Shown here one piece after another: positions 1 through 64,000 of a stretch of 64,000 nucleotides of DNA (the stretch's first letter is position 1; each line of letters opens with the position of its first letter). The position numbers and the translations under genes were made by a program. The notes beneath the pieces were generated by a model that did not search any database, was not told the origin of the DNA, and saw nothing but the letters and a program-made list of their open reading frames with translations. The stretch is from Vibrio agarivorans (GTDB lineage Bacteria; Pseudomonadota; Gammaproteobacteria; Enterobacterales; Vibrionaceae), in contig NZ_JAUFQF010000001.1 in assembly GCF_030409635.1 (NCBI RefSeq), positions 434,001 through 498,000 of the forward strand. Reading direction: 5' to 3'.

Positions 1-749
1 CCGCGCTCAGCACGCTTATCAAACGCCGCGCGTGGCATCATGCAGATCCCGGCGCCTTCGACAGTGGCATCGATGTTTAAACGCAAGCTGCTTACAGAAT
101 ACTTTGGACGATATGGTATGCGTATCGGCTTTCCTTCCTCTTTTAACTCCCAATAGGGTAGGTTGTTTCCCGATAGCAGTGGATGATTAACGAGATCTTC
201 AGCGCACTTCGGTTGGCCATGTTTCTCTATATAGGCTGGTGATGCTGCCATCATCAATGGTGACTCAAAGAGTTGCCGTTGAATTAGGTGGCTTGCATGG
301 GGTGGACTGGTCACGATAGCGAGGTCAATTTGCTCATCAAAAAACCTTTCTGTTCCAGCGCTAAACTGAATTGAGACCGACACTTCCGGATGAACTTCCA
401 TAAATTCAATCGCCATCTTCTGCAAAAAGTTATCAGCAAAAGGCTCAGGACATGAGATACGGATTTCTCCGGTCAGTACTGGTTGGCTGTTTGAAAGCTG
501 TGTCCACTGTTCGTTCAACTGCATAAATAGGGAAGCAAAACGCTGGTAGTACTCATCTCCAGCAGTGGTGAGCTGAAAATGTTTCGCATTGCGATGGACA
601 AGCTTTTCACCGAGCTTATCTTCAAGGCTTGCGACTGCTCTTGATAGAGTGGGAGCAGATACATATGTTTTAAGGCTCGCTGCGGCAAAGCCTCCACACT
701 CTACAGATTGACAGAATAGATATAGGTTAGAGATGTCTTTCGCTTTCAT
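1..749 (-). CDS. LysR-family transcriptional regulator, C-terminus cut by window edge
   Basis: About 249 residues are visible, starting at an ATG at 749. The N-terminal winged helix-turn-helix begins MKAKDISNLYLFCQSVECGG, with LysR-typical spacing through the A-S-L-K...P-T-L-S-R-A-V-A-S-L-E segment around residues 25-45. A substrate-binding domain follows from about residue 90 (GEIRISCPEPFADNF). It is divergent from the DUF2798 and carboxymuconolactone decarboxylase genes at 888-1749, the usual LysR/target arrangement, so it probably controls that pair in response to an unknown effector. The family assignment is firm; the ligand is unknown. The last ~50 residues lie outside the window. Confidence 0.9.
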   Translation of the reverse strand, partial: MKAKDISNLYLFCQSVECGGFAAASLKTYVSAPTLSRAVASLEDKLGEKLVHRNAKHFQLTTAGDEYYQRFASLFMQLNEQWTQLSNSQPVLTGEIRISCPEPFADNFLQKMAIEFMEVHPEVSVSIQFSAGTERFFDEQIDLAIVTSPPHASHLIQRQLFESPLMMAASPAYIEKHGQPKCAEDLVNHPLLSGNNLPYWELKEEGKPIRIPYRPKYSVSSLRLNIDATVEGAGICMMPRAAFDKRAER

Positions 750-887
750 TTTGATTCGCTCACAAACAATCGAGAGATACCAGAGTTAAGCATGCATATT
801 TGAAAGATTCAACTTAAATTCTGTCTGTTTTTGATGTGCTTTGATGGGGGTAATATAACCACATCAGTTACCCAGACGGAGTTAATC

Positions 888-1130
888 ATGAAAAAGTTTC
901 CACGTAAGTTCCAGTACCCATTAATGGTATCTATGGTTCTGCCTACTATGCTCTTAAGCATGCCAGCAATTATGGTAGCGAAGACTCTGCCGTCAAATGG
1001 GGTGTTTTTAGATGCATGGCTAAACGCGGTTTCACAAATGGTGCCATCAGCGTTACTCGTTTTAGCGCTCGTTGCACCAACGGTTCGCCTATTTGTGACC
1101 AAAGTGCTTATTGAGCCAGAAGCAAAATAG
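888..1130 (+). CDS. DUF2798 small inner-membrane protein
   Basis: An 80-residue protein starting at ATG 888, preceded by a good CGGAG ribosome site; an upstream in-frame ATG at 831 lacks one. The sequence begins MKKFPRKFQYPLMVSMVLPT and contains two predicted membrane helices, about residues 10-32 and 45-68, separated by a short loop with F-L-D-A-W. This is the DUF2798 pattern: two transmembrane segments, an M-S-x-x-M/L-P start to helix 1 and a P-x-x-R-L-F/V end. The biochemical function of the family is unknown. It lies 70 bp before the decarboxylase-family gene and is divergent from the LysR gene. Confidence 0.8.
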   Translation: MKKFPRKFQYPLMVSMVLPTMLLSMPAIMVAKTLPSNGVFLDAWLNAVSQMVPSALLVLALVAPTVRLFVTKVLIEPEAK

Positions 1131-1200
1131 CCAGACCGTCAAATAACGATCAAATTTAGTGAACAAATAACTAATCAAGCCAGATAAATAGGAAAGTAAA

Positions 1201-1749
1201 ATGAACGAATTTAAACTACACACTGTTGAATCAGCACCAGAGAAGAGTAAAGCAATCCTTGAGGGTGCTCAGAAGCAGATGGGTATGGTTCCTGGGCTTT
1301 ATGCTGTTATGGCCGAGTCACCGGAAACATTGAAAGCATACACTCAAATTCATCAACTATTCACCAATACATCGTTTGATGCTGAAGAGCTAACCGTGGT
1401 TTGGCAGACCATCAATGTTGAGCACGAGTGTCACTATTGTGTTCCTGCTCATACAGGTATTGCACATTCAATGAAAGTAGACCCTGCTTTAACAGAAGCA
1501 CTGCGTAACGATGAAGCGATGCCAACACCAAAGCTGCAGGCACTTAAAAACTTCACTCTTGCTGTTGTACGTCAGCGTGGCAATGTATCAGAAGCCGATA
1601 TCAGCGCATTTTTTGCCGCAGGCTATGCTCACCAGCAAGTGCTGGAAGTGATACTTGGCTTATCTCAAAAAGTGATCAGCAATTACGTAAACCACGTAGC
1701 TCATACACCTGTAGACAAAGTGTTCGAGAAGTTTGCGTGGTCTAAATAA
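1201..1749 (+). CDS. Carboxymuconolactone decarboxylase / AhpD-like family protein
   Basis: 182 residues. The centre carries the AhpD-type signature E-H-E-C-H-Y-C-V-P-A-H (residues ~77-87), with the redox CxxC pair and the following His typical of alkylhydroperoxidase-like members of the carboxymuconolactone decarboxylase family. The rest is predicted all-helical, as expected. The AAATA-GGAAAG leader supports the ATG at 1201. The likely role is a thiol-dependent peroxidase or a related small-molecule reaction, but the substrate cannot be read from sequence. It follows the DUF2798 gene and ends in a strong hairpin at 1769, so the two genes are probably one LysR-controlled transcript. Confidence 0.85.
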   Translation: MNEFKLHTVESAPEKSKAILEGAQKQMGMVPGLYAVMAESPETLKAYTQIHQLFTNTSFDAEELTVVWQTINVEHECHYCVPAHTGIAHSMKVDPALTEALRNDEAMPTPKLQALKNFTLAVVRQRGNVSEADISAFFAAGYAHQQVLEVILGLSQKVISNYVNHVAHTPVDKVFEKFAWSK

Positions 1750-1768
1750 CCATCAGGCACTCTATGAA

Positions 1769-1798
1769 AATAGCCATACAAAGCGCTTTATATGGCTA
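1769..1798 (+). terminator. Hairpin terminator after the AhpD-like gene
   Basis: ATAGCCATA at 1769-1777 pairs with TATGGCTAT near 1790-1798 around an AAAGCGCTTTA centre, and is followed by TTTTAAATT. Its position just after the stop at 1749 fits a rho-independent terminator. Confidence 0.7.
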
Positions 1799-1920
1799 TT
1801 TTAAATTAGCGAAATAACGTAAGTTTGGTTGGTTACTTGACGACGTATCTGAGTAATACTTCGTTATCGAGCACGACGTTGGTAGACCAAATAAAACTCG
1901 CTCCCGCGCCGCTAAACTTA

Positions 1921-4209
1921 TTAATTCAGTTTTCCTTCATCCAACGCACTAGCAACCCATACCAATGGTGCATTCCAGTTAATAGTGATCTCATTGAGTG
2001 TCCATGCATTGATGTTGTCGCGATAGCAAGTCTGTCCGATACAGCTCCCTTTTAACGGAGCAGCAACAGGGTCACTAAAACTGACGGAGTTTGGACCACC
2101 AATGAGTGCACCCGGAGCCGGGGCAGGATAGCTTTCATCTGCGGCTTTTGCCCAGAAGCGATGGTGCGGTCTTTGCGCAGCATTGGTGCCGTAGCCGGTC
2201 ACATAGGAAATGTTCATCGGGTTAGCACCCAACACGTAATCCATTGCATTGGCCGCCGCTTTTAGATATTGCAATTCACCTGTAAAGTCGTTGGCGTAGA
2301 TTAAAAATACGCTACGGTTGACCAGATTGGAGTTTGAGCCCCAAGGGTATTCTTCAACGCTGTATGGGATATGGTAGCCTTCGGCTTCGATCTGCTTGGT
2401 ATAGTTGTTTGCTGTTTCAATGATAGCTTGACGGGCTTTAGCTATTTCATCCTTACCCAGTGTATTGTCAACCACAGCAAGGCTTATCGTGCCGAGTGGC
2501 GCAGTATATTGCCAATAAATGTCGCCATCGGCTTCGATATTCGCTTTTGGCGTATCTAGGTATAACGGTGAATCAACGACCACTTGTTTATACTTGTCGT
2601 TGCCGGTTGTGATAAACAGTTCACTCGCCGCCCAGTAAATTTCATCATCCAGTTCTAAATCGTTGTATGGCCCCGAGCCTGTAAAGTTATCGTAGGCATA
2701 GATCTCTGGGTGTTTCTGCGCAGCATCCCATGCAGTTTGTGCAGCTTCGAGACATTGTTTAGAAAAGTCGGCATCAATATCACGCCATATACGTGCACAC
2801 TGTGCGCCAATTGCAGCTAAGTTGAGTGTTGCCGCGGTGCTTGGTTGCCCGACATAGCGTTTTTGCGTGTCCATATGTGGCGGCAGTGGCATACCTGTCC
2901 ATGCCTCATCGGCAATTTTGTGAAAGGCGAGTCCAGAAGCGTCAATCTCAGTCAATTCCAATTTTTGGTCGGCTGACTGATCCCCGATAGGTGCATAGAC
3001 TTTCTTACCAGCAGGAATTTGCATCGCAAGCATAAACTCAACATTCCAACGAGCCTCGCTCAATAAGGGGTTTACGCCGTTGTCTTTCTCTGGAATCGCG
3101 ACATTACCACTGGTAAATGGCGTGTTGGCACTATCGAGCCATAGACCACGCTCATAAAGGTTAAGCAGGGTCCATGTTGAAATACCGCTGTTGACCATAT
3201 ACTTTCCGTGGTCTCCGGCATCATACCAACCGCCCGTCGTATCGATAGTGAAATCACATCCAGGCCAATTATTACCCCATGAATCTTGCTTATCAAAACA
3301 GGTGACTACATCATTCGGGTGACCGGCAGGTCTTGCAAGATCGGGTCTTTGGACGAATTCAGGCTTAATTTCAATACCACTACGGTTTTGATAAAAGTAG
3401 GATAGAGCATCGTATTTTAGTCGCGAATACACGTTGCTTGAGATATCAAACGGAAATCCTTTGTCATCCTCAATCGCAACAGTAAGCCCACTCATTTCAG
3501 AAGTGTAGTGACTTAGATTAATGCGATGCAACTGCTCTCCTGAAGCACTGTTTTCTCCAAAGGGCTCAGTGCGCCCCATGTCAATGTTGATGCCTTGTGC
3601 GTTGCTGAGTGTCCATCTAAGAGGTTGTTCTGAGTCAGAAGCGATAAAGATAAATTTATCGGCTTTGGGTAAAAAGCCTATTTGGTTGTGTCGAATCGGA
3701 GAGTTCTCGACGATTTCTACGTAAGGTTTGCCTTGAATCGACATGTCGCTAATACAGACCGTTGCGGGTTTTTGTGCACCCATCTGAAATTGGAACTCAC
3801 CGCCAGCATCACTGGGTTTGTCTTGCTTGAACTCAAAGCTGTAGTGTTTTTTCTCAGTGCCAATTTTTGTGTCATTAACGAAGTAGTGGGTATAAGGAGG
3901 GCCTTCATGCTGGATGAGGGTTTTGACTTGAGTTACGACATCCGCATAGGCATTGAAGGAAATAGTATAGCTTTCACCTTCGGCAAGACCAACCCCACCG
4001 TGTCCAAGAATCACGCTCCACGGGTCACTACCTGGGTTCGTGATGTTCATACATGCTTGATTGTTATCTGTCGCTACTTGCGCGCCAGCAGTCCACCAAC
4101 CATCAATCCCGTTAAATTGCCCGTTGCGAATCATCTCATCGGCGTAAACCGAACCACTTGAAATCAGTGCCCCCGCAACCATAAATAAACGCATGTTGCC
4201 TTTACTCAT
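1921..4209 (-). CDS. Secreted glycoside hydrolase family 9 enzyme with N-terminal CBM
   Basis: 762 residues. A signal peptide (MSKGNMRLFMVAGALISSGS, cleaved after VYA) is followed by a CBM4/9-like beta-sandwich (about residues 25-150, G-x-F-x-x-x-x-x-W-W). Next come an Ig-like CelD N-terminal module (~165-265, R-x-N-Q-I-G-F-L-P) and a GH9 (alpha/alpha)6 catalytic domain to the end. GH9 landmarks are visible: W-Y-D-A-G-D-H-G-K-Y carries the catalytic base aspartates, R-P-H-H-R the C-terminal histidines, and N-E-I-T-I-N-W-N the catalytic acid glutamate. The enzyme should act outside the cytoplasm on a beta-1,4-linked polysaccharide or oligosaccharide. Vibrio GH9 enzymes can act on cello- or chitosan-type substrates, so the substrate is left open. 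Confidence 0.9.
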   Translation of the reverse strand: MSKGNMRLFMVAGALISSGSVYADEMIRNGQFNGIDGWWTAGAQVATDNNQACMNITNPGSDPWSVILGHGGVGLAEGESYTISFNAYADVVTQVKTLIQHEGPPYTHYFVNDTKIGTEKKHYSFEFKQDKPSDAGGEFQFQMGAQKPATVCISDMSIQGKPYVEIVENSPIRHNQIGFLPKADKFIFIASDSEQPLRWTLSNAQGINIDMGRTEPFGENSASGEQLHRINLSHYTSEMSGLTVAIEDDKGFPFDISSNVYSRLKYDALSYFYQNRSGIEIKPEFVQRPDLARPAGHPNDVVTCFDKQDSWGNNWPGCDFTIDTTGGWYDAGDHGKYMVNSGISTWTLLNLYERGLWLDSANTPFTSGNVAIPEKDNGVNPLLSEARWNVEFMLAMQIPAGKKVYAPIGDQSADQKLELTEIDASGLAFHKIADEAWTGMPLPPHMDTQKRYVGQPSTAATLNLAAIGAQCARIWRDIDADFSKQCLEAAQTAWDAAQKHPEIYAYDNFTGSGPYNDLELDDEIYWAASELFITTGNDKYKQVVVDSPLYLDTPKANIEADGDIYWQYTAPLGTISLAVVDNTLGKDEIAKARQAIIETANNYTKQIEAEGYHIPYSVEEYPWGSNSNLVNRSVFLIYANDFTGELQYLKAAANAMDYVLGANPMNISYVTGYGTNAAQRPHHRFWAKAADESYPAPAPGALIGGPNSVSFSDPVAAPLKGSCIGQTCYRDNINAWTLNEITINWNAPLVWVASALDEGKLN

Positions 4210-4468
4210 GTCTTCTCCTTAATCCCTATTTAGAAAACATTAATGTAATACTCGGGCGTGCGCTTCGGATAGTTAGACGAATATTGAACTGTGATTAAAG
4301 CACTCTAATGAAATGTAATTCGTGACTATGTAATCATATATAAATAATTTCATGGTGGAGTTTCATAATGATTTGCAGAGATGGAACGAAATCACGCCTC
4401 GAAATTTGTGAGCCAGATCGCTACAATAAGCGCCTTTTTGCGTTTCCAAGTAAGAGTAGGTAGGCACT

Positions 4469-6463
4469 GTGTACAACAAAGAGCAATTTGAACTTCTTGC
4501 ACCAGGTGGTGATCTCGAATCGATAAAGGCAGCCATCGCTGCAGGTGCAGATGCTATCTATTGTGGGCTTGATCGTTTCAACGCTCGAAACCGTGCCGCT
4601 AATATTACTCTTGATGTGCTTGATAGCGTGCTAGAACTCGCCCATCAACACGATTGCAAAATCTTCCTCACGTTGAATATCATTGTTCTTGAGAGTGAAA
4701 TTCCAGCTATTGTACGTTTACTACAGCAATTACTCGATACGCGTATTGATGGCGTTATTGTTCAAGATCTCGGCTTGGCATACATTCTAAAGCATCATTT
4801 TCCTGCTTTGGATATGCACGTATCTACACAAATGAATACGCACAATGAAGGTCAAATTGCCTTGCTTGGTAAGCTTGGTGCAAGTCGTGTGAATCTATCT
4901 CGTGAATTAAATATTGAAGAAATCACCCAACTAGCGGCATTTGGTCATCAGCACAATGTGTTGATGGAAGTGTTTGTGCATGGTTCATACTGTATCGGCT
5001 TTTCTGGTCTCTGTTATATAAGCTCGGCACGTAATGGTGCTTCGGGTAACCGAGGTCGATGCAGCCAGCCGTGTCGTGAGCAGTATCAGCAAACCGAGAT
5101 GGGCAAAGATTACCCATTAAACATGAAAGACAACTCAGCATTTAGTGATCTAGAAGCACTGGCTAAAGCGGGCGTTTATTCATTGAAGGTCGAAGGTCGA
5201 ATCAAGAAATCGCACTACGTGCATACTGTTGTGGATAGCTGGCGAAAGCAAATCGATCGCTTATGTGACAATGTCACTCTATCAGACGATACTGAAGCGC
5301 TATATACAGTCTTTAACCGCGATTTTACCAATGGATACCTTCAAGGTGATATCCACCGAGATATGTATATTGATAATCCGCGCGATTTCGCACCAACCCA
5401 CTTCAGTCAAAAAGCCAATGCTAAAACACCATTAGAGATTAAATCGATCAAACAAGCTCTCTATGACAAAAAGACGGAAATCATTGAGTCGGTTGAAGAG
5501 GCTACTTCGCAGATGCACATAGAAGCCAAAAGCAAACGCAGCTTAAAAGGTGCGATAGAGGTTGATGGTTTTAGTATGCCATCAAAATGTGATGATCAAT
5601 TCTCAAGTCAACCACCAAGATTGTCAGTCTTGCTTTCTGATAAACAGCAACTTTCGTTGATTAACCAGTTTACTGATGTCGAGTTTATGTATCAGTTACC
5701 TGACGCACTGGCAGAGTTTGTCGATGAAACGATTGAGTGCTTGCAGTCTAACTCGTCGTTAATCCCTCTGTTTCCGGCAGTATTGATTGGTGCTCACTTT
5801 GAAGCGGCTCGTCAGATTTTAGAAACGATTCAACCGAGAAAGATTGTGACCAATAATCTAGGCGTTGCTGAACTTGCTAAGACACTAAAACTTGAATGGA
5901 TCGCAGGCCCGCAACTGAACCTGTCTAATTCTTTCGCATTTAAGTGTATCGATGAAGAACTTCATGGCACTGGAGCGTATGTCTCTTCCGAACTGAATGA
6001 AAAGCAGATAAAGCGTCTCTATCGTCCAGAGGGTTTTGAACTTCACTACACGATTTATCAACCGTTGACGTTACTCACCAGTCGCCAATGTTTGTTCATT
6101 CAGAGTGTCGGATGTAAGAAACAACGCATGAATCGTGGCTGCATGAAACGTTGCTCAAAGCATGCATCGATACTCAACCTTAAAGACAACCCATACATTA
6201 TCGATAAAAAAGCAGGCAGTTTTAATAGCTTATACAGTGATAAAAATGTACTCAACCTTGAGGTTTTAGGTGACCTTAAAGAGACGTTTACTCATTTCAC
6301 CATTGATATACGAACGATCAAAACGCAGACCGAAGTGACAGTGAGTGATGAAGAGTTGATTACTTTGTTTTCCAAGCTAATCAGTGGACAAAGCGATCCT
6401 GATACGGTTCGAGAAGTCGTGATTAATACGACTAACCAGCAATACAAAAAAGGTGTCGCTTAA
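4469..6463 (+). CDS. Peptidase U32-family protein (RlhA/TrhP-like rRNA/tRNA hydroxylation type)
   Basis: 664 residues, with a GTG start at 4469 preceded by GTAGGTAGG. The N-terminal U32 barrel shows L-L-A-P-G-G-D-L-E-S, A-D-A-I-Y-C-G and the family cysteine region C-Y-I-S-S-A-R-N-G-A-S-G-N-R-G-R-C. This is followed by C-R-E, then K-V-E-G-R-I-K near residue 240. A second Cys-rich segment (C-L-F-I-Q-S-V-G-C ... G-C-M-K-R-C) lies near residues 540-570. Characterised relatives (RlhA, TrhP, UbiU/V) are Fe-S hydroxylation proteins rather than proteases, and the length matches RlhA (about 650). Which RNA base, or ubiquinone step, is served is an inference I cannot settle. Confidence 0.8.
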   Translation: MYNKEQFELLAPGGDLESIKAAIAAGADAIYCGLDRFNARNRAANITLDVLDSVLELAHQHDCKIFLTLNIIVLESEIPAIVRLLQQLLDTRIDGVIVQDLGLAYILKHHFPALDMHVSTQMNTHNEGQIALLGKLGASRVNLSRELNIEEITQLAAFGHQHNVLMEVFVHGSYCIGFSGLCYISSARNGASGNRGRCSQPCREQYQQTEMGKDYPLNMKDNSAFSDLEALAKAGVYSLKVEGRIKKSHYVHTVVDSWRKQIDRLCDNVTLSDDTEALYTVFNRDFTNGYLQGDIHRDMYIDNPRDFAPTHFSQKANAKTPLEIKSIKQALYDKKTEIIESVEEATSQMHIEAKSKRSLKGAIEVDGFSMPSKCDDQFSSQPPRLSVLLSDKQQLSLINQFTDVEFMYQLPDALAEFVDETIECLQSNSSLIPLFPAVLIGAHFEAARQILETIQPRKIVTNNLGVAELAKTLKLEWIAGPQLNLSNSFAFKCIDEELHGTGAYVSSELNEKQIKRLYRPEGFELHYTIYQPLTLLTSRQCLFIQSVGCKKQRMNRGCMKRCSKHASILNLKDNPYIIDKKAGSFNSLYSDKNVLNLEVLGDLKETFTHFTIDIRTIKTQTEVTVSDEELITLFSKLISGQSDPDTVREVVINTTNQQYKKGVA

Positions 6464-6580
6464 AGTACGGTTTATCACTGCGCAGTATGAGGGGACTTGT
6501 TTCTTCAGTGAATAATTAGTACTCCCTAATAGATGTACTAGTATCTTATTGAGTCTAATCACATTTCCCAAGGAGGGAGC

Positions 6581-7153
6581 ATGAAGAAAACGTTGTTGGC
6601 GTTAGGTGTGGTTGTTGCGGTCGCAGGCTGTGCAACGGGCGATACTCCAGAAGCAAAAAAGAAGAATGCTCGTGCAGAAACGCAATCAGCACTGGAAGAG
6701 ATTTATGCTGAGCATGATAGTGCGAAAAGTGCGGTGTCAGGAGCGTTGTCTTATCTAGTGTGCACGGGTTCAGATAGCTACCTCTTTGCGGCGGCTTCTG
6801 GTGGTGGTATTTGTACGTATCACAAAGGCGGGAGCATCGACTATTACCGATTTGCTTCTCTTGGCGCAGGGGTTGGTATTGGATTTAAAAAAGTTGCTTT
6901 TGTTTATGCTTATCATGATGCCGAAGCGATGAAGCGTTTTGAAGAAACCGGGTGGGACGCAGGGGCGAAAGCTGATGCCACCGCACAAGCCGATGGTGAA
7001 GGTGGACAAGCGGCAGCGAATACATCCTATGATGTCGAAGGCGTGAAAATATACCAAACGGCACTTTGGGGGGCAGCAGCACAAGCGACAGTTCAAGGTT
7101 ATAAATTCTGGATGACGGACTTCACTGACGATGTGATTGAAAACAAAGAATAA
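6581..7153 (+). CDS. Ysc84/lipid-binding-like lipoprotein
   Basis: 190 residues after a strong AAGGAGGGAGC ribosome site. The N-terminus MKKTLLALGVVVAVAGC is a lipoprotein signal with the lipobox V-A-G-C. The mature part has the glycine-rich pattern of Ysc84/SYLF lipid-binding proteins: F-A-A-A-S-G-G-G-I-C near residue 70, A-G-V-G-I-G near 97 and a later F-x-x-x-G-W-D-A-G-A-K-A-D-A segment. It is expected to be membrane anchored, outer or inner leaflet. No operon partner is seen, and a terminator follows directly. Confidence 0.7.
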   Translation: MKKTLLALGVVVAVAGCATGDTPEAKKKNARAETQSALEEIYAEHDSAKSAVSGALSYLVCTGSDSYLFAAASGGGICTYHKGGSIDYYRFASLGAGVGIGFKKVAFVYAYHDAEAMKRFEETGWDAGAKADATAQADGEGGQAAANTSYDVEGVKIYQTALWGAAAQATVQGYKFWMTDFTDDVIENKE

Positions 7154-7161
7154 ATGAATAC

Positions 7162-7188
7162 AAAGGCCTCGACAGAGGCCTTTCTTCT
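7162..7188 (+). terminator. Rho-independent terminator
   Basis: AAAGGCCTC GAC GAGGCCTTT (perfect arms, with CA between) is followed by CTTCT, just after the lipoprotein stop at 7153. Confidence 0.85.
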
Positions 7189-7367
7189 ATCACTTAAGTA
7201 TAAACTTAGTGCTAAACTAAAAATTAATCGATAGACCTAGTTTTACTCCTGTCTTAACTTTGTTAAAACATTGAAAAATAAGCGCTTGCCGCTTTTTATA
7301 TTATTGTCATTATAGGACAATAGCGTTTTACCCATGCTATACGAAACGATATCGGTGTTTGAAGACT

Positions 7368-8855
7368 ATGAACTTAAACAAACAATTCACGTTAGAACTC
7401 AAGTCTTTGATCGTCATTCTTATCTTTCCTCTCCTTATTATTATCCCAGCGGCCGTGGCTGTTGCTATCGGACGTGTGACAGATTCGTTAGACCAGTACT
7501 CGACGAGCTTTATTCGACGCGTTGATAGCATTATTGAGGAGCTTTACTTTGAGCATGGCCAAGTAAAAGATGCCAACTTTGATTGTGAGAACTTTAAAGA
7601 CGAACTGTTTTTTGACAGTACCTATCGCGAGATGTTCTTTGTAAAAAACGGTATCGTGGTTTGTAGTTCTCGCCTAGGAAGTGCTAAAGCGGATATTCGT
7701 CATTTACTTGGAGACAAAGGCATCAAAACAGGGGAGTACTTATATAATCGAGCTGGGGACCCCTCAAAGCGAACACTCATTGTCGCTACGGTTGACGATA
7801 GAGATCCATTCTCAGGTGTATTTTCGATGATTGACCGGGAATATCTACAAACCAATATTGGTAAGCAAATCAGCGATAGGGTTGGTGCATTAAGGTTTCG
7901 AGTGGGGACACAAACCTTCCCCCAGTATGATGATTTCTCTTCTGATAAGCACCATGTTAGCGCTAAGTCCAATCACTATGGCTACGAGATCATTGTGGAA
8001 GCCAAACAGTCTTATTTAGAACACATGATTAGTTATGTTGTCTTACAAGGCATCATCGTGTCGTTGTTGTTGTCTACTGCATTCGTAGCTTTTAGACGTT
8101 ACTTCCTCAAGGGGGACTCTCTTGTTGAAGACCTCAGGCGCGGCTTGGACAGAGATGAACTATTTTTGATGTATCAACCTGTTGTGGATAGTGAAAACAA
8201 GTCAGTGGTTGCCTTAGAAGCCCTTGCTCGCTGGGAACATCCTAGTATGGGTCTGATTGGGCCGAATGTGTTTATTCCCCTTGCTGAAGATTATGGCCTA
8301 ATCAATAAACTAACCAGTTATGTGTTAGACCGCGTTTATCGTGATTTATGTGGAATGGATGACGTCAAAGTATCTTATGTCGGCGTGAATATACCACCAC
8401 AGTATTTACATCATGCAAAACACATAGAACATCTACGTGATACGCATCGTTCTCTTGACGCACTGGGCGTTACGCTCTGCGTTGAGGTGACAGAGCGACA
8501 ATTGCTCGATGACGATGCACGCAATGCGCTGACTACATTACGCGGGTTTGGAATCAAAATCTCTATCGATGATTTCGGTACAGGGCACACAGCGTTGTCT
8601 GTTCTACAGAAAACCAGTTTCGATGTGTTGAAGATAGACAAGTGCTTTATTGATACCATTGGGGTTGATTCCGTGAATACCCCGGTTTTGCAAACCATTA
8701 TTGAGCTTGGGCACCGCCTAGGGGTTGATCTAGTCGCAGAGGGCGTTGAGACTTACGAGCAAGTTAGCTATTTGGATACTGCCAGTGTCCAATATCTTCA
8801 AGGGTATCATTTTTATAAGCCTCTCAATTTAACCCAGTTAAGAGAAATTCTTTAA
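7368..8855 (+). CDS. CSS-motif EAL-domain c-di-GMP phosphodiesterase
   Basis: 495 residues from ATG 7368; a TTG three codons upstream is less likely. There are two membrane segments (residues ~13-36 and ~220-240). They flank a periplasmic domain with the C-S-S-R-L-G motif of CSS sensors, whose cysteine pair in E. coli responds to DsbA/DsbB redox state. The C-terminal EAL domain has all catalytic landmarks: E-A-L-A-R-W, N-I-P-P-Q-Y, E-V-T-E-R, D-D-F-G-T-G, K-I-D-K and E-G-V-E-T. It should therefore hydrolyse c-di-GMP to pGpG at the inner membrane. It is a single gene with no visible partner. Confidence 0.9.
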   Translation: MNLNKQFTLELKSLIVILIFPLLIIIPAAVAVAIGRVTDSLDQYSTSFIRRVDSIIEELYFEHGQVKDANFDCENFKDELFFDSTYREMFFVKNGIVVCSSRLGSAKADIRHLLGDKGIKTGEYLYNRAGDPSKRTLIVATVDDRDPFSGVFSMIDREYLQTNIGKQISDRVGALRFRVGTQTFPQYDDFSSDKHHVSAKSNHYGYEIIVEAKQSYLEHMISYVVLQGIIVSLLLSTAFVAFRRYFLKGDSLVEDLRRGLDRDELFLMYQPVVDSENKSVVALEALARWEHPSMGLIGPNVFIPLAEDYGLINKLTSYVLDRVYRDLCGMDDVKVSYVGVNIPPQYLHHAKHIEHLRDTHRSLDALGVTLCVEVTERQLLDDDARNALTTLRGFGIKISIDDFGTGHTALSVLQKTSFDVLKIDKCFIDTIGVDSVNTPVLQTIIELGHRLGVDLVAEGVETYEQVSYLDTASVQYLQGYHFYKPLNLTQLREIL

Positions 8856-9000
8856 ATACATTGATTTATGTACGTGATAAGACAGGGGTTGTGTAGTCTG
8901 TGAGCGGCAATGTGAGGGTTTGGTCAAACTCACTATATTGCCATTTTACTTGTCGCTAAATCTGGTAGTTTGCGCGTTTTCCATTTATTTCAGGATTTTC

Positions 9001-9387
9001 ATGCGCTTCATATCATGTTTCGCACTCATAATAAGTGCTCTATTTATCTCTCCAGCTTTCTCCAAAACTGGCGTAGGCGTCATGGTTGGTAACCCTTACT
9101 TGGGGCTTGAGTTAAAACACAACTCGTTAAGAATGAACGTCAGTCTTGACGACAATTTTGGTGTTGGGGTCAATAAAGTCTTTGGAATTAGTGATACACC
9201 TTTCTATGTGTATGCGGGTGGGCACTATGTTGACCGTGACAAATACTCGATTGCACTTACGCCGGGTGTTGGTGTAGAAATTAATGCCAATCCAGTAGGT
9301 TTCTATATTGATTTTGGTCCTAGTTTCTATCTCGATGAGATGGATTTTGATTGGGAAGCTAGAGCAGGATTACGAGTGTACTTCTAG
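9001..9387 (+). CDS. Small secreted / outer-membrane barrel-like protein
   Basis: 128 residues from ATG 9001 (upstream in-frame codons would spoil the signal peptide). MRFISCFALIISALFISPAFSK is a clear signal peptide. The remainder alternates hydrophobic and polar residues in short strands with G-V-G-V repeats and ends in R-V-Y-F, a C-terminal aromatic typical of outer-membrane beta-barrels. No named family is recognised. It stands alone between the EAL gene and the efflux operon. Confidence 0.6.
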   Translation: MRFISCFALIISALFISPAFSKTGVGVMVGNPYLGLELKHNSLRMNVSLDDNFGVGVNKVFGISDTPFYVYAGGHYVDRDKYSIALTPGVGVEINANPVGFYIDFGPSFYLDEMDFDWEARAGLRVYF

Positions 9388-9552
9388 TATACGAGTATTG
9401 TGTCAAAATAGCGCATTCACATTCTGTAGCATTATTTAAGCACTATTCTTGATAATAAATTCCGATACTTTGAAGCCTGTGCGATCTTGAGCGATCAACA
9501 CCAAGTAAAATGACGCATTATTTTCTGTCTCTTGTAACCGTTTTCGCTAGCA

Positions 9553-10614
9553 ATGAAAAAATATGCGCTTATTGTCGGTGTGATTACCTTAGCAGGCTTC
9601 ACCGCATTCTCACTTCACACTTCTGAAAAAGAAGAACCCGCAGTGTCCTCTGCCTTAACAGTAGACACCACATTTAGCCAGCAACAGACTCTGCAACGCA
9701 GTGTTCATATGCTCGGCAATACCTTCGCTCATCAATCTATTGAGATTCAACCAGAAGACAAGGGCAGAATTACCCAAGTGTTAGTCCAGTCTGGTCAAAA
9801 GGTTTCTCAAGGACAACTTCTGTTTGCACTCGATGATCGCCACCAACAGGCGGCAGTCAACAGAGAGCAAGCGAACCTTAAAGAGATTGAGCGACAATAT
9901 AATAATTTACTGCGCTTGTTGCCAAACGGTGCGGTGACACAGGCGGATGTTGATGCGGCGCTTGCCAATGTTGAAATGCAACAAGCTGAACTTGATATCG
10001 CCAAGGCAAACCTAGAAGACAAGCAAGTAACAGCGCCATTCACTGGGCAGCTTGGCCTTGTTGATGTCAGTATTGGCCAAAACGTAGAGAGCGATACGGT
10101 TTTAACTACTCTTGATGACCCTCGCCAATTGCGTCTAAATGTCGCGATTCCTGCACCTTATCTACGTCAACTCGCTATCGGTCAATCAACCTACCTCTCA
10201 AGTGTCGAAGACAGTACTCGTGTTAAGGCAACGCTCAAGAGTTTAGATGGACGCGTGAGTAACCAGACTCAAAGTATTCAAGCGCAATTCCTTATTGATA
10301 ATGATGAGTTAGGTCTAACCCCAGGCAGTTTAGTCATGGGCGAGCTGACGTTACCTTCTGAAGTTGAAATCACGATTCCGCTGCAATCTGTTGTCTATCG
10401 TGGTCATCAACGTTACGTGTACGTGGTTCACGATAATACGGTTGAACAGCGACCAGTGACGCTGGGTGAACGAACGGGTGAACAAGTACAAGTCATTTCG
10501 GGGTTGGATCTTGGCGAAGAGATTGTCTATCGCGGTACTGTTAAACTAAGAGATGGCGCTGAGATTGAAATCATTGAAACCCTCGATGCGCAAGTAACGC
10601 AAGGTGAGCGATAA
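9553..10614 (+). CDS. RND efflux periplasmic adaptor (membrane fusion protein)
   Basis: 353 residues with an N-terminal membrane anchor/signal (residues 5-23). The classic adaptor order follows. A lipoyl half-motif (I-T-Q-V-L-V-Q-S-G-Q-K-V) comes first, then a coiled-coil hairpin rich in A/Q/E (~95-155), a second lipoyl half (T-A-P-F-T-G-Q-L-G), then beta-barrel and membrane-proximal domains. It links the inner-membrane RND pump encoded two bases downstream to an outer-membrane channel encoded elsewhere (no TolC-like gene is in the window). The start is an ATG in AGCAATG without a strong ribosome site. Confidence 0.92.
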   Translation: MKKYALIVGVITLAGFTAFSLHTSEKEEPAVSSALTVDTTFSQQQTLQRSVHMLGNTFAHQSIEIQPEDKGRITQVLVQSGQKVSQGQLLFALDDRHQQAAVNREQANLKEIERQYNNLLRLLPNGAVTQADVDAALANVEMQQAELDIAKANLEDKQVTAPFTGQLGLVDVSIGQNVESDTVLTTLDDPRQLRLNVAIPAPYLRQLAIGQSTYLSSVEDSTRVKATLKSLDGRVSNQTQSIQAQFLIDNDELGLTPGSLVMGELTLPSEVEITIPLQSVVYRGHQRYVYVVHDNTVEQRPVTLGERTGEQVQVISGLDLGEEIVYRGTVKLRDGAEIEIIETLDAQVTQGER

Positions 10615-10616
10615 CA

Positions 10617-13600
10617 ATGAAGTTGTCTGATTTCGCTATGTATCGCCCAACGTCGGCGATCGTTCTCAATATCTTATTTATTGTGTTTGGTTTGGTGGGT
10701 GCAAGCATGCTGGCGGTTCGTGAGATGCCAGATGTTGAAAGTAGTGTTGTATCGGTCGGTACACCGTATCGCGGCAGTGCATCATCGATTGTAGAAAGTC
10801 AAATCACAAAGCCCATTGAAGATCAGCTCAGCGGCATTGATGGTATCGACTATATCTGGTCTTCATCTTGGGATGGTTGGTCCGGCGTAAACATTACCTT
10901 CAAGCCTGGTTATGACATGATTCAGGCAGTTAGTGATGTGCGTGATGCCGTAGGCCGTGCCCGCGGTCGTCTGCCTGATGATGTCGATGAACCTATCGTG
11001 CGCAAGAACAGCAGTGAGGGGGACCCATTCATGTGGCTCAACCTGACGAGTACCAAGCACGATCGCATAGAATTGAGTGATTATGCACAAAGGATCTTAA
11101 TCGAAAGACTGAGCCTTCTTCCGGGCGTTAGCTCCATAAACACATCCGGTGTCATTGAGCGCGTTCTTTATGTGGAAATTGACCCAATTGAGCTGGCTGC
11201 AAGGGAGTTAACAACCACCGATGTCACTCGTGCATTGCGAGCGGAAAACCTCCAATTACCAGCGGGATACGTACGTAACGAGTCACTTAACGTTGTAGTA
11301 AGGCTTGAACGTTTATATCAAAAAGTTACTGATTTTGAACAGCTACAGATCGTTGAAAAAGACGGTGAATCTGTACTGCTTAAAGACATTGCGAATGTCT
11401 ACGTGGGAGCAAAGAAAGAAACGACGACCTTTAAAGCCAATAACGTTGATAGTATGGGCTTAGGTATTGTTGCGATGTCTCAGGCTAATCCTTTAACGGT
11501 CTCTGAGGCGGTGTATAACGAACTCGAGTCATTAAAACATTTCTTACCTGAAGGGGTAGAGTTACAAGTCGACTATGACAGTACGGTATTTATTCGAGAG
11601 GCGATCAAAGAGGTTTACATAACGCTGGCGATTACTGCTGTATTGGTTATCTCAGTGCTCTATCTGTTTTTGGGGCGTTTATCCACCACCATTGTTCCCG
11701 CTATTACAGTGCCAGTCTCTCTTATTTCTGCGTTCTCGGTCGCTTATCTGTGTGGCTACTCTATCAACCTTGTGACCTTGATGGCGCTGATCCTTGCCAT
11801 TGGTTTGGTGGTTGATGACGCGATTGTTGTGGTAGAAAACATTGTTCGACACAGACGCAATGGACTGCCTGCCATGGTCGCAGCTTTCAAAGGGACAAAA
11901 GAGCTCAACTTTGCTGTTATCGCGACTACATTAGTTTTGATCATGACGTTTTTGCCTTTGATCTTCCTGGAAGGAAAGTTGGGTAACATGTTTGCTGAGT
12001 TTGCAGTGATACTCTCTGCTGCCGTTGGATTCTCATCGATTGCCGCGTTAACGTTAGGGCCAGTGCTCAGTGAGCGCTTGTTTAGAAAAGAGCTGGAAGC
12101 TCCGAGTAAAGTTTGCCAGTGGGTCGACCGAGGTGTTAGCAAAACACAAGTGGGCTATCGTCATACGCTTGAGGGCGTACTGAAATGGCGCACATTCTCG
12201 TTGTTTGTTTTGGCACTGTGTTCAGTCGGGCTTTATTTTGCTTACGGTGCTCAACAGCGTGCATTTGCACCCGTTGAAGACCGTGGTGCGGTCAATGTTT
12301 ATGTCGGTGGTATCGAGGCGACCAGCTATGAACGTATGGTTCGTAGCATGGAACAAATCAACGAGCGCTTAATGCCATTGGCTAATGAAGAAGGGCCAGT
12401 GGCATCTTTGAACTACTCAACGCCTGCTTTTGGCACATGGGCGGATCACCAAGGCTTTTTCATTATTCGTCTCAAGCATTGGGATGACCGAGACATGAAC
12501 GCCACAGAAGTGGTGAACTTGATTAAAGAGCTCACTCGCGATGTCACCGATGTTCAAGTCTTCCCATACCAACCGGGTTTTGGTGGTGGAATGGGAGAGC
12601 CTGTTCAGTTTGTTCTGCAGGGTGAAGATTATGATGTGATCTATGAAATCGCCAAGGAGCTCGAACAGCTAGCAGAAGCCAGTGGCAAGATGGATGGCGC
12701 GAAGCTGGATTACAACCCGACAACGCCCGAAATGCTGCTAACAGTCAATCGAGAAGTGGCGCGTGATCTTGGTGTTAGCGTCAATGATATTGCTTCAACG
12801 CTTGAAGTGCTACTTGGCGGAGCGACAGAAACCCGTTTCGAAGAAGCGGGCGAAGAATATGATGTATATTTGAAAGCCAACGAAGAGCACTTTAACTCAG
12901 CAGCAGATCTAAGCAAGGTCTACCTGCGCTCAACGAATGGCGCGCTGATCTCGCTCGATACCTTGGTATCGGTCAACGATGTGGCCTCAGCTCGCGGCTT
13001 GTTCCACTATCAACGCAAAAAATCTATCAACTTAAAGGCTAACCTGGTTGAAGGGGTGACACTTGGGGAAGCATTGAGCTTTTTAGAAGAGACAGTGCAA
13101 CCTATGTTGCCGCCAGGGTATACCTACGATTATGCCGGAGAGTCAAAAGACTACTATGATAATCAGCGTGAAGTTTGGCTCATCTTTGTTCTTGCTTTGT
13201 TTGTCTCATACTTAGTTTTAGCAGCTCAGTTTGAAAGTTTTGTCAGCCCAACCATCGTAATGCTCACAGTACCTATTGGTCTGTTAGGCGGTTTAGTGGG
13301 GATACTAATTGCGGGTGATAGTTTTAACTTATATTCCCAACTAGGTATGTTGATGTTAATTGGTATGGCGACAAAAAACGGTATTCTTATCGTTGAGTTT
13401 GCTAACCAGCTACGCGACCAAGGTCAAAGTGTAAAACAAGCGATCATGAATGCTGCGGAGCAACGTTTACGCCCAATTGTCATGACCGCAATGACAACGC
13501 TGCTTGGCTCGATTCCGATGTTAATTGCGACTGGTGCAGGTTCAGAAACACGCTTTGCGGTCGGTGTCGTTATTTTTAGTGGCATGTTACTTACAACCGT

Positions 13601-13715
13601 TGTGACCTTGTATGTCATTCCAAGCCTTTATTTGTGGATTGGTGGCTTTAGCCGTTCGCCAGAGGCACGGGTAAGCCAAGTGAACGACTTGCTTGCTCAG
13701 CATGCGGAGTCATAG
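10617..13715 (+). CDS. RND multidrug efflux pump, inner-membrane transporter (HAE1-type)
   Basis: 1032 residues, normal for AcrB/HAE1 transporters. It begins MKLSDFAMYRPTSAIVLNIL (TM1), has the periplasmic porter domains in two repeats, and carries the TM4 proton-relay motif G-L-V-V-D-D-A-I-V-V-V-E-N with the paired aspartates. The second half has G-M-A-T-K-N-G-I-L-I-V-E with the TM10 Lys. It is co-transcribed with the adaptor, with a two-base gap. Substrates cannot be predicted, and no local regulator is adjacent. Confidence 0.95.
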   Translation: MKLSDFAMYRPTSAIVLNILFIVFGLVGASMLAVREMPDVESSVVSVGTPYRGSASSIVESQITKPIEDQLSGIDGIDYIWSSSWDGWSGVNITFKPGYDMIQAVSDVRDAVGRARGRLPDDVDEPIVRKNSSEGDPFMWLNLTSTKHDRIELSDYAQRILIERLSLLPGVSSINTSGVIERVLYVEIDPIELAARELTTTDVTRALRAENLQLPAGYVRNESLNVVVRLERLYQKVTDFEQLQIVEKDGESVLLKDIANVYVGAKKETTTFKANNVDSMGLGIVAMSQANPLTVSEAVYNELESLKHFLPEGVELQVDYDSTVFIREAIKEVYITLAITAVLVISVLYLFLGRLSTTIVPAITVPVSLISAFSVAYLCGYSINLVTLMALILAIGLVVDDAIVVVENIVRHRRNGLPAMVAAFKGTKELNFAVIATTLVLIMTFLPLIFLEGKLGNMFAEFAVILSAAVGFSSIAALTLGPVLSERLFRKELEAPSKVCQWVDRGVSKTQVGYRHTLEGVLKWRTFSLFVLALCSVGLYFAYGAQQRAFAPVEDRGAVNVYVGGIEATSYERMVRSMEQINERLMPLANEEGPVASLNYSTPAFGTWADHQGFFIIRLKHWDDRDMNATEVVNLIKELTRDVTDVQVFPYQPGFGGGMGEPVQFVLQGEDYDVIYEIAKELEQLAEASGKMDGAKLDYNPTTPEMLLTVNREVARDLGVSVNDIASTLEVLLGGATETRFEEAGEEYDVYLKANEEHFNSAADLSKVYLRSTNGALISLDTLVSVNDVASARGLFHYQRKKSINLKANLVEGVTLGEALSFLEETVQPMLPPGYTYDYAGESKDYYDNQREVWLIFVLALFVSYLVLAAQFESFVSPTIVMLTVPIGLLGGLVGILIAGDSFNLYSQLGMLMLIGMATKNGILIVEFANQLRDQGQSVKQAIMNAAEQRLRPIVMTAMTTLLGSIPMLIATGAGSETRFAVGVVIFSGMLLTTVVTLYVIPSLYLWIGGFSRSPEARVSQVNDLLAQHAES

Positions 13716-13839
13716 TGTTATTGAGATTGGATTTTTAGTAGCCTCACTTTATCTCGCACTTGAGTCGAGGTAGAGTGAGCTTCTAATGCTCGAGCAGGGC
13801 ATGATTACATGATTTATAGATGAACTAAGGAGAAGGCTC

Positions 13840-14493
13840 GTGCAAATTGTTGATGCAGCGAAATCACGTTATTCAACCAAAGCATTTGATAGCTCAAAGA
13901 AGCTGACCGACGAGCAAGTCACAGCGGTAAAAGAGCTAATTCGTCATAGTGCTTCCAGTGTAAACTCTCAGCCGTGGCACTTCATCATTGCAGGAACTGA
14001 AGAGGGCAAGGCGCGAGTATCGAAAGGCACTCAAGACGGTTTTGCATTTAACGATACTAAGGTAAAAAATGCTTCCCACGTTGTGGTGTTTTGCGCAAAA
14101 ACCTCTATCGATGATGACTATCTAACAGCATTAGCTGATCTTGAAGATCAAGCTGGTCGTTATCCATCAGAAGAGGTGAAAAATACCGTCAATGCAGGGC
14201 GTAAGTTCTTTGTCGGCCTCCATCGTGAAACCCTAAATGATGCCGAGCATTGGATGCAAAAGCAGGTTTATCTCAATGTGGGAACACTTCTATTGGGCGC
14301 CAAGACTCTTGGTCTGGATGCTGTACCAATCGAAGGCTTTGACGCTGAAAAGCTCGATGCTGAATTTGGGCTTAAAGAACAAGGTTTGACGTCGGTTGTT
14401 ATCGTGGCACTTGGCCACCGTTCTGAAGATGACTTTAATGCAAAACTACCAAAAGCACGTTGGGCAGAAGAGCAGGTATTTACCGAGTGCTAG
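13840..14493 (+). CDS. nfsB: NfsB-type oxygen-insensitive NAD(P)H nitroreductase
   Basis: 217 residues, the same length as E. coli NfsB. The GTG start at 13840 follows AAGGAGAAGGCTC. The FMN/nitroreductase features are S-R-Y-S-T-K-A-F-D at the N-terminus, S-S-V-N-S-Q-P-W-H-F (FMN contact region, residues ~38-47) and G-A-K-T-L-G-L-D-A-V-P-I-E-G-F (~155-170). It is a cytosolic FMN flavoprotein reducing nitroaromatics and quinones. It is monocistronic, with a terminator right after it, and lies next to katG, though the two have separate leaders. Confidence 0.9.
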   Translation: MQIVDAAKSRYSTKAFDSSKKLTDEQVTAVKELIRHSASSVNSQPWHFIIAGTEEGKARVSKGTQDGFAFNDTKVKNASHVVVFCAKTSIDDDYLTALADLEDQAGRYPSEEVKNTVNAGRKFFVGLHRETLNDAEHWMQKQVYLNVGTLLLGAKTLGLDAVPIEGFDAEKLDAEFGLKEQGLTSVVIVALGHRSEDDFNAKLPKARWAEEQVFTEC

Positions 14494-14516
14494 TTAGCTA
14501 AAATTATACTTTATAA

Positions 14517-14554
14517 AATACCCTGCCATTCGATGTCAGGGTATTTTTTTATTT
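14517..14554 (+). terminator. Rho-independent terminator after nitroreductase
   Basis: AAATACCCTG ... CAGGGTATTT arms separated by CCATTCGATGT, then a run of T (TTTTTTTA). Confidence 0.85.
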
Positions 14555-14649
14555 GTAAAATCATTGATTTCATACTATTTCGTACAAAATCGAGACGAAA
14601 TCCACATGGTTTTTTTAATTGGTTGTCTAGACTGAATGTGTCAGTTTAA

Positions 14650-16845
<2,196 letters not shown>

Positions 16846-16871
16846 TGGATAATCAGAGTTAGAAATACCAA

Positions 16872-16917
16872 AAGAGGTGGCCTCACTGAGTTAAACAGTC
16901 AAGCCACCTCTATTGTG
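16872..16917. terminator. Bidirectional hairpin between katG and the MFS gene
   Basis: AGAGGTGGC pairs with GCCACCTCT across a ~24-nt loop between the convergent stops at 16845 and 16948. Confidence 0.65.
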
Positions 16918-16947
16918 TTAAGCAAAGTAATTTTAAGTAAAACAGCG

Positions 16948-18129
16948 CTAAGCTAGTTCTGCTTGTTTCGCGCTCTTCTTATCAAGCGCCCCACTGAAGC
17001 GTGTTAACAGCAGTGCAAATACCACCACAATACCGCCAACCCAAGGTGTGTTCATCAAGCCAGTTTCAGCAACGATAACACCGCCACCCCAAGAGCCAAG
17101 AGCAATACCCACGTTGAACGCTGCAATGTTAAGTCCTGAAGCAACATCAACCGCATCTGGTGCATACTTTTCCGCCAGTTTTACGACGTAGACTTGCAAT
17201 CCAGGAACGTTACCAAACGAAAATGCACCCCAGATTAGAATCGTCATAACCGCTGTAATCTTATGGCCAGCCGTGAATGTGAATACAAATAGTATTAAAG
17301 CAAGGAACGCGAAAATAACCGTTAGAGCTTTAATTGGTCCCGCTTTATCAGCCAGCTTACCACCCCAGATATTACCAATCGCAACTGAGACACCGTAAAC
17401 CAACATGATCAAACCAATCGCGCTAGATTCAAAGCCAGACACTTCTTCAAGGATCGGTGCTAAGTAGGTAAACGCTGTGAATGTACCACCGTAACCCAGT
17501 GCGGTAATCGCATAAACAAGAAGCAGTCTTGGTTGAGTAAGCACTTTAAGTTGCGCCGATAGTTTTGCGGCTGGTGGCTGCTTTAGGTTGCTAGGAACCA
17601 ACAAAGCACTACCAATTAGGGCAATAAGACCGAGTACTGCTACGACCAAAAAGGTTGATTGCCATCCGAGAGACTGACCAATATAAGTTCCTAGTGGCAC
17701 ACCCGTTACAAGGGCAACGGTCAGACCTGTAAACATGATTGCAATCGCACTTGCTGCTTTGTCTCTAGAGACCAGTCCCGTCGCGATAGTCGAGCCTATA
17801 GAGAAAAAGACACCGTGTGCAAGACCCGTCAAAATACGTGCAGTAATAAGAGTGGTGTAGTTGGGTGCTTGCCACGCCAGAACGTTACCAATGACAAAGA
17901 GAGACATTACTGAAAGCAATACTTTCTTTCTTGGCCAGTTACCTGTAAGTGCGGTCAATACTGGTGCGCCAATCGCCACGCCAAGAGCGTATAAGCTAAC
18001 GAGCAAACCAGCGGATGGAAGTGATACGTTTAAATCTGCTGCCATTGTCGGGATTAAACCAACAATAACAAACTCAGTGGTGCCGATGGCAAACGCGCTG
18101 AGCGTAAGAGCAAAAAGTGCTAAAGGCAT
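16948..18129 (-). CDS. MFS transporter, DHA1/AraJ-like sugar or drug efflux
   Basis: 393 residues with about 12 predicted helices. The start MPLALFALTLSAFAIGTTEF followed by V-I-V-G-L-I-P is the DHA1 (AraJ/YdhP/SotB-like) signature. The loop 2-3 motif appears as L-T-G-N-W-P-R-K-K-V, and a second-half G-G-K-L-A-D-K occurs near residue 255. It is an inner-membrane proton-driven exporter of unknown substrate. It is divergent from the LysR gene at 18252, with a 122-bp shared promoter region, which suggests control by that regulator. Confidence 0.88.
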   Translation of the reverse strand: MPLALFALTLSAFAIGTTEFVIVGLIPTMAADLNVSLPSAGLLVSLYALGVAIGAPVLTALTGNWPRKKVLLSVMSLFVIGNVLAWQAPNYTTLITARILTGLAHGVFFSIGSTIATGLVSRDKAASAIAIMFTGLTVALVTGVPLGTYIGQSLGWQSTFLVVAVLGLIALIGSALLVPSNLKQPPAAKLSAQLKVLTQPRLLLVYAITALGYGGTFTAFTYLAPILEEVSGFESSAIGLIMLVYGVSVAIGNIWGGKLADKAGPIKALTVIFAFLALILFVFTFTAGHKITAVMTILIWGAFSFGNVPGLQVYVVKLAEKYAPDAVDVASGLNIAAFNVGIALGSWGGGVIVAETGLMNTPWVGGIVVVFALLLTRFSGALDKKSAKQAELA

Positions 18130-18251
18130 AATGTTATCTCGTGAGTGTTTCGATGGGAGGCATTATGTTGAAAAAGCCTTTTGCAAAAAACAGTGATTAT
18201 CACAAATGACTTTTGCTATAGTTGCAATAATCTTGCTTGTGAGTATCGGCT

Positions 18252-19133
18252 ATGAAGACACGCTCTGACGACTTAGAAATACTGATTGCGGTTGTGGATA
18301 CGGGAGGCTTTTCTTCTGCCGCTGAAATGCTTGAAATTCAAGTGGCCAAAGTTTCTCGTGCGGTTACTCGTATAGAGAGTCAGCTGGGGATTACGATTCT
18401 AAATCGAACCACAAGAAGGGTAGAGCTGACCGAAGAGGGAAGACAGTTTGTTGATAAAGTGCGTTTGGGCCTTGCGACACTCAACAGCGCAGAAGAGGAA
18501 GTCGTATCGAGAGGCGAGTTGCCAAAAGGAAAGCTACGCGTTGATGCTGCCAGCCCATTCATCTTTCATCAGTTAATTCCTCTCATTAAAGGCTTCAAAC
18601 AAAATTATCCGGATATTGAGCTCGAACTCACTTCAAACGAAGGCTTTGTGGATCTGTTAGAGAAAAAAACGGATATAGCAATCCGTATTGGTAAACTCAC
18701 CGATTCAACATTGCACGCCCGCTCATTAGGTAAAAGTGAGTTGTTTATTGTTGCTTCCAAAGATTATCTTGCAACACGCGGTGTACCTACCTCGCGTGAA
18801 GAGATTGAGCAACATGACCTATTAGGTTTCTCAGGGGTAAAAGTATTGAATCACTGGCCCATTGATGGAGGAATGTCCATTCAACCTACATTCACTGCGA
18901 GTAATGGAGAAACCGTGCGTCAGATGACACTCAATGGCAATGGCATTTCTTGCTTGTCTGGTTTTATGGTGAAGAAAGATATTGAAGAAGGTCGACTGGT
19001 TGCCCTGTTTGAACAAAACAAAGCAACCAATACAGGGCGCGAACTTGTCAATGCCGTGTACTACAAGTCATCTAATCTAGCTCGCCGAATTACCGCGTTT
19101 ATTGATTATATTCAGCCAAGATTAACCCTTTAG
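18252..19133 (+). CDS. LysR-family transcriptional regulator (divergent from MFS gene)
   Basis: 293 residues. The winged HTH at residues 1-60 (D-L-E-I-L-I-A-V-V-D-T-G-G-F-S-S-A-A, then V-S-R-A-V-T-R-I-E) is followed by L-N-R-T-T-R-R-V-E-L-T and a type-2 periplasmic-binding-like sensor domain. It belongs to the CrgA/DsdC-like branch of small-effector LysR proteins common beside MFS exporters. It probably activates or represses the adjacent transporter gene; the effector is unknown. Confidence 0.9.
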   Translation: MKTRSDDLEILIAVVDTGGFSSAAEMLEIQVAKVSRAVTRIESQLGITILNRTTRRVELTEEGRQFVDKVRLGLATLNSAEEEVVSRGELPKGKLRVDAASPFIFHQLIPLIKGFKQNYPDIELELTSNEGFVDLLEKKTDIAIRIGKLTDSTLHARSLGKSELFIVASKDYLATRGVPTSREEIEQHDLLGFSGVKVLNHWPIDGGMSIQPTFTASNGETVRQMTLNGNGISCLSGFMVKKDIEEGRLVALFEQNKATNTGRELVNAVYYKSSNLARRITAFIDYIQPRLTL

Positions 19134-19192
19134 ATTTTTGATTTTAGCTTCTCACTTTTGCTATTGATCGGTTAAATGGAATAATTGATGAG

Positions 19193-20416
19193 TTAGATGG
19201 AATAGAAGTAATACAGCTGCGACTTCATGCGCACGATGATCCCACGAATCACATCGAGAAAGTTCAAGAAACCAATCGGTTTATCACCACTGACCCAAGC
19301 CAGACCTACAGAGCCAACAGGAAGATCATAACCTTCGGTTTCTGCAATTTTTAAGCGCACAAAGTGGTGCTTGTTGTTGGCGTTTTGCCCTGTGGTACTG
19401 CGTACTTTCGAGTCCCAACCGAGAAGATTACTTTGCGATTCACCAGTGGCTTCGACAATGCCTTCGACTTCGGCCGCGAATACATGACCCGGGTAAACAG
19501 AAGACGCAAACTCTGCCGTGTTACCAGGCTGGATATTACGTATTGCCTGATGATTAACACGCATCAGTACGTATTTCTCATCAGTGTACATCTGAAGGCG
19601 CGGCATATTCGAGATACGCTGCCCTTCACGCAAGATAAAGTTGGTAACAAAACCATCGGCCGGTGCGTAAACTTTAGTACTTTTAAGATCCCATTGCGCT
19701 TGTGCGAGCTGCTGCTCACTCTTCTCAAGCTCTGCTTGGCGAGAGTTGACGGTGAGTTTGGACTTGTCGATAGCGAGCAGGGCTTTATCGGCCTCAATTT
19801 CAATCGTATCGAGTTGTGACTGAATGGCAGACACATTATGGGTAGCCACATCAACTAGGCTGCGCTGTTTGTCGAGATCGCTTTCAGGAATAGTATCTTT
19901 CACTACTCGGTTCTGTTCTAGGTAGCGCTCAAGCATGCTTGTTTGTAAATCTAAATCGACCTTAGCGCTGTTGAGCTGACTGATTGTGGTGGTCATGTTT
20001 TGTATCAGTGAGTGATGGTTAGCTTTAGCAATGCCGATATCTTCACTCGCTAGCGCCAAAGCCACTTTTGAAGCCTCGACTTCGCCTAAAGCTTGTTTGA
20101 CCGCAATTTCATATTGGGTTGAGTCCACTTCATAAATGAGCTGGCCTTTTTCAATTTGTTGGTTCGGAGATATATGTATCGCCGTCACTTTGCCTTTTAC
20201 GTTCAACGAATCTGGTCTTAATTGGATATGAGGGGATTGCACCAGCGAGCCACCTGACATATCCATCGGAGTGTAGTTAATTAAGCCCACCCAGACAAAC
20301 ATAAGCCAGCCAGTTCCCCCAAGATAAGCAAAGCCCTTAGTGTACTTGTTCCAAGGCATTCCTATTAAGCGCAATAGATAGATAAAGAGTGCCCATACCG
20401 CTAAACCTTCTAGCAT
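19193..20416 (-). CDS. HlyD/EmrA-type secretion adaptor
   Basis: 407 residues with one N-terminal membrane helix (residues ~5-20 and ~28-50 are hydrophobic). The lipoyl halves (V-T-A-I-H-I-S-P-N-Q-Q-I-E-K-G near residue 75; K-V-Y-A-P-A-D-G-F-V-T near 255) flank a long coiled coil (~115-245). It resembles YibH/YiaV-type adaptors that are always paired with a small DUF3302 membrane protein, and that partner lies immediately upstream with a 7-base overlap. It is likely inner-membrane anchored, with an unknown export substrate. Confidence 0.85.
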   Translation of the reverse strand: MLEGLAVWALFIYLLRLIGMPWNKYTKGFAYLGGTGWLMFVWVGLINYTPMDMSGGSLVQSPHIQLRPDSLNVKGKVTAIHISPNQQIEKGQLIYEVDSTQYEIAVKQALGEVEASKVALALASEDIGIAKANHHSLIQNMTTTISQLNSAKVDLDLQTSMLERYLEQNRVVKDTIPESDLDKQRSLVDVATHNVSAIQSQLDTIEIEADKALLAIDKSKLTVNSRQAELEKSEQQLAQAQWDLKSTKVYAPADGFVTNFILREGQRISNMPRLQMYTDEKYVLMRVNHQAIRNIQPGNTAEFASSVYPGHVFAAEVEGIVEATGESQSNLLGWDSKVRSTTGQNANNKHHFVRLKIAETEGYDLPVGSVGLAWVSGDKPIGFLNFLDVIRGIIVRMKSQLYYFYSI

Positions 20417-20754
20417 GATTCACCTTCCTCTGTTTTGCATTCTGCTGACTGATTTTGGCTTGGCGTTGCTCGCCATGTGTCTCTTACTGAAATAATGGCC
20501 TTCTCGATATCGACGAAAGCGAGGATCACGGCCAGAACCCACACCCAATGCCAGATAAAACCGATCCAGGTGAGTATTGTAATAAGGCCAACCTGATTAT
20601 GCTGTCGATGATGAGCTTTGCTGATAGGAAGCTCATGTACACGCCAAAAGCCGTACACGGCAGCGCCGACAGAAAGTATCAGCACCGAAAAAGCGACAAC
20701 ATGTAGTGCAGTGTCGGCACTGGTGCCGACAAAAGGAGTGGATATTAGGCTCAT
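20410..20754 (-). CDS. DUF3302 inner-membrane protein (YiaW-like)
   Basis: 114 residues with two predicted helices (~15-38 and ~55-80, the second rich in Trp: W-I-G-F-I-W-H-W-V-W-V). This is the YiaW/YibI-like DUF3302 pattern. Its stop overlaps the HlyD-type gene start, so the two are translationally coupled. It is divergent from the AraC-family gene, which probably regulates the pair. Confidence 0.8.
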   Translation of the reverse strand: MSLISTPFVGTSADTALHVVAFSVLILSVGAAVYGFWRVHELPISKAHHRQHNQVGLITILTWIGFIWHWVWVLAVILAFVDIEKAIISVRDTWRATPSQNQSAECKTEEGESC

Positions 20755-20850
20755 TGATAATCCCTAAGAAATTTGATGGAGAGATTTTGCGAAATAGTTT
20801 GTTACAGATGGCAGTTTGTGACAGATTTAATCAAAATGAATGAGGTTTTG

Positions 20851-21864
20851 ATGAGATCTGCTATGGAGCGAGTTCGATTTATCCGATCTTTTGGGGCTGA
20901 AAACCTATATTTGAACTGTATCAAGCGTTATGGGCTTCAAGGTAGACAAATTTCTATACCAAACAGAGCGTTTGAAAACTCGATGTCGCTGATTCCTGTT
21001 AGTGAGCTGACGCTGATGTATCGAGAGTTAGAGATACAAACACAGGACTCAAACTACGTATTGCATTCAATGGCAGATATGCCTATCGACAAAGCGAAAA
21101 TCATCAGTCGTTGGATTTTGTCTGCACAGGATCTTATCAGCTGCGTTAGGCGCTTTAACGGCGGCGTATCGTCGATTCACTCCGGGGCGATGCTGCAAGG
21201 CTCGCAAGTGGGTAATATCCTTAAATGGACTTATGACGTTAAGGGAATTCCTTCAGATATGAGGGTGCATGACAGTATCCGATTTGCAATTTTTATGGTC
21301 AAACTCATCCGTGAATATCTAGGAGCAGAATATCGCCCAATGCGTGTCCAGCTCTGTGGTATGCGAAAAGACACCAGCCTTTATAGCGCCTTTTTTGGTT
21401 GTGACGTCGAATGGAGCCATCACAGAACCGAAGTGTGGCTGAATAACGATCATCAAATTTATCAATTGAACCGGCCAATAAAGAGCAGTGCCTCTCTGGC
21501 GATGACCTACAGTGACCTAGATAGTTTGTTGGACATGCCAAATCCAGACGAAGAGATAAAAACCATTGCAGAGTTGATCAAATATGCGCGGTATTATGGT
21601 TTTCCAACCATTGATAGAGTCGCTGGTTTTATGGGACTCTCTAGCCAACAACTTCAGCGTAAGCTTAACTCGCTCGGGGGTAACTTTACGGTGTTGTCAA
21701 ACTATGTATTTAGTCATTATGCAGCGGAGCAACTGGTTAAGGGAGTATCCCCACAGCAAATCTCTGAATCCATTGGCTATAGCAGTGTTGCGAGTTTTAA
21801 CCGAATGTTTAAAAAGCACCGTGGTGTTACGCCTAGAGAATATGTGCAGCAGCGTGTTCTATGA
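20851..21864 (+). CDS. AraC-family transcriptional regulator
   Basis: About 337 residues from ATG 20851, chosen because GAGG stands seven bases upstream; an in-frame ATG at 20776 would add 25 residues. The N-terminal two thirds resemble the arabinose-binding-like domain of OruR/FtrA-type regulators. The C-terminal AraC HTH pair is clear: T-I-D-R-V-A-G-F-M-G-L-S-S-Q-Q-L-Q-R-K-L (first HTH), then I-S-E-S-I-G-Y-S-S-V-A-S-F-N-R-M-F-K-K-H and G-V-T-P-R-E-Y. It probably controls the divergent HlyD/DUF3302 genes. Confidence 0.88.
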   Translation: MRSAMERVRFIRSFGAENLYLNCIKRYGLQGRQISIPNRAFENSMSLIPVSELTLMYRELEIQTQDSNYVLHSMADMPIDKAKIISRWILSAQDLISCVRRFNGGVSSIHSGAMLQGSQVGNILKWTYDVKGIPSDMRVHDSIRFAIFMVKLIREYLGAEYRPMRVQLCGMRKDTSLYSAFFGCDVEWSHHRTEVWLNNDHQIYQLNRPIKSSASLAMTYSDLDSLLDMPNPDEEIKTIAELIKYARYYGFPTIDRVAGFMGLSSQQLQRKLNSLGGNFTVLSNYVFSHYAAEQLVKGVSPQQISESIGYSSVASFNRMFKKHRGVTPREYVQQRVL

Positions 21865-21954
21865 ACAGCCAGAGCGCAAGATTACCATCGTAATGATAAT
21901 AAATATTATTTGATATCAGCATGTTAAAAATGAGCTAACCCTAAAGAGTGATGA

Positions 21955-21968
21955 TTGATTTGCATCAA
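21955..21968. promoter_or_regulatory. FNR (anaerobic regulator) box upstream of dmsA
   Basis: TTGATTTGCATCAA matches the FNR consensus TTGAT-N4-ATCAA perfectly and lies 69 bp before the dmsA start, as expected for anaerobic activation of DMSO reductase. Confidence 0.88.
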
Positions 21969-22036
21969 GATTTGGTTACGTATTCATAGCTACTATGGCA
22001 CGTGAAAGACTCATAACAATAATCGAGCAATTCAAT

Positions 22037-24484
22037 ATGAAAAAATCACTGAAGCAATTACTGAGTCCGTCGTTAACCCGACGCGGATTCATCAAAACGT
22101 CTTCGGCTCTGGGTGGTGTTGCAGCAGCAACAAGTGCCATCTCCCTGCCTTTTAAATCTGCACAAGCCAACAGCGAATCTAAACCTACTGAAGAAAAGGT
22201 GGTTTGGAGTGCGTGTACTGTTAACTGCGGTAGTCGTTGTCCACTGCGTATGCATGTCGCTGATGGCGAAATCAAATGGGTAGATGCCGATAATACGGGT
22301 AAAGATGACTACGCAGCCAAAGATGTGCAGGTTCGCGCATGTTTGCGTGGTCGCTCTATGCGCCGCCGCGTTTATAACCCTGATCGTCTCAAATACCCAA
22401 TGAAGCGAGTAGGCAAGCGAGGCGAAGGTAAGTTTAAACGCATCTCTTGGGATGAAGCCTACAGTGAGATTGCAGCAAGCATCGAGTCAATCAAAAAAGA
22501 GTACGGCAACGAGGCGATTTACCTGAACTATGGTACCGGCACATTGGGTGGCACGGTAACAAAATCTTGGCCTCCTGGTTCATCATTGATTGCTCGTTTA
22601 ATGAACCTAACAGGCGGTTACCTAAACCACTATGGTGACTACTCGACAGCACAAATCGCGAAAGGTTTGAGCTACACCTATGGCGGTTGGGCGAATGGTA
22701 ACTCGTTCTCTGATACTGAAAACAGTAAGCTGATTGTTCAGTTTGGTAATAATCCTGCTGAAACACGTATGTCTGGCGGTGGTTTGATTCACCACCTTAT
22801 CGAGAGTAAAGAGAAGTCCAACGCAAAAATGATCATGATCGACCCGCGCTATAACGATACAGCGGCAGGGCGTGAGGATCAGTGGGTACCGATTAAACCA
22901 GGTACGGATGCTGCACTTATTGCGGCGATGGCGCACGTGATGATCAAAGAAGATCTCGTTGACCAGCCATTCTTAGACAAATACTGTGTCGGTTACGATG
23001 AAAAAACGTTACCAGCATCAGCACCTAAGAACAGCGACTATAAGTCATACATCCTAGGCCTTGGCGAAGACGGTGTTGAAAAAACACCGGCGTGGGCAGC
23101 ACCTATTACTGGTATTCCACAAGACATCATCATCAAATTGGCGCGTGAAATCGGTTCAACTAAGCCTTGTGCGATCTATCAAGGTTGGGGCTTACAGCGT
23201 ACCCAAAATGGCGAAATTGCGTCTCGCGCAATTGCTATGTTAGCTCTGCTTACGGGTAACTTGGGTATTCATGGCGGTGGTTCGGGCGCTCGTGAGTCGG
23301 ATTACAATATCCCATTTGTTCGTTTCCCAACACTACAAAACCCAATCAAAACCTCCATCTCGATGTTCCTATGGACAGATGCCATCGTGCGTGGTCCTGA
23401 AATGACGGCAACACGTGATGGTGTCCGTGGTAAAGATAAGTTGGATGTGCCAATTAAGTTCATTTGGAACTACGCGGGCAACTGTCTGATCAATCAACAC
23501 TCAGACATCAACAAAACACATGAGATCCTTCAAGACGACAACGCGTGTGAGATGATTGTGGTTATTGATAACCATATGACGTCATCGGCTAAATATGCGG
23601 ATATTATCCTTCCAGACTTAACGACTTCTGAGCAGGCGGATTTCTGTATGGATGCAAAAGCGGCAAACATGCCGTATTTCATCTTTGCAGATAAAGCGAT
23701 AGAACCTCAATTTGAGGCGCGTGGCATTTACCAAATTTGCTCTGATTTAGCTGAACGTTTAGGTGTAGCAGAGGCGTTTACTGAAGGTCGTGACCAAGAA
23801 GGGTGGCTTCGTCATCTTTATGCTGAAACCTTGAAACTTGATCCAACACTTCCGGACTTTGAGACTGTGCGTAAGCAGGGCATTGTGAAGCGTAGCGATC
23901 CAAATGGTCACTATGTGGCTTACAAAGAGTTCCGTGAAGACCCTCAGGCCAATCCGCTCAATACACCTTCAGGTAAAGTCGAGATCTATTCTGAGGCACT
24001 GGCAAACATTGCAGCAGAGTGGGAGCTTCCAGAAGGCGACGTTATTCACCCATTACCGATCTACGTTAGCACTAGTGAAGGTTGGGATTCTCCGAAGCGT
24101 GGTCAATATCCACTGCAGTTGACGGGATTCCACTTCAAAGCGCGTTGCCACTCTACTTACGGCAATGTGGACGTACTAAAACAAGCAGCGCAACAAGAGA
24201 TGTGGATTAACCCTATCGATGCTGAGCGTCGTGGGATTAAAAACGGCGATCGTATTCGTATCTTTAATGACCGAGGCGAAGTCCGCATCAACGCCAAAGT
24301 AACACCGCGTATGATGCCAGGTGTAGTAGCGTTGGGTGAGGGGGCATGGTATGCACCAGACGGCAATAAGGTCGATCATAACGGTTCTATTAACGTTCTG
24401 ACTTCTCAAAATCCAAGCCCACTGGCTAAAGGCAATCCGCAACATACAAACCTAGTTGAAGTTCAGCTAGCAACAAAGGCGTAA
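22037..24484 (+). CDS. dmsA: Anaerobic dimethyl sulfoxide reductase, catalytic subunit DmsA
   Basis: 815 residues from ATG 22037. The Tat signal is S-L-T-R-R-G-F-I-K-T. The [4Fe-4S] motif C-T-V-N-C-G-S-R-C ... R-A-C-L-R-G-R-S and the molybdenum-ligand Ser in H-Y-G-D-Y-S-T-A-Q match E. coli DmsA nearly residue for residue. The molybdopterin dinucleotide domains run to the end. It is exported folded to the periplasm and reduces DMSO and related S/N-oxides as terminal electron acceptor with DmsB and DmsC. The operon follows a perfect FNR box. An upstream in-frame ATG (21995) would put 14 residues ahead of the Tat signal and is less likely. Confidence 0.97.
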   Translation: MKKSLKQLLSPSLTRRGFIKTSSALGGVAAATSAISLPFKSAQANSESKPTEEKVVWSACTVNCGSRCPLRMHVADGEIKWVDADNTGKDDYAAKDVQVRACLRGRSMRRRVYNPDRLKYPMKRVGKRGEGKFKRISWDEAYSEIAASIESIKKEYGNEAIYLNYGTGTLGGTVTKSWPPGSSLIARLMNLTGGYLNHYGDYSTAQIAKGLSYTYGGWANGNSFSDTENSKLIVQFGNNPAETRMSGGGLIHHLIESKEKSNAKMIMIDPRYNDTAAGREDQWVPIKPGTDAALIAAMAHVMIKEDLVDQPFLDKYCVGYDEKTLPASAPKNSDYKSYILGLGEDGVEKTPAWAAPITGIPQDIIIKLAREIGSTKPCAIYQGWGLQRTQNGEIASRAIAMLALLTGNLGIHGGGSGARESDYNIPFVRFPTLQNPIKTSISMFLWTDAIVRGPEMTATRDGVRGKDKLDVPIKFIWNYAGNCLINQHSDINKTHEILQDDNACEMIVVIDNHMTSSAKYADIILPDLTTSEQADFCMDAKAANMPYFIFADKAIEPQFEARGIYQICSDLAERLGVAEAFTEGRDQEGWLRHLYAETLKLDPTLPDFETVRKQGIVKRSDPNGHYVAYKEFREDPQANPLNTPSGKVEIYSEALANIAAEWELPEGDVIHPLPIYVSTSEGWDSPKRGQYPLQLTGFHFKARCHSTYGNVDVLKQAAQQEMWINPIDAERRGIKNGDRIRIFNDRGEVRINAKVTPRMMPGVVALGEGAWYAPDGNKVDHNGSINVLTSQNPSPLAKGNPQHTNLVEVQLATKA

Positions 24485-24491
24485 GGACTGA

Positions 24492-25109
24492 ATGATGAAA
24501 CAATACGGTTTTTATATTGATTCAAGCAAATGTACGGGTTGTAAAACGTGCCAACTTGCTTGTAAAGACTTTAAAGACTTAGGTGTCGATCGTAGTTACC
24601 GCCGTGTGTATGAATATGCGGGTGGCAACTGGGTTGAGGAAAACGGCACTTATCGTCAAGATGTGTTTGCTTATTACACATCGATTGCCTGTAACCACTG
24701 TGATGAGCCTGCTTGTGCCAAAGTGTGTCCATCAGGGGCAATGCATAAACGTGAAGATGGCTTCGTGATTGTTGATGAAAAGGTCTGCATCGGCTGTAAA
24801 CACTGCGCAAATGCATGTCCCTATGGCGCACCGCAGTACAGCAAAGAGAGAGGCCACATGACCAAGTGTGACGGGTGTTTTGAACGCGTAGCAGAGGGTT
24901 TCGACCCAATCTGTGTCGGTTCTTGTCCACTGCGTGCGCTAGAGTTTGGTCCAATCGATGAGTTACGTGCCAAATACGGTACCAATGCGGATGTTGCGCC
25001 ATTGCCTTCATCAACTCTGACAAAACCAAACATCGTGATTAAACCAAACCGTCATGCGCGTCCTACGGATGATCAGACGGGTCACCTAGCAAACCCTAAG
25101 GAGGTTTAA
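24492..25109 (+). CDS. dmsB: DMSO reductase iron-sulfur subunit DmsB
   Basis: 205 residues, the same length as E. coli DmsB. It has four ferredoxin-type clusters: C-T-G-C-K-T-C-Q-L-A-C, C-N-H-C-D-E-P-A-C-A-K-V-C, C-I-G-C-K-H-C-A-N-A-C and C-D-G-C-F-E-R. It starts ATGATG at 24492, seven bases after dmsA. It passes electrons from the quinol-oxidising DmsC to DmsA, on the periplasmic face. Confidence 0.97.
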   Translation: MMKQYGFYIDSSKCTGCKTCQLACKDFKDLGVDRSYRRVYEYAGGNWVEENGTYRQDVFAYYTSIACNHCDEPACAKVCPSGAMHKREDGFVIVDEKVCIGCKHCANACPYGAPQYSKERGHMTKCDGCFERVAEGFDPICVGSCPLRALEFGPIDELRAKYGTNADVAPLPSSTLTKPNIVIKPNRHARPTDDQTGHLANPKEV

Positions 25110-25110
25110 G

Positions 25111-25947
25111 ATGGGATGGCATGAATGGCCGCTGATTTTCTTCACTGTGTTCGCTCAAACTGCGGTAGGTGCGTTCATTGTGGTCGCAATACTCAATTTG
25201 GTTGTTGACCTCAAGGGAGAAACAAAAGCGAAACTTAACCGAAATTTGTTCTTCGTCTGGGCGTTTATGGCGCTTGGCTTTATGGCGTCAACCGCGCACC
25301 TTGGTAGCCCGATGCGTGCGATTAACGCGCTAAACCAAGTTGGAGAGTCTTGGCTGTCTCGCGAGATCTTATTTGGCTCGGCATTCTTTGGTCTCGGCGG
25401 TCTTTACTGGCTAGCTGAGTTGTTAAACAAAGGCTCTGAAGGTCTACGTAAAGCGATGATGGTTGGCACCATGGTCATCGGTTTCGTATTCATGTATGCG
25501 ATGACTAATGTGTACCTAATCAACACGGTGCCGACTTGGGATACGCCATTTACTAGCGTGAACTTTGCTCTGACTTTAGTGCTATGTGGTGTCATTTTGG
25601 CACAAGTATTAGCGGCAGCAGCGGGTTTTGAATGTCCTAAGTTTAATAACTGGGCGATGGCTGGTGGTGTACTGGCGGTTATCGCTATTGTTATTGCGAC
25701 CATGGCAATGGTTGGTGATTTGAACATGATTCGTTCAGCTATCGTTTCTGCCAATGAGCTCGTTCCAAATATGGCTTCTATTCAGAATGCGCGTTTTGCG
25801 ATGATCTTTGTTGGCGTAGCTATTTGGCTAATCTCTATTCGCAAAAATGCGATGCCAATGGGCGTTGCAGGCCTTGCGCTTGTGATGGCAGCAGAGTTGA
25901 TTGGCCGTAGTGTATTCTTCGGATTGCACATGACAGCGGGTATGTAG
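25111..25947 (+). CDS. dmsC: DMSO reductase membrane anchor DmsC
   Basis: 278 residues with about eight predicted helices. The start MGWHEWPLIFFTVFAQTAVG and the H-L-G-S-P motif after helix 2 are DmsC/NrfD-like. It overlaps the dmsB end closely (stop 25109, start 25111; AAGGAGG within the end of dmsB). It oxidises menaquinol and anchors DmsAB. Confidence 0.95.
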   Translation: MGWHEWPLIFFTVFAQTAVGAFIVVAILNLVVDLKGETKAKLNRNLFFVWAFMALGFMASTAHLGSPMRAINALNQVGESWLSREILFGSAFFGLGGLYWLAELLNKGSEGLRKAMMVGTMVIGFVFMYAMTNVYLINTVPTWDTPFTSVNFALTLVLCGVILAQVLAAAAGFECPKFNNWAMAGGVLAVIAIVIATMAMVGDLNMIRSAIVSANELVPNMASIQNARFAMIFVGVAIWLISIRKNAMPMGVAGLALVMAAELIGRSVFFGLHMTAGM

Positions 25948-25965
25948 TCTTTAGAGGTTAATGGT

Positions 25966-25994
25966 ATTGGGCAGGGGACTCTCTGCCCTTTATT
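25966..25994 (+). terminator. Terminator after dmsC
   Basis: GGGCAG GGGACTCT CTGCCC followed by TTTATT, 20 bases after the dmsC stop. It separates dmsABC from the chaperone/ferredoxin pair. Confidence 0.8.
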
Positions 25995-26103
25995 GTTGAG
26001 TCCTTTCCAAATCACTTTTTGTCGGTTAGCAAAGCGCGTTATTTGCGTTTAAAGTTATACGGTACGTAAAGTTATTTGGATATTACTCAAAAAGAAAAAA
26101 ACA

Positions 26104-26712
26104 ATGACAGAAAAATTCGAAGTTGACTTAGATAGCTTACAAACCATGGCCAAAGTGCTGGGTTCTTTGTTCTATTTTCCTCTTACAGATGCCAATAATC
26201 AGTCTTTGATTCGTGCGATGGCAGTGGATGCACAAGAGCAAGAGAGTGCGTTCTCTGATTGGTGTAAAACCGTCAACAGTGAGTTGAAGGACACCCTAAA
26301 TCAAGACTTTTTCTTGTTGTTTGAGGGGGGTGAGATCATGGTCGCACCGCCGTGGGGTTCAGTATATCTTGACCGAGAAGAGGTGATTTTCGGCGATAGT
26401 ACCGTAGCGTACCGTCAGTTTTTACGTGAGCATGGCATTGAGTTAGATACCGGTATGCGTGAGCCAGAAGATCAGTTTGGTTTGATGTTGTTTGCTGTAA
26501 GCCAATTTCTAGAGCAACAAACTGATATTACTATCGTTAAATCCCTATTTGCGGATCACTTATTTCCTTGGTGTTACCGTTATCTTGAGTTAGTTCAAGA
26601 GCACGCGTTATCAAACAGCTATAAACAGTTAGCTGGCCTGGCACAGCAGTGGTGTGAAGCCGTTCAGGAATTACTGGTTATCGAACCTAAAGCGTTAAAG
26701 CTCTACCGCTAA
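26104..26712 (+). CDS. dmsD: TorD/DmsD-family Tat chaperone
   Basis: 202 residues, all-helical. It shows the TorD-family loop near residues 75-90 (A-P-P-W-G-S-V-Y-L-D), E-P-E-D-Q-F-G-L-M-L and the D-H-L-F-P-W motif near residue 155. Such proteins bind the Tat leader of the cognate molybdoenzyme, here DmsA, and hold it until cofactor insertion. It is coupled to the next gene by a TAATG overlap. The symbol is by context and similarity to E. coli DmsD. Confidence 0.85.
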   Translation: MTEKFEVDLDSLQTMAKVLGSLFYFPLTDANNQSLIRAMAVDAQEQESAFSDWCKTVNSELKDTLNQDFFLLFEGGEIMVAPPWGSVYLDREEVIFGDSTVAYRQFLREHGIELDTGMREPEDQFGLMLFAVSQFLEQQTDITIVKSLFADHLFPWCYRYLELVQEHALSNSYKQLAGLAQQWCEAVQELLVIEPKALKLYR

Positions 26713-27302
26713 TGTCTGAAAAAGAGTCTCGCTATTATAAGGCTTACATGGAGCAAAACACGGTCAGTCGCCGTGGTTTGTTCCGTGCGTTGACGTCGGG
26801 AGCAAAGCGTTCAATCAACGAATCGCCAAACAAAACGCACATACCGGGTATTGGTGATATAGAACATGTTGAGCGAAAGGTTGCTCGACCACCCAAAGCT
26901 GTGGATGAAGTGCTTTTTCAACAGGTTTGTAATGGTTGTGGGGAGTGTGCCACAGCGTGTCCAGAGCAGGTGATTGTGCTTGAACATGACCTTGCACAAT
27001 TGAATTTTGATTACGGCTATTGCAGTCAGTGTGGTAATTGTTCTTCGGTGTGTCCAACGGGGGCATTGCATGGCATTCAAACTGATGTGCAAATGCGTCC
27101 GATGTTTCGTACCAGTTGTCAGAACGCTATCGTGGGGGACTGTCAACTATGCCAACAACTTTGTCCAACCCGCGCCGTCACGATAGAGAATTTTGAACTA
27201 CCAACGTTTGATAGCTCAAAGTGTGACGGTTGTGGTCGCTGCGGTCAGGGTTGCCCGTTTAGTGCTATTGAGATGCAGTTCGCTGCTAACACTCCTATCT
27301 AG
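26712..27302 (+). CDS. NapF-like ferredoxin-type protein
   Basis: 196 residues with a short basic N-terminus (S-R-R-G-L-F-R-A-L) and four Cys clusters. These are C-N-G-C-G-E-C-A-T-A-C, C-S-Q-C-G-N-C-S-S-V-C, C-Q-L-C-Q-Q-L-C and C-D-G-C-G-R-C-G-Q-G-C. NapF proteins help load Fe-S clusters into periplasmic molybdoenzymes in the cytoplasm. Beside dmsD this suggests a role in maturing DmsA/DmsB rather than nitrate reductase. Confidence 0.88.
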   Translation: MSEKESRYYKAYMEQNTVSRRGLFRALTSGAKRSINESPNKTHIPGIGDIEHVERKVARPPKAVDEVLFQQVCNGCGECATACPEQVIVLEHDLAQLNFDYGYCSQCGNCSSVCPTGALHGIQTDVQMRPMFRTSCQNAIVGDCQLCQQLCPTRAVTIENFELPTFDSSKCDGCGRCGQGCPFSAIEMQFAANTPI

Positions 27303-27614
27303 GCGAGGTAGGTCTGCATTTGCTGTTCTATTTTCGGCAGTTCGGTTAACACCTTAGCCAAATCTTCTTCACCTGAAAGACTGCCATCTCTCGCTGCCTC
27401 TTCGAGTTTCTTTAGATTGGGTGTAATTTCAAACTCACACAAGTTATTGAGCGTCCCGTACAGCGTGTGACAGATAAAGAAGAGCTGTTCAAAGTCGCCC
27501 TGCGAGGTGTATGTCTCTACTTTTTTATGTGTCGTCGAGATACGCTAAGAAAAGCGCTTGTATCAACTCTTCGTCCCCTTCAAACATCTCTTCTAGCTGC
27601 GTTATATCGATCAT
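27299..27614 (-). pseudogene. Hpt (histidine phosphotransfer) domain gene with one frameshift
   Basis: The frame opens at ATG 27614 (MIDITQLEEMFEGDEELIQA...AYLDDT) and hits TAA in an A-rich run (ACA-TAA-AAA-AG, near 27530). In a neighbouring frame it continues uninterrupted with V-E-T-Y-T-S-Q-G-D-F-E-Q-L-F-F-I-C-H-T-L-Y-G-T-L-N-N-L to a stop at 27299. The phosphoacceptor His is in C-H-T-L-Y-G-T-L-N-N-L. A single-base indel in the homopolymer explains the break. It is either a real inactivation or a sequencing or slippage effect. The intact product would be ~105 aa and relay phosphate between a hybrid kinase and a response regulator. Confidence 0.75.
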
Positions 27615-27790
27615 GTTTGTATCCTTACATTTTTCCTCTAGTAGTAGAATAGAATAAATCTGTTGTTTTCAAAGTAAAATATAGTGTTCGTTTCCCGCAA
27701 GTCAGCAAAGTGTTAATTCGATCTCCTAACAGTTGTTTTTTCTTCTATCGGTCCTAGTTTATTTACAATAATCGTCGTTAGGAGTGAGGA

Positions 27791-28144
27791 ATGTACAAGT
27801 ACGTATCGTGTCCGAGAGCTTTACATTACATAAAGCCTCCGCCTGTTGACGTAAGCCTATCTCCAGCGGATGTCCCCGAAGCAGAATTAGAGATCCGTGA
27901 GGTGTTTGTAGAGTGGATAGAGCATGGGCTTGGTGCGGTTGTTGACAAGCCGATATCGGTCATAACTGAACGCGAGCGTGTCCGTTTCGATAACTTAAAT
28001 CATGTGCTCTGTACCTTGTTTAAAAATCCTGACTACTATTGTGCGGCGATGAGAGTTGTTAATCAGTGGAAAGACAACACGGTAGCCAAGACTTATGTTC
28101 GTTATTTGTTGATCTTGAGCCAAAAAAATACTCTTCTACTGTAA
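27791..28144 (+). CDS. Hypothetical protein, 117 aa
   Basis: It starts at ATG 27791 behind GTTAGGAGTGAGGA, a good ribosome site. The protein is soluble and mostly helical, beginning MYKYVSCPRALHYIKPPP; no motif is recognised. It stands upstream of, and in the same direction as, the PAS-EAL gene (82-bp gap), so it may share a transcript with it. Confidence 0.6.
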   Translation: MYKYVSCPRALHYIKPPPVDVSLSPADVPEAELEIREVFVEWIEHGLGAVVDKPISVITERERVRFDNLNHVLCTLFKNPDYYCAAMRVVNQWKDNTVAKTYVRYLLILSQKNTLLL

Positions 28145-28226
28145 TATCAAACTAATCAGTGTCTTATTTGGGTTTAGCAATTAATGTGTCCTAAAATGAT
28201 TTAAGCTGCATATATTTGGATGATGT

Positions 28227-30236
28227 ATGGATTTAGAAATCACCTTACCGCCAGGTTCTGTTATTGAATGGAAGTTACTTAGACAGAGTATGGAAGTTGA
28301 ATACTCGATGGTAGACCAAACAAACCACCGGTTTGGCCCGGTAGAGTTGAAAAAATTTCTGTCACGAATGTCCAAGCGCACTCGTACTCGATTACTCTCT
28401 CTGCTTAAAGCGCCATCCACAGAACACAAAAGCAAAGGAACACTGATTTTTGATATGGACGTTTCGCGTAGAGCAATTGTTCACGTAGACGTGATGTCCT
28501 GCAATGACACAGAAGTTGTTGGTCGCGCTTGTGTAAAATCGATTATTCCGCAGCAGGTTGACTCTGAATGGATTTTGATGAGCTTTCTCAAAGACCACCG
28601 CAAAGGGGTCGTCGTTACTGACTCTGAAATGAATATATTGTGTGTTAATGATCATCTTCTTGGTACTTTTGGTACGACAGAAAGTCACATTGTTGGTCAG
28701 CATCTCTCATGTTTAACCAACAGTAGAGAAACTAAAACAGCCATAGAGCGCCTGTGTGATAGCCATAATGGTGAAGACGGGTGGGGAGGTGTTGCAGAAT
28801 TCGTGACGCATGATGGGAAAAGCACAACACAAGATATCGACATCAAAAAGCTATACTGGTGTACCGAAAATTTGGTGTATTTAATTAGGCTGACTGAGGT
28901 GAGTGGCCGTCAGTTTAATTTAAGCCATGAAAAGGAAGAACACTGGCAAACAACATTAGAGATGCCAAACAAGCAATTTTTATTAGAACAGGTGAATCAG
29001 TCTGAATGCAAAGATCAAGTCTTACTGGTGGCCTGTATCCAACCCGATTTCTTTAAGTCTGTACGTAAAGAAGCCAATCGCCGCTTAGCACTTGCTCTAA
29101 GACAACTGACCTTAGCCATTACCATGGCACGACTCGAAGACGGCGTGTATTGTGTGGTGGCAAAGTTGTGTCCAGATAACTTTAAAGATACCCATGCAGT
29201 CACTAAAGTGCTCAGGAAGCTGCGCAAAGACTTAAAGTCAAACGTGCATGACCTGATCTATCGCGACATCGTAAATGGCTTATGGGGTGTCGATATTTAT
29301 GGCGTCGATGGACACTCCATAGAACAAGTTGTCGATCGCGCTTACCAGACGATGAAGATACATGATCGCCGTAAAAGCCCTTACTCTTTTTTTAACCCAG
29401 AACTGATTGAAATTGCGACTAAAGAACAGCAGCAAACGTCACTGGTGCTTGAAGCTGTACGCTTGAGAAAACTCGACATAGCTTATCAACCGATTGTTGA
29501 TTTAATGACAGGGAAAATACACCGCTTTGAGGCCCTTTGCCGTTTTTGTGACGCAGGTGAGACGTTCTCGGTACAAAGTCTAATTGAAACAGCAGAGACA
29601 TTGGGTGTCGTACACGTATTAGACAAAATAGTGGCAGAAAAAGCGCTACAAGGGTTCACGCAAATTCAACAAAAGTTTTCTGGGCATCAAAACATCTCAC
29701 TGAACTGCTCCTTAGTTGATTCAGATGAGAAGCTGCGAATCTTTGATGAGCTGTGCGCGGTGATTCAAAAATTTAAACCTGAACACACCAATGTAACTGT
29801 TGAAATTACAGAGTCCGCCTATTTTGATAACAGCCTAATGGACTCCAAAGAGGTGATTAAAGCGCGAAAAAATGGGATCGATATTGCTGTTGATGACTTT
29901 GGATCCGGCAACTCGTCTTTTCAGTACTTTAACAACCTGCGTTTTGATTGTATAAAAATCGACAAGAGCTTTATTTCAGACATTGATACTATTCGTCATA
30001 AATTTTTGGCCGTTAAAATGCTTACCCAGTTGGCGCACGAGCTCAATGTGAAAGTCGTCGTCGAAGGGGTAGAGACTGTATCTGAACTAGAGACGGTTAA
30101 GAGTTTAAGTGTGGATTATGTTCAGGGCTATATCTTTAGTAGACCACGGCCACTGGACGAGATTCTGGCCTGTGACACACTCGATAGTCTGATCCAAAAT
30201 CAAGTGCTTAACAACGGTGTTATCGTGATGTCATAA
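28227..30236 (+). CDS. PAS / degenerate-GGDEF / EAL phosphodiesterase
   Basis: 669 residues, cytoplasmic, with no transmembrane segment. A PAS-like domain lies near residues 120-230 (V-V-V-T-D-S-E-M-N-I-L-C-V-N-D). A GGDEF-type fold without the GG(D/E)EF signature spans ~240-390. The C-terminal EAL domain is complete: E-A-L-C-R-F, S-L-N-C-S, E-I-T-E-S, D-D-F-G-S-G, K-I-D-K-S and E-G-V-E-T. It is predicted to be an active c-di-GMP phosphodiesterase, possibly tuned by its degenerate cyclase domain. Confidence 0.88.
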   Translation: MDLEITLPPGSVIEWKLLRQSMEVEYSMVDQTNHRFGPVELKKFLSRMSKRTRTRLLSLLKAPSTEHKSKGTLIFDMDVSRRAIVHVDVMSCNDTEVVGRACVKSIIPQQVDSEWILMSFLKDHRKGVVVTDSEMNILCVNDHLLGTFGTTESHIVGQHLSCLTNSRETKTAIERLCDSHNGEDGWGGVAEFVTHDGKSTTQDIDIKKLYWCTENLVYLIRLTEVSGRQFNLSHEKEEHWQTTLEMPNKQFLLEQVNQSECKDQVLLVACIQPDFFKSVRKEANRRLALALRQLTLAITMARLEDGVYCVVAKLCPDNFKDTHAVTKVLRKLRKDLKSNVHDLIYRDIVNGLWGVDIYGVDGHSIEQVVDRAYQTMKIHDRRKSPYSFFNPELIEIATKEQQQTSLVLEAVRLRKLDIAYQPIVDLMTGKIHRFEALCRFCDAGETFSVQSLIETAETLGVVHVLDKIVAEKALQGFTQIQQKFSGHQNISLNCSLVDSDEKLRIFDELCAVIQKFKPEHTNVTVEITESAYFDNSLMDSKEVIKARKNGIDIAVDDFGSGNSSFQYFNNLRFDCIKIDKSFISDIDTIRHKFLAVKMLTQLAHELNVKVVVEGVETVSELETVKSLSVDYVQGYIFSRPRPLDEILACDTLDSLIQNQVLNNGVIVMS

Positions 30237-30319
30237 AGCACTATCTCGTTAACGGGCTTCCAAAGTTAATACCAAAACAGGTATATTGCTAACAACGACC
30301 GTTCTTCAAGGAGGTAGGG

Positions 30320-30940
30320 GTGAACGTTGTTATTCTTCACGGTTTGTATATGCATGGCATCGTTATGCAGCCTTTAGCGACCAACTTAGAAAAGCATGGC
30401 TATAAAACACGGCTAATTACTTATAACTCGGTCGCAATAGATACTCAGCGCATTTTTAGGCGGATTGATAGAGCCCTTGACGAAAACGGACCAAATGTGT
30501 TGGTCGGCCATAGCCTCGGTGGGCTTATGATTCAGCGTTATCTGGACGACAGACAACATGGAACTGACAGAGTTTCTCACGTTGTAACGATAGGCTCTCC
30601 ATTGCAAGGCGCATCCATTGTCTCGGTGATAGAAGAGATGGGGATGGGGGTATTTCTTGGCAACTCCCCACAACATGGGTTAGCAACCCAAGATAACCGG
30701 TGGAACCTCCCACAGCCGCTAGGCAGTATTGCAGGTAATTTCGATGTCGGCGCGCGACGTCTATTATTGGGAGAGATGGAAGCCTCTGACGGCACTGTCA
30801 CCGTTGAAGAGACTCGTATAGAAGGAATGACTGACCACATCATTACACATTTCAGCCATACAGCGCTGATATACAGTCAGGTCGTCCCTAACCAGATCGA
30901 TCATTTTATCCAAAAAAACCAGTTTCAGCACGCCAGCTAA
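30320..30940 (+). CDS. Alpha/beta hydrolase (lipase-like)
   Basis: 206 residues; GTG start at 30320 behind AAGGAGGTAGG. The oxyanion strand is V-V-I-L-H-G-L (residues 3-9). The nucleophile elbow is V-G-H-S-L-G-G-L (Ser near residue 63), followed by V-T-I-G-S-P-L-Q-G-A, and a late F-S-H-T-A-L supplies the catalytic His. This pattern fits PGAP1/lipase-like cytosolic esterases; the substrate is unknown. It lacks a signal peptide. Confidence 0.85.
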   Translation: MNVVILHGLYMHGIVMQPLATNLEKHGYKTRLITYNSVAIDTQRIFRRIDRALDENGPNVLVGHSLGGLMIQRYLDDRQHGTDRVSHVVTIGSPLQGASIVSVIEEMGMGVFLGNSPQHGLATQDNRWNLPQPLGSIAGNFDVGARRLLLGEMEASDGTVTVEETRIEGMTDHIITHFSHTALIYSQVVPNQIDHFIQKNQFQHAS

Positions 30941-30954
30941 TGTGGCTGGCGCCT
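30930..30954. terminator. Hairpin between convergent hydrolase and threonine aldolase genes
   Basis: CGCCAGC TAATGTG GCTGGCG lies over the hydrolase stop. The arms are perfect but there is no strong T run, so it is a weak terminator call. Confidence 0.5.
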
Positions 30955-30974
30955 GTCTATCAAAGATTGTCACC

Positions 30975-31985
30975 TTATAAAGTCAGAGCTTTTAACTCAC
31001 TCAATAACACATCAATTTTATTTCGATTGACGTCTTGATGAGTAACAAAGCGAATCGGGTTACTTGCTGACACAAGAATCCCTTTTGCTTCGAGTGACTT
31101 TGTTAATAGGTCAATATCAATGCATTCGTCTACTTTGGCGAAGACAATATTGGTTTGTACGAAGTCTACATTTACGTTAAATCCATCAATGTTATCTAGC
31201 TGATGCGCTAAATATTGAGCATTGCTGTGGTCTTCTGCAAGGCGTTTGGTTTGTTGGGTAAGGGCAAGTTTTCCGGCCGCGGCAAGGATACCCGCTTGAC
31301 GCATACCTCCTCCAAGCATTTTACGAATTCGACGCGCTTTGCTAATTAACGCTTCGCTACCCAATAGTAGCGAGCCGATCGGTGCACATAGGCCTTTAGA
31401 TAGACAAATGGTCATCGAATCAAAGTGCTGTGAAATTTCGTTGATGTCGACGTTTAGCGCTGCAGATGCGTTGTAGACGCGTGCGCCATCTAAATGAAGC
31501 GATAGCTTGTGGTGGTCACAGAACTCACGTGCTTGGGCTAAGTAATCGAGAGGGAGTACTTTACCATTAATAGTATTTTCTAAACTCAAGAGCTTAGTGC
31601 GCGCAAAATGGAAATCGTCTGGCTTGATGGCGGCTTTCAATTTTTCGAAACACAAAGTACCGTCAGGATTGTTCTCAATGGGCTGTGGTTGAATAGACCC
31701 TAATACTGCGGCACCGCCGGCCTCGTATTTGTAGTTATGAGCTTGCTGACCACAAAGATATTCATCACCACGTTCACAGTGCGCCATTAGCGCCAGTAAG
31801 TTGGCTTGTGTGCCTGATGTGGTAAAAAGCGCAGCTTCAAATCCGTGTCGGTGCGCGGCATAAGACTCTAGGTCATTAACGGTTGGGTCGTCGCCATAAA
31901 CATCATCGCCAACAGGTGCTGACGCCATGGCGTCTCGCATTAGTTGTGTGGGACGCGTTACCGTATCGGAACGAAAGTCGATCAT
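30975..31985 (-). CDS. ltaE: Low-specificity L-threonine aldolase
   Basis: 336 residues, PLP-dependent. It has M-I-D-F-R-S-D-T-V-T-R-P at the N-terminus, D-V-Y-G-D-D-P-T-V, G-T-Q-A-N near residue 58, H-L-D-G-A-R-V-Y-N near 165 and the PLP-lysine segment C-L-S-K-G-L-C-A-P-I-G-S near 195. It cleaves L-threonine or allo-threonine to glycine and acetaldehyde in the cytosol. It lies just before (in transcription after) the TSUP gene, so the two and the GGDEF gene may form one transcript. Confidence 0.95.
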   Translation of the reverse strand: MIDFRSDTVTRPTQLMRDAMASAPVGDDVYGDDPTVNDLESYAAHRHGFEAALFTTSGTQANLLALMAHCERGDEYLCGQQAHNYKYEAGGAAVLGSIQPQPIENNPDGTLCFEKLKAAIKPDDFHFARTKLLSLENTINGKVLPLDYLAQAREFCDHHKLSLHLDGARVYNASAALNVDINEISQHFDSMTICLSKGLCAPIGSLLLGSEALISKARRIRKMLGGGMRQAGILAAAGKLALTQQTKRLAEDHSNAQYLAHQLDNIDGFNVNVDFVQTNIVFAKVDECIDIDLLTKSLEAKGILVSASNPIRFVTHQDVNRNKIDVLLSELKALTL

Positions 31986-32000
31986 AATGAAATCCTTTGA

Positions 32001-32729
32001 TTAGAGAGCTTGCAAAATCGCTGTCAGTCCACTCACGGCACACAATACAAGTGCGCCAATACGAATCTTCTCTTTGGGAAGTGACTGCGTGGTTTTATTT
32101 GCGATTATATAACCGAGCCAAGCTGCGGGTAGCAGTGGCAATGTCATATAGAGGTGATACCAACCAAAATACCCAGTAGGGATTAAGATCATGAGAGATA
32201 TCATTGAGCTAAACACAAAAAAGGCTGACAAGTTACCTCGTAACTTACCGGCATCCTGATGCTGCAATAGTAAAGCCATTGGTGGTCCGCCAATAGCGGA
32301 ACTGGTACCAAAGAAACCAGAAAAGAATCCAGCTATGCCCATACGTGTTGGCGTGGGTTCGATACGAAATGGCAGTAAACTGATGACCACCGCAAGCAAT
32401 ACAATAACCCCAAGCAATAGAGAGAGTTGCTCGCCTGACACAACCACGAGTAGCCATGCACCCGCGAGCGAGCCAGGCACTCGTCCTATCAATGCCATTT
32501 TAAGCCCGCCAATTTCAATATTGGCTCGGTTCTTCATCGCATTGACTACCGATAAACATAACGCGACAAAACAAATTGGGCCGGGTACATAGGTCGGGTC
32601 TATTTGAAACAATAGTGGTGCTGCGACAATCGCAAGGCCGAAGCCGATCGCGGTTTGCACAAAAGCACCGAGAAATATAAGGCCGAATGCAATCAGCGCG
32701 CTGGTGGTAAACCAATCGTCAAACATCAT
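32001..32729 (-). CDS. TauE/SafE (TSUP) family anion permease
   Basis: 242 residues with about seven or eight predicted helices. It shows the TSUP pattern: an N-terminal G-A-F-V-Q-T-A-I-G-F-G (loop), R-V-P-G-S-L-A-G mid-protein and G-F-F-S-G-F-F-G-T-S-S-A-I-G-G-P-P in the second half. It is an inner-membrane transporter, often for sulfite, sulfonates or similar organic anions; the substrate is not determinable here. Confidence 0.88.
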   Translation of the reverse strand: MMFDDWFTTSALIAFGLIFLGAFVQTAIGFGLAIVAAPLLFQIDPTYVPGPICFVALCLSVVNAMKNRANIEIGGLKMALIGRVPGSLAGAWLLVVVSGEQLSLLLGVIVLLAVVISLLPFRIEPTPTRMGIAGFFSGFFGTSSAIGGPPMALLLQHQDAGKLRGNLSAFFVFSSMISLMILIPTGYFGWYHLYMTLPLLPAAWLGYIIANKTTQSLPKEKIRIGALVLCAVSGLTAILQAL

Positions 32730-32740
32730 GTTAAGTAAAC

Positions 32741-33757
32741 CTACAGCGGCATGACGCGATTTCGACCAAGCTGCTTAGCTTCATACAGCAGGTGATCGGT
32801 GCGCTCAACGATGTTTTCAGGTTTATCCCCGGGCTGAAATTCACTGACCCCGAAAGAGGCGGTGATGTTACTGACGGTTTTACCTGTTCTGCGATCCTTG
32901 ATGCTGATCTTCTCGATGGAGCGGCGCAAGCTTTCAGCAAACTGACGAGCGATACGAACAGATTTATTTGGAATGATCAGCGCAAACTCTTCACCACCAT
33001 AGCGATAAGCGTTGATCCCGTCGCGGCTCGCTTGGCTAAGACGCTTAGCAATCGCTTTGATAACGGTATCACCTAATAAGTGCCCATATTCGTCATTGAA
33101 CCCCTTAAAGTGGTCGATATCGAGCAGGACAAGAGACATTGGCTGTTCACTATCACACAGTGCATGAATATCGGCATCAAAGGCGCGGCGGTTATACAGG
33201 TGTGAGAGGCAATCGAAGAGCGCATCTTGCTGTACCTGTGCGAGTTGTTCTTTGAGTCGGCTAATTTCGTCACTCGCCGTGGAGAGTTGATTATTTAAAA
33301 AACTTGTGGAATGACGAATTTCTCGCGAGTCTTTAACCAAACTGCGCACTACCGTCATCACTTCATCGAATGAAAGGCTCTCTTTCTCAACTCTTTCTAG
33401 TTCAGAAAATGACTTATCCAGTGAACGAGAAAACTCGCTGGTATCATTGATGGTGTCAGTCATCGATGCATCGAGCTCACCCACCAAAAGTTCTACACTC
33501 GCTTTGAGTTCGTTAATGTCAGTTTCAGATTTTAACGCAATGTGTTTCTGATAGATTGATTTAGCCTGACTCGGAGGACACTCCCCATAGCTCTCCAGTA
33601 TGGAGTCCATTTCGGAATTGAGTTGAGGATTAACATGATCAACATAGGTGTACCAGAGTGCATAGTTCGCTGGTGTGGTGGCTACCTTGTTTTTCATCAT
33701 CAATGGCACGGCTTTTTTAAGGTTTTCCGTGGCCTTTACAAATTCATCTTTGCTCAT
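32741..33757 (-). CDS. GGDEF-domain diguanylate cyclase
   Basis: 338 residues, soluble. A helical N-terminal sensory region (~1-170) with a coiled coil (E-I-S-R-L-K-E-Q-L-A-Q-V-Q) leads into a GGDEF domain with D-A-L-F-D-C-L-S-H-L-Y-N-R-R-A-F and the active site R-Y-G-G-E-E-F-A-L-I. No RxxD inhibitory site is seen five residues before the active site. It is expected to make c-di-GMP from GTP. Confidence 0.92.
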   Translation of the reverse strand: MSKDEFVKATENLKKAVPLMMKNKVATTPANYALWYTYVDHVNPQLNSEMDSILESYGECPPSQAKSIYQKHIALKSETDINELKASVELLVGELDASMTDTINDTSEFSRSLDKSFSELERVEKESLSFDEVMTVVRSLVKDSREIRHSTSFLNNQLSTASDEISRLKEQLAQVQQDALFDCLSHLYNRRAFDADIHALCDSEQPMSLVLLDIDHFKGFNDEYGHLLGDTVIKAIAKRLSQASRDGINAYRYGGEEFALIIPNKSVRIARQFAESLRRSIEKISIKDRRTGKTVSNITASFGVSEFQPGDKPENIVERTDHLLYEAKQLGRNRVMPL

Positions 33758-33989
33758 CGATTTCTTCGGTCAATGTGTCCTATCTTTAGACAAAGAGCAT
33801 ACCTAATTTGCTGATAAATTACTGCTAATAAATAGGGTTATAACGATGTTTGATGATCGTAAACAGCTCTTTGTCGTAACGAAAACTGTGTCGCAACTAA
33901 AATAGTGTCGGGCTCTAGGTTAGGGAAGTCTGCGAGAGGCATAAGACATCAAGTCACAATATAAATAACGAACACTTGGAGAAGGAATA

Positions 33990-35261
33990 TTGAAACGTAT
34001 CGCTTTGTATTGCTTTACTCAAGACCTGCGCATTGAAGATAACTTGCAACTACAACGAGCGTTGAGTGAGTGTGATAGTCTGCTTTTTGTCTATATTCAT
34101 GCTTCTCAAACGCACTTTCATCAGCACTTCTCCCCTCATCAACGGGAGGGAGAACACAAGCGCGCTTTTCGCCAACAGTCTTTGCAACACCTAAAAGCAT
34201 CTGTCGGTGAATTTGGGCATGTTCTGCACCAGTTTGTTGGTCAACGCAGCAGAATCATCACTCAGCTTCTCTCATTAAACGAGGCCATTACTGACGTTTA
34301 TCTGTGTACGGGTGCCGATTGGGATTTACTTCGTTTAAAAGAGTATGTCGAGAATAGACACTCTAACATCGCAGTTCACAGTGTGTGTAGCAATGCACTA
34401 TTTAATCAGTCTGACCTACCTTTCGAGATTGAACTATTGCCGAGTAGTTTTTCGTCGTTTCGAAAAATAGTTGAAAAGATACCAATTTTACGACCTCTAG
34501 AGTCGCCAACACTCAATGATGTAGAGCCTTATGTTTGCAATATTCAAGGCATTGAGCCGTTTAGCGATAGCAACGAGAGTGCAAACCTGATTTTTTCAGG
34601 CGGTGAGTCATCAGGTGCTGACCATTTAAAAGCATACTTTGAAACTAACAAAGCATCCTCTTACAAAGAGACACGGAATCACTTTGATGAGTGGCAACAT
34701 TCAACGGTATTTTCGTTATGGCTAGCATGGGGTTGTATTACGCCACGACAAATCGTTTCAGCGCTCAAACAGTATGAGCATGAAAATGGACAAAACGACT
34801 CTACTTATTGGATCTTGTTCGAGCTACTGTGGCGCGAGTATTTTCGCCTCTATGCTGAAAAACACGGCGCTAAGTTGTTTGCTTTTGATGGTATTCAACA
34901 AAAGCGCCCCCTTACTACGTTTTATGCTGAACAGTATCGTGCGTGGTGTGCGGGCCGTACCGGCTATGATGTGGTGGACGCGTGTATGCGTCAGCTAAAT
35001 CAAACAGGCATGATGTCGAATAGAGGACGTCAGTTAGTGGCTAGCTGTTTCGTGCATGAACTCGGCTTAGACTGGCGTTATGGCGCGGCTTACTTTGAAG
35101 CGATGCTCATTGACTATGATGTCTCTTCAAACTGGGGCAATTGGCAATATCTCGCGGGGGTAGGGGCTGACCCTAGAGGTCATCGCAAGTTTGATTTAGA
35201 AAAACAAACCCAATGGTACGACCCAAACAGAGAGTTCATAAAGAGATGGGTGGAAGCGTAA
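33990..35261 (+). CDS. DASH-type cryptochrome/photolyase
   Basis: 423 residues from TTG 33990 behind GGAGAAGGAATAT. The N-terminal photolyase alpha/beta domain (A-L-Y-C-F-T-Q-D-L-R-I-E-D-N) is followed by the FAD-binding helical domain. That domain has E-L-L-W-R-E-Y-F-R, C-A-G-R-T-G-Y-D-V-V-D-A-C-M-R-Q-L-N-Q-T-G-M and D-Y-D-V-S-S-N-W-G-N-W-Q-Y. This is the Cry-DASH signature. It likely repairs CPD in single-stranded or looped DNA or acts as a light sensor. It is in an operon with the FeS photolyase-like gene one base downstream. Confidence 0.9.
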   Translation: MKRIALYCFTQDLRIEDNLQLQRALSECDSLLFVYIHASQTHFHQHFSPHQREGEHKRAFRQQSLQHLKASVGEFGHVLHQFVGQRSRIITQLLSLNEAITDVYLCTGADWDLLRLKEYVENRHSNIAVHSVCSNALFNQSDLPFEIELLPSSFSSFRKIVEKIPILRPLESPTLNDVEPYVCNIQGIEPFSDSNESANLIFSGGESSGADHLKAYFETNKASSYKETRNHFDEWQHSTVFSLWLAWGCITPRQIVSALKQYEHENGQNDSTYWILFELLWREYFRLYAEKHGAKLFAFDGIQQKRPLTTFYAEQYRAWCAGRTGYDVVDACMRQLNQTGMMSNRGRQLVASCFVHELGLDWRYGAAYFEAMLIDYDVSSNWGNWQYLAGVGADPRGHRKFDLEKQTQWYDPNREFIKRWVEA

Positions 35262-35262
35262 C

Positions 35263-36834
35263 ATGACCAAAATACGTGATATTAAGGCTTACACTCACAT
35301 TAAATTCATATTGGGCGACCAACTCAATAGCCAGCACTCTTGGTATCAACAACAGGATGACACCGTTTTATTTGTTATCGCTGAACTAAAACAAGAGCAA
35401 GCTTATGTTCATCATCACGCTCAAAAACAAGTGGCATTCTTCGCAGCAATGAAGGCATTTGCTGACGGGCTCATTGAAGAAGGGCATCAGGTATTGCATC
35501 TCACCTTAGATGACACTCATACATATGCTGTGTTGCCTGAATTGCTAGATGCTATTTGCAAGCAAACGGGCGCGTCATACCTTCATTATCAACGTCCAGA
35601 TGAATACCGTTTATTAGCGCAGTTGCGTCAGCTTACATTGACTGATGTGGCAAAAATCGAAGCGGACACCGAGCACTTCATGTGCGATTTTGATGGGTTA
35701 CTAAAGCAATTTCCGAGCAACAAAGCTGTCCGATTAGAGAGTTTTTATCGCCGAATGCGCAAGCAGCATCAGATTCTATTGGAGCAAGATGGAGAACCAG
35801 TGGGAGGTAAGTGGAACTATGATGTTGAGAATCGGAAAAAGCTCAAAAAAACCGACATTGATGCCGTTCCTGAACCGCTTGTTTTTGCCAATGACGTTAG
35901 TGACATTGTTTCGCGCTTGAAGAGTCATAACGTTCTTGGTTTTGGACATGTTGATGATCATCTTTTGTGGCCGATAAATCGCAATCAATCACTGAATATA
36001 CTGGCGAACTTTTGCCAAATTTGCTTACCCTTATTCGGCACCTTTCAAGATGCAATGACACAGAATACACCCAACCAATGGAGCCTCTACCATAGCCGAC
36101 TTTCGTTTTCTTTAAACAGTAAAATGCTTTCTCCAAGAGAGGTGTTCGATGCTGTGCTCGCGGTTTATCAAAGAGCTCCAAGCCGTGAGCTACTCGCGCA
36201 AGTAGAGGGGTTTGTACGTCAAATCCTAGGCTGGCGAGAGTATGTCAGAGGGATGTACTGGGCTAACATGCCCAATTATGAGTGTAAAAATCACTTAAAC
36301 CACACAAACTCATTGCCGAGTTATTTTTGGGACGGCCATTGCAAAATGAGTTGTGTAAAACACGCGATTGATCAATCGTTGGAATATGCTTACGCGCATC
36401 ATATACAACGGTTGATGATAACGGGTAATTTCAGTTTATTAGCAGAAATCGATCCGAAAGCAGTGCATGAGTGGTATTTGGGGATCTATATCGATGCGAT
36501 AGAGTGGGTCGAACTCCCCAATACCATCGGGATGGCGCTTTATGCCGATGGTGGTTTAATTGCTTCAAAGCCTTATGTTTCGTCGGGGGCCTACATCAAT
36601 AGAATGAGTGATTACTGTAAAGGTTGTCACTACAACATTAAGCAACGCAGCGGTGATGGGGCTTGCCCATTCAATGCGCTCTACTGGCGCTTCATGGTTA
36701 AGTATCGTGATACCCTCACCAGAAACCCACGAATGAATATGGTATTTCGTAACTGGGATAACTTAGCGCCCCAAGAGCAACAAAACACGCTTCAAACTGC
36801 AGAGACATACTTGCAAAACTTAGAGGATTTGTAG
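35263..36834 (+). CDS. FeS-containing bacterial cryptochrome/(6-4) photolyase (FeS-BCP type)
   Basis: 523 residues. The N-terminal domain starts with F-I-L-G-D-Q-L-N. The helical FAD domain has Q-I-L-G-W-R-E-Y-V-R-G-M-Y-W, M-I-T-G-N-F-S-L-L and W-Y-L-G-I-Y-I-D-A-I-E-W-V-E-L-P-N. The four cluster cysteines expected in this family are present: one in K-M-S-C-V-K-H, two in Y-C-K-G-C-H and one in G-A-C-P-F-N. This supports a [4Fe-4S] photolyase, probably for (6-4) photoproducts. It forms an operon with the Cry-DASH gene. Confidence 0.92.
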   Translation: MTKIRDIKAYTHIKFILGDQLNSQHSWYQQQDDTVLFVIAELKQEQAYVHHHAQKQVAFFAAMKAFADGLIEEGHQVLHLTLDDTHTYAVLPELLDAICKQTGASYLHYQRPDEYRLLAQLRQLTLTDVAKIEADTEHFMCDFDGLLKQFPSNKAVRLESFYRRMRKQHQILLEQDGEPVGGKWNYDVENRKKLKKTDIDAVPEPLVFANDVSDIVSRLKSHNVLGFGHVDDHLLWPINRNQSLNILANFCQICLPLFGTFQDAMTQNTPNQWSLYHSRLSFSLNSKMLSPREVFDAVLAVYQRAPSRELLAQVEGFVRQILGWREYVRGMYWANMPNYECKNHLNHTNSLPSYFWDGHCKMSCVKHAIDQSLEYAYAHHIQRLMITGNFSLLAEIDPKAVHEWYLGIYIDAIEWVELPNTIGMALYADGGLIASKPYVSSGAYINRMSDYCKGCHYNIKQRSGDGACPFNALYWRFMVKYRDTLTRNPRMNMVFRNWDNLAPQEQQNTLQTAETYLQNLEDL

Positions 36835-36851
36835 GACTGTAGCAATATGAA

Positions 36852-36986
36852 CTATCGAGCACTCGCGCAGCGTTTAGAGCAATAGATAACCGTGTCCCAG
36901 TTCAACCGCCATTTTTTACGCCACGTAAAAGGCCTTTGGCAAACCGGACAGGTTTTTTGGGGTAGATTGAGTTTCTTGTGAGTCAT
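36852..36986 (-). CDS. DUF2256 zinc-ribbon-like small protein, 44 aa
   Basis: The frame runs from ATG 36986 to TAG 36852. The product shows the DUF2256 pattern [14 protein letters not shown] followed by [11 protein letters not shown], with two CxxC-type metal-binding pairs. DUF2256 genes commonly sit beside FeS cryptochrome/photolyase genes, as here, so a shared light- or DNA-damage-related role is likely; the biochemical function is unknown. The start codon lies inside a perfect 11-bp hairpin arm (36985-37019), and no strong ribosome site is visible. Confidence 0.8.
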
Positions 36987-37019
36987 AACGCTTACTTTCA
37001 GTTGAATCGTAAGCGTTAT
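36985..37019. terminator. Perfect 11-bp inverted repeat between cheV and the DUF2256 gene
   Basis: ATAACGCTTAC (36985-36995) pairs with GTAAGCGTTAT (37009-37019). It can end cheV transcripts, but no T run follows. It buries the DUF2256 start codon, so it could also gate that gene's translation. Confidence 0.6.
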
Positions 37020-37026
37020 ACGCAGA

Positions 37027-37941
37027 TCAAGCCATCATCTGATCATTGATGGTTTTCGCGCCAATAAGCATCGCCTTAACCAGTTCTGCCGCATTAAATT
37101 TCTCAAGTGCATCATGTGCGCCAACCTGATGGGCGCGATCAACCGAGATTTCACTTGATAAAGAGGTATGGAGAATACGGTAACAGTGGTTTAGCGCTTT
37201 ATCATTTTGTACTTCAAATGCCAGTTCGTAACCATCAAGACCCGGCATTTCAATGTCACTAACCAGTAAATCAAAGGCTTGGCCATCAGCAGCGGCTTTG
37301 CGCATTCGCTCTAGAGCATCCATACCATTATGCGACATTTGGTAGCTAATATTAATGCTATCAAGGGCATCGGATAGCTGTTTACGTGCGATAGTTGAGT
37401 CATCAACCAATAAAATATTCATCTGCTTTAAACGCTCACGTTCTACATCGGTAACGATTGGAATCGAAGCAGATTCATACTGAGGATAAATTTTTGAGAG
37501 CAACAGCTCGACATCGAGCATTTGCACAATGTGATCTTCAAATCGAGCGATACCCGTAACAAATACATTCTTGCCGGCACTTTCAGGCGCTGGTTCAATA
37601 GAACGCCAATTACACTCAATAATTTTTTCTATCGAGCGCACCATAAACGCAACAACGGTACGTAAGCAATCCGTGACGATCAGATAAGTCGATTCATACT
37701 CGTCTGGCTGGATAGGACGAAATCCAATAGCCGCAGGCATATCAATGACAGGTATTGTCTTACCGCGAATGGTCACTGTACCAACTACATGGTGATGGGA
37801 GTAGGGAATCTGAGTGGTTGGCATATAGGGTACAATTTCTCGTACTTTGAGTGTACCGATAGCGAACAGCTGTTTTTGCATGTTCAAGGTAAACATCAAC
37901 ATACCTTGCGACTGATTCGCTTTGCTTTCTACTTTTGCCAT
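37027..37941 (-). CDS. cheV: Chemotaxis adaptor CheV (CheW-REC fusion)
   Basis: 304 residues. A CheW-like domain spans ~10-155 ([26 protein letters not shown]). A receiver domain follows from ~175: [12 protein letters not shown], the phosphoacceptor D in [11 protein letters not shown], and the lysine in L-E-K-F-N. It couples chemoreceptors to CheA and is tuned by phosphorylation. The isolated location near an MCP gene is common in Vibrio. Confidence 0.95.
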
Positions 37942-38106
37942 ATTGATTCGTTCCTCTACTACGAACGCCTAATTGTATTACTTTTTTCAATGTATTGCGT
38001 TACAGATTTCGATAACTATTCAAAATACCTCAACCTTGTTTCAGCTAGAGAGTCAGACATGAAAAATGATATAATGATCACACATTTTTATTAAGGGCTT
38101 CTTACC

Positions 38107-38385
38107 ATGGCGAACACCGCAGCAGCACTTCACATCTTGGTCAAGCACAAAGAGCAGGCTGAAGACATTATTAAGCAACTAAAAAAGGGCGCAAAATTTC
38201 AAACGTTAGCGCGCAAATACTCGACTTGTCCATCAGGCAAAAAGGGCGGTGATTTAGGTGAGTTTAGACGCGGCCAAATGGTTCCACAATTTGATAAAGT
38301 CTGTTTCTCGGGTGAAACATTAGTTCCGCATCTTGTAAAAACTAAATTTGGTTGGCACGTTGTGAAGGTGCTATATCGAACATAA
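38107..38385 (+). CDS. ppiC: Parvulin-type peptidyl-prolyl isomerase PpiC
   Basis: 92 residues, the size of E. coli PpiC. The parvulin features are A-L-H-I-L-V-K-H near the N-terminus, [23 protein letters not shown] and the terminal G-W-H-V-V-K-V. It is a cytosolic single-domain isomerase. A rho-independent terminator lies at 38492. Confidence 0.93.
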
Positions 38386-38739
38386 ATTAATCAAGTTTGG
38401 GTAAATGATGAATTCGGTAAATATGCTCGACTCATCTGTAATATATTGCCCAAATCATTAGAGTGATTGCTCTCACAAATCTCTTACAATAAATGACGCA
38501 TTTTTGGCGTCATTTTTTTGTTGTATTTTGTAGCTTGCTGATTTGTATGAATTAATGTGTAAATTGGTGGTATTTCTGACATTCGTCAAATAAATGGGTG
38601 ATATTTTTATCAAAATAGGCCTTTTTTTTACCAACTGCTATCTGATATATTTCGATTTGTAACAATGTGTACTGAAACAATAATAATATTTAAACATTTG
38701 TCGTATCGATAAATGTTCCAAAGGCAGTTAAGGAAGACT
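38386..38739 (+). other. Intergenic: ppiC tail and MCP leader
   Basis: The only clear element is the ppiC-proximal terminator at 38492-38519. The following ~220 bases are AT-rich and should contain the MCP promoter, but no convincing -35/-10 pair or operator stands out. No ORF with a ribosome site is seen. Confidence 0.5.
38492..38519 (+). terminator. Rho-independent terminator
   Basis: AATGACGC ATTTTTG GCGTCATT followed by a run of seven T. Confidence 0.9.
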
Positions 38740-40353
38740 ATGTTGTCGTTGTCTATTAAGAATAAGATCGTAGGATTGTGTCTACTATCGGTTGCTGGTT
38801 TTGGCGGGGTTTTAACGGTTGGTGGTAATGCGCTATTAAGCAATACTGACCAAGTTACCGACATTGATAAAGTTTATTACCCAGTAATGAACTCGGCATC
38901 ATTGAACAGTGTTCTCATCAATCAGCTCGCTGAGCGTTTTAATCTCGCCGTTACTATTGGTGATGAAGAGATGCTTGAGGCGAACCGCAATACTGTTGAA
39001 CAAATTGTGCGTAATTTCCAGTTGCAGCAAAAACTGCAACCAACACTGTCTTCTCAAGTAAATCAGCTAGAGCGTGAAATTAACGTCTATTTCGAGTCAG
39101 CCTATAAAGTGGCATTTGGTATGATTGAAGGTGATATTAACCTTCAACAAGCGGCAAAGCTTGCAGCTGATAACAGTGTCATGCTTGAACGTATTACTAC
39201 AGCAATGGACGATTTTTCAATCGCTCGTCAGGCCGATTTTGAAACTTCTGTAGCGACACTAGAAGCAAACAACTCCCAAGCGCAGGCATTGATGCTGATT
39301 CTGGGTGGTTTAGCCTTGTCTCTTATTTCTGTCATGAGTTTCTTTGTTGTGCGTGGCATTCGTGCTGACCTCGGTTCAATCACCGACAAAATGCATGATA
39401 TTGCCAAAGGCGAAGGGGATCTTACTGTACGCCTAGTGCACGACAAGAAAGATGAGTTGCGTGACCTAGTTGACTCATTCAATGCTTTTGTTGAAAAACT
39501 ACAAAATAACGTGACTAACACGATTCAGAACGTGAGTCAGTTAGATATGATCTCAAACTCATTGGTGGACTCAAGCCGTTCAACCAGTGCGTTAACCGTA
39601 AAACAAAACCGTTCAATTGAAGAAGTCTCTGATTCATTAGGTCAGCTTTTTGCGGCAGCACGTAATATCGCCCAAAACGCTAATGATGCCTCCACCTCTG
39701 CAATGAGTGCAAGTGAGCAAGCATCTCACGGTGAAGAGCAAGTTAAGAGTACGATTACTGCGGTTCAAGAGCTAACTAACGATGTGCGTAACGCCTCTGA
39801 AGTAGTACAGCAGCTCGACCAGAATACCCAGAGCGCGGGCTCAATTCTTGATGCCATCAGTGCGATTGCTGAACAAACCAACCTATTGGCGTTGAATGCA
39901 GCGATTGAAGCGGCGCGAGCGGGTGAGCAAGGTCGAGGCTTCGCGGTTGTTGCCGATGAAGTACGTACGCTTGCATCGAGAACTCAAACGTCTACTCAAG
40001 AAATTCAAACCGTTCTGCATCAATTGCAAGAACAGACAAAAACTGCCGCTGCGATCATCGCAGAGAGCGCAGCTAAAGCTGAAGAGTGTGTTGATAAATC
40101 ACTGGTAGCGGAACAGTCATTGATCCGTATTACTTCTGATGTAGCTGAAATCAGCCAACGCAATGAAGTGATTGCCGCTGCAACAGAAGAGCAGCAGCAA
40201 ACCTCGTCGACCATTGAAAGCTTTGTTGATGATATTCGCCATATGGCTCAAGGCACAGCCGCGAGTGTGGGTGAATTAGATCAAGTTGCAAATGATATTA
40301 ACAATATCACGGCGAACCTATCTGAATTAACGGGCCACTTTAAAGTCGGTTAA
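38740..40353 (+). CDS. Methyl-accepting chemotaxis protein
   Basis: 537 residues from ATG 38740 (AAGGAAGACT ribosome site). TM1 spans ~10-30, a four-helix periplasmic sensor ~35-175, TM2 ~180-205, then HAMP, and a C-terminal signalling domain. The hairpin tip reads [32 protein letters not shown]. The ligand is unknown. It feeds CheA through adaptors such as the CheV encoded nearby. Confidence 0.95.
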
Positions 40354-40480
40354 TTCAAGCTCAACCATCCCCCTACGTATTTATTATGTGTGACATGAGG
40401 TTGCGCAGGGGGTTGTCTATTCAAAATTCGTTCATAGAACGACAAAACAATAAAAACTATTAACGTAGTGGAGTTACAAA

Positions 40481-41599
40481 ATGAAAAGAACGCTTGTTGC
40501 GGCTCTAGTGGGTTTATCACTGGGCGCGAATGCTGCTGGATGGGATGATCTAAGAATCAGTGGTTTCGGCTCGGTTGGTATTGGTCAATCAGATAATGCG
40601 GTTGGCTATGCAGGTTACACAGACGAGAAATTGGATTGGGAACAAGAGACGCTTGCAGGTCTACAATTTGATTTCCGTATTAATGACCGTGCAAAGTTCG
40701 TTACACAAGTTGTGGCTAACAGCCGTTACGACTACGAGCCTAAAATTGAAATGGCTTACGCTAGCTACGCGTTTGATTCTTTCACTGCGCGCGCAGGTAA
40801 ACTGCGTCTTCCGCTGTTCTTCTACTCAGATTACACGGATGTAGGTTATGCATACCCAATGATTCGTCCATCGCAAGAGCTATATGAGAACCTTGTTCTT
40901 AAAGGCTATACGGGTGCGGATCTACTGATTCCAGTTGATTTTGAAAACTCAACACTTCTATTCCAACCGGTAGTTGGTATTGCACAAATTGATGAAGATG
41001 ACTCAGAGCTCGGTGAAGTTAAACTAGACAACATGTATGGTCTGAGTGCTCAGTGGATTTATAACGACTTTATGCTTAGAGGCTCTTACTTTGCTGCTGA
41101 AGCGAATCCAACCAATAGTGTTTATAACGGCACTTCAACGGATATGATTGCTGGTAAAGATGGTCAGTTTATTTCGATCGGCGCCCAATATGATAATGGC
41201 GACTTCTTAGCGAATGTGGAAGCTGCTGACGTTCAACTGGACGGGGAATTTTATGATTATCGCTCCGTGAACGGCTTGCTAGGTTATCGAGTAGGGAACT
41301 TTACACCTTACCTTGCAGCTGGCTGGGTAGAAACTACTGATGATGAAGAACGTAGTGGATTAAGCGCTTTAGTCATGAATTATGAGCGTATGTCATATTC
41401 GGTTGGTTCTCGCTGGGATTTTACAAAGAATATGGCACTTAAATTGGATGTTACTTACGTTGACTACAAAGACACCAGTGGTGGATTTGCTTCAAACCTA
41501 GAGTTGGTCGAAATGGGCGGGGGGTCTATAGTACCGACGGGCAATTTTAATGAAGATAGCTCACTTGTCTACTCAGCACGTCTAGACTTCGTATTCTAA
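40481..41599 (+). CDS. Outer-membrane porin-like beta-barrel
   Basis: 372 residues. The signal peptide MKRTLVAALVGLSLGANA is followed by G-W-D-D-L-R-I-S-G-F-G-S-V-G-I-G. Alternating amphipathic strands run throughout, and the chain ends in A-R-L-D-F-V-F with the C-terminal Phe recognised by BamA. It belongs to the family of Vibrio porins paired with a small PstS-like protein, whose gene follows 13 bp later. The substrate is unknown. Confidence 0.8.
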   Translation: MKRTLVAALVGLSLGANAAGWDDLRISGFGSVGIGQSDNAVGYAGYTDEKLDWEQETLAGLQFDFRINDRAKFVTQVVANSRYDYEPKIEMAYASYAFDSFTARAGKLRLPLFFYSDYTDVGYAYPMIRPSQELYENLVLKGYTGADLLIPVDFENSTLLFQPVVGIAQIDEDDSELGEVKLDNMYGLSAQWIYNDFMLRGSYFAAEANPTNSVYNGTSTDMIAGKDGQFISIGAQYDNGDFLANVEAADVQLDGEFYDYRSVNGLLGYRVGNFTPYLAAGWVETTDDEERSGLSALVMNYERMSYSVGSRWDFTKNMALKLDVTYVDYKDTSGGFASNLELVEMGGGSIVPTGNFNEDSSLVYSARLDFVF

Positions 41600-41612
41600 G
41601 GGGAAGGGAACT

Positions 41613-42023
41613 ATGAAAAAACTATTGACTCTTCTTGCAACAGCAGCACTAGCGTTTAATGCAACAGCGGGTATGGTTGTGATTGGCAACAGCGCAGGTG
41701 TAGACGCACTGAGCGAAGGCGATGTTAAGAAGCTATTTATGGGTAAGAAGACTCAGCTGCCGAACGGTCAAACAGCAAAAATTATTGAGCTGAATGACGG
41801 TGCAGAAGGCCGCCTAGCATTCCACTCGGTTTCAACTGGCCGTAGTGAATCTCAACTGCAGTCTGCTTGGTCTCGCCTCGTGTTTACGGGTAAAGCAGAA
41901 GCGCCAATCCAAGTCGCAGATTACTCGGCCGTTATCAACGCGGTGAAGAGCGATACAAACGCGATCGGTTATGTTGATGCATCAGCTGTGACAGGCGATG
42001 TAAAAGTGCTGACTCAATACTAA
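41613..42023 (+). CDS. Secreted PstS-like phosphate-binding-domain protein
   Basis: 136 residues. The signal peptide MKKLLTLLATAALAFNATAG is followed by the PstS-like half-domain V-V-I-G-N-S-A-G-V-D-A-L-S-E-G-D-V-K-K-L-F-M-G and a later S-D-T-N-A-I-G-Y-V-D. It is much shorter than full PstS (~320), typical of the small porin-linked paralogues. It shares an operon with the porin. The mobile element is inserted ~40-60 bp after its stop. Confidence 0.82.
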   Translation: MKKLLTLLATAALAFNATAGMVVIGNSAGVDALSEGDVKKLFMGKKTQLPNGQTAKIIELNDGAEGRLAFHSVSTGRSESQLQSAWSRLVFTGKAEAPIQVADYSAVINAVKSDTNAIGYVDASAVTGDVKVLTQY

Positions 42024-42063
42024 TTGAAGTCAAAATAAAACCTTAAAGCGTTTTAGTTGTCAC

Positions 42064-42102
42064 AAGACCAGTTGGGAAACCGAAAGGTCAGATGTATCAC
42101 TT
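42064..42102 (+). repeat. Left end of element: two-block inverted repeat (P'-like half-site)
   Basis: AAGACCAGTTGG, 17 nt, TGTATCACTT. Both blocks and the spacing recur in inverted orientation at 63815-63853. It is probably an integrase (or excision-factor) binding half-site. Confidence 0.7.
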
Positions 42103-42116
42103 TGTTCTATACTAAA

Positions 42117-42143
42117 GGCAAGCCAAACGGCTTGTCTTTTTTT
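42117..42143 (+). terminator. Terminator just inside the left end
   Basis: GGCAAGCC AAAC GGCTTGTC followed by seven T. It would stop read-through from the host porin/PstS-like operon into the recombinase gene. Confidence 0.85.
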
Positions 42144-42165
42144 GTATCTAACCAATAGGAACAAC

Positions 42166-43779
42166 ATGAAACCAACCCTTATTAGCTATTCGAGGGTATC
42201 CAGTGCCAAGCAGTTAGAAGGTACAGGTATCGAGCAGCAGCAAGACTATAAATTACTGAACCAGTTATCCAAAGAGTACGGTTTGCCGATTGATGAGCGT
42301 ACTTTCAGTGATGAAGGTCTATCTGGCTTTCACTCTCACAACCTCCAAGGTGAGTTTGGTCGGATACTTCAGCTTATCTCTACTGGTTCAATCATCAAGG
42401 GCTCTATCCTTGTCATAACGTCCCTAGACCGTCTATCGAGAGCCAAAACCAACGATGCTATGGAACTTATGTTATCGGTGATTAACCGAGGCATACGTAT
42501 CTACACGGCTATGGACAGTAAGCTCTATTGTAGTGATTCCCCAAACCTTACTGCTGACCTTATCGTGTCTGTCATCATCATGGCACAAGCTCACGAGGAA
42601 TCACTGAAGAAGTCGAAGAGAACCAAGGGTAATGCACTTGCCTTGATTGAAAGGTTTCACAAGGGGGAACGTGCTGCTGATGGCAATCCGATTGCAATTA
42701 AGTCGGTAGGCTCCTTGCCTTGGTGGGTGGAATCATCCGATGGTTCAGTAAAACCACATCCGTATTACTTTGGTGTAGCTCAGTGGATTGCTCAACAGTC
42801 TCTGAGTGGTGTTGGTACTACAAAGCTGCTTAGTGACCTTAACGAGCTGTACACACCTCCGAATGGTAAGGGATGGTATCGAACCACTGTTACTAGGTTC
42901 ACCAAGAGCAAATCTCTAACTGGTTTAGCTGTGTTTACTCTTGATGGTGTTGAGCACGAATTATCAGGTTATTTCCCTCAGGTGATTACTGAGGATGAGT
43001 TCTATCAAATCCAAGCTAGGAAGAAGACTGCTACGCATTCACGAACCAGTAAGAACAAGCCTACTATCTTGAATGGGTTGCAGGTACTGAAGTGTCGTAG
43101 CTGTGGTGGTGGTATGAACTACTACACTGCTGGTGGACGTAAAGCCTATCGCTGCATCAATGGCATGACTAATCGAGCCAAGTGCAAAGGTATGAGCTGT
43201 AGCTCAGAGCCGGTACACGAAGCTGTGAAGCGTTCTCTGACTTGGTTCTCTGTTCAGCCTAAACCAGTGAAGGAAGACAAGGTTACGCCTGTGGTAGCGC
43301 GACTGGATGAAGCACAAGCTAAACTTAACCAGATGGAAGCTGACTATATGGAGAGTCCATCTAACATCATGGCTAAGATGCTTGCTCAAGTTGAACAGGA
43401 TGTAGAAGCCCTACGCATCGAACTCGAAGAAACAAGACTGTCACAGGCAAGCACAGACGACTTTGGTACGTTTGATGAACCAGAGACAACTGACGAGTAC
43501 AGGGATGTGATTGTTCGGTCTGTTAATACCGTGCAGGTCCACAAGATGGGTAGGAAAGAGATGCTAATCAGCATCTACTTCAAGTCTGGTTTGAACAAGC
43601 ACTACTACATTAAGAACAACGAGGTTCTGCAAGAGGGTATTCTGTACTATGAACCACAAGCAGAGCTAGACCTACTGGATAAAGCCAACTGGATGCTGTT
43701 TGTTGCCGATGGTCGATTGAACCAATGGATTGATACAGGTAAGCCGTTGGATGTGTTACCTGACCCTTGGGAAGAGTGA
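42166..43779 (+). CDS. Large serine recombinase (integrase)
   Basis: 537 residues from ATG 42166 (AATAGGAACAAC leader). The resolvase domain has Y-S-R-V-S-S-A-K-Q with nucleophile Ser near residue 12 and S-L-D-R-L-S-R-A-K. The recombinase domain covers ~150-270. The zinc ribbon has C-R-S-C-G-G-G-M ... Y-R-C-I-N-G ... A-K-C-K-G-M near 310-345, followed by a coiled coil (~375-420, A-R-L-D-E-A-Q-A-K-L-N-Q-M-E). This is the full domain set of phage large serine integrases. The stop codon TGA is part of a TGAACCA motif, and a terminator follows. It is predicted to integrate the element at the adjacent end sites; the directionality factor is not identified. Confidence 0.93.
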   Translation: MKPTLISYSRVSSAKQLEGTGIEQQQDYKLLNQLSKEYGLPIDERTFSDEGLSGFHSHNLQGEFGRILQLISTGSIIKGSILVITSLDRLSRAKTNDAMELMLSVINRGIRIYTAMDSKLYCSDSPNLTADLIVSVIIMAQAHEESLKKSKRTKGNALALIERFHKGERAADGNPIAIKSVGSLPWWVESSDGSVKPHPYYFGVAQWIAQQSLSGVGTTKLLSDLNELYTPPNGKGWYRTTVTRFTKSKSLTGLAVFTLDGVEHELSGYFPQVITEDEFYQIQARKKTATHSRTSKNKPTILNGLQVLKCRSCGGGMNYYTAGGRKAYRCINGMTNRAKCKGMSCSSEPVHEAVKRSLTWFSVQPKPVKEDKVTPVVARLDEAQAKLNQMEADYMESPSNIMAKMLAQVEQDVEALRIELEETRLSQASTDDFGTFDEPETTDEYRDVIVRSVNTVQVHKMGRKEMLISIYFKSGLNKHYYIKNNEVLQEGILYYEPQAELDLLDKANWMLFVADGRLNQWIDTGKPLDVLPDPWEE

Positions 43780-43792
43780 ACCAGATATAAGT

Positions 43793-43818
43793 AAGGCTAC
43801 CGTTTGGTAGCCTTTTTT
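43793..43818. terminator. Bidirectional terminator between recombinase and internal virion-like gene
   Basis: AAGGCTACC GTTT GGTAGCCTT then TTTTC. It lies between convergent stops at 43779 and 43821. Confidence 0.9.
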
Positions 43819-43820
43819 CA

Positions 43821-44294
43821 TTACAGATTACCTGCGGTGTTGCCTCTACGGACTTCATCATAGGCTGCACTCTGTGCATCTCTACGGTCTCGTTGGTATT
43901 CATAATCTGCGCGTTGAAGAGCCCAAGCATCTTGCTGCATTGCCAATCGGTCTTGTGCAATACCTAAGCCTTGGAAGCCAAGCCAGCTATTAGCTAACAC
44001 ACCTGCACCTTGAATAGCCGGAGATACCCAACCAGATGAACGATTGCCTTGACCATCACGACCACCGAACATTCTATCGAAGCTGAACCATGAGTCACTT
44101 TGGTTGCCCGGTAAGTTAGCAATGTTGTTTTGCTGCTGGGTAGTAAACTGTAGTGGTTGTGTGTTCTGTGCCAAGGTATTGGCTGAATACATGTCTGCTG
44201 GATTGCCTCCACCATACATTGAACCAAATTGTTGTGGTTGCATTGGATTGTAGTTTGGGTCCCATTGACCAGTTGTTGGGTTAATTCCCGCCAT
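43821..44294 (-). CDS. Internal virion protein-like (podovirus gp14-type), 157 aa
   Basis: It starts MAGINPTTGQWDPNYNPMQP, a Pro/Gln/Asn-rich lead. A hydrophobic segment (I-Q-G-A-G-V-L-A-N-S-W-L-G-F-Q-G-L-G) precedes a charged helix (A-Q-D-R-L-A-M-Q-Q-D-A-W-A-L-Q-R-A-D-Y-E-Y-Q-R-D-R). Short podovirus internal virion proteins commonly combine such a membrane-active segment with this kind of A/Q/D/R helix. I infer a DNA-ejection role; no alignment was possible. It has its own leader containing the long inverted repeat 44358-44436. Confidence 0.5.
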   Translation of the reverse strand: MAGINPTTGQWDPNYNPMQPQQFGSMYGGGNPADMYSANTLAQNTQPLQFTTQQQNNIANLPGNQSDSWFSFDRMFGGRDGQGNRSSGWVSPAIQGAGVLANSWLGFQGLGIAQDRLAMQQDAWALQRADYEYQRDRRDAQSAAYDEVRRGNTAGNL

Positions 44295-44357
44295 AGTTAA
44301 GTTTCCTGTGTTGTATCGATACTAGTTCATTATGATACAGGCAAGCGTACGGTTAAA

Positions 44358-44436
44358 TACCCATCGATAAACTCACTCAGGTATACGAGAAACAAACACA
44401 GGTTAATGTGGATGTGAGTGAGTTTATCCATAGGTA
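44358..44436. repeat. 21-bp inverted repeat with 37-nt loop
   Basis: TACCCATCGATAAACTCACTC (44358-44378; 21 nt with internal mismatches at two positions relative to its partner) mirrors 44416-44436. A 13-bp perfect core is GATAAACTCACTC / GAGTGAGTTTATC. It lies in the leader of the internal virion-like gene. It could be a structured 5' leader, a protein-binding dyad or a replication-type hairpin. Confidence 0.8.
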
Positions 44437-44462
44437 TGAAAAAGCCAACCCGAAGGTTGGCT
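44437..44462 (-). terminator. Terminator of the leftward antirepressor/methylase-remnant operon
   Basis: AGCCAACC CGAA GGTTGGCT preceded on the + strand by a run of A, i.e. a T run on the minus strand. It ends transcripts from 45.4-44.56 kb. Confidence 0.8.
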
Positions 44463-44558
44463 AATCACGTGAGTTCACTACGCTCACTAGGGACTGCCAT
44501 CTGTCTAGGAATGGCAGGAGTGTTCATTATGTTAAGAGATGAACCATAGAGCAATAGG

Positions 44559-44852
44559 TCATGGGGTAGATTTCTCGACCATTCTCCAATATTGCATCAC
44601 TCGTCCTCGTTTGACTGGTTCAATGGTTCTGTCCAGTTGCATCTTGAACTCTGCTAGCTGCTCATCAGATAGGTTAGGGTAGAGCTTCTTCAACGCGTCT
44701 GTATGGTCTCTGTCGTGGTTGTATGACCTAGGACGACCATTTGTCCTATTATCTCGTTCACGTTGCTTACGTTGCTGCTCAGTTAGCTTTTGCTGCTTAC
44801 GTTGGAGGACTTCTTCCGGTAATGACAAGTCTAGGTAGGTTAGATCTGTCAT
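44559..44852 (-). CDS. Small basic protein, paralogue of the 48,356 gene
   Basis: 97 residues from ATG 44852, which overlaps the upstream stop (ATGA). It has a basic coiled segment (Q-R-K-Q-Q-K-L-T-E-Q-Q-R-K-Q-R-E-R) followed by D-N-R-T-N-G-R-P-R-S-Y-N, R-D-H-T-D-A-L-K-K and an acidic helix. The protein encoded at 48356-48652 shares L-P-E/L-E-V, R-E-x-(D/E)-N-R-(T/A)-N-G-R-P-(R/K)-S-Y-x-x-x-R-D-(H/Y)-T-D and the following helix. The function is unknown; it is plausibly nucleic-acid binding. Confidence 0.7.
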   Translation of the reverse strand: MTDLTYLDLSLPEEVLQRKQQKLTEQQRKQRERDNRTNGRPRSYNHDRDHTDALKKLYPNLSDEQLAEFKMQLDRTIEPVKRGRVMQYWRMVEKSTP

Positions 44853-45058
44853 TTGGTGAACCATGGTTTATCTAATCCGTTGGTCTGTTCCGTGTAGTAG
44901 CGGTTCGCTTTAACCGTGTTGTTTGCTTGTAGGCAACTCGCAGGATCTAAATCGATAGTACCTAATGTGTTGCGTGCTGCTTCGATGAACTCTGCAGGTG
45001 TGAACCATAAATCGTTCTTGTTGGTAGAGTGTTGCCCTACCATTACTGCTTTAGTCAT
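44849..45058 (-). pseudogene. Truncated phage DNA N6-adenine methyltransferase
   Basis: 69 residues. N-K-N-D-L-W-F-T-P-A-E-F-I-E-A-A-R followed by G-T-I-D-L-D-P-A-S-C and N-R-Y-Y-T matches the N-terminal third of phage Dam-type (DNA N-6-adenine) methyltransferases. It stops at P-W-F-T-K, just before the catalytic motif (N/D-P-P-Y/F) should appear. It is therefore inactive as a methylase, or retained as a binding fragment. Both ends overlap neighbouring genes by ATGA-type junctions, so translation coupling has been kept or restored after the deletion. Confidence 0.8.
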
Positions 45059-45323
45059 TGGTACGTTCCATTAAGATCTGGGTAAACTTCATCTTCTTGA
45101 ACTTGAGGGTAGCCCCTCCTGAAAATGAACCAACGAGCTCTAGGGCTGCGATAAGGTCTAGTTCGACCATTGGCATCATTCCAGTCTTGTTGCCTTGGTA
45201 GAAGCTGTCTCTGGTTTGATTGGCTTGGTAGATACCTTCCTTTTGTCGTGCACGAACCAGAGAGATAACGTGACGATGTTGCTTGCCGAAGTAATCAGCT
45301 ATTTCTTTTGTGTTGGTAATCAT
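45051..45323 (-). CDS. Rha-like N-terminal domain regulator, 90 aa
   Basis: M-I-T-N-T-K-E-I-A-D-Y-F-G-K-Q-H-R-H-V-I-S-L-V-R resembles the Rha/Phage_pRha N-terminal HTH-like segment (E-I-A-x-x-x-G-K-x-H-x-x-V). It ends with L-K-F-K-K-M-K-F-T-Q-I-L-M. Its ATG overlaps the stop of the interrupted gene upstream. It is probably a phage-type DNA-binding regulator or antirepressor. Confidence 0.65.
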   Translation of the reverse strand: MITNTKEIADYFGKQHRHVISLVRARQKEGIYQANQTRDSFYQGNKTGMMPMVELDLIAALELVGSFSGGATLKFKKMKFTQILMERTND

Positions 45324-45432
45324 TTGGTATGTTGCCTCATTGCGTGCTCTGCTAGTCGCAGTTTCTCACGAAGTTCGTTAAGCTGCTCTGCTGTTAATCC
45401 TGCCGAAGGCAATAACGTTGGTAGGTTAACCT
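45320..45432 (-). pseudogene. 3' remnant of a gene cut by the IS3 insertion
   Basis: About 36 codons run from the IS edge to TGA (K-V-N-L-P-T-L-L-P-S-A-G-L-T-A-E-Q-L-N-E-L-R-E). The stop is coupled to the Rha-like start. The 5' part is not found on the other side of the IS, so DNA was lost. Confidence 0.7.
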
Positions 45433-45440
45433 TGTAGTGG

Positions 45441-46619
<1,179 letters not shown>

Positions 46620-46690
46620 GTTTCACCTGTTGTGTACGAGGTGCATTCTAACACCTCTAATCAGGTGGCCAAATTAACTATGCCACTACA

Positions 46691-47008
46691 AACACACATC
46701 TCGTTAAGATAATGGATACGTGTCACAAGAACTACAGCCCTAAGATCTTCACTCAAGTCTCTTCAAATATAAATCTACGACTTTCATTGACTGGTCATCT
46801 TCGGTTAGATTTTTTGTGCCTATTTCCCCTCGATTGTTCGGTCTCTTTTTATTCTTAAACGAATAGCATTCATCAACGAAATTCAAAAATACAAGCGGTG
46901 AAAAAGATATTGGTGTGGGGTGTTATTCCATATGGAATAGTTGATATTCAGATAAGAATATTTGTTGCCTGTATATTGCTCTGCTCTCGTCATAGATAGG
47001 CTTAAATC
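46691..47008. other. Intergenic between IS and lipoprotein gene
   Basis: No ORF with a ribosome site. The perfect 16-bp palindrome TATTCCATATGGAATA at 46924-46939 lies 70 bp before the lipoprotein start and may be an operator. No TGAACCA motif occurs here, unlike the rest of the element. Confidence 0.55.
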
Positions 47009-47479
47009 ATGAACAAACGAATCACACTTATCCTTGCATCACTTGTACTTGTTGGTTGTGGTAGCGATAGCTCATCATCACCCGAACCACACTGCTCAGA
47101 CGTGAACCGTATTGATGCTAGCGGGAATACTCACCTATTTAGGGTTAACGAGTGTAATGATGTTACCTCGTACCGCATCAAGTATGACTACTACCATCAA
47201 GTAGGTGCAGCTGGCGATAGCCTTACATTCTCAGACACTACAGGAACCCTCAAGCCTTACTACATTGTTAAGCGCGGTAATTGGTATCACTGGACAATCC
47301 AGTACTCAAACAATTCACTATGCTTTACGGAGACTTACCAGAAGTCATATGAAGATGATCGAGAAGTAAATCACTACTGCGATGACCACATGTACTATCA
47401 CCAAATCATGAGCGAGTACGACTATGGTCATTGGGCAGATCAAGTAGATATTGCACGTAAAAACGCAAAATATTTTTAA
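47009..47479 (+). CDS. Phage-borne lipoprotein, 156 aa
   Basis: MNKRITLILASLVLVGC is a lipoprotein signal with lipobox V-G-C, followed by G-S-D-S-S-S. The mature domain has paired cysteines (C-S-D, N-E-C-N-D, L-C-F-T-E, Y-C-D-D-H) and Y/H-rich stretches. It has the same layout as the lipoprotein at 47602. Surface lipoproteins carried by lysogens often alter receptors or block superinfection; that is inference here. Confidence 0.7.
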   Translation: MNKRITLILASLVLVGCGSDSSSSPEPHCSDVNRIDASGNTHLFRVNECNDVTSYRIKYDYYHQVGAAGDSLTFSDTTGTLKPYYIVKRGNWYHWTIQYSNNSLCFTETYQKSYEDDREVNHYCDDHMYYHQIMSEYDYGHWADQVDIARKNAKYF

Positions 47480-47601
47480 CCATGCGGGTACTTCAGTCCC
47501 AAAATTGATGAAATAAAATAGAGAATTAATATTCGCCTTGAGCATGGGTAAGACAGCATCACTTGCTCTGTAACATTGTCGAATTAAAACGAGAAATAAT
47601 C

Positions 47602-48252
47602 ATGAAAAAACTAATCACACTTGCACTATCACTCGTACTTGTTGGCTGTGGTAGCGATGACGCTACTAGCTGTAGTAACGAATGTCACGTACCAGAACCA
47701 CCTAAACCAATGCTTCCTATTGAAGCTGTACCTGTGCCACCTATCGAAGAGGCAGAGCCTGTCTTACCTATGGAGCACTGCTCGCTGTACAACCACTACA
47801 CCGTAAATAAGCACACTGACCTCATTACATTCGTGAACAATGAGTGTAATGGTGTGACTCTGGCAAGCTTTCAAGATGTACGAGGAACGTCTAAGTTAAT
47901 ACAAGGAACTTACGTAATTGAAGATGAAGATGCTCAATACGAGATTATCATCCAGCCGGTGTATTCAGCAGGTGAGCTGCTCAGAACTACTTACTACTAC
48001 TATACGTTCCCACACGGTCAGGAATGCTATAGTAACTTCGTTAGCATCACTCACCAAGCACAGTACCATAACTTCCTAAGCGGTACTCACTACACTCAAG
48101 ATGAGTGGTGTGATGGCGGTGAAACAATCTCACTACCAACTAGTATGGAAGGTGATGAAGGCCACGAAGAGAAATTAGCATTCTTTACTAGACAACGTGA
48201 AGACATGGAAGACTACGCGCGTGAAGCACTATTCATGGCAACTGAACTGTAA
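47602..48252 (+). CDS. Phage-borne lipoprotein, 216 aa (related layout)
   Basis: It starts at ATG 47602 (GAGAAATAATC leader). Signal MKKLITLALSLVLVGC with lipobox V-G-C, then G-S-D-D. A Pro/Glu linker (E-P-P-K-P-M-L-P-I-E, V-P-V-P-P-I-E-E) precedes a Cys-containing domain with H-C-S-L-Y-N-H-Y, N-E-C-N-G-V and E-W-C-D-G-G. It resembles the 47009 protein in order of cysteines and N-E-C-N motif, so the pair probably arose by duplication. No TGAACCA motif lies in either gene. Confidence 0.7.
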   Translation: MKKLITLALSLVLVGCGSDDATSCSNECHVPEPPKPMLPIEAVPVPPIEEAEPVLPMEHCSLYNHYTVNKHTDLITFVNNECNGVTLASFQDVRGTSKLIQGTYVIEDEDAQYEIIIQPVYSAGELLRTTYYYYTFPHGQECYSNFVSITHQAQYHNFLSGTHYTQDEWCDGGETISLPTSMEGDEGHEEKLAFFTRQREDMEDYAREALFMATEL

Positions 48253-48263
48253 ACCAACCTTGA

Positions 48264-48278
48264 GGGTACTTCGTACCC
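48264..48278 (+). terminator. Short perfect hairpin after second lipoprotein
   Basis: GGGTAC TTC GTACCC right after the stop at 48252. No T run follows, so it is a weak call. Confidence 0.45.
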
Positions 48279-48324
48279 TTAAACTGAAATACGCGCACAT
48301 GTGCTCAAGGCTCGTTTCTCTCTC

Positions 48325-48355
48325 TAAAAAAGAGCCACCTAAATGGTAGCTCTTT
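48325..48355. terminator. Bidirectional terminator between lipoprotein gene and leftward operon
   Basis: AAAGAGC-C-ACC ... GGT-A-GCTCTTT arms (one mismatch pair) with A and T runs on both sides. Confidence 0.75.
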
Positions 48356-48652
48356 TTATAATTGAAATAGTTTGTGTTCTCTTTCCCAGTACCAGAGTAT
48401 CCGGTCTCGTTTGCCAGAATCTTTGGTGCCATCCAATTGATGAAGGACATCTTCAATCTGTTCATCATCAAACTTAGGGAACATCTTCATTAGAACGTCT
48501 GTGTAGTCCCGTGAAGGGTCATAACTCTTTGGTCTACCGTTGGCTCTGTTTTCTTTCTCTCGTTCTTTCTGAGCTTGTTTACAAAGCCTCTGTGCCTTGG
48601 TTCTGGCAATACGCTTATGAACTTCTAGCGGTAGTGCCAGATCAATGTTCAT
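48356..48652 (-). CDS. Small basic protein, paralogue of the 44,559 gene
   Basis: 98 residues. Basic segment (K-R-I-A-R-T-K-A-Q-R-L-C-K-Q-A-Q-K-E-R-E-K), then E-N-R-A-N-G-R-P-K-S-Y-D-P-S-R-D-Y-T-D-V-L, then an acidic helix. It is the last gene of a three-gene operon (TAATG overlap with the previous stop). The conserved N-G-R-P-K-S-Y motif links it to the 44559 protein; its function is unknown. Confidence 0.75.
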   Translation of the reverse strand: MNIDLALPLEVHKRIARTKAQRLCKQAQKEREKENRANGRPKSYDPSRDYTDVLMKMFPKFDDEQIEDVLHQLDGTKDSGKRDRILWYWEREHKLFQL

Positions 48653-48972
48653 TACTTCTGCTCCTCTGCGTAGATACCGGTCTTATTTAGGTAATTGGTA
48701 ACAGTCACCCGACTTTTACCGATAACTCTAGCAATCTCTGCTTTGGACTTACCTTCAGCATTAATTTCGTCTGCGACTGCGAACCATGAAGGATTAGCGC
48801 GTTTACCCTGTAGGTCTCTCACTTCCTCTCTGAGTACTTCTACATCCTTAGCAAGTGTATCGTTGATAAGGTACTGCTCGCCTAGGCGCTGCATTACTTG
48901 GAATAGTAGAACCTCAACACCTTGCTCTTCTATTGCTTGTTGGTAGTTTTCAGGTAGGTCTTGTAGGTTCAT
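48652..48972 (-). CDS. HTH-domain regulatory protein, 106 aa
   Basis: A C-terminal helix-turn-helix, K-S-K-A-E-I-A-R-V-I-G-K-S-R-V-T-V-T-N-Y-L, is preceded by a coiled-coil-prone region (V-L-R-E-E-V-R-D-L-Q-G-K). It is coupled at both ends (ATGA with the upstream gene, TAATG with the downstream). It is probably a DNA-binding regulator of the element. Confidence 0.75.
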   Translation of the reverse strand: MNLQDLPENYQQAIEEQGVEVLLFQVMQRLGEQYLINDTLAKDVEVLREEVRDLQGKRANPSWFAVADEINAEGKSKAEIARVIGKSRVTVTNYLNKTGIYAEEQK

Positions 48973-49751
48973 GCTATTTCTCCTGCTTCACGTAGTGCTG
49001 CGATGTCTCGTTCAATGGTTCTAGTTGTTGCGCCAAAGGCTTCTGCCATTTGGGCTATTGTCATTCTTGAGTGGTGCTTTACTACCTGCTCTCTGCGAGT
49101 AATCTTGTTCAACTTGCCCATTGAAGCAACATTTGATTCAACTGAATCCATTCTCGCTCGTAGGTCTTGGACCTCGTGGGTAAGCTCCATGTTACCCATC
49201 GCTCTAAGTCCTGCATGAAAGTTACCGCTGTGCTGCTTGGCAAAGGTGATTGTTTGGTTCAATTTACGTCCTACTCGTGTTCGTGGGTTGTCGATGGCAG
49301 ACACCCAGAGGTCGCCAAGATGTGACTGGTCGAGCTCATTAAGGAAAGGGGATATTTTCGCTGCTTCTTTTGCACAGGCATAAGCTCTTGTGTAAGGGTA
49401 ACCAACAACTCTCAAGGCGTAGCGTTCCGGGTCAGGTATTTCGTGATGGATTGCTGTAGCTATCAAAGCGTCAACGGCTGTCGCTTCGTAATTACCCTGA
49501 GCTACGTGCTCACCTGCAACAGCCAAGGCTGTAATCATATGTTCGTGAAGGAACTGAGGTGCATACGCTGAACCAGTGGGCTCTGCTGCTTCGTGCTTGA
49601 GGTATTCCTCGTCTGTTTGGCTATCGATTTGTGCAATCCAACTAGATAGTTGAAGTTCCTTCTCAGTAGTGCGGTCAACCTTAGTGCGCATCTCCTGACG
49701 AGATTGCTTTAGGTGGTCCAGCATTGCCTGACGTTCACTGATAAATGACAT
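48969..49751 (-). CDS. HTH-domain protein, 260 aa, first gene of operon
   Basis: It starts at ATG 49751 behind GGAGACTTAA. The long helical body (residues 1-200) is followed by a coiled segment (L-R-A-R-M-D-S-V-E-S-N-V) and a C-terminal DeoR/HTH_11-like motif, M-T-I-A-Q-M-A-E-A-F-G-A-T-T-R-T-I-E-R-D-I-A-A-L-R. That motif is typical of DNA-binding regulators; the body has no recognised family. It might act in replication or partition of the element, but no catalytic motif is seen. Confidence 0.65.
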   Translation of the reverse strand: MSFISERQAMLDHLKQSRQEMRTKVDRTTEKELQLSSWIAQIDSQTDEEYLKHEAAEPTGSAYAPQFLHEHMITALAVAGEHVAQGNYEATAVDALIATAIHHEIPDPERYALRVVGYPYTRAYACAKEAAKISPFLNELDQSHLGDLWVSAIDNPRTRVGRKLNQTITFAKQHSGNFHAGLRAMGNMELTHEVQDLRARMDSVESNVASMGKLNKITRREQVVKHHSRMTIAQMAEAFGATTRTIERDIAALREAGEIA

Positions 49752-49816
49752 TTAAGTCTCCAAGTCGTTCTTGTTGTCGATGGAGTAATTAAACCTACAC
49801 TTAGGTATAGGTGTAA

Positions 49817-49841
49817 AGTAAAATAGTATAATTATTTTACT
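49817..49841. promoter_or_regulatory. Operator-like dyad in leftward promoter
   Basis: AGTAAAATA GTATAAT TATTTTACT, 66 bp before the HTH operon start; the centre resembles a -10 box. Confidence 0.55.
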
Positions 49842-49943
49842 GTATTTGTTTGTGTCGGAAAAATGTCGGGTTTTTGTCGGTTTACTATATGAGTACCCTT
49901 ACTAGGTATTAATCACAGGGGTAAGGTTAGGCTGGTGGAGAGG

Positions 49944-49972
49944 TTGGTAGATGTACATTCCTACATAGAGAA
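49944..49972 (+). repeat. 29-nt repeat copy 1
   Basis: TTGGTAGATGTAC ... CATAGAGAA; 24 of 29 positions match copy 2 at 50078-50106. Confidence 0.7.
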
Positions 49973-50077
49973 ACATGCTTGTCCACGGCTGTTCACTCTG
50001 TTCAGTGAAACTGAACAAAACCCAAGATAGACGCGAAAAAAAAATAATATAACCCCTATATTACCAAATTGGTTCAG

Positions 50078-50106
50078 TTGGCAGATGTACGCTCCTCTAT
50101 AGAGAA
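50078..50106 (+). repeat. 29-nt repeat copy 2
   Basis: TTGGCAGATGTAC ... TATAGAGAA, 134 bp downstream of copy 1 in the same orientation. Confidence 0.7.
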
Positions 50107-50134
50107 GAGGGTAAAGAGGTTTTCAGACCTTCGG

Positions 50135-50467
50135 ACAGTCGAGTGCTGCTTTAGGGCTTCACCTACAGACTACGCCTCGACTGTGCGAGTCTACTGACTC
50201 ACTCGGGTAGCCTTCGGCTTGTCTCTGCTACGCAGAGCCACCCCCTTAGTGAATCAGAATCCTCACCCATTCGATTCCCCTGTAGGATTGCCCTACACAG
50301 CCCTCTCAGGGTAGTGAGTGTGTTAGTTGAGCCATCACACCCCTTAGCTATTCCCAAGGCGTAAGGACAAGCGAGAATGTTCTACGATGGTTCTACCGAT
50401 CTGAACCCGAAGACGGTGCCGGTGCGAAGCACTGGCAATGCGACAGCATAGTATTCTGGTTCGGGTT
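50135..50467 (+). ncRNA. Candidate structured RNA (no family recognised)
   Basis: The perfect arms seen are ACAGTCGAG/CTCGACTGT (50135/50176), CTCTGC-TAC-GCAGAG (50223) and TGTAGG-ATTGC-CCTACA (50281). A nested pair follows: AACCCGAA/TTCGGGTT (50404/50460) enclosing TGCCGGTGC-GAA-GCACTGGCA (50417-50437). The strand is uncertain. Confidence 0.4.
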
Positions 50468-50473
50468 AGGTAG

Positions 50474-50938
50474 GTTCTCGTAGGTTATTCGAGTGCAGTC
50501 CTGATAGCCGCAGGGAATATTCGGACGAACCATTACTTACATCAAATATTAATCAGTCGGTACTGTAAAAAAGCAGTTCTCGTAAAACACGAGAACTCAC
50601 GACAGGCAGGTAAAATAATCCCAACCCGTCCATTTAACGGGTTAGGTTGGATCGAGCATGAAGGCAAACCATACTTCATCGGTAAGGAAGTAGCTGAGAA
50701 GCTTGGATACTCGAATACAGCAAAAGCAATCAGCACTCACTGTAAGAGGGCTGAAATCCTACCATCCCAAAATGGGATTTTAGAATCAGCATCAAATCGA
50801 GGCACACAGATCATCCCAGAAGCAGACCTTTACCGATTGGTTATCAAGTCAGAGCTACTGTCGCGATTCGCGACGGCAGATAGCTGCCCCGTCAAATTGA
50901 CGGGTTGGGAAATGCAGAACTTAAAATCAAAGGCATGA
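50474..50938 (+). pseudogene. BRO-N antirepressor frame without a normal start codon
   Basis: The frame is open from 50474 (after TAG) to TGA 50938 but contains no ATG, GTG or TTG before the homology. BRO-N/phage antirepressor features begin near 50,615: W-I-E-H-E-G-K-P-Y-F-I-G-K-E-V-A-E-K-L-G-Y, then A-I-S-T-H-C-K-R and I-I-P-E-A-D-L-Y-R-L-V-I-K-S. After that the sequence leaves the family. Five perfect hairpins lie in ~330 bp of it. It is either a decayed gene or one with unusual expression. A 16-codon ORF (50935-50985) overlaps the stop as ATGA. Confidence 0.7.
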
Positions 50939-50985
50939 GCACATTAGAAAGAATAGCTAATAGGCTAGTGATTGAACCAAAATAA

Positions 50986-51013
50986 GAGAGGAGCATCCTT
51001 GCTCCTCTTCTTT
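50986..51013 (+). terminator. Terminator after the BRO-N frame
   Basis: AGAGGAGC ATCCTT GCTCCTCT then TCTTT. Confidence 0.85.
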
Positions 51014-51053
51014 AACCCTTCACGAGTGAACCAGATGTAAACCTGATAGGTTA

Positions 51054-51191
51054 TTAACCTAGCTCTCTCTTCAGTAGTGTAACGCATACTAAATCATCGA
51101 TATGTACTTTCAGCTTAGATGCTAACTGTATGCCCTTCCAAAGAGGGTCTTCGCCTTTAACGTGGAAGGCACAGTATTCACGTATAGTCAT
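51054..51191 (-). CDS. 45-aa protein with XRE-like helix pattern
   Basis: ATG 51191 follows a perfect AGGAGG ribosome site at 7-base spacing. The product M-T-I-R-E-Y-C-A-F-H ... P-L-W-K-G-I-Q-L-A-S-K-L-K-V-H-I-D-D-L-V ends in a segment like the last helices of Cro/XRE proteins (A-x-x-L-A-x-x-L-x-V-x-x-D-D-L). Its promoter region contains the dyads at 51242-51271, so it may be an autoregulated lysogeny-type switch protein. It is too short for a full XRE domain. Confidence 0.6.
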   Translation of the reverse strand: MTIREYCAFHVKGEDPLWKGIQLASKLKVHIDDLVCVTLLKRELG

Positions 51192-51241
51192 GGTAGCCTC
51201 CTATGGCTCTCTACAAGGTGTAAATGCTTAGTTGCTTATAT

Positions 51242-51271
51242 TGTATAGCATTCTGTATGCAAATGCATACA
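51242..51271. promoter_or_regulatory. Overlapping operator-like dyads before the 45-aa gene
   Basis: TGTATAG-N6-GTATGCA (variant of the 61787/63503 operator) overlaps the perfect dyad TGTATGCA-AA-TGCATACA at 51254-51271. Confidence 0.55.
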
Positions 51272-51298
51272 AGCCCATACAGAGCCATATAGCACCCA

Positions 51299-51328
51299 CA
51301 AAAAAGCCTCCGTACTGTGAGGAGGCTG
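51299..51328 (-). terminator. Leftward terminator without a leftward gene
   Basis: On the minus strand AGCCTCC ... GGAGGCT is followed by six T. Confidence 0.75.
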
Positions 51329-51423
51329 ATTCGTTCGATGAGCAAGGTAGTTTAGGTGTCTAGACAAAAGGCTACCTTGCATCAATCGAGTCCGAAGCCA
51401 GTGTAGTGAATGTGAACCATAGG

Positions 51424-51434
51424 TGCAATAGGGT
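51424..51434 (+). promoter_or_regulatory. TGCAATAGGGT motif
   Basis: One of six related intergenic motifs; four bases after a TGAACCA. Confidence 0.5.
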
Positions 51435-51793
51435 CTGTTTTCGTTAGGAGAGAGAAACCACACTCTGTTAGTCAGAGTCAGGCTGTTGATTTTGTATAGG
51501 TGGTATTATTAACCCATCAGCCAAGCAAGCAATGACCTAGAGTTACCTTCGTATTGGCTGTAGCGAACCATCAAGCTCTCCTGAAGAAGTAGGTGGTTAT
51601 CATTGGTCATCGAACCAATGAGTATCAACTTGTAAGTTGCAGAGTCCCTTAAGTGTAGGAACGTAAGCCGACCTCTTGAAAGATTGATAGCCCTAGATAC
51701 GAGAAACCCCCTGAACCATATTGGCTAAGGGGGCTAAGTTCAACAACTGGGTAATCGCTGAATGAAGTCAGAATACTTCTCCGTTACCCTGCT

Positions 51794-51805
51794 TGCAATA
51801 GGGTA
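51794..51805 (+). promoter_or_regulatory. TGCAATAGGGTA motif in rha leader
   Basis: It lies six bases before the rha ATG. It forms TTACCCT/AGGGTAA with the preceding sequence, and its AGGG may serve as ribosome site. Confidence 0.5.
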
Positions 51806-51811
51806 ATCCGA

Positions 51812-52594
51812 ATGAATAACCAATTAACTACAACAGTTCTAAACAATAACCTAACTATGTCGTCTGTAGAGATTGCAGAGCTGACAGGTAAGATTCACAA
51901 GAACGTACTTGTAGACATCCGTAAGATGTTTGATGAGCTTGAAATTGACTCGGCTGAATTTTCAGCCCAGTACAAAGATGGCTCAGGTAAGTCGAATGTA
52001 ATGTTCAATCTTGACCGTGACCTAACTGATTGCCTACTAACTGGCTACTCCGCAATCCTTCGTATGAAAGTTATCAAGCGATGGAAAGAGCTGGAGAGGC
52101 AACAACAGTTCCAACTACCCCAGACAAAGGCAGAAGCTCTACGTGCTCTTGCTGATAGTGAGGAAGAGAAAGAACGTCTACAGCTTCAACTGGCTAAAAC
52201 TGAACGTGAGAAGCATGTGTTAGCAGTCGAGAACGCAGACCTGTTCTTCGATGGTTCAAAAGCAGTGAACCAACTTATCAGCAGCATCGAAGATTACGAG
52301 TCATTCATCAACGATAAGTGCGACAGCATTGCCAAGGCAGTAGCAGATGCATTTAAACCAGAGTTCTATGGTGAAGCACGTTGTTCATCTATCGGTGTTA
52401 ATCGTGCTCTTGAAGCTATCGGCTTCATCCAACGTAGTCCTGATGGTTCAATTCGCATCTGTCGCCAAGTAGTTATGACAAACATCGGTAATCACGAGCA
52501 TGACGGCTACCCAGTATGGAACATTAATGCTCTTAAACGTTGTGAACCATTCCGTGAAGCTCTTGAGGCGTACATCAACAAGGAACTGAAATAA
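51812..52594 (+). CDS. rha: Rha-family phage regulatory protein
   Basis: 260 residues. The N-terminal Rha domain (M-S-S-V-E-I-A-E-L-T-G-K-I-H-K-N-V-L-V-D-I-R) is followed by S-A-Q-Y-K-D and L-D-R-D-L-T-D-C-L-L-T-G-Y-S and K-R-W-K-E-L-E. A coiled-coil middle (~105-150) leads to a C-terminal ant-type domain (A-L-E-A-I-G-F-I-Q-R, N-I-G-N-H-E-H-D-G-Y-P-V-W). It probably acts as antirepressor or lytic-switch factor. The coding sequence contains a perfect hairpin GGCTGAA-TT-TTCAGCC at 51952. It is first of a rightward three-gene set with TAATG coupling. Confidence 0.85.
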   Translation: MNNQLTTTVLNNNLTMSSVEIAELTGKIHKNVLVDIRKMFDELEIDSAEFSAQYKDGSGKSNVMFNLDRDLTDCLLTGYSAILRMKVIKRWKELERQQQFQLPQTKAEALRALADSEEEKERLQLQLAKTEREKHVLAVENADLFFDGSKAVNQLISSIEDYESFINDKCDSIAKAVADAFKPEFYGEARCSSIGVNRALEAIGFIQRSPDGSIRICRQVVMTNIGNHEHDGYPVWNINALKRCEPFREALEAYINKELK

Positions 52595-52752
52595 TGAACA
52601 AAGGTATGAAGATTCGACTAGCTATCATCGAGCAACTAAAGAAAGCACATCAAGACATTGCTGATGAGACAGGTATGCCTCTATCAGTAGTTAACAGTAT
52701 CGCAATTCAGCTGGTGGAAGATCAGGATGAAGAAGACTATGACTATTCGTAA
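52594..52752 (+). CDS. Small HTH-like protein, 52 aa
   Basis: Its start overlaps the rha stop (TAATG). K-K-A-H-Q-D-I-A-D-E-T-G-M-P-L-S-V-V-N looks like a degenerate helix-turn-helix; the tail is acidic (D-Q-D-E-E-D-Y-D). The reading frame and coupling support a real gene. Confidence 0.55.
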   Translation: MNKGMKIRLAIIEQLKKAHQDIADETGMPLSVVNSIAIQLVEDQDEEDYDYS

Positions 52753-52873
52753 ATACCAACCCCCTAAGGGTGAACCAAAGTTCGCAAATGGTAAGTCAGT
52801 TGCCACGCATCAACGAGAATACCTAAATCCAAGAGGCATCTTTGACGATTTGCTCGATAGCGTCTTTAACTAA
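52739..52873 (+). CDS. Small protein, 44 aa
   Basis: It starts at ATG 52739 inside the end of the previous gene and stops just before a strong terminator. The sequence begins MTIRKYQPPKGEPKFANGKS; no family is recognised. Its support is positional only. Confidence 0.45.
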   Translation: MTIRKYQPPKGEPKFANGKSVATHQREYLNPRGIFDDLLDSVFN

Positions 52874-52877
52874 ACAA

Positions 52878-52903
52878 AAGGCTCCTAAACAGGAGCCTTC
52901 TTT
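52878..52903. terminator. Bidirectional terminator
   Basis: AAGGCTCCT AAAC AGGAGCCTT with flanking A and T runs, between convergent genes. Confidence 0.9.
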
Positions 52904-52923
52904 GTATCTACGAGTGGTTCACT

Positions 52924-53445
52924 TTACTTGAACACTACTGCCTTATCCGTGAAGCCTTTGTGCTTGGCAGCGAACATCGATGCCTGTTGCTTCTGATACT
53001 CGAAGTATTCAGCAGGATAAGCTACATCACCTAACTTGGTTTGAACCTCAAGAGAGTAAGGTAGCTTCACTACTTTACGTTGAACCATAGATAGTAGTTG
53101 GTCGCCTTTGTGCTCGAAGTACCACCAAGCAAGTGCTGGACCCATTGTAGCCTTAACCTTCTTCAGTGCTTCTGGTTTCCATACCTTCTCGAAGTATGCA
53201 CCATCTGCACCAAACTTCTTCTTATCCTCGAACATATCCTTGGTCAACTTAACTACCACTGGTTCTAGCTTATCAAGCTTCTCTTGGGACTCATCACTGA
53301 GCTTAACCAAGAACTCACCAAGAGTCTTGATTGAGTGTACTTCTGGGTCTGCACCCTCGAAGAACTGCCTCATACGTTTGTATTCGTCTTTGTTTAGGGA
53401 ACTGCTGAATACAGCAGCTACAAACTCGTTTAATTCTTTAGTCAT
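52924..53445 (-). CDS. Element protein of unknown function, 173 aa
   Basis: It starts at ATG 53445 (a GTG at 53463 would add six residues). It is helical and charged, with D-E-S-Q-E-K-L-D-K-L-E-P mid-protein and W-W-Y-F-E-H-K-G-D-Q-L near residue 115. No family is recognised. It is monocistronic, divergent from the RHH gene across a region with a TGCAATAGGGTA motif. Confidence 0.6.
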   Translation of the reverse strand: MTKELNEFVAAVFSSSLNKDEYKRMRQFFEGADPEVHSIKTLGEFLVKLSDESQEKLDKLEPVVVKLTKDMFEDKKKFGADGAYFEKVWKPEALKKVKATMGPALAWWYFEHKGDQLLSMVQRKVVKLPYSLEVQTKLGDVAYPAEYFEYQKQQASMFAAKHKGFTDKAVVFK

Positions 53446-53504
53446 GTCTCTAATCTCGTTCACTGGTTTAGATATGGAATAGCATACGGTATTGCTTACT
53501 ATCT

Positions 53505-53517
53505 GTGCAATAGGGTA
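53505..53517 (+). promoter_or_regulatory. GTGCAATAGGGTA motif
   Basis: It shares GTGCAATAGGGTAGG with the copy at 59468, and stands 103 bp before the RHH gene. Confidence 0.5.
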
Positions 53518-53619
53518 GGCTTACCTTACTCGGCTAGGTTTAGCGACTGAAAGACTGGAAACGTTCACTGGTTTGCCGAGTATCTTCCCTGAACGCATAG
53601 CCAAGAACGAGGTTATTAC

Positions 53620-53799
53620 ATGGCTAAACAAAGAACTCCTTCAGAGGCTCGTCCTCACACTGCCGTAGCTCTACAACCATTCAGCTATGCGATTCTATCT
53701 ACCTTAGCTAAAGAGCGTGATATGAGCGTACAGCAGCTCATTGAAAGCCTGTGCGATACATATGCTCAACGTTGGATTAGTCAGCAAGCGAAAGGTTGA
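53620..53799 (+). CDS. Arc/ribbon-helix-helix-like DNA-binding protein, 59 aa
   Basis: M-A-K-Q-R-T-P-S ... V-A-L-Q-P-F-S-Y-A-I-L-S-T-L-A-K-E-R-D-M-S-V-Q-Q-L-I-E-S-L has the strand-helix-turn-helix spacing of Arc/ParD-type proteins. Its stop overlaps an alternative TTG start of the next gene. It is a likely regulator of the element. Confidence 0.6.
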   Translation: MAKQRTPSEARPHTAVALQPFSYAILSTLAKERDMSVQQLIESLCDTYAQRWISQQAKG

Positions 53800-53804
53800 G
53801 CCAG

Positions 53805-54584
53805 ATGTCAGTAGGTGAGATTCATTACGTTGATGATGACAAGTGTATGGTCATCAGTCAGGAAGGGCAGACCCTAACACTACGTTCATTCAAAGATGGT
53901 TCACTCTACACGGTTGGGGCAGAGCCAGAGCCAAAGAAAGATGTGCTTGATGTAGGTCGTATTGGTGATGGTCCATTCAAGACGGGTGGTGAGCATAGAG
54001 GTATGTATAAGCGTTGGTACAAGATGATGTACCGATGCTACATCACTGAAGACATCACACAGATTACCGGGGTTGAGGTTGTCCCTGAGTGGCATGACTA
54101 TCAAGTTTATGCTCAATGGTTCGTTGATGCATGTGCTGGTCTTGAGGACTCTATTCATACTCCCCGTGCCACTGTGAAGAGACATAGAATCAATGCTGAC
54201 TTTGGTCCTGCCAACTGCTTTGTTAATGCTCCCGAAGCCCCTGCGCCATATAAGCCAAAGCCTAAACCAAAGACAAAGAAGTACACCTACTACTACAAAG
54301 GTGCCAAGCTAGTGGTTAAGGACATCGATGCTTTCTGTGAGTATCACGGTCTAAGCCGCAGGTGTATGGTTGCTGTTCACAATGGCAACTACAAGTCTGA
54401 CACATACAAAGGCTACTCTCGATACCTTGAGAGCTATTCAGTAGTAAGCCAAGGTGAAGTAATAACAATCACTGGTTTGTATTCGTTCTGTAAGCAACAC
54501 GGACTTAGATACGAGACCATGCATAAGTTGTGTACCGGTAAGCGGAAGACTGCCTACAAAGGCTTCTCCCCTGTTGAACCATAG
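53805..54584 (+). CDS. Element protein of unknown function, 259 aa
   Basis: It starts at ATG 53805 (a TTG at 53796 is possible). The N-terminal part has G-D-G-P-F-K-T-G-G-E-H-R-G-M-Y-K-R-W-Y-K-M-M-Y-R-C-Y, resembling phage HNH/AP2-type homing-like proteins. The C-terminal half repeats an F-C-x-x-H-G-L pattern (D-A-F-C-E-Y-H-G-L-S, Y-S-F-C-K-Q-H-G-L-R) followed by K-G-Y/F-S. Two such repeats suggest a DNA-binding module. No HNH nuclease triad is seen, so the function is left open. Confidence 0.55.
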   Translation: MSVGEIHYVDDDKCMVISQEGQTLTLRSFKDGSLYTVGAEPEPKKDVLDVGRIGDGPFKTGGEHRGMYKRWYKMMYRCYITEDITQITGVEVVPEWHDYQVYAQWFVDACAGLEDSIHTPRATVKRHRINADFGPANCFVNAPEAPAPYKPKPKPKTKKYTYYYKGAKLVVKDIDAFCEYHGLSRRCMVAVHNGNYKSDTYKGYSRYLESYSVVSQGEVITITGLYSFCKQHGLRYETMHKLCTGKRKTAYKGFSPVEP

Positions 54585-54591
54585 AAGATGA

Positions 54592-54616
54592 GGCTCCCGA
54601 TTAAAGGAGCCCTTTT
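54592..54616. terminator. Bidirectional terminator
   Basis: GGCTCC CGATTAAA GGAGCC then CTTTT, overlapping the stop of the 888-aa gene. Confidence 0.8.
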
Positions 54617-57267
54617 AGTAGTTGGCGTGGGGTTGCTTCACCTGCAGTGTTCTGTGCTGCCACATTTGAACCACCTACAGTGAACGTGTTGAAGAATGTT
54701 CTTAGTACATCTGTTGGCACCTTCTCGAACTGGAACGAGAAAATGTTATTGATGTATTCATTCTGTGTTGCACGATCACCCGGTAATGTCTGATATAGCT
54801 CCTTCTGCATTTCACGGTATACACGTTGCTGTGAGATTTGTGATGCTTCAGTCGCAATAGCGCGGTTAACCATCCAAGGAACAGCTACAAGGTTAGGGCT
54901 AGCAAGACCTGCCATAACTGTAGCCATTGCCAAGTCATCTTGACCTAGAACAGTACGTAGAGCACTTTCAGCTTCTGCACCAAGACCTTTGGCTGTAGTG
55001 ATGTCAGCTAGTGCCTGTGTTCGAGCCATACGAGCTTCAGTGTTAATCAATCGACCCAAGGTAGACTGCTGTGCATTCCATGCATCTGGTTCAAGTAAAC
55101 GAGTGTAATTGTCTACTTGCTGCTGTGTAAGGATGGCTCCATCAGCTGTACGGGCACCAGAATCAAGGATGTCAGAGATTTCACGACCAATACTTATGGA
55201 TGCAATATCAATATCACCTTTCGCCACGTCAGTGATTACATTCGATGCATCTTCTGCGTTCATATTGAAGTAGTTGCGAGAGTTCTCGAACTGGTTGATG
55301 TACTGCTGACGGTAGGTAGATTGAATGGTGTTCGCGTTAGCAAAGTCAGGTGATGCTGTTTCCATCACTTGGTTCAGTTGATTACGGATTGCTACCAAGT
55401 CTGCACGAGTACCTCCATCTGCACGTCTAATCTGCTCATCTAGAGCACGTTTGGTGTAATCGAGCTCTTGGAACTGTGATGGGTTAGAACGATTATTACG
55501 TGCTGCCTTGCGTCCTGCATTCCATGCTTCTTTGAATGCTGGTGTATTGGCTAGGTCATTTGGCACTTCTTGTGGTGGAAGATTACGACTGTTATTACCT
55601 GCCTGAGTCTTACGAGGAGTTAGCGTAGTGTTGTACGCATTCGTGTAGAGATTGCTTGTGTAGTTGTTCAGATCACTCTTCATATTGCCTTCAAGCTGAA
55701 CCAAGTTAGGCATTGCTTCATCAACAATCATGGTTTCGTTTACGCCTTGAGAGTTCTGGAATACACGAGAGTTATCTGGTGTAGCAATTAGCTCATCATT
55801 CGCAATAGGACGAGTCTGACCTGTATTACCTACGGATGGGTCCACTTGTGCTGGTGTTGGAACCACAGAATCACCGGGCATTACTTGGTTTGGTGTTAGA
55901 TCATCACTTACACGTAGAGCACGAATACCTTCTTGTTGAACTTGCTGGCGATTAGCTAGGTCATCTACAAGTGAACCATAGGTAGGTGATGTGCCTCCTG
56001 CTTGTAGGTTTGCTTGGTCAGCCGGAGTTAGGCTCGATGGTCTACCTGCTTCTTGGTTCACTCGTGCGGTTAGTGCTTGTAGTGCGTTTAGGTCTGCCAA
56101 GCTAATGTCAGCACCCTCAACAGCACCAGAACGTAGCTGGTCAATCTCAGAGAGGATTTGATCACGGTTCATTCGACCTGCATCAACTTCACCTTGGATG
56201 TATCTGACAAGACTGTTCTGTGCTCTTTGACGCTCTGTGCCTTGGAGTCTATTCAAGCCAGCAAATGGTAAGCGCGATAGGGTACGAATACCTGCATCAG
56301 CAGCACCACCAATAACAGGAGCAGCTAAACCACCGATAGCAGCACCAACACCAGTATCGATAGCTGCTTGACCAACTTCACCTTGAGTAAGGTCTGCTTC
56401 ACTGCCACCTAAGGCAGCAATACCACCTTCAACGGCACCAACACGAGCAAGGTTTAGTAGGTTGCTTCCTAGGCCTACACCTGTTGCCGGAGCTGCAGGG
56501 AGTGCTGCACCAACACCACCAACCACTTCCCCGGCAATACCTGCTGCAGGAGCTGCTTCATTGGCTGCTGCTACATTGGCACGAGATTCATCACGAGCTT
56601 CACGGTAGTTATCACCTAGAGAGCCTTCACCAAAGATTGTGTTGATTAGACCACGAACACCACCACTCATCTCATCAGCAAAACCAAAGGTAGCACCTTG
56701 CGATACACCACGTTGGAATGCTTCACGAGTCTCACCTGAGAACAGATTTCCTTGCTCTAGGGCATCGTTTAGCTGTGTATTGTTGTTTAGTCGGCTACGC
56801 AATGAACCAGTTTGAGTGAACTCCTCAACCATGGCATCAGCTTCTGCTTTCACTTCTGCTGTTGCCTTAGGCATATTGTTTTGGTTTGCAGCATGAATAG
56901 TATGAGCATTTGCAGGATTGTTGATTTGCATCTGATTCAACTTCTCCTGAGTCTTATTGCCTACCTGTTCTACACGCTGGTTCTGTGCAAATGCCTTGAG
57001 GTCTTGCTCTTGCTGGAATGTTGTGTAGTCGAAGTTCTCTAATGTACCGCCATTGCCTAGGTGTGTCTCAAGTGCTTCTAGTTGTGCACTACCATCCTGT
57101 AGGTCTTGGGCTACTGTGCGTTGCTGTGTTGGCTGTTCGGTAGATGGTTGAGCTTGTGATTGTGGTTCATCAAACTGATCGAAGACGTTGCCAGAAGCCC
57201 CCGAATGGGCATCCACTGCGTTAGTATTAATAGCTGGTTCATCGAATTGGTCAAAGATATTGGCCAT
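54601..57267 (-). CDS. Large internal virion / DNA-ejection-type protein, 888 aa
   Basis: It starts at ATG 57267 with GGAGGG inside the upstream gene end, two bases after its stop. There are two N-terminal F-D-Q-F-D-E-P repeats, and a helical region. Next comes the segment F-Q-R-G-V-S-Q-G-A-T-F-G-F-A-D-E-M-S-G-G seen in podovirus ejection proteins, followed by Gly/Ala-rich membrane-like stretches (G-V-G-A-A-I-G-G-L-A). A long coiled body carries L-D-Y-T-K-R-A-L-D-E-Q-I-R-R-A near residue 610. It is probably delivered from the capsid to form the trans-envelope DNA conduit. It is fully intact although no capsid genes are present. Confidence 0.7.
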   Translation of the reverse strand: MANIFDQFDEPAINTNAVDAHSGASGNVFDQFDEPQSQAQPSTEQPTQQRTVAQDLQDGSAQLEALETHLGNGGTLENFDYTTFQQEQDLKAFAQNQRVEQVGNKTQEKLNQMQINNPANAHTIHAANQNNMPKATAEVKAEADAMVEEFTQTGSLRSRLNNNTQLNDALEQGNLFSGETREAFQRGVSQGATFGFADEMSGGVRGLINTIFGEGSLGDNYREARDESRANVAAANEAAPAAGIAGEVVGGVGAALPAAPATGVGLGSNLLNLARVGAVEGGIAALGGSEADLTQGEVGQAAIDTGVGAAIGGLAAPVIGGAADAGIRTLSRLPFAGLNRLQGTERQRAQNSLVRYIQGEVDAGRMNRDQILSEIDQLRSGAVEGADISLADLNALQALTARVNQEAGRPSSLTPADQANLQAGGTSPTYGSLVDDLANRQQVQQEGIRALRVSDDLTPNQVMPGDSVVPTPAQVDPSVGNTGQTRPIANDELIATPDNSRVFQNSQGVNETMIVDEAMPNLVQLEGNMKSDLNNYTSNLYTNAYNTTLTPRKTQAGNNSRNLPPQEVPNDLANTPAFKEAWNAGRKAARNNRSNPSQFQELDYTKRALDEQIRRADGGTRADLVAIRNQLNQVMETASPDFANANTIQSTYRQQYINQFENSRNYFNMNAEDASNVITDVAKGDIDIASISIGREISDILDSGARTADGAILTQQQVDNYTRLLEPDAWNAQQSTLGRLINTEARMARTQALADITTAKGLGAEAESALRTVLGQDDLAMATVMAGLASPNLVAVPWMVNRAIATEASQISQQRVYREMQKELYQTLPGDRATQNEYINNIFSFQFEKVPTDVLRTFFNTFTVGGSNVAAQNTAGEATPRQLLKGLL

Positions 57268-57268
57268 A

Positions 57269-58927
57269 TTAGAAGCCCTCCGGTCTGTAGCCGTACTTGG
57301 CTTCAAACGCATCAATCTGGTCTGGGTTAGCAGTTAAGTAGTCCAGTGCTCCTTGTGGTGCCGTGATCTGTGCACCTACTGGTTCAGGTTGTTGCTGTGG
57401 CTGACCACCATTGGCTGCACGAGATTGAAGGTCTGCAGCAGTAGCCTCTGCATTACCGATTGCTTCATTGGTCTTCTGTTCAACTTCAGCCTTGGATTCG
57501 TACTGTGGTTTGGTCCAGTTAGGAATGTCTGGGGCTAGATGGGCTTCAGCTACATCTAGTTCTTCAGCAGTCTTAACCAGTGAGTTATGTCCAGAAGCAA
57601 TATTGTCACGAGTAGCTTTTACGGTTTGTAGTTGCTCTGCCAGCGTATTCCCCGACAGAGAATCGATGGTTAGACTCATTGCTGTATCTGATACAGGAGC
57701 AAATGCACGTACAATACTGCGAACGACCTCCAGTTTGCGAGATTCACTCTGTGCGTACAGGTCGTTAACTTCTGCATCACCAAACTGCATACCTAAAGGT
57801 TCAGCATACTTGTTGAGTAGTTGTCGTAGGCTATTACCAAATCGGGATGAGTCAGATTCCTGCAGCAGACTGATAATCTCAAGACTTTCATCGAGGAACT
57901 GTATATCACTTTGGATGTTGTTCCTTTCTGTCACGTAGTCTACAAACTGAGACTGACTGTACTGACCACGGTTACTAGCTAGAGCTGACTCAGCATTCAA
58001 GAATTCACGAGAAGCTGCTACTTGTTCTGCAGAGTAGTCTTGTTGGTTTGCTAATACTTCAGAGTGGAAGTCTACCATCGTAGGCTGTACTTCCTCGAAG
58101 TCCTCACCCATCTCGACTACCTGACCATTACGGTCATAAACACGTCCGTCTTTGCCTTTTGACCCATTGAGTAAGTTACCTTCACCATCACGGTACTTAA
58201 TGTCAGTGGCAAACACATCTGCACCAGTTCCATTTAAGCCGGGTACTGACCACGCACCAACCTGCTTAGTTTCACCAGTAACATTGTTGGTTTGGGTCAT
58301 TACTTGGCTATCACCGTATGTCTGTGTCACTGGGTCACTCCATTGAGGACGTAAACCTCGGTCTACTTCTAGCTGTGTAGTGTACTGCTGTAGTGCAACT
58401 TCTTTAGCCTGAGGAGACATGGTTTCGTCATTTCGTAGCTGTGTGCGAACGTAGTTCAACTTAGCATTGTCTGGTAGGTTTGCTACGGTTTCAGGCAGTT
58501 CAAGGTTGCTTACGTATTCTGTAGCTGCTGATTGAGCACCTACTTGCTGCTGTTCTTGGTTGAATCGCCACTGGTTGATGGTGTTGTTGGTAGCTTGTAG
58601 TTCAGCTGCGTTTACACGGTCTAGGTCAATCTGATTACCGTATTGAGCCAAGTCCTGACGGAATGCCTCAACATCTAGCTGACCATCACCTTGAGCTGCC
58701 TCTGCTGCCAATTGGTTCAATCGAGCGACTGCTTGAGATGTGTTCTGAGCTACACCTGTTTCGTAGTTCTGTTGAGCAATGTCTGTCTGCTCTCGCGCCA
58801 TATCACGTAAGCCTTGGACTGCTTGGTTGATGTTCTTACCTGCTTGGTTTAAACCCTGCATAGGGTTCTGACTAGCAGCAATTCTGGATAAGTTGTTTAG
58901 TGCGTTATTCACACCTCGGGTAGCCAT
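57269..58927 (-). CDS. Internal virion / ejection-type protein, 552 aa
   Basis: It starts at ATG 58927 behind AAGGAATTTACTACC. It is very Gln/Ala/Asn-rich and helical: A-L-N-N-L-S-R-I-A-A-S-Q-N-P near the start, then long coiled segments with Q-Q-Y-T-T-Q-L-E and a C-terminal A-N-P-D-Q-I-D-A-F-E-A-K-Y-G-Y-R-P. Composition and pairing with the 888-aa protein are like T7-type gp15/gp16. This role is inference from composition and order. No protease or lysozyme motif is seen. Confidence 0.6.
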   Translation of the reverse strand: MATRGVNNALNNLSRIAASQNPMQGLNQAGKNINQAVQGLRDMAREQTDIAQQNYETGVAQNTSQAVARLNQLAAEAAQGDGQLDVEAFRQDLAQYGNQIDLDRVNAAELQATNNTINQWRFNQEQQQVGAQSAATEYVSNLELPETVANLPDNAKLNYVRTQLRNDETMSPQAKEVALQQYTTQLEVDRGLRPQWSDPVTQTYGDSQVMTQTNNVTGETKQVGAWSVPGLNGTGADVFATDIKYRDGEGNLLNGSKGKDGRVYDRNGQVVEMGEDFEEVQPTMVDFHSEVLANQQDYSAEQVAASREFLNAESALASNRGQYSQSQFVDYVTERNNIQSDIQFLDESLEIISLLQESDSSRFGNSLRQLLNKYAEPLGMQFGDAEVNDLYAQSESRKLEVVRSIVRAFAPVSDTAMSLTIDSLSGNTLAEQLQTVKATRDNIASGHNSLVKTAEELDVAEAHLAPDIPNWTKPQYESKAEVEQKTNEAIGNAEATAADLQSRAANGGQPQQQPEPVGAQITAPQGALDYLTANPDQIDAFEAKYGYRPEGF

Positions 58928-58987
58928 GGTAGTAAATTCCTTGTGTCTTTTTGGATGCATATCATCTTAATCGGACAAGGTAGGAAA

Positions 58988-58999
58988 TGCGATAGGGTA
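58988..58999 (+). promoter_or_regulatory. TGCGATAGGGTA motif
   Basis: Followed by GAGGGAAACAG, similar to the context at 59468 and 61228. Confidence 0.45.
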
Positions 59000-59015
59000 G
59001 AGGGAAACAGATGTG

Positions 59016-59040
59016 AAAAAGCCGACACTAAGGTCGGCAT
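59016..59040 (-). terminator. Leftward terminator upstream of the ejection-protein operon
   Basis: On the minus strand GCCGAC ... GTCGGC is followed by TTTTTC. It would insulate the operon from leftward transcription. Confidence 0.7.
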
Positions 59041-59467
59041 TCTCAAGGAGCTTTGAACCATAGAGAAGTCAGCACGAGCTTCCCTACGTTCCGGTGTACT
59101 AACTGAGTGCTAATCAGCTACTAAAACCTACCTTCTAGGCTCACAGCGATAGTTTGGCTTGGTTGGTTCAACTATGGGCAGGTAGCTACTCCTACGTACA
59201 TGGTATCGGCAATTCCACCCCAATATGCTCTTGGTCATTGGCATTAAGCATAACCGTCTAGAGCTCCATTGGTTTGCGTATCTAACTTGGTCCCTTGCTG
59301 ATGAGCTAAACCAGAAGAAACAACTATGAGTTTCAGGCTATCTACCTACGTATGGTAGAGGTCAATCCAACACACCTATACAAACACTGGTTTGAGAAGC
59401 TATCTCTGCACAGAAGTCTATACGTCTGCGTTGGTATGGCTACATCCTACAAGGACAGGGAACCGGA

Positions 59468-59480
59468 GTGCAATAGGGTA
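59468..59480 (+). promoter_or_regulatory. GTGCAATAGGGTA motif
   Basis: 86 bp before the Ig-like gene. An inverted copy of its core (TACCCTATAGC) lies at 59499-59509. Confidence 0.5.
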
Positions 59481-59565
59481 GGGTGAAATAGAAAGCTATA
59501 CCCTATAGCGTTCTGTAAGTGGGTTTGAGATGATTAGGATTCAATCGATTGAAGGAGTTTTACCG

Positions 59566-60045
59566 ATGAAAGAAGCTAAACATATCGAACTTTCGCAGAA
59601 GGAAGTTTATACCCAACTACAGGAGCTATTGAGCCAGTCTCAATCACAAGCTACTGCTTACCAGACATACGTTCGTAATCTGATGACTCGTGCAATGTAT
59701 AAAGGCGATGTAGATGTATCAGAGATTCCATCTCGTCCAACACCTGACTTCTCTGTGCCATACTGTGTTGTTCAGCCAGCAGACGTATCTGGTGCCGATG
59801 GTTCAACTCAAACCATGACTACTGAGTGGATTGGTGAGAAGGCTGTTCGCTTCCAGTGGTTCTTTAATGATGGTGGTGGTACGGACTTCCGTCCTATTGC
59901 AGATGGTGCAACATATACCGGTACAGATACTGCAGAACTGACCATTAACAATCTGTCTGCTACTTCAGAAGGCAACTACTTCTGTCGTGCATTCTCTCGC
60001 TTTGGTAATGCTGACTCGAACACAGCCAATGCTGCTGTAGTCTAA
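59566..60045 (+). CDS. Ig-like-domain phage protein, 159 aa
   Basis: It starts at ATG 59566 because GAAGGAG lies eight bases upstream. The N-terminal helix (H-I-E-L-S-Q-K-E-V-Y-T-Q-L-Q-E-L-L) is followed by an immunoglobulin-like fold from ~residue 65: V-R-F-Q-W-F-F-N-D-G-G strand C Trp, L-T-I-N-N-L-S-A-T-S-E-G-N-Y-F-C-R-A with Tyr-x-Cys. Such domains decorate phage heads or tails and bind surfaces weakly. It is likely a virion-surface accessory or adhesion protein. Confidence 0.7.
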   Translation: MKEAKHIELSQKEVYTQLQELLSQSQSQATAYQTYVRNLMTRAMYKGDVDVSEIPSRPTPDFSVPYCVVQPADVSGADGSTQTMTTEWIGEKAVRFQWFFNDGGGTDFRPIADGATYTGTDTAELTINNLSATSEGNYFCRAFSRFGNADSNTANAAVV

Positions 60046-60070
60046 TATGGTTCAATTAAGGAGATCCCCA

Positions 60071-60370
60071 ATGAAAGACATCTTTGCTATGAGCGATGAC
60101 GAGTTTGAAGCAGCTAAACCAAAAGACCTAATGAAGTTAGAGGTGGCTATCCGTGAAGCATCGGAAGATGAAGACGAAGTGGTAGTTGAGCCATGGTCTG
60201 TTACACAGGAGTTCAACACCCTGACTCTAGAAGACCAAGCTAAGTTTGGTGAAGCTCTCGGTGTAGAGAAGTCAGACGATGTTTATGCTGTTGTCGAAGA
60301 GATGGACAACAATGAACGTAAACACCTACTGAAACAGCTACTGCAGAAGCGTCTAGAGATGCTAGGCTAG
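60071..60370 (+). CDS. Acidic small protein, 99 aa
   Basis: ATG 60071 follows TTAAGGAGATCCCCA. M-K-D-I-F-A-M-S-D-D-E-F-E-A-A-K-P-K-D-L is followed by a long acidic stretch (E-D-E-D-E-V-V-V-E) and a helical C-terminus (L-L-K-Q-L-L-Q-K-R). No family is recognised. It is probably co-transcribed with the Ig-like gene; a scaffold or chaperone role would be speculation. Confidence 0.6.
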   Translation: MKDIFAMSDDEFEAAKPKDLMKLEVAIREASEDEDEVVVEPWSVTQEFNTLTLEDQAKFGEALGVEKSDDVYAVVEEMDNNERKHLLKQLLQKRLEMLG

Positions 60371-60440
60371 CCTATCGCATTTGAACCAGTAGTTAGATAG
60401 ACTGGTGATGTCGTAGTAGTACATTCCCCTTGGATTAGAT

Positions 60441-60464
60441 AGGCACCTTTCGAGGTGCCTTTTC
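60441..60464. terminator. Bidirectional terminator
   Basis: AGGCACCT TTCG AGGTGCCT TTTC between convergent genes. Confidence 0.9.
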
Positions 60465-60467
60465 TAT

Positions 60468-60911
60468 TTATGCCCATAAAGCTGTGTAGCCTTTGTATTG
60501 GGGGATGCTGCCCATCATTAGGTCTCGGATAACTTTTGTTGGTAGAGGTAGTTCGTCCATTAACTTCATGGCAACCTCTGTTCGAGCTGTTGAACCATCT
60601 GGCTTCATTACTGCAACTACCTTACTCTCTTTCCGGTATTTCCTGTCCTTGTATTGGTGCAGGTAGCCTACTTTACCGTAGCGACCGTCAGTCTTGAGTT
60701 TTGAACCAGATTGGTAAGTCTCCTCGAACTCGTACTCATACATAGCCATGTCCAAGGTGTCTTGGCTTGGTGTGTTATTCTCCACCCAATGTGAACCAGT
60801 ATCGATGAAGAACAGCACCTTGTTTGGGGTGATGATGTAGGCTTCATTCTTGTATGTAAAGCAGTTCTGCCATCCGTGTAATTGAACCAATTCTTGTGTG
60901 GTATGCGTCAT
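60468..60911 (-). CDS. Element protein of unknown function, 147 aa
   Basis: Its ATG overlaps the upstream stop (ATGA). M-T-H-T-T-Q-E-L-V-Q-L-H-G-W-Q-N-C-F-T-Y-K-N-E-A-Y leads into a beta-rich basic protein with G-Y-L-H-Q-Y-K-D-R-K-Y-R-K-E-S-K and S-T-A-R-T-E-V-A-M-K. No family is recognised. It is the second gene of a two-gene operon. Confidence 0.6.
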   Translation of the reverse strand: MTHTTQELVQLHGWQNCFTYKNEAYIITPNKVLFFIDTGSHWVENNTPSQDTLDMAMYEYEFEETYQSGSKLKTDGRYGKVGYLHQYKDRKYRKESKVVAVMKPDGSTARTEVAMKLMDELPLPTKVIRDLMMGSIPQYKGYTALWA

Positions 60912-61174
60912 GCGAATGCCCTCTGTGTTTGCCTAAGTAATCCCATCTCTTGCTGTTCAATAGCATCAGTATCTTTCTGTGCTCGCACTGCTGGGTCCAT
61001 AACGCGCTTGTGGTAAAGGCGTTCCTCGTTCACCTGCAGAATTGAACCAGTGTTGATGAACTTGATTGTGTAGATTGAGCCTTTGCCTCGGTAGCGTGGA
61101 GCCTTTAGAACCATATAGCTACCACATGTATTGGTCCCATGCTTAGTGCCTTCATCAAATCTATGCTTTCTCAC
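60908..61174 (-). CDS. Element protein of unknown function, 88 aa
   Basis: The GTG start at 61174 follows AAAAGGAGACATAGC. It is basic: M-R-K-H-R-F-D-E-G-T-K-H-G-T-N, R-Y-R-G-K-G-S-I-Y-T-I-K-F-I-N-T-G-S-I. It begins a leftward two-gene operon facing the control region 61.2-61.9 kb. No family is recognised. Confidence 0.55.
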   Translation of the reverse strand: MRKHRFDEGTKHGTNTCGSYMVLKAPRYRGKGSIYTIKFINTGSILQVNEERLYHKRVMDPAVRAQKDTDAIEQQEMGLLRQTQRAFA

Positions 61175-61227
61175 GCTATGTCTCCTTTTGGCTATGAACA
61201 GTAGTGTAAATGCTACTTAAACCGAAT

Positions 61228-61239
61228 GGTATAGGGTGA
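61228..61239 (+). promoter_or_regulatory. GGTATAGGGTGA motif (variant)
   Basis: It matches ATAGGGT of the other copies; GTGAAATGCAGG follows, like the 59468 context. Confidence 0.4.
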
Positions 61240-61786
61240 AATGCAGGAAATTTCGAGGGTGTGAGCGCAATAAGCTACCTAATACAGAGACTATATTCTG
61301 TTCATAATTTTACACACCCTGTTCATATTCTTTCACATTCAACACCCACATAGCATTTTGATTTAAATCAAGTTATTACCTACACCCCCTACATTAACTC
61401 GACTTCTAACTATCCCAATATCACTACTTTGCTCACTATCAGTGCCATAAGCTATAAGCCTCTGTAGAGCCCTCTACGAGGTGAAACCAGAAAGAGATAC
61501 AAATGCTCGGATGTAGGGGAAATAAGCCTACATTGAGTCTTATGGTTCGCAGGTTTTGACGAATATCTCTCATATTATTTTGCAGGTTTTTCTCTCATCT
61601 GAAATCTAGGTGTGAGTGTAGTACTTATAGATATATCTTGGTGAGAACTTTATACCCCCCCCCCTATCAACTTCTCAGCTCCTCAATATCGAACCCCATA
61701 GCTACCCCAACTATCTAGTAAGCCTTGATACATAAGGGCTGGCTCAATCGTGAGAACGTTTCATATCTCTTTACTACCTTTATATG

Positions 61787-61806
61787 TGTATAGCAAATAC
61801 TATACA
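61787..61806. promoter_or_regulatory. Operator-like dyad TGTATAG-N6-CTATACA
   Basis: The arms are perfect; the spacer is CAAATA. The same dyad occurs at 63503-63522 before the HTH gene. Confidence 0.65.
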
Positions 61807-61908
61807 TCCATACCAACGAGGTGAGCCAACGGGCTAGAGAGGATAGGGAGCAAAACCTTATCAGTCACAGACACTCTCAATGATGCAACGACCTGACCTC
61901 AAGTGTAC

Positions 61909-61920
61909 TGCTCTTTAACA
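61909..61920 (+). promoter_or_regulatory. rrn-type boxA antitermination site
   Basis: TGCTCTTTAACA is identical to the boxA core of gammaproteobacterial rRNA leaders and is followed by AAT as in rrn. It is the expected binding site for NusB-NusE (S10) in the nascent RNA, 23 bases before the first right-end gene. Confidence 0.7.
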
Positions 61921-61942
61921 ATCTGAACCATTAGGAACAAGT

Positions 61943-62197
61943 ATGGACTTAGACCAAACCAAGCGACTCACAGAGTCAAAGGAACGTTGGGACGAGGCAA
62001 AGCAAACGATACTGACCAACATACAGCGTAGAGCTTTGGACGTGATTAGACGTGCGGAGATTGCCTACGTTGAGGGACGTATCGACCATGTACCTGACTA
62101 TGGCTATGTGATTGAACCAAACATCATTCAGCACCGTGACATAGACAGATACGAACAGCGACTCAATACGCTGATTGCCAAGTCTCAAACCAAGTAG
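61943..62197 (+). CDS. First right-end operon protein, 84 aa
   Basis: ATG 61943 in CATTAGGAACAAGT. It is helical and charged: M-D-L-D-Q-T-K-R-L-T-E-S-K-E-R-W-D-E-A-K, then I-R-R-A-E-I-A-Y-V-E-G. No family is recognised. It is preceded by boxA and TGAACCA. Confidence 0.6.
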   Translation: MDLDQTKRLTESKERWDEAKQTILTNIQRRALDVIRRAEIAYVEGRIDHVPDYGYVIEPNIIQHRDIDRYEQRLNTLIAKSQTK

Positions 62198-62262
62198 GGA
62201 TTTATTCATAGGCATTGGCTAACAGTGTCTATGGCTGAATGAACCAACAGAGAAATGAACCA

Positions 62263-62484
62263 ATGAAACGAATAGGCGAACGCATTGCATGCTGGCTTAA
62301 CCGTAAGGCCATTGAGCAGTACTTGTTTGAATTAGCCGAAGCTAAGTACCCAGACAGACACGTCACGGAATATCGAAGGTATGTGCACAGTGTTTGGAGT
62401 AACACCTCAAACCTTAAATACCGTCCAGACATGCTACCAATGACACGTTGGGCAGCACTACACCTTTACAGCTTGAACCGCTAA
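62263..62484 (+). CDS. Small basic protein, 73 aa
   Basis: It starts at ATG 62263 (an in-frame ATG at 62239 would add eight residues). M-K-R-I-G-E-R-I-A-C-W-L-N-R-K-A-I-E-Q-Y is followed by E-Y-R-R-Y-V-H-S-V-W. Two TGAACCA motifs lie in the leader and start. No family is recognised. Confidence 0.5.
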   Translation: MKRIGERIACWLNRKAIEQYLFELAEAKYPDRHVTEYRRYVHSVWSNTSNLKYRPDMLPMTRWAALHLYSLNR

Positions 62485-62529
62485 CTAATAGGGCAATCCT
62501 GCCCTCATTTGAACCAAAGAGGAAACGAT

Positions 62530-62673
62530 ATGCGAATAGCACGAACACTGGCTCACGTAGCGTTAGAGCTACATAGGCAAGGAAGCACAGAGCAAGCAGA
62601 GAGGATATGGCAGGAAGCCAAGGGAATATTTGAAAGAGAGCTTAGGCTGACCAACTCCAATCAGACAGCCTAA
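62530..62673 (+). CDS. Small helical protein, 47 aa
   Basis: ATG 62530 follows AAAGAGGAAACGAT. M-R-I-A-R-T-L-A-H-V-A-L-E-L-H-R-Q-G is followed by a single amphipathic helix rich in E/R/A. No family is recognised; the ribosome site and tight packing support it. Confidence 0.5.
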   Translation: MRIARTLAHVALELHRQGSTEQAERIWQEAKGIFERELRLTNSNQTA

Positions 62674-62743
62674 GCAGTACCAACCTTAACCAAAAAGTCA
62701 GTATGCGAGAGTGTACTGACTTCCTTAACCAAAGGAAAGTCGA

Positions 62744-63061
62744 ATGACTACCATGAACAACCTTCTAACTAGCCTACGAACCTCACTTGAAGATGCATAC
62801 AACTATACGAACGAAGTAGATACATACTCTGTTGTTTGCGAATGGGCAGACCGTGAAACCATCCAGAACCATGATTGCAGAAGCATTATTGACGATACAG
62901 AGCTTTACCGACTTATCGACTTCTCAGATGAGCAAGAAGCTATGCAAGGTGCAGAGAGCATCAACGAAGCAATCACAGCAGTAGCTTATCGAATCGTTAG
63001 AGAGCTTGGATTAAATAAAGCTGACTCAATCCTCACAGACATTAAAGGGGGGAACGAGTAA
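62744..63061 (+). CDS. Acidic protein of unknown function, 105 aa
   Basis: ATG 62744 follows AAAGGAAAGTCGA. It is acidic and soluble: N-N-L-L-T-S-L-R-T-S-L-E-D-A-Y-N-Y, D-R-E-T-I-Q-N-H-D-C-R-S-I-I-D-D-T-E, then A-I-T-A-V-A-Y-R-I-V-R-E-L-G. Its stop overlaps the next start (TAATG). The acidic, DNA-mimic-like composition is noteworthy, but no function is assigned. Confidence 0.6.
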   Translation: MTTMNNLLTSLRTSLEDAYNYTNEVDTYSVVCEWADRETIQNHDCRSIIDDTELYRLIDFSDEQEAMQGAESINEAITAVAYRIVRELGLNKADSILTDIKGGNE

Positions 63062-63144
63062 TGCACAGTTACGAGATACCAACAGAGAACGACTACGAAC
63101 TAAACGAGTTCTGGGACAACTTCTTCGAGGATGACGAAGAGTGA
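63061..63144 (+). CDS. Acidic microprotein, 27 aa
   Basis: It starts at the TAATG overlap and ends in TGA, which is itself part of TGAACCA and overlaps the next GTG. Thirteen of 27 residues are D/E/N. It is called mainly from coupling on both sides. Confidence 0.4.
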   Translation: MHSYEIPTENDYELNEFWDNFFEDDEE

Positions 63145-63224
63145 ACCAACCAACTGTACTACTTATCGCACTTGTCCTTGGCATTGTGTGGGCTGCAATT
63201 GTCATTCGTAGCAGTGGTGACTAA
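63141..63224 (+). CDS. Single-pass membrane microprotein, 27 aa
   Basis: A GTG start overlaps the previous stop. After V-N-Q-P comes T-V-L-L-I-A-L-V-L-G-I-V-W-A-A-I-V-I, a clean transmembrane helix, then R-S-S-G-D. The size and shape are like small phage membrane or lysis-accessory peptides. The function is unproven. Confidence 0.45.
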   Translation: MNQPTVLLIALVLGIVWAAIVIRSSGD

Positions 63225-63244
63225 CCTTAACCAATGAGTAAAAC

Positions 63245-63451
63245 ATGAACAAACTACTACCACTTTCCCTAATCTTCACAGCACTAAGCGCACAAGCAAC
63301 AGAATACGAACCAGAGAACGCTATCTCTGTTGCCTACGGTGACAAGATGTTCAGCACTACCTTCTACCTTAATAATTCCTTTTACTTGGGTGTAGCGACT
63401 AATCAAGAAAGCACAGATTCGATACAGCCAACACTTAGCCAAGAAAGGTAA
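63245..63451 (+). CDS. Secreted small protein, 68 aa
   Basis: MNKLLPLSLIFTALSAQA is a signal peptide. The short mature part (T-E-Y-E-P-E-N-A-I-S-V-A-Y-G-D) ends after 50 residues. It resembles the N-terminus of a small beta-barrel or periplasmic protein and may be a truncated moron. A terminator follows. Confidence 0.55.
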   Translation: MNKLLPLSLIFTALSAQATEYEPENAISVAYGDKMFSTTFYLNNSFYLGVATNQESTDSIQPTLSQER

Positions 63452-63467
63452 GTGAACCATATCAAAG

Positions 63468-63491
63468 AAGGGAGCTACGGCTCTCTTTTTT
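63468..63491 (+). terminator. Terminator of the right-end micro-gene operon
   Basis: GGGAGC TACG GCTCTC (one G-T pair) followed by TTTTTT. Confidence 0.75.
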
Positions 63492-63502
63492 ATTACCTAA
63501 TG

Positions 63503-63522
63503 TGTATAGTGTGGGCTATACA
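63503..63522. promoter_or_regulatory. Operator-like dyad TGTATAG-N6-CTATACA
   Basis: The arms are perfect; the spacer is TGTGGG. It lies 20 bp before the HTH gene start and is the same as 61787-61806, suggesting one regulator for both. Confidence 0.65.
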
Positions 63523-63541
63523 ATGAACCAGAGGAAAGAAT

Positions 63542-63724
63542 ATGCTCGATGTGAGTGACGAAGCTATCAAGGTGTTCTTAGCGAACCTGAGCGATAGTCA
63601 GAAGAAGAAGCTACAAATAGTTGATGACCTGCTTGCAGGTGAACCAGTGAAAGATATTACTGTCAGACGTAGTGTTACGCGTGACTACGTGTACCAAGTG
63701 AAGCGTAAGCACAAAATCAACTAA
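63542..63724 (+). CDS. HTH protein, 60 aa, candidate element regulator
   Basis: ATG 63542 follows GAGGAAAGAAT. M-L-D-V-S-D-E-A-I-K-V-F-L-A-N-L-S-D-S-Q is followed by L-L-A-G-E-P-V-K-D-I-T-V-R-R-S-V-T-R-D-Y-V-Y-Q-V-K-R-K, a homeodomain-like helix-turn-helix with a basic recognition helix. With the dyad immediately upstream it may autoregulate and also control the right-end operon, or be the recombination directionality factor. Confidence 0.65.
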   Translation: MLDVSDEAIKVFLANLSDSQKKKLQIVDDLLAGEPVKDITVRRSVTRDYVYQVKRKHKIN

Positions 63725-63814
63725 TGAATCAGGAAGATACCTACACATAATCTGATAAATATCTTAGACTCGAATGTGTGGGTAACTACTGAAAAACCTC
63801 CGAATTTTATACAC

Positions 63815-63853
63815 AAGTGATACAACGTATCATCGGTGAAACCAACTGGTCTT
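63815..63853 (-). repeat. Right end of element: two-block inverted repeat (P-like half-site)
   Basis: AAGTGATACA, 17 nt, CCAACTGGTCTT is the exact reverse-complement arrangement of 42064-42102. Confidence 0.7.
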
Positions 63854-63912
63854 TTTCTTTTTCAGTAGGTTATACTCAAATTCTATCCCTGAAGGAACAT
63901 AAGGAATGATAT

Positions 63913-64000
63913 ATGGGAAAAATGAAACAGGTGGTGTTGGGTGTGTCAATGACACTCGTTGCGTTGTCGGTTCATGCACAAGACCAACAACCCCAAATTA
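63913..64000 (+). CDS. Secreted protein, N-terminal fragment at window edge
   Basis: ATG 63913 in AAGGAACATAAGGAATGATAT. M-G-K-M-K-Q-V-V-L-G-V-S-M-T-L-V-A-L-S-V-H-A is a signal peptide; the mature part starts Q-D-Q-Q-P-Q. It is probably the host gene on the right side of the insertion. The identity is not readable from 29 residues. Confidence 0.6.
   Translation, partial: MGKMKQVVLGVSMTLVALSVHAQDQQPQI

Follow-up and report, generated by a model that had tools for sequence, protein, structure and literature searches.

Why should an integrated element in the chromosome of Vibrio agarivorans be crowded with copies of a single heptamer, TGAACCA, and what might read them? The window (the whole stretch of 64,000 nucleotides that was analysed, from contig NZ_JAUFQF010000001.1) contains an integrated element of ∼21.76 kb (42076–63843), bounded by two copies of a GAAACC core (42076–42081 and 63838–63843) and inserted at a terminator-like hairpin between two host genes. 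A congener (G007) carries the same insertion site uninterrupted.

TGAACCA is over-represented in the element

By exact count the element holds 60 copies between 42257 and 63646, 41 on the plus strand and 19 as TGGTTCA, close to the ∼59 (40 and 19) of the original prediction, while the host background would supply 4.5 in 21.76 kb (Poisson P ∼2e-45). Over the initial 42 kb of the window copies are few, as had been noted, the single one reported there becoming 5 on exact counting. A count over the whole genome gives 1067 copies in 4,907,847 bases (569+498, close to the 540+522 of the reversed-word control), or 0.206 per kb outside the element, which is far below the density within it, and the density drops to host level beyond the element's ends. 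Because the host chromosome does not have the density, readings of the word as a DNA uptake sequence or as a KOPS are not supported.

No heptamer is more frequent in the element than TGAACCA, and the runners-up are its own overlapping shifts; the first heptamer unrelated to it is AGCAGCA (18 copies). Comparison with a Markov model, proposed as a check, gives a result that depends on the order of the model. Maximal-order expectations at k=7 show no excess of TGAACCA in the element, the test being blind to this word because the excess is already present in the hexamers that compose it. At k=6 those hexamers hold the top ranks (TGGTTC, 85 versus 62; TGAACC, 69 versus 46), and an order-2 model expects only 8.6 copies of the heptamer. 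As had been claimed, codon bias does not explain the excess: the element's open reading frames hold 41 copies against 8.8 under synonymous codon shuffling, the copies in genes occupy several codon phases, and 19 of the 60 fall outside the 19 genes listed. Our conclusion is that the over-representation is real, and it is confirmed.

Copies are oriented in blocks, independently of transcription

The copies fall in blocks at 42257–45132 (14 copies, 11 plus and 3 minus), 49255–51718 (7; 5 plus and 2 minus), 52252–56809 (16; 9 plus and 7 minus), 57163–60054 (8 in a mainly minus-strand block; 7 minus and 1 plus) and 60382–63646 (15, all plus), the last two agreeing with the earlier description of a right end that is all plus and a preceding block that is nearly all minus. 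Equally, orientation had been described as independent of transcription, and we find 10 plus and 7 minus copies in plus-strand genes and 15 plus and 9 minus in minus-strand genes. The orientation skew (permutation p 0.019) reaches its maximum at 51712–52252, adjoining ∼2 kb that lack any ORF of at least 80 aa (49752–51811) and form a candidate origin region.

The stretch from 45133 to 49254 has no copies, in keeping with the absence noted before for ∼45.1–49.2 kb. At the density of the remaining element 14 would be expected there (P 8e-7; 7e-5 without the IS). We read its contents, an IS (transposase-like ORFs at 45441–46654, judged by eye from the ORF list) and cargo genes, as later arrivals whose adaptation is yet to come.

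Gene content of the element

The left end encodes a large serine recombinase, the integrase, in an open reading frame (42142–43779, plus strand; PHROG 95, E 2e-52; Pfam Resolvase and Recombinase). Next to it on the minus strand is a gene (43821–44294) whose product is related to the 16.5-kDa virion proteins of the N4 gp52 family (hhalign probability 99.0 to the gp52 family of PG11); its nearest phage relative is in Vibrio phage PG11 (54% over 102 aa). In a search of 227 congeneric genomes, the gp52 relative occurs only in the window's own, which was among them; a 61% relative occurs on an 891-kb contig in a record named Vibrio agarivorans, and a search of IMG/VR with the element's protein found no match. 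Family and domain profile searches identify a short Rha-like regulatory protein (45051–45323, minus) and a Rha/Ant-type phage regulatory protein of the antirepressor family (51812–52594, plus). Further to the right are an int-alpA RNA (RF02996; 53527–53595, plus; 40.3 bits, above the gathering score of 35.8), an HNH endonuclease-like protein (53796–54584, plus; PHROG 2081, E 7e-14, no Pfam match) and an 888-aa protein (54601–57267, minus), for which sequence search gives one full-length relative (52%, in Vibrio sp. FNV 38). Three congeners match just a short domain of this 888-aa family, in 3.5-kb loci with 0, 1 and 1 copies of TGAACCA. A 563-aa protein of no recognised family follows (57269–58960, minus), and then an Ig-fold protein that is weakly Hoc-like (59530–60045, plus); in N4, the annotation of gp17 is that of a Hoc-like head decoration.

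Neither the 904-aa nor the 563-aa protein had a match in phage and IMG/VR searches, the 888-, 553-, 171-, 179- and 260-aa proteins matched none of gp51–gp55 of N4-like phages when profiles were compared, and in a comparison of 12 element proteins with all ORFs of 26 phage genomes the gp52 relative alone had a clear match. Scanning the element's ORFs, several of which belong to no family, we recognised no polymerase, primase, helicase, terminase, portal or capsid gene. The element therefore has the make-up of a satellite, an integrase with no capsid, portal or terminase of its own recognised among the scanned ORFs, and the replisome of a helper would copy it.

N4-like phages share the word

A phage with the same enrichment had been suggested as a further check, and three were found. 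TGAACCA is the heptamer most over-represented against a synonymous-codon null in the N4-like (Schitoviridae) Vibrio phages PG11, D275 and 1.245.O, which carry 207, 181 and 137 copies, and the 2.76 copies per kb of the element equal the density in the phages. The word thus belongs beyond the element and is common to these N4-like Vibrio phages. Among the small part of the string's matches in the open-licence literature that was inspected, no signal of this sequence is described.

RARCCA, a looser form, is in excess of the synonymous-codon null in 25 of the 26 Schitoviridae genomes and in 54 of 54 long loci, and its strand bias is conserved. In coliphage N4 the words are GAACCAG and GAGCCAG. Both its abundance and its strand bias are partly codon driven; among the synonymous-shuffle controls the reversed class is slightly raised (median 1.20) and the other classes are near 1. 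The top hexamer of JA-1 is AACCAA (= TTGGTT; 243 versus 100). We dropped the idea of a transcription or mRNA signal, given that in PG11 TGGTTCA is in excess on the plus strand under rightward (88 versus 22) and leftward genes (60 versus 37) alike, these being sums over bins.

The helicase-primase as candidate reader

Family models and predicted structure give the Schitoviridae primase an MCM-like helicase, an AEP catalytic core and, behind the core, a helix-bundle/PriCT domain. Roughly 470 phage records have a primase of this kind, which in coliphage N4 is gp43. The AEP structural matches of the C-terminal primase model come from a second aligner, Foldseek alone giving none under E 0.001, and a first IMG/VR search with the PG11 primase alone found nothing. 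Priming of the T7 type, at GTC, was considered and dropped, since the Schitoviridae primase has PriCT_1 and not T7-like domains; the T7 genome shows no comparable word excess.

AEP/helix-bundle enzymes that read their template are described (PMC8076596, PMC8718748), namely NrS-1 PrimPol, which recognises TTTGGTTA (PMC8718748), and ORF904 of plasmid pRN1, which reads GTG. TTTGGTTA contains TTGGTT, the top hexamer of JA-1, and has TGGTT in common with TGGTTCA. The NrS-1 genome has one TTTGGTTA site and, in a control that is ours and not a published criterion, is without enrichment (TTTGGTT, 6 versus 6.7; TTGGTTA, 2 versus 4.1).

With somewhat better than even confidence, we propose that TGAACCA is a distributed primase-recognition word and the element a satellite adapted to the replisome of a PG11-like helper. 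TGAACCA (template 5'-TGGTTCA-3') would be one clade's sharpened form of a family-wide RARCCAR (template YTGGYTY), which Schitoviridae would have spread through their genomes as recognition sites for the helicase-primase. The MCM-like part would unwind the DNA, the C-terminal PriCT/helix-bundle domain would bind the word in the template strand thus exposed, and the AEP core would begin a primer beside it, such that sites spaced a few hundred bases apart, with a bias to one strand, would allow dense priming of the lagging strand. The element would be mobilised by a PG11-like phage, copied by its replisome and selected for the helper's word. In that case the orientation pattern predicts an origin at ∼51.7–52.3 kb and a terminus at ∼60.05–60.38 kb. 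The original prediction had listed Chi, KOPS, uptake, packaging and primase-type signals; its general notion of a dispersed, strand-biased signal of the element or its helper stands and the primase type is the best supported of those listed, while uptake and KOPS are not supported and Chi-like and packaging signals are weakened.

Which phage proteins track the word

Among the phages compared, the exact word co-segregates with the primase, and equally with DNA polymerase, SSB, gp25 and the RNA polymerases (RNAP1/RNAP2). One of these other replisome or early-transcription proteins might thus be the reader, the word serving for instance in pausing, loading or a step linked to transcription, and the Mantel correlation is indeed higher for DNA polymerase (0.27) than for the primase (0.13–0.14), although Mantel tests were not discriminating. 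However, the copies occupy hundreds of sites within coding DNA, on either strand, which is unlike promoters. We know of no sequence-specific recognition of this kind by these proteins, whereas an AEP/helix-bundle primase that reads TTTGGTTA is known, which favours the primase. We regard another reader as unlikely.

We are more sceptical that the element, instead of being a satellite, is what decay has left of a temperate N4-like phage, with a word that is inherited and neutral. Its gp52 relative and phage-type regulators would suit a remnant, as would a broken antirepressor-like frame, seen by eye in the 2-kb stretch without a long ORF, but the open integrase frame, the full-length relative of the 888-aa protein elsewhere, the single clear match to phage proteins and the phage-like density of the word speak against it. 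Even for a remnant, the word would have originated with a phage replisome.

The exonuclease, Sak4, terminase, portal and capsid do not co-segregate with the exact word. The exonuclease and Sak4 genes adjoin the primase gene, and a dispersed, asymmetric, strand-biased word could be a Chi-like signal that regulates their end processing in recombination-dependent replication. Between phages with the same word, however, Sak4 is 34/39% and the exonuclease 45/50% identical, values no higher than for phages that have other words. A satellite also needs packaging, and a common dispersed word could mark its DNA for the helper's terminase, for condensation or, given the Nmad5 modification protein of PG11, for self-marking. 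Yet packaging signals are normally one or a few sites, TerL is 56–57% identical to that of PG11 in two word-sharing phages against 57–63% in 8 of 9 other genomes (52% in G247), the portal is 45–47% against 46–55%, and neither D275 nor 1.245.O has a match to Nmad5. As none of these proteins tracks the word, both readings are weakened; we consider the Chi-like one very unlikely and packaging or marking highly improbable. We give next to no credence to a functionless side effect of composition or codon usage, for which the partly codon-driven bias and the raised reversed class can be cited but against which stand the excess over synonymous shuffles, the remaining controls and the copies outside listed genes.

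Comparison with known systems

Chi, KOPS and DNA uptake sequences are short, asymmetric, over-represented and strand-biased words. TGAACCA shares these properties but is not enriched in the host, and tracks phage replication rather than recombination proteins. Stoperators of cluster A mycobacteriophages are likewise short asymmetric sites scattered in a phage genome, in tens of copies; TGAACCA is far more numerous, and its orientation is independent of transcription.

The phage satellites PLE, PICI and P4 are small integrated elements with an integrase and phage-type regulators. The element resembles them in all this, includes a gene related to one for a phage virion protein, and is without a recognised capsid or terminase; it differs in that its putative helper is N4-like and that dependence is read from an oligonucleotide signature. 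The literature searched held no described satellite of N4-like phages (Schitoviridae), making the element a candidate for the first.

More tentatively, and with something short of even confidence, we suggest a Schitoviridae priming code, in which hundreds of clade-specific, strand-oriented primase words would render the phage DNA a favoured substrate of the phage's own MCM-AEP helicase-primase, and satellites lacking replication genes would have rewritten their whole sequence to the helper's word, so that the helper could be read from heptamers. Sequence-specific priming is usually regarded as involving about three letters and leaving little genomic trace. If the suggestion is true, a word of six or seven letters common to the whole family, sharpened within clades and taken up by an integrated element, would make replisome specificity readable from sequence alone, would allow satellites to be matched to helper phages without culture, and would make it possible to test concretely by what means N4-like phages prefer their own DNA to that of the host.

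A close parallel is the NrS-1/pRN1 system, with an AEP core, a PriCT/helix-bundle domain and an asymmetric word in the template strand, TTGGTT being common to the NrS-1 site. Unlike in that system, an MCM-like helicase precedes the primase core in Schitoviridae, and the word is spread genome-wide, is clade-specific and recurs in an integrated element.

TGAACCA in the element and its host

The integrated element, whose left and right cores (GAAACC) lie at 42076-42081 and 63838-63843, splits a hairpin that looks terminator-like by eye and runs uninterrupted in the congener G007. It carries 60 copies of TGAACCA, 41 on the plus and 19 on the minus strand, a density of 2.76 per kb. The whole host genome holds 1067 copies in 4.908 Mb, and the density outside the element, 0.206 per kb, corresponds to 4.5 expected per 21.76 kb. 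The host genome contains the word about as often as its reversed control (569+498 versus 540+522), and hence shows no sign of using it. The original prediction held that codon bias does not explain the copies, and this is borne out: element ORFs contain 41 against 8.8 expected under a synonymous-codon null, while 19 copies fall outside listed genes. The IS region had also been described as free of the word, and we indeed find 0 copies in the 4.1-kb IS and cargo stretch against 14 expected, as if this stretch were a later arrival. The word in the element is exactly TGAACCA, with flanking columns holding at most 0.32 bits; several variants that differ by one letter show a mild excess (AGAACCA 12, CGAACCA 12 and TGAAGCA 15, against host-scaled expectations of 1.5, 2.6 and 3.1).

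Two genes at 47009-48252, within the word-free cargo stretch, are lipoprotein-like by eye, the second without a Pfam match. On either side of the IS/cargo block are two small proteins, related by eye (101 aa, 44559-44864; 98 aa, 48356-48652), which have a similar RPxSYxxxRDxTD stretch; the cargo-adjoining copy falls in the word-free part.

The word in N4-like phages

TGAACCA is the top heptamer under the synonymous-codon null in the Vibrio phages PG11 (166 observed, 19.5 expected), D275 (104, 19.1) and 1.245.O (89, 13.2), the latter two ranked on 50-kb parts. PG11 has 207 copies in 71.8 kb, compared with 10 reversed words. Densities are 2.9 per kb in PG11, 2.5 in D275 (72,000 of 72,255 bases covered) and 2.0 in 1.245.O (70,000 of 71,702). 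Spacing is evener than random in PG11 (CV 0.78 versus 0.99, with 0 of 5000 simulations lower) and borderline in D275 (p 0.09; one strand 0.03); no such evenness was found in 1.245.O or the element. In loci L180 and L181 (primase identity 57%) the exact word is sparse, at 0.40 and 0.72 per kb, and the ORFs of L181 hold 14 copies against 3.7 expected.

Across Schitoviridae the word has the consensus RARCCAR. The 26 genomes analysed comprise the whole of PG11, 50-kb parts of ten other named phages and 15 IMG/VR contigs. Related words that are top or near-top under the same null are CTGGTTC (GAACCAG) in N4, GAACCAA in JA-1, AAACCAA in K479, AAACCAA in Pollock (second), AAGCCAA in PEV2, GAACCAA in DSS3P2 (second) and GGAACCA in Axy22; 1.025.O has no such word. 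The rank-1 word contains RCCA in 18/26 genomes, counts that ignore kinship among the phages, and lacks it in 1.025.O, Pollock, DSS3P2, G238, G242, G245, G248 and G255 (8/26). As a class, RARCCA is above the codon null in every genome except 1.025.O (25/26), and this holds on each strand of each gene arm. From 271 relatives in IMG/VR, the 80 best primase loci were taken. At least three of the 80 (L184, L197 and L226) come from contigs that the 26-genome set also includes, and 54 are at least 10 kb long. RARCCA is above the codon null in all 54 (median 1.66, range 1.15-2.21, kinship ignored), compared with a median of 1.20 for the reversed class and 0.80-1.10 for seven other control classes.

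With sequences set in the N4 gene orientation, plus-strand copies outnumber minus-strand copies in 25/26 genomes, or 26/26 once G231, oriented by the wrong ORF, is turned, and in 62 of the 80 primase loci (15 opposite, 3 ties). The codon-corrected excess is larger on the plus strand in 22/26 genomes for rightward and 20/26 for leftward genes; by ratio, the figures are 22/26 and 12/26. Thus transcription does not account for the whole of the strand preference, but the remainder is modest.

Words built on CCGGG or GCCGGC cores form a second over-represented set in PG11 (L011, L096), L101, G233, G245 and G255; examples are CCCGGGA in PG11 (13 observed, 0.6 expected), CCGGGTA in Pollock (11, 0.9) and GCCGGCA in G245 (25, 3.6). 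Phage NrS-1 (L168) has over-represented words of its own, centred on AAGCTTG (22, 6.5) and AGCTTGA (21, 6.3), which do not match its published primase sites.

Proteins that follow the exact word

PG11 is a mosaic. For TerL, its identity is 56-57% with D275 and 1.245.O, 57-63% with eight of nine other genomes compared and 52% with the ninth, G247; portal identities are similarly patterned, and for MCP the values are 58 and 56% with D275 and 1.245.O versus up to 66% elsewhere. Its primase (72 and 69% to D275 and 1.245.O, respectively), DNA polymerase (63 and 61%), SSB (51 and 52%), RNAP2 (63 and 57%) and RNAP1 (55 and 58%) are nearer these two phages than other genomes. A wider comparison covering 55 of PG11's 108 annotated features gives the same picture: SSB, primase, DNA polymerase, gp25, RNAP1 and RNAP2 follow the word, while Sak4, exonuclease, RusA, Nmad5, vRNAP and gp51-gp54 do not. 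Two tail proteins likewise lean towards the word-sharing phages, and gp69 follows the word for 1.245.O only, its D275 match being cut. The exact word therefore travels with replication and early-transcription proteins. Mantel tests across the family gave no separation among candidate proteins.

Three PG11 proteins, a DUF2800, an 80-aa homeodomain-like and a 188-aa protein, are matched solely in word-sharing phages, and hence do not explain the family-wide word. The 80-aa DNA-binding protein lies at 42899-43141 of the PG11 record (L096); among the 26 genomes, only the three exact-TGAACCA phages match it.

Predicted replication and the element as a putative satellite of a PG11-like helper

Along the circularised element the orientation of the word departs from random (permutation p 0.019), peaking between 51712 and 52252 and reaching its minimum between 60048 and 60382. 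Taking TGAACCA as primer-strand sequence would place the start of the forks close to the 2-kb region that lacks long ORFs (49.75-51.81 kb) and their meeting point around 60.2 kb; both positions are predictions only. That region has many inverted repeats and, at 50600-50935, a broken frame that is phage antirepressor-like by eye.

Recognised element genes encode an integrase, Rha/Ant-type regulators, an HNH-like protein, an Ig-fold, weakly Hoc-like protein and a gp52 relative; the element also contains an int-alpA RNA. The scanned ORFs, several of which have no family, include no recognised replication, capsid or terminase gene. The gp52 relative (157 aa, 43821-44294) belongs to an N4-like phage virion protein family, whose N4 member, gp52, is annotated as a 16.5-kDa virion protein. 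Matches to the family occur in 70 of 50,697 phage records, and Vibrio phages account for 51 of these 70. The nearest phage relative of the element protein is from PG11, whose gp52 family matches it with a profile probability of 99.0; when 12 element proteins were compared with ORFs from the 26 phage genomes, the gp52 relative alone had a clear match. Dependence on a PG11-like helper would leave an element of this kind with a replisome-specific word at the density seen in the phages.
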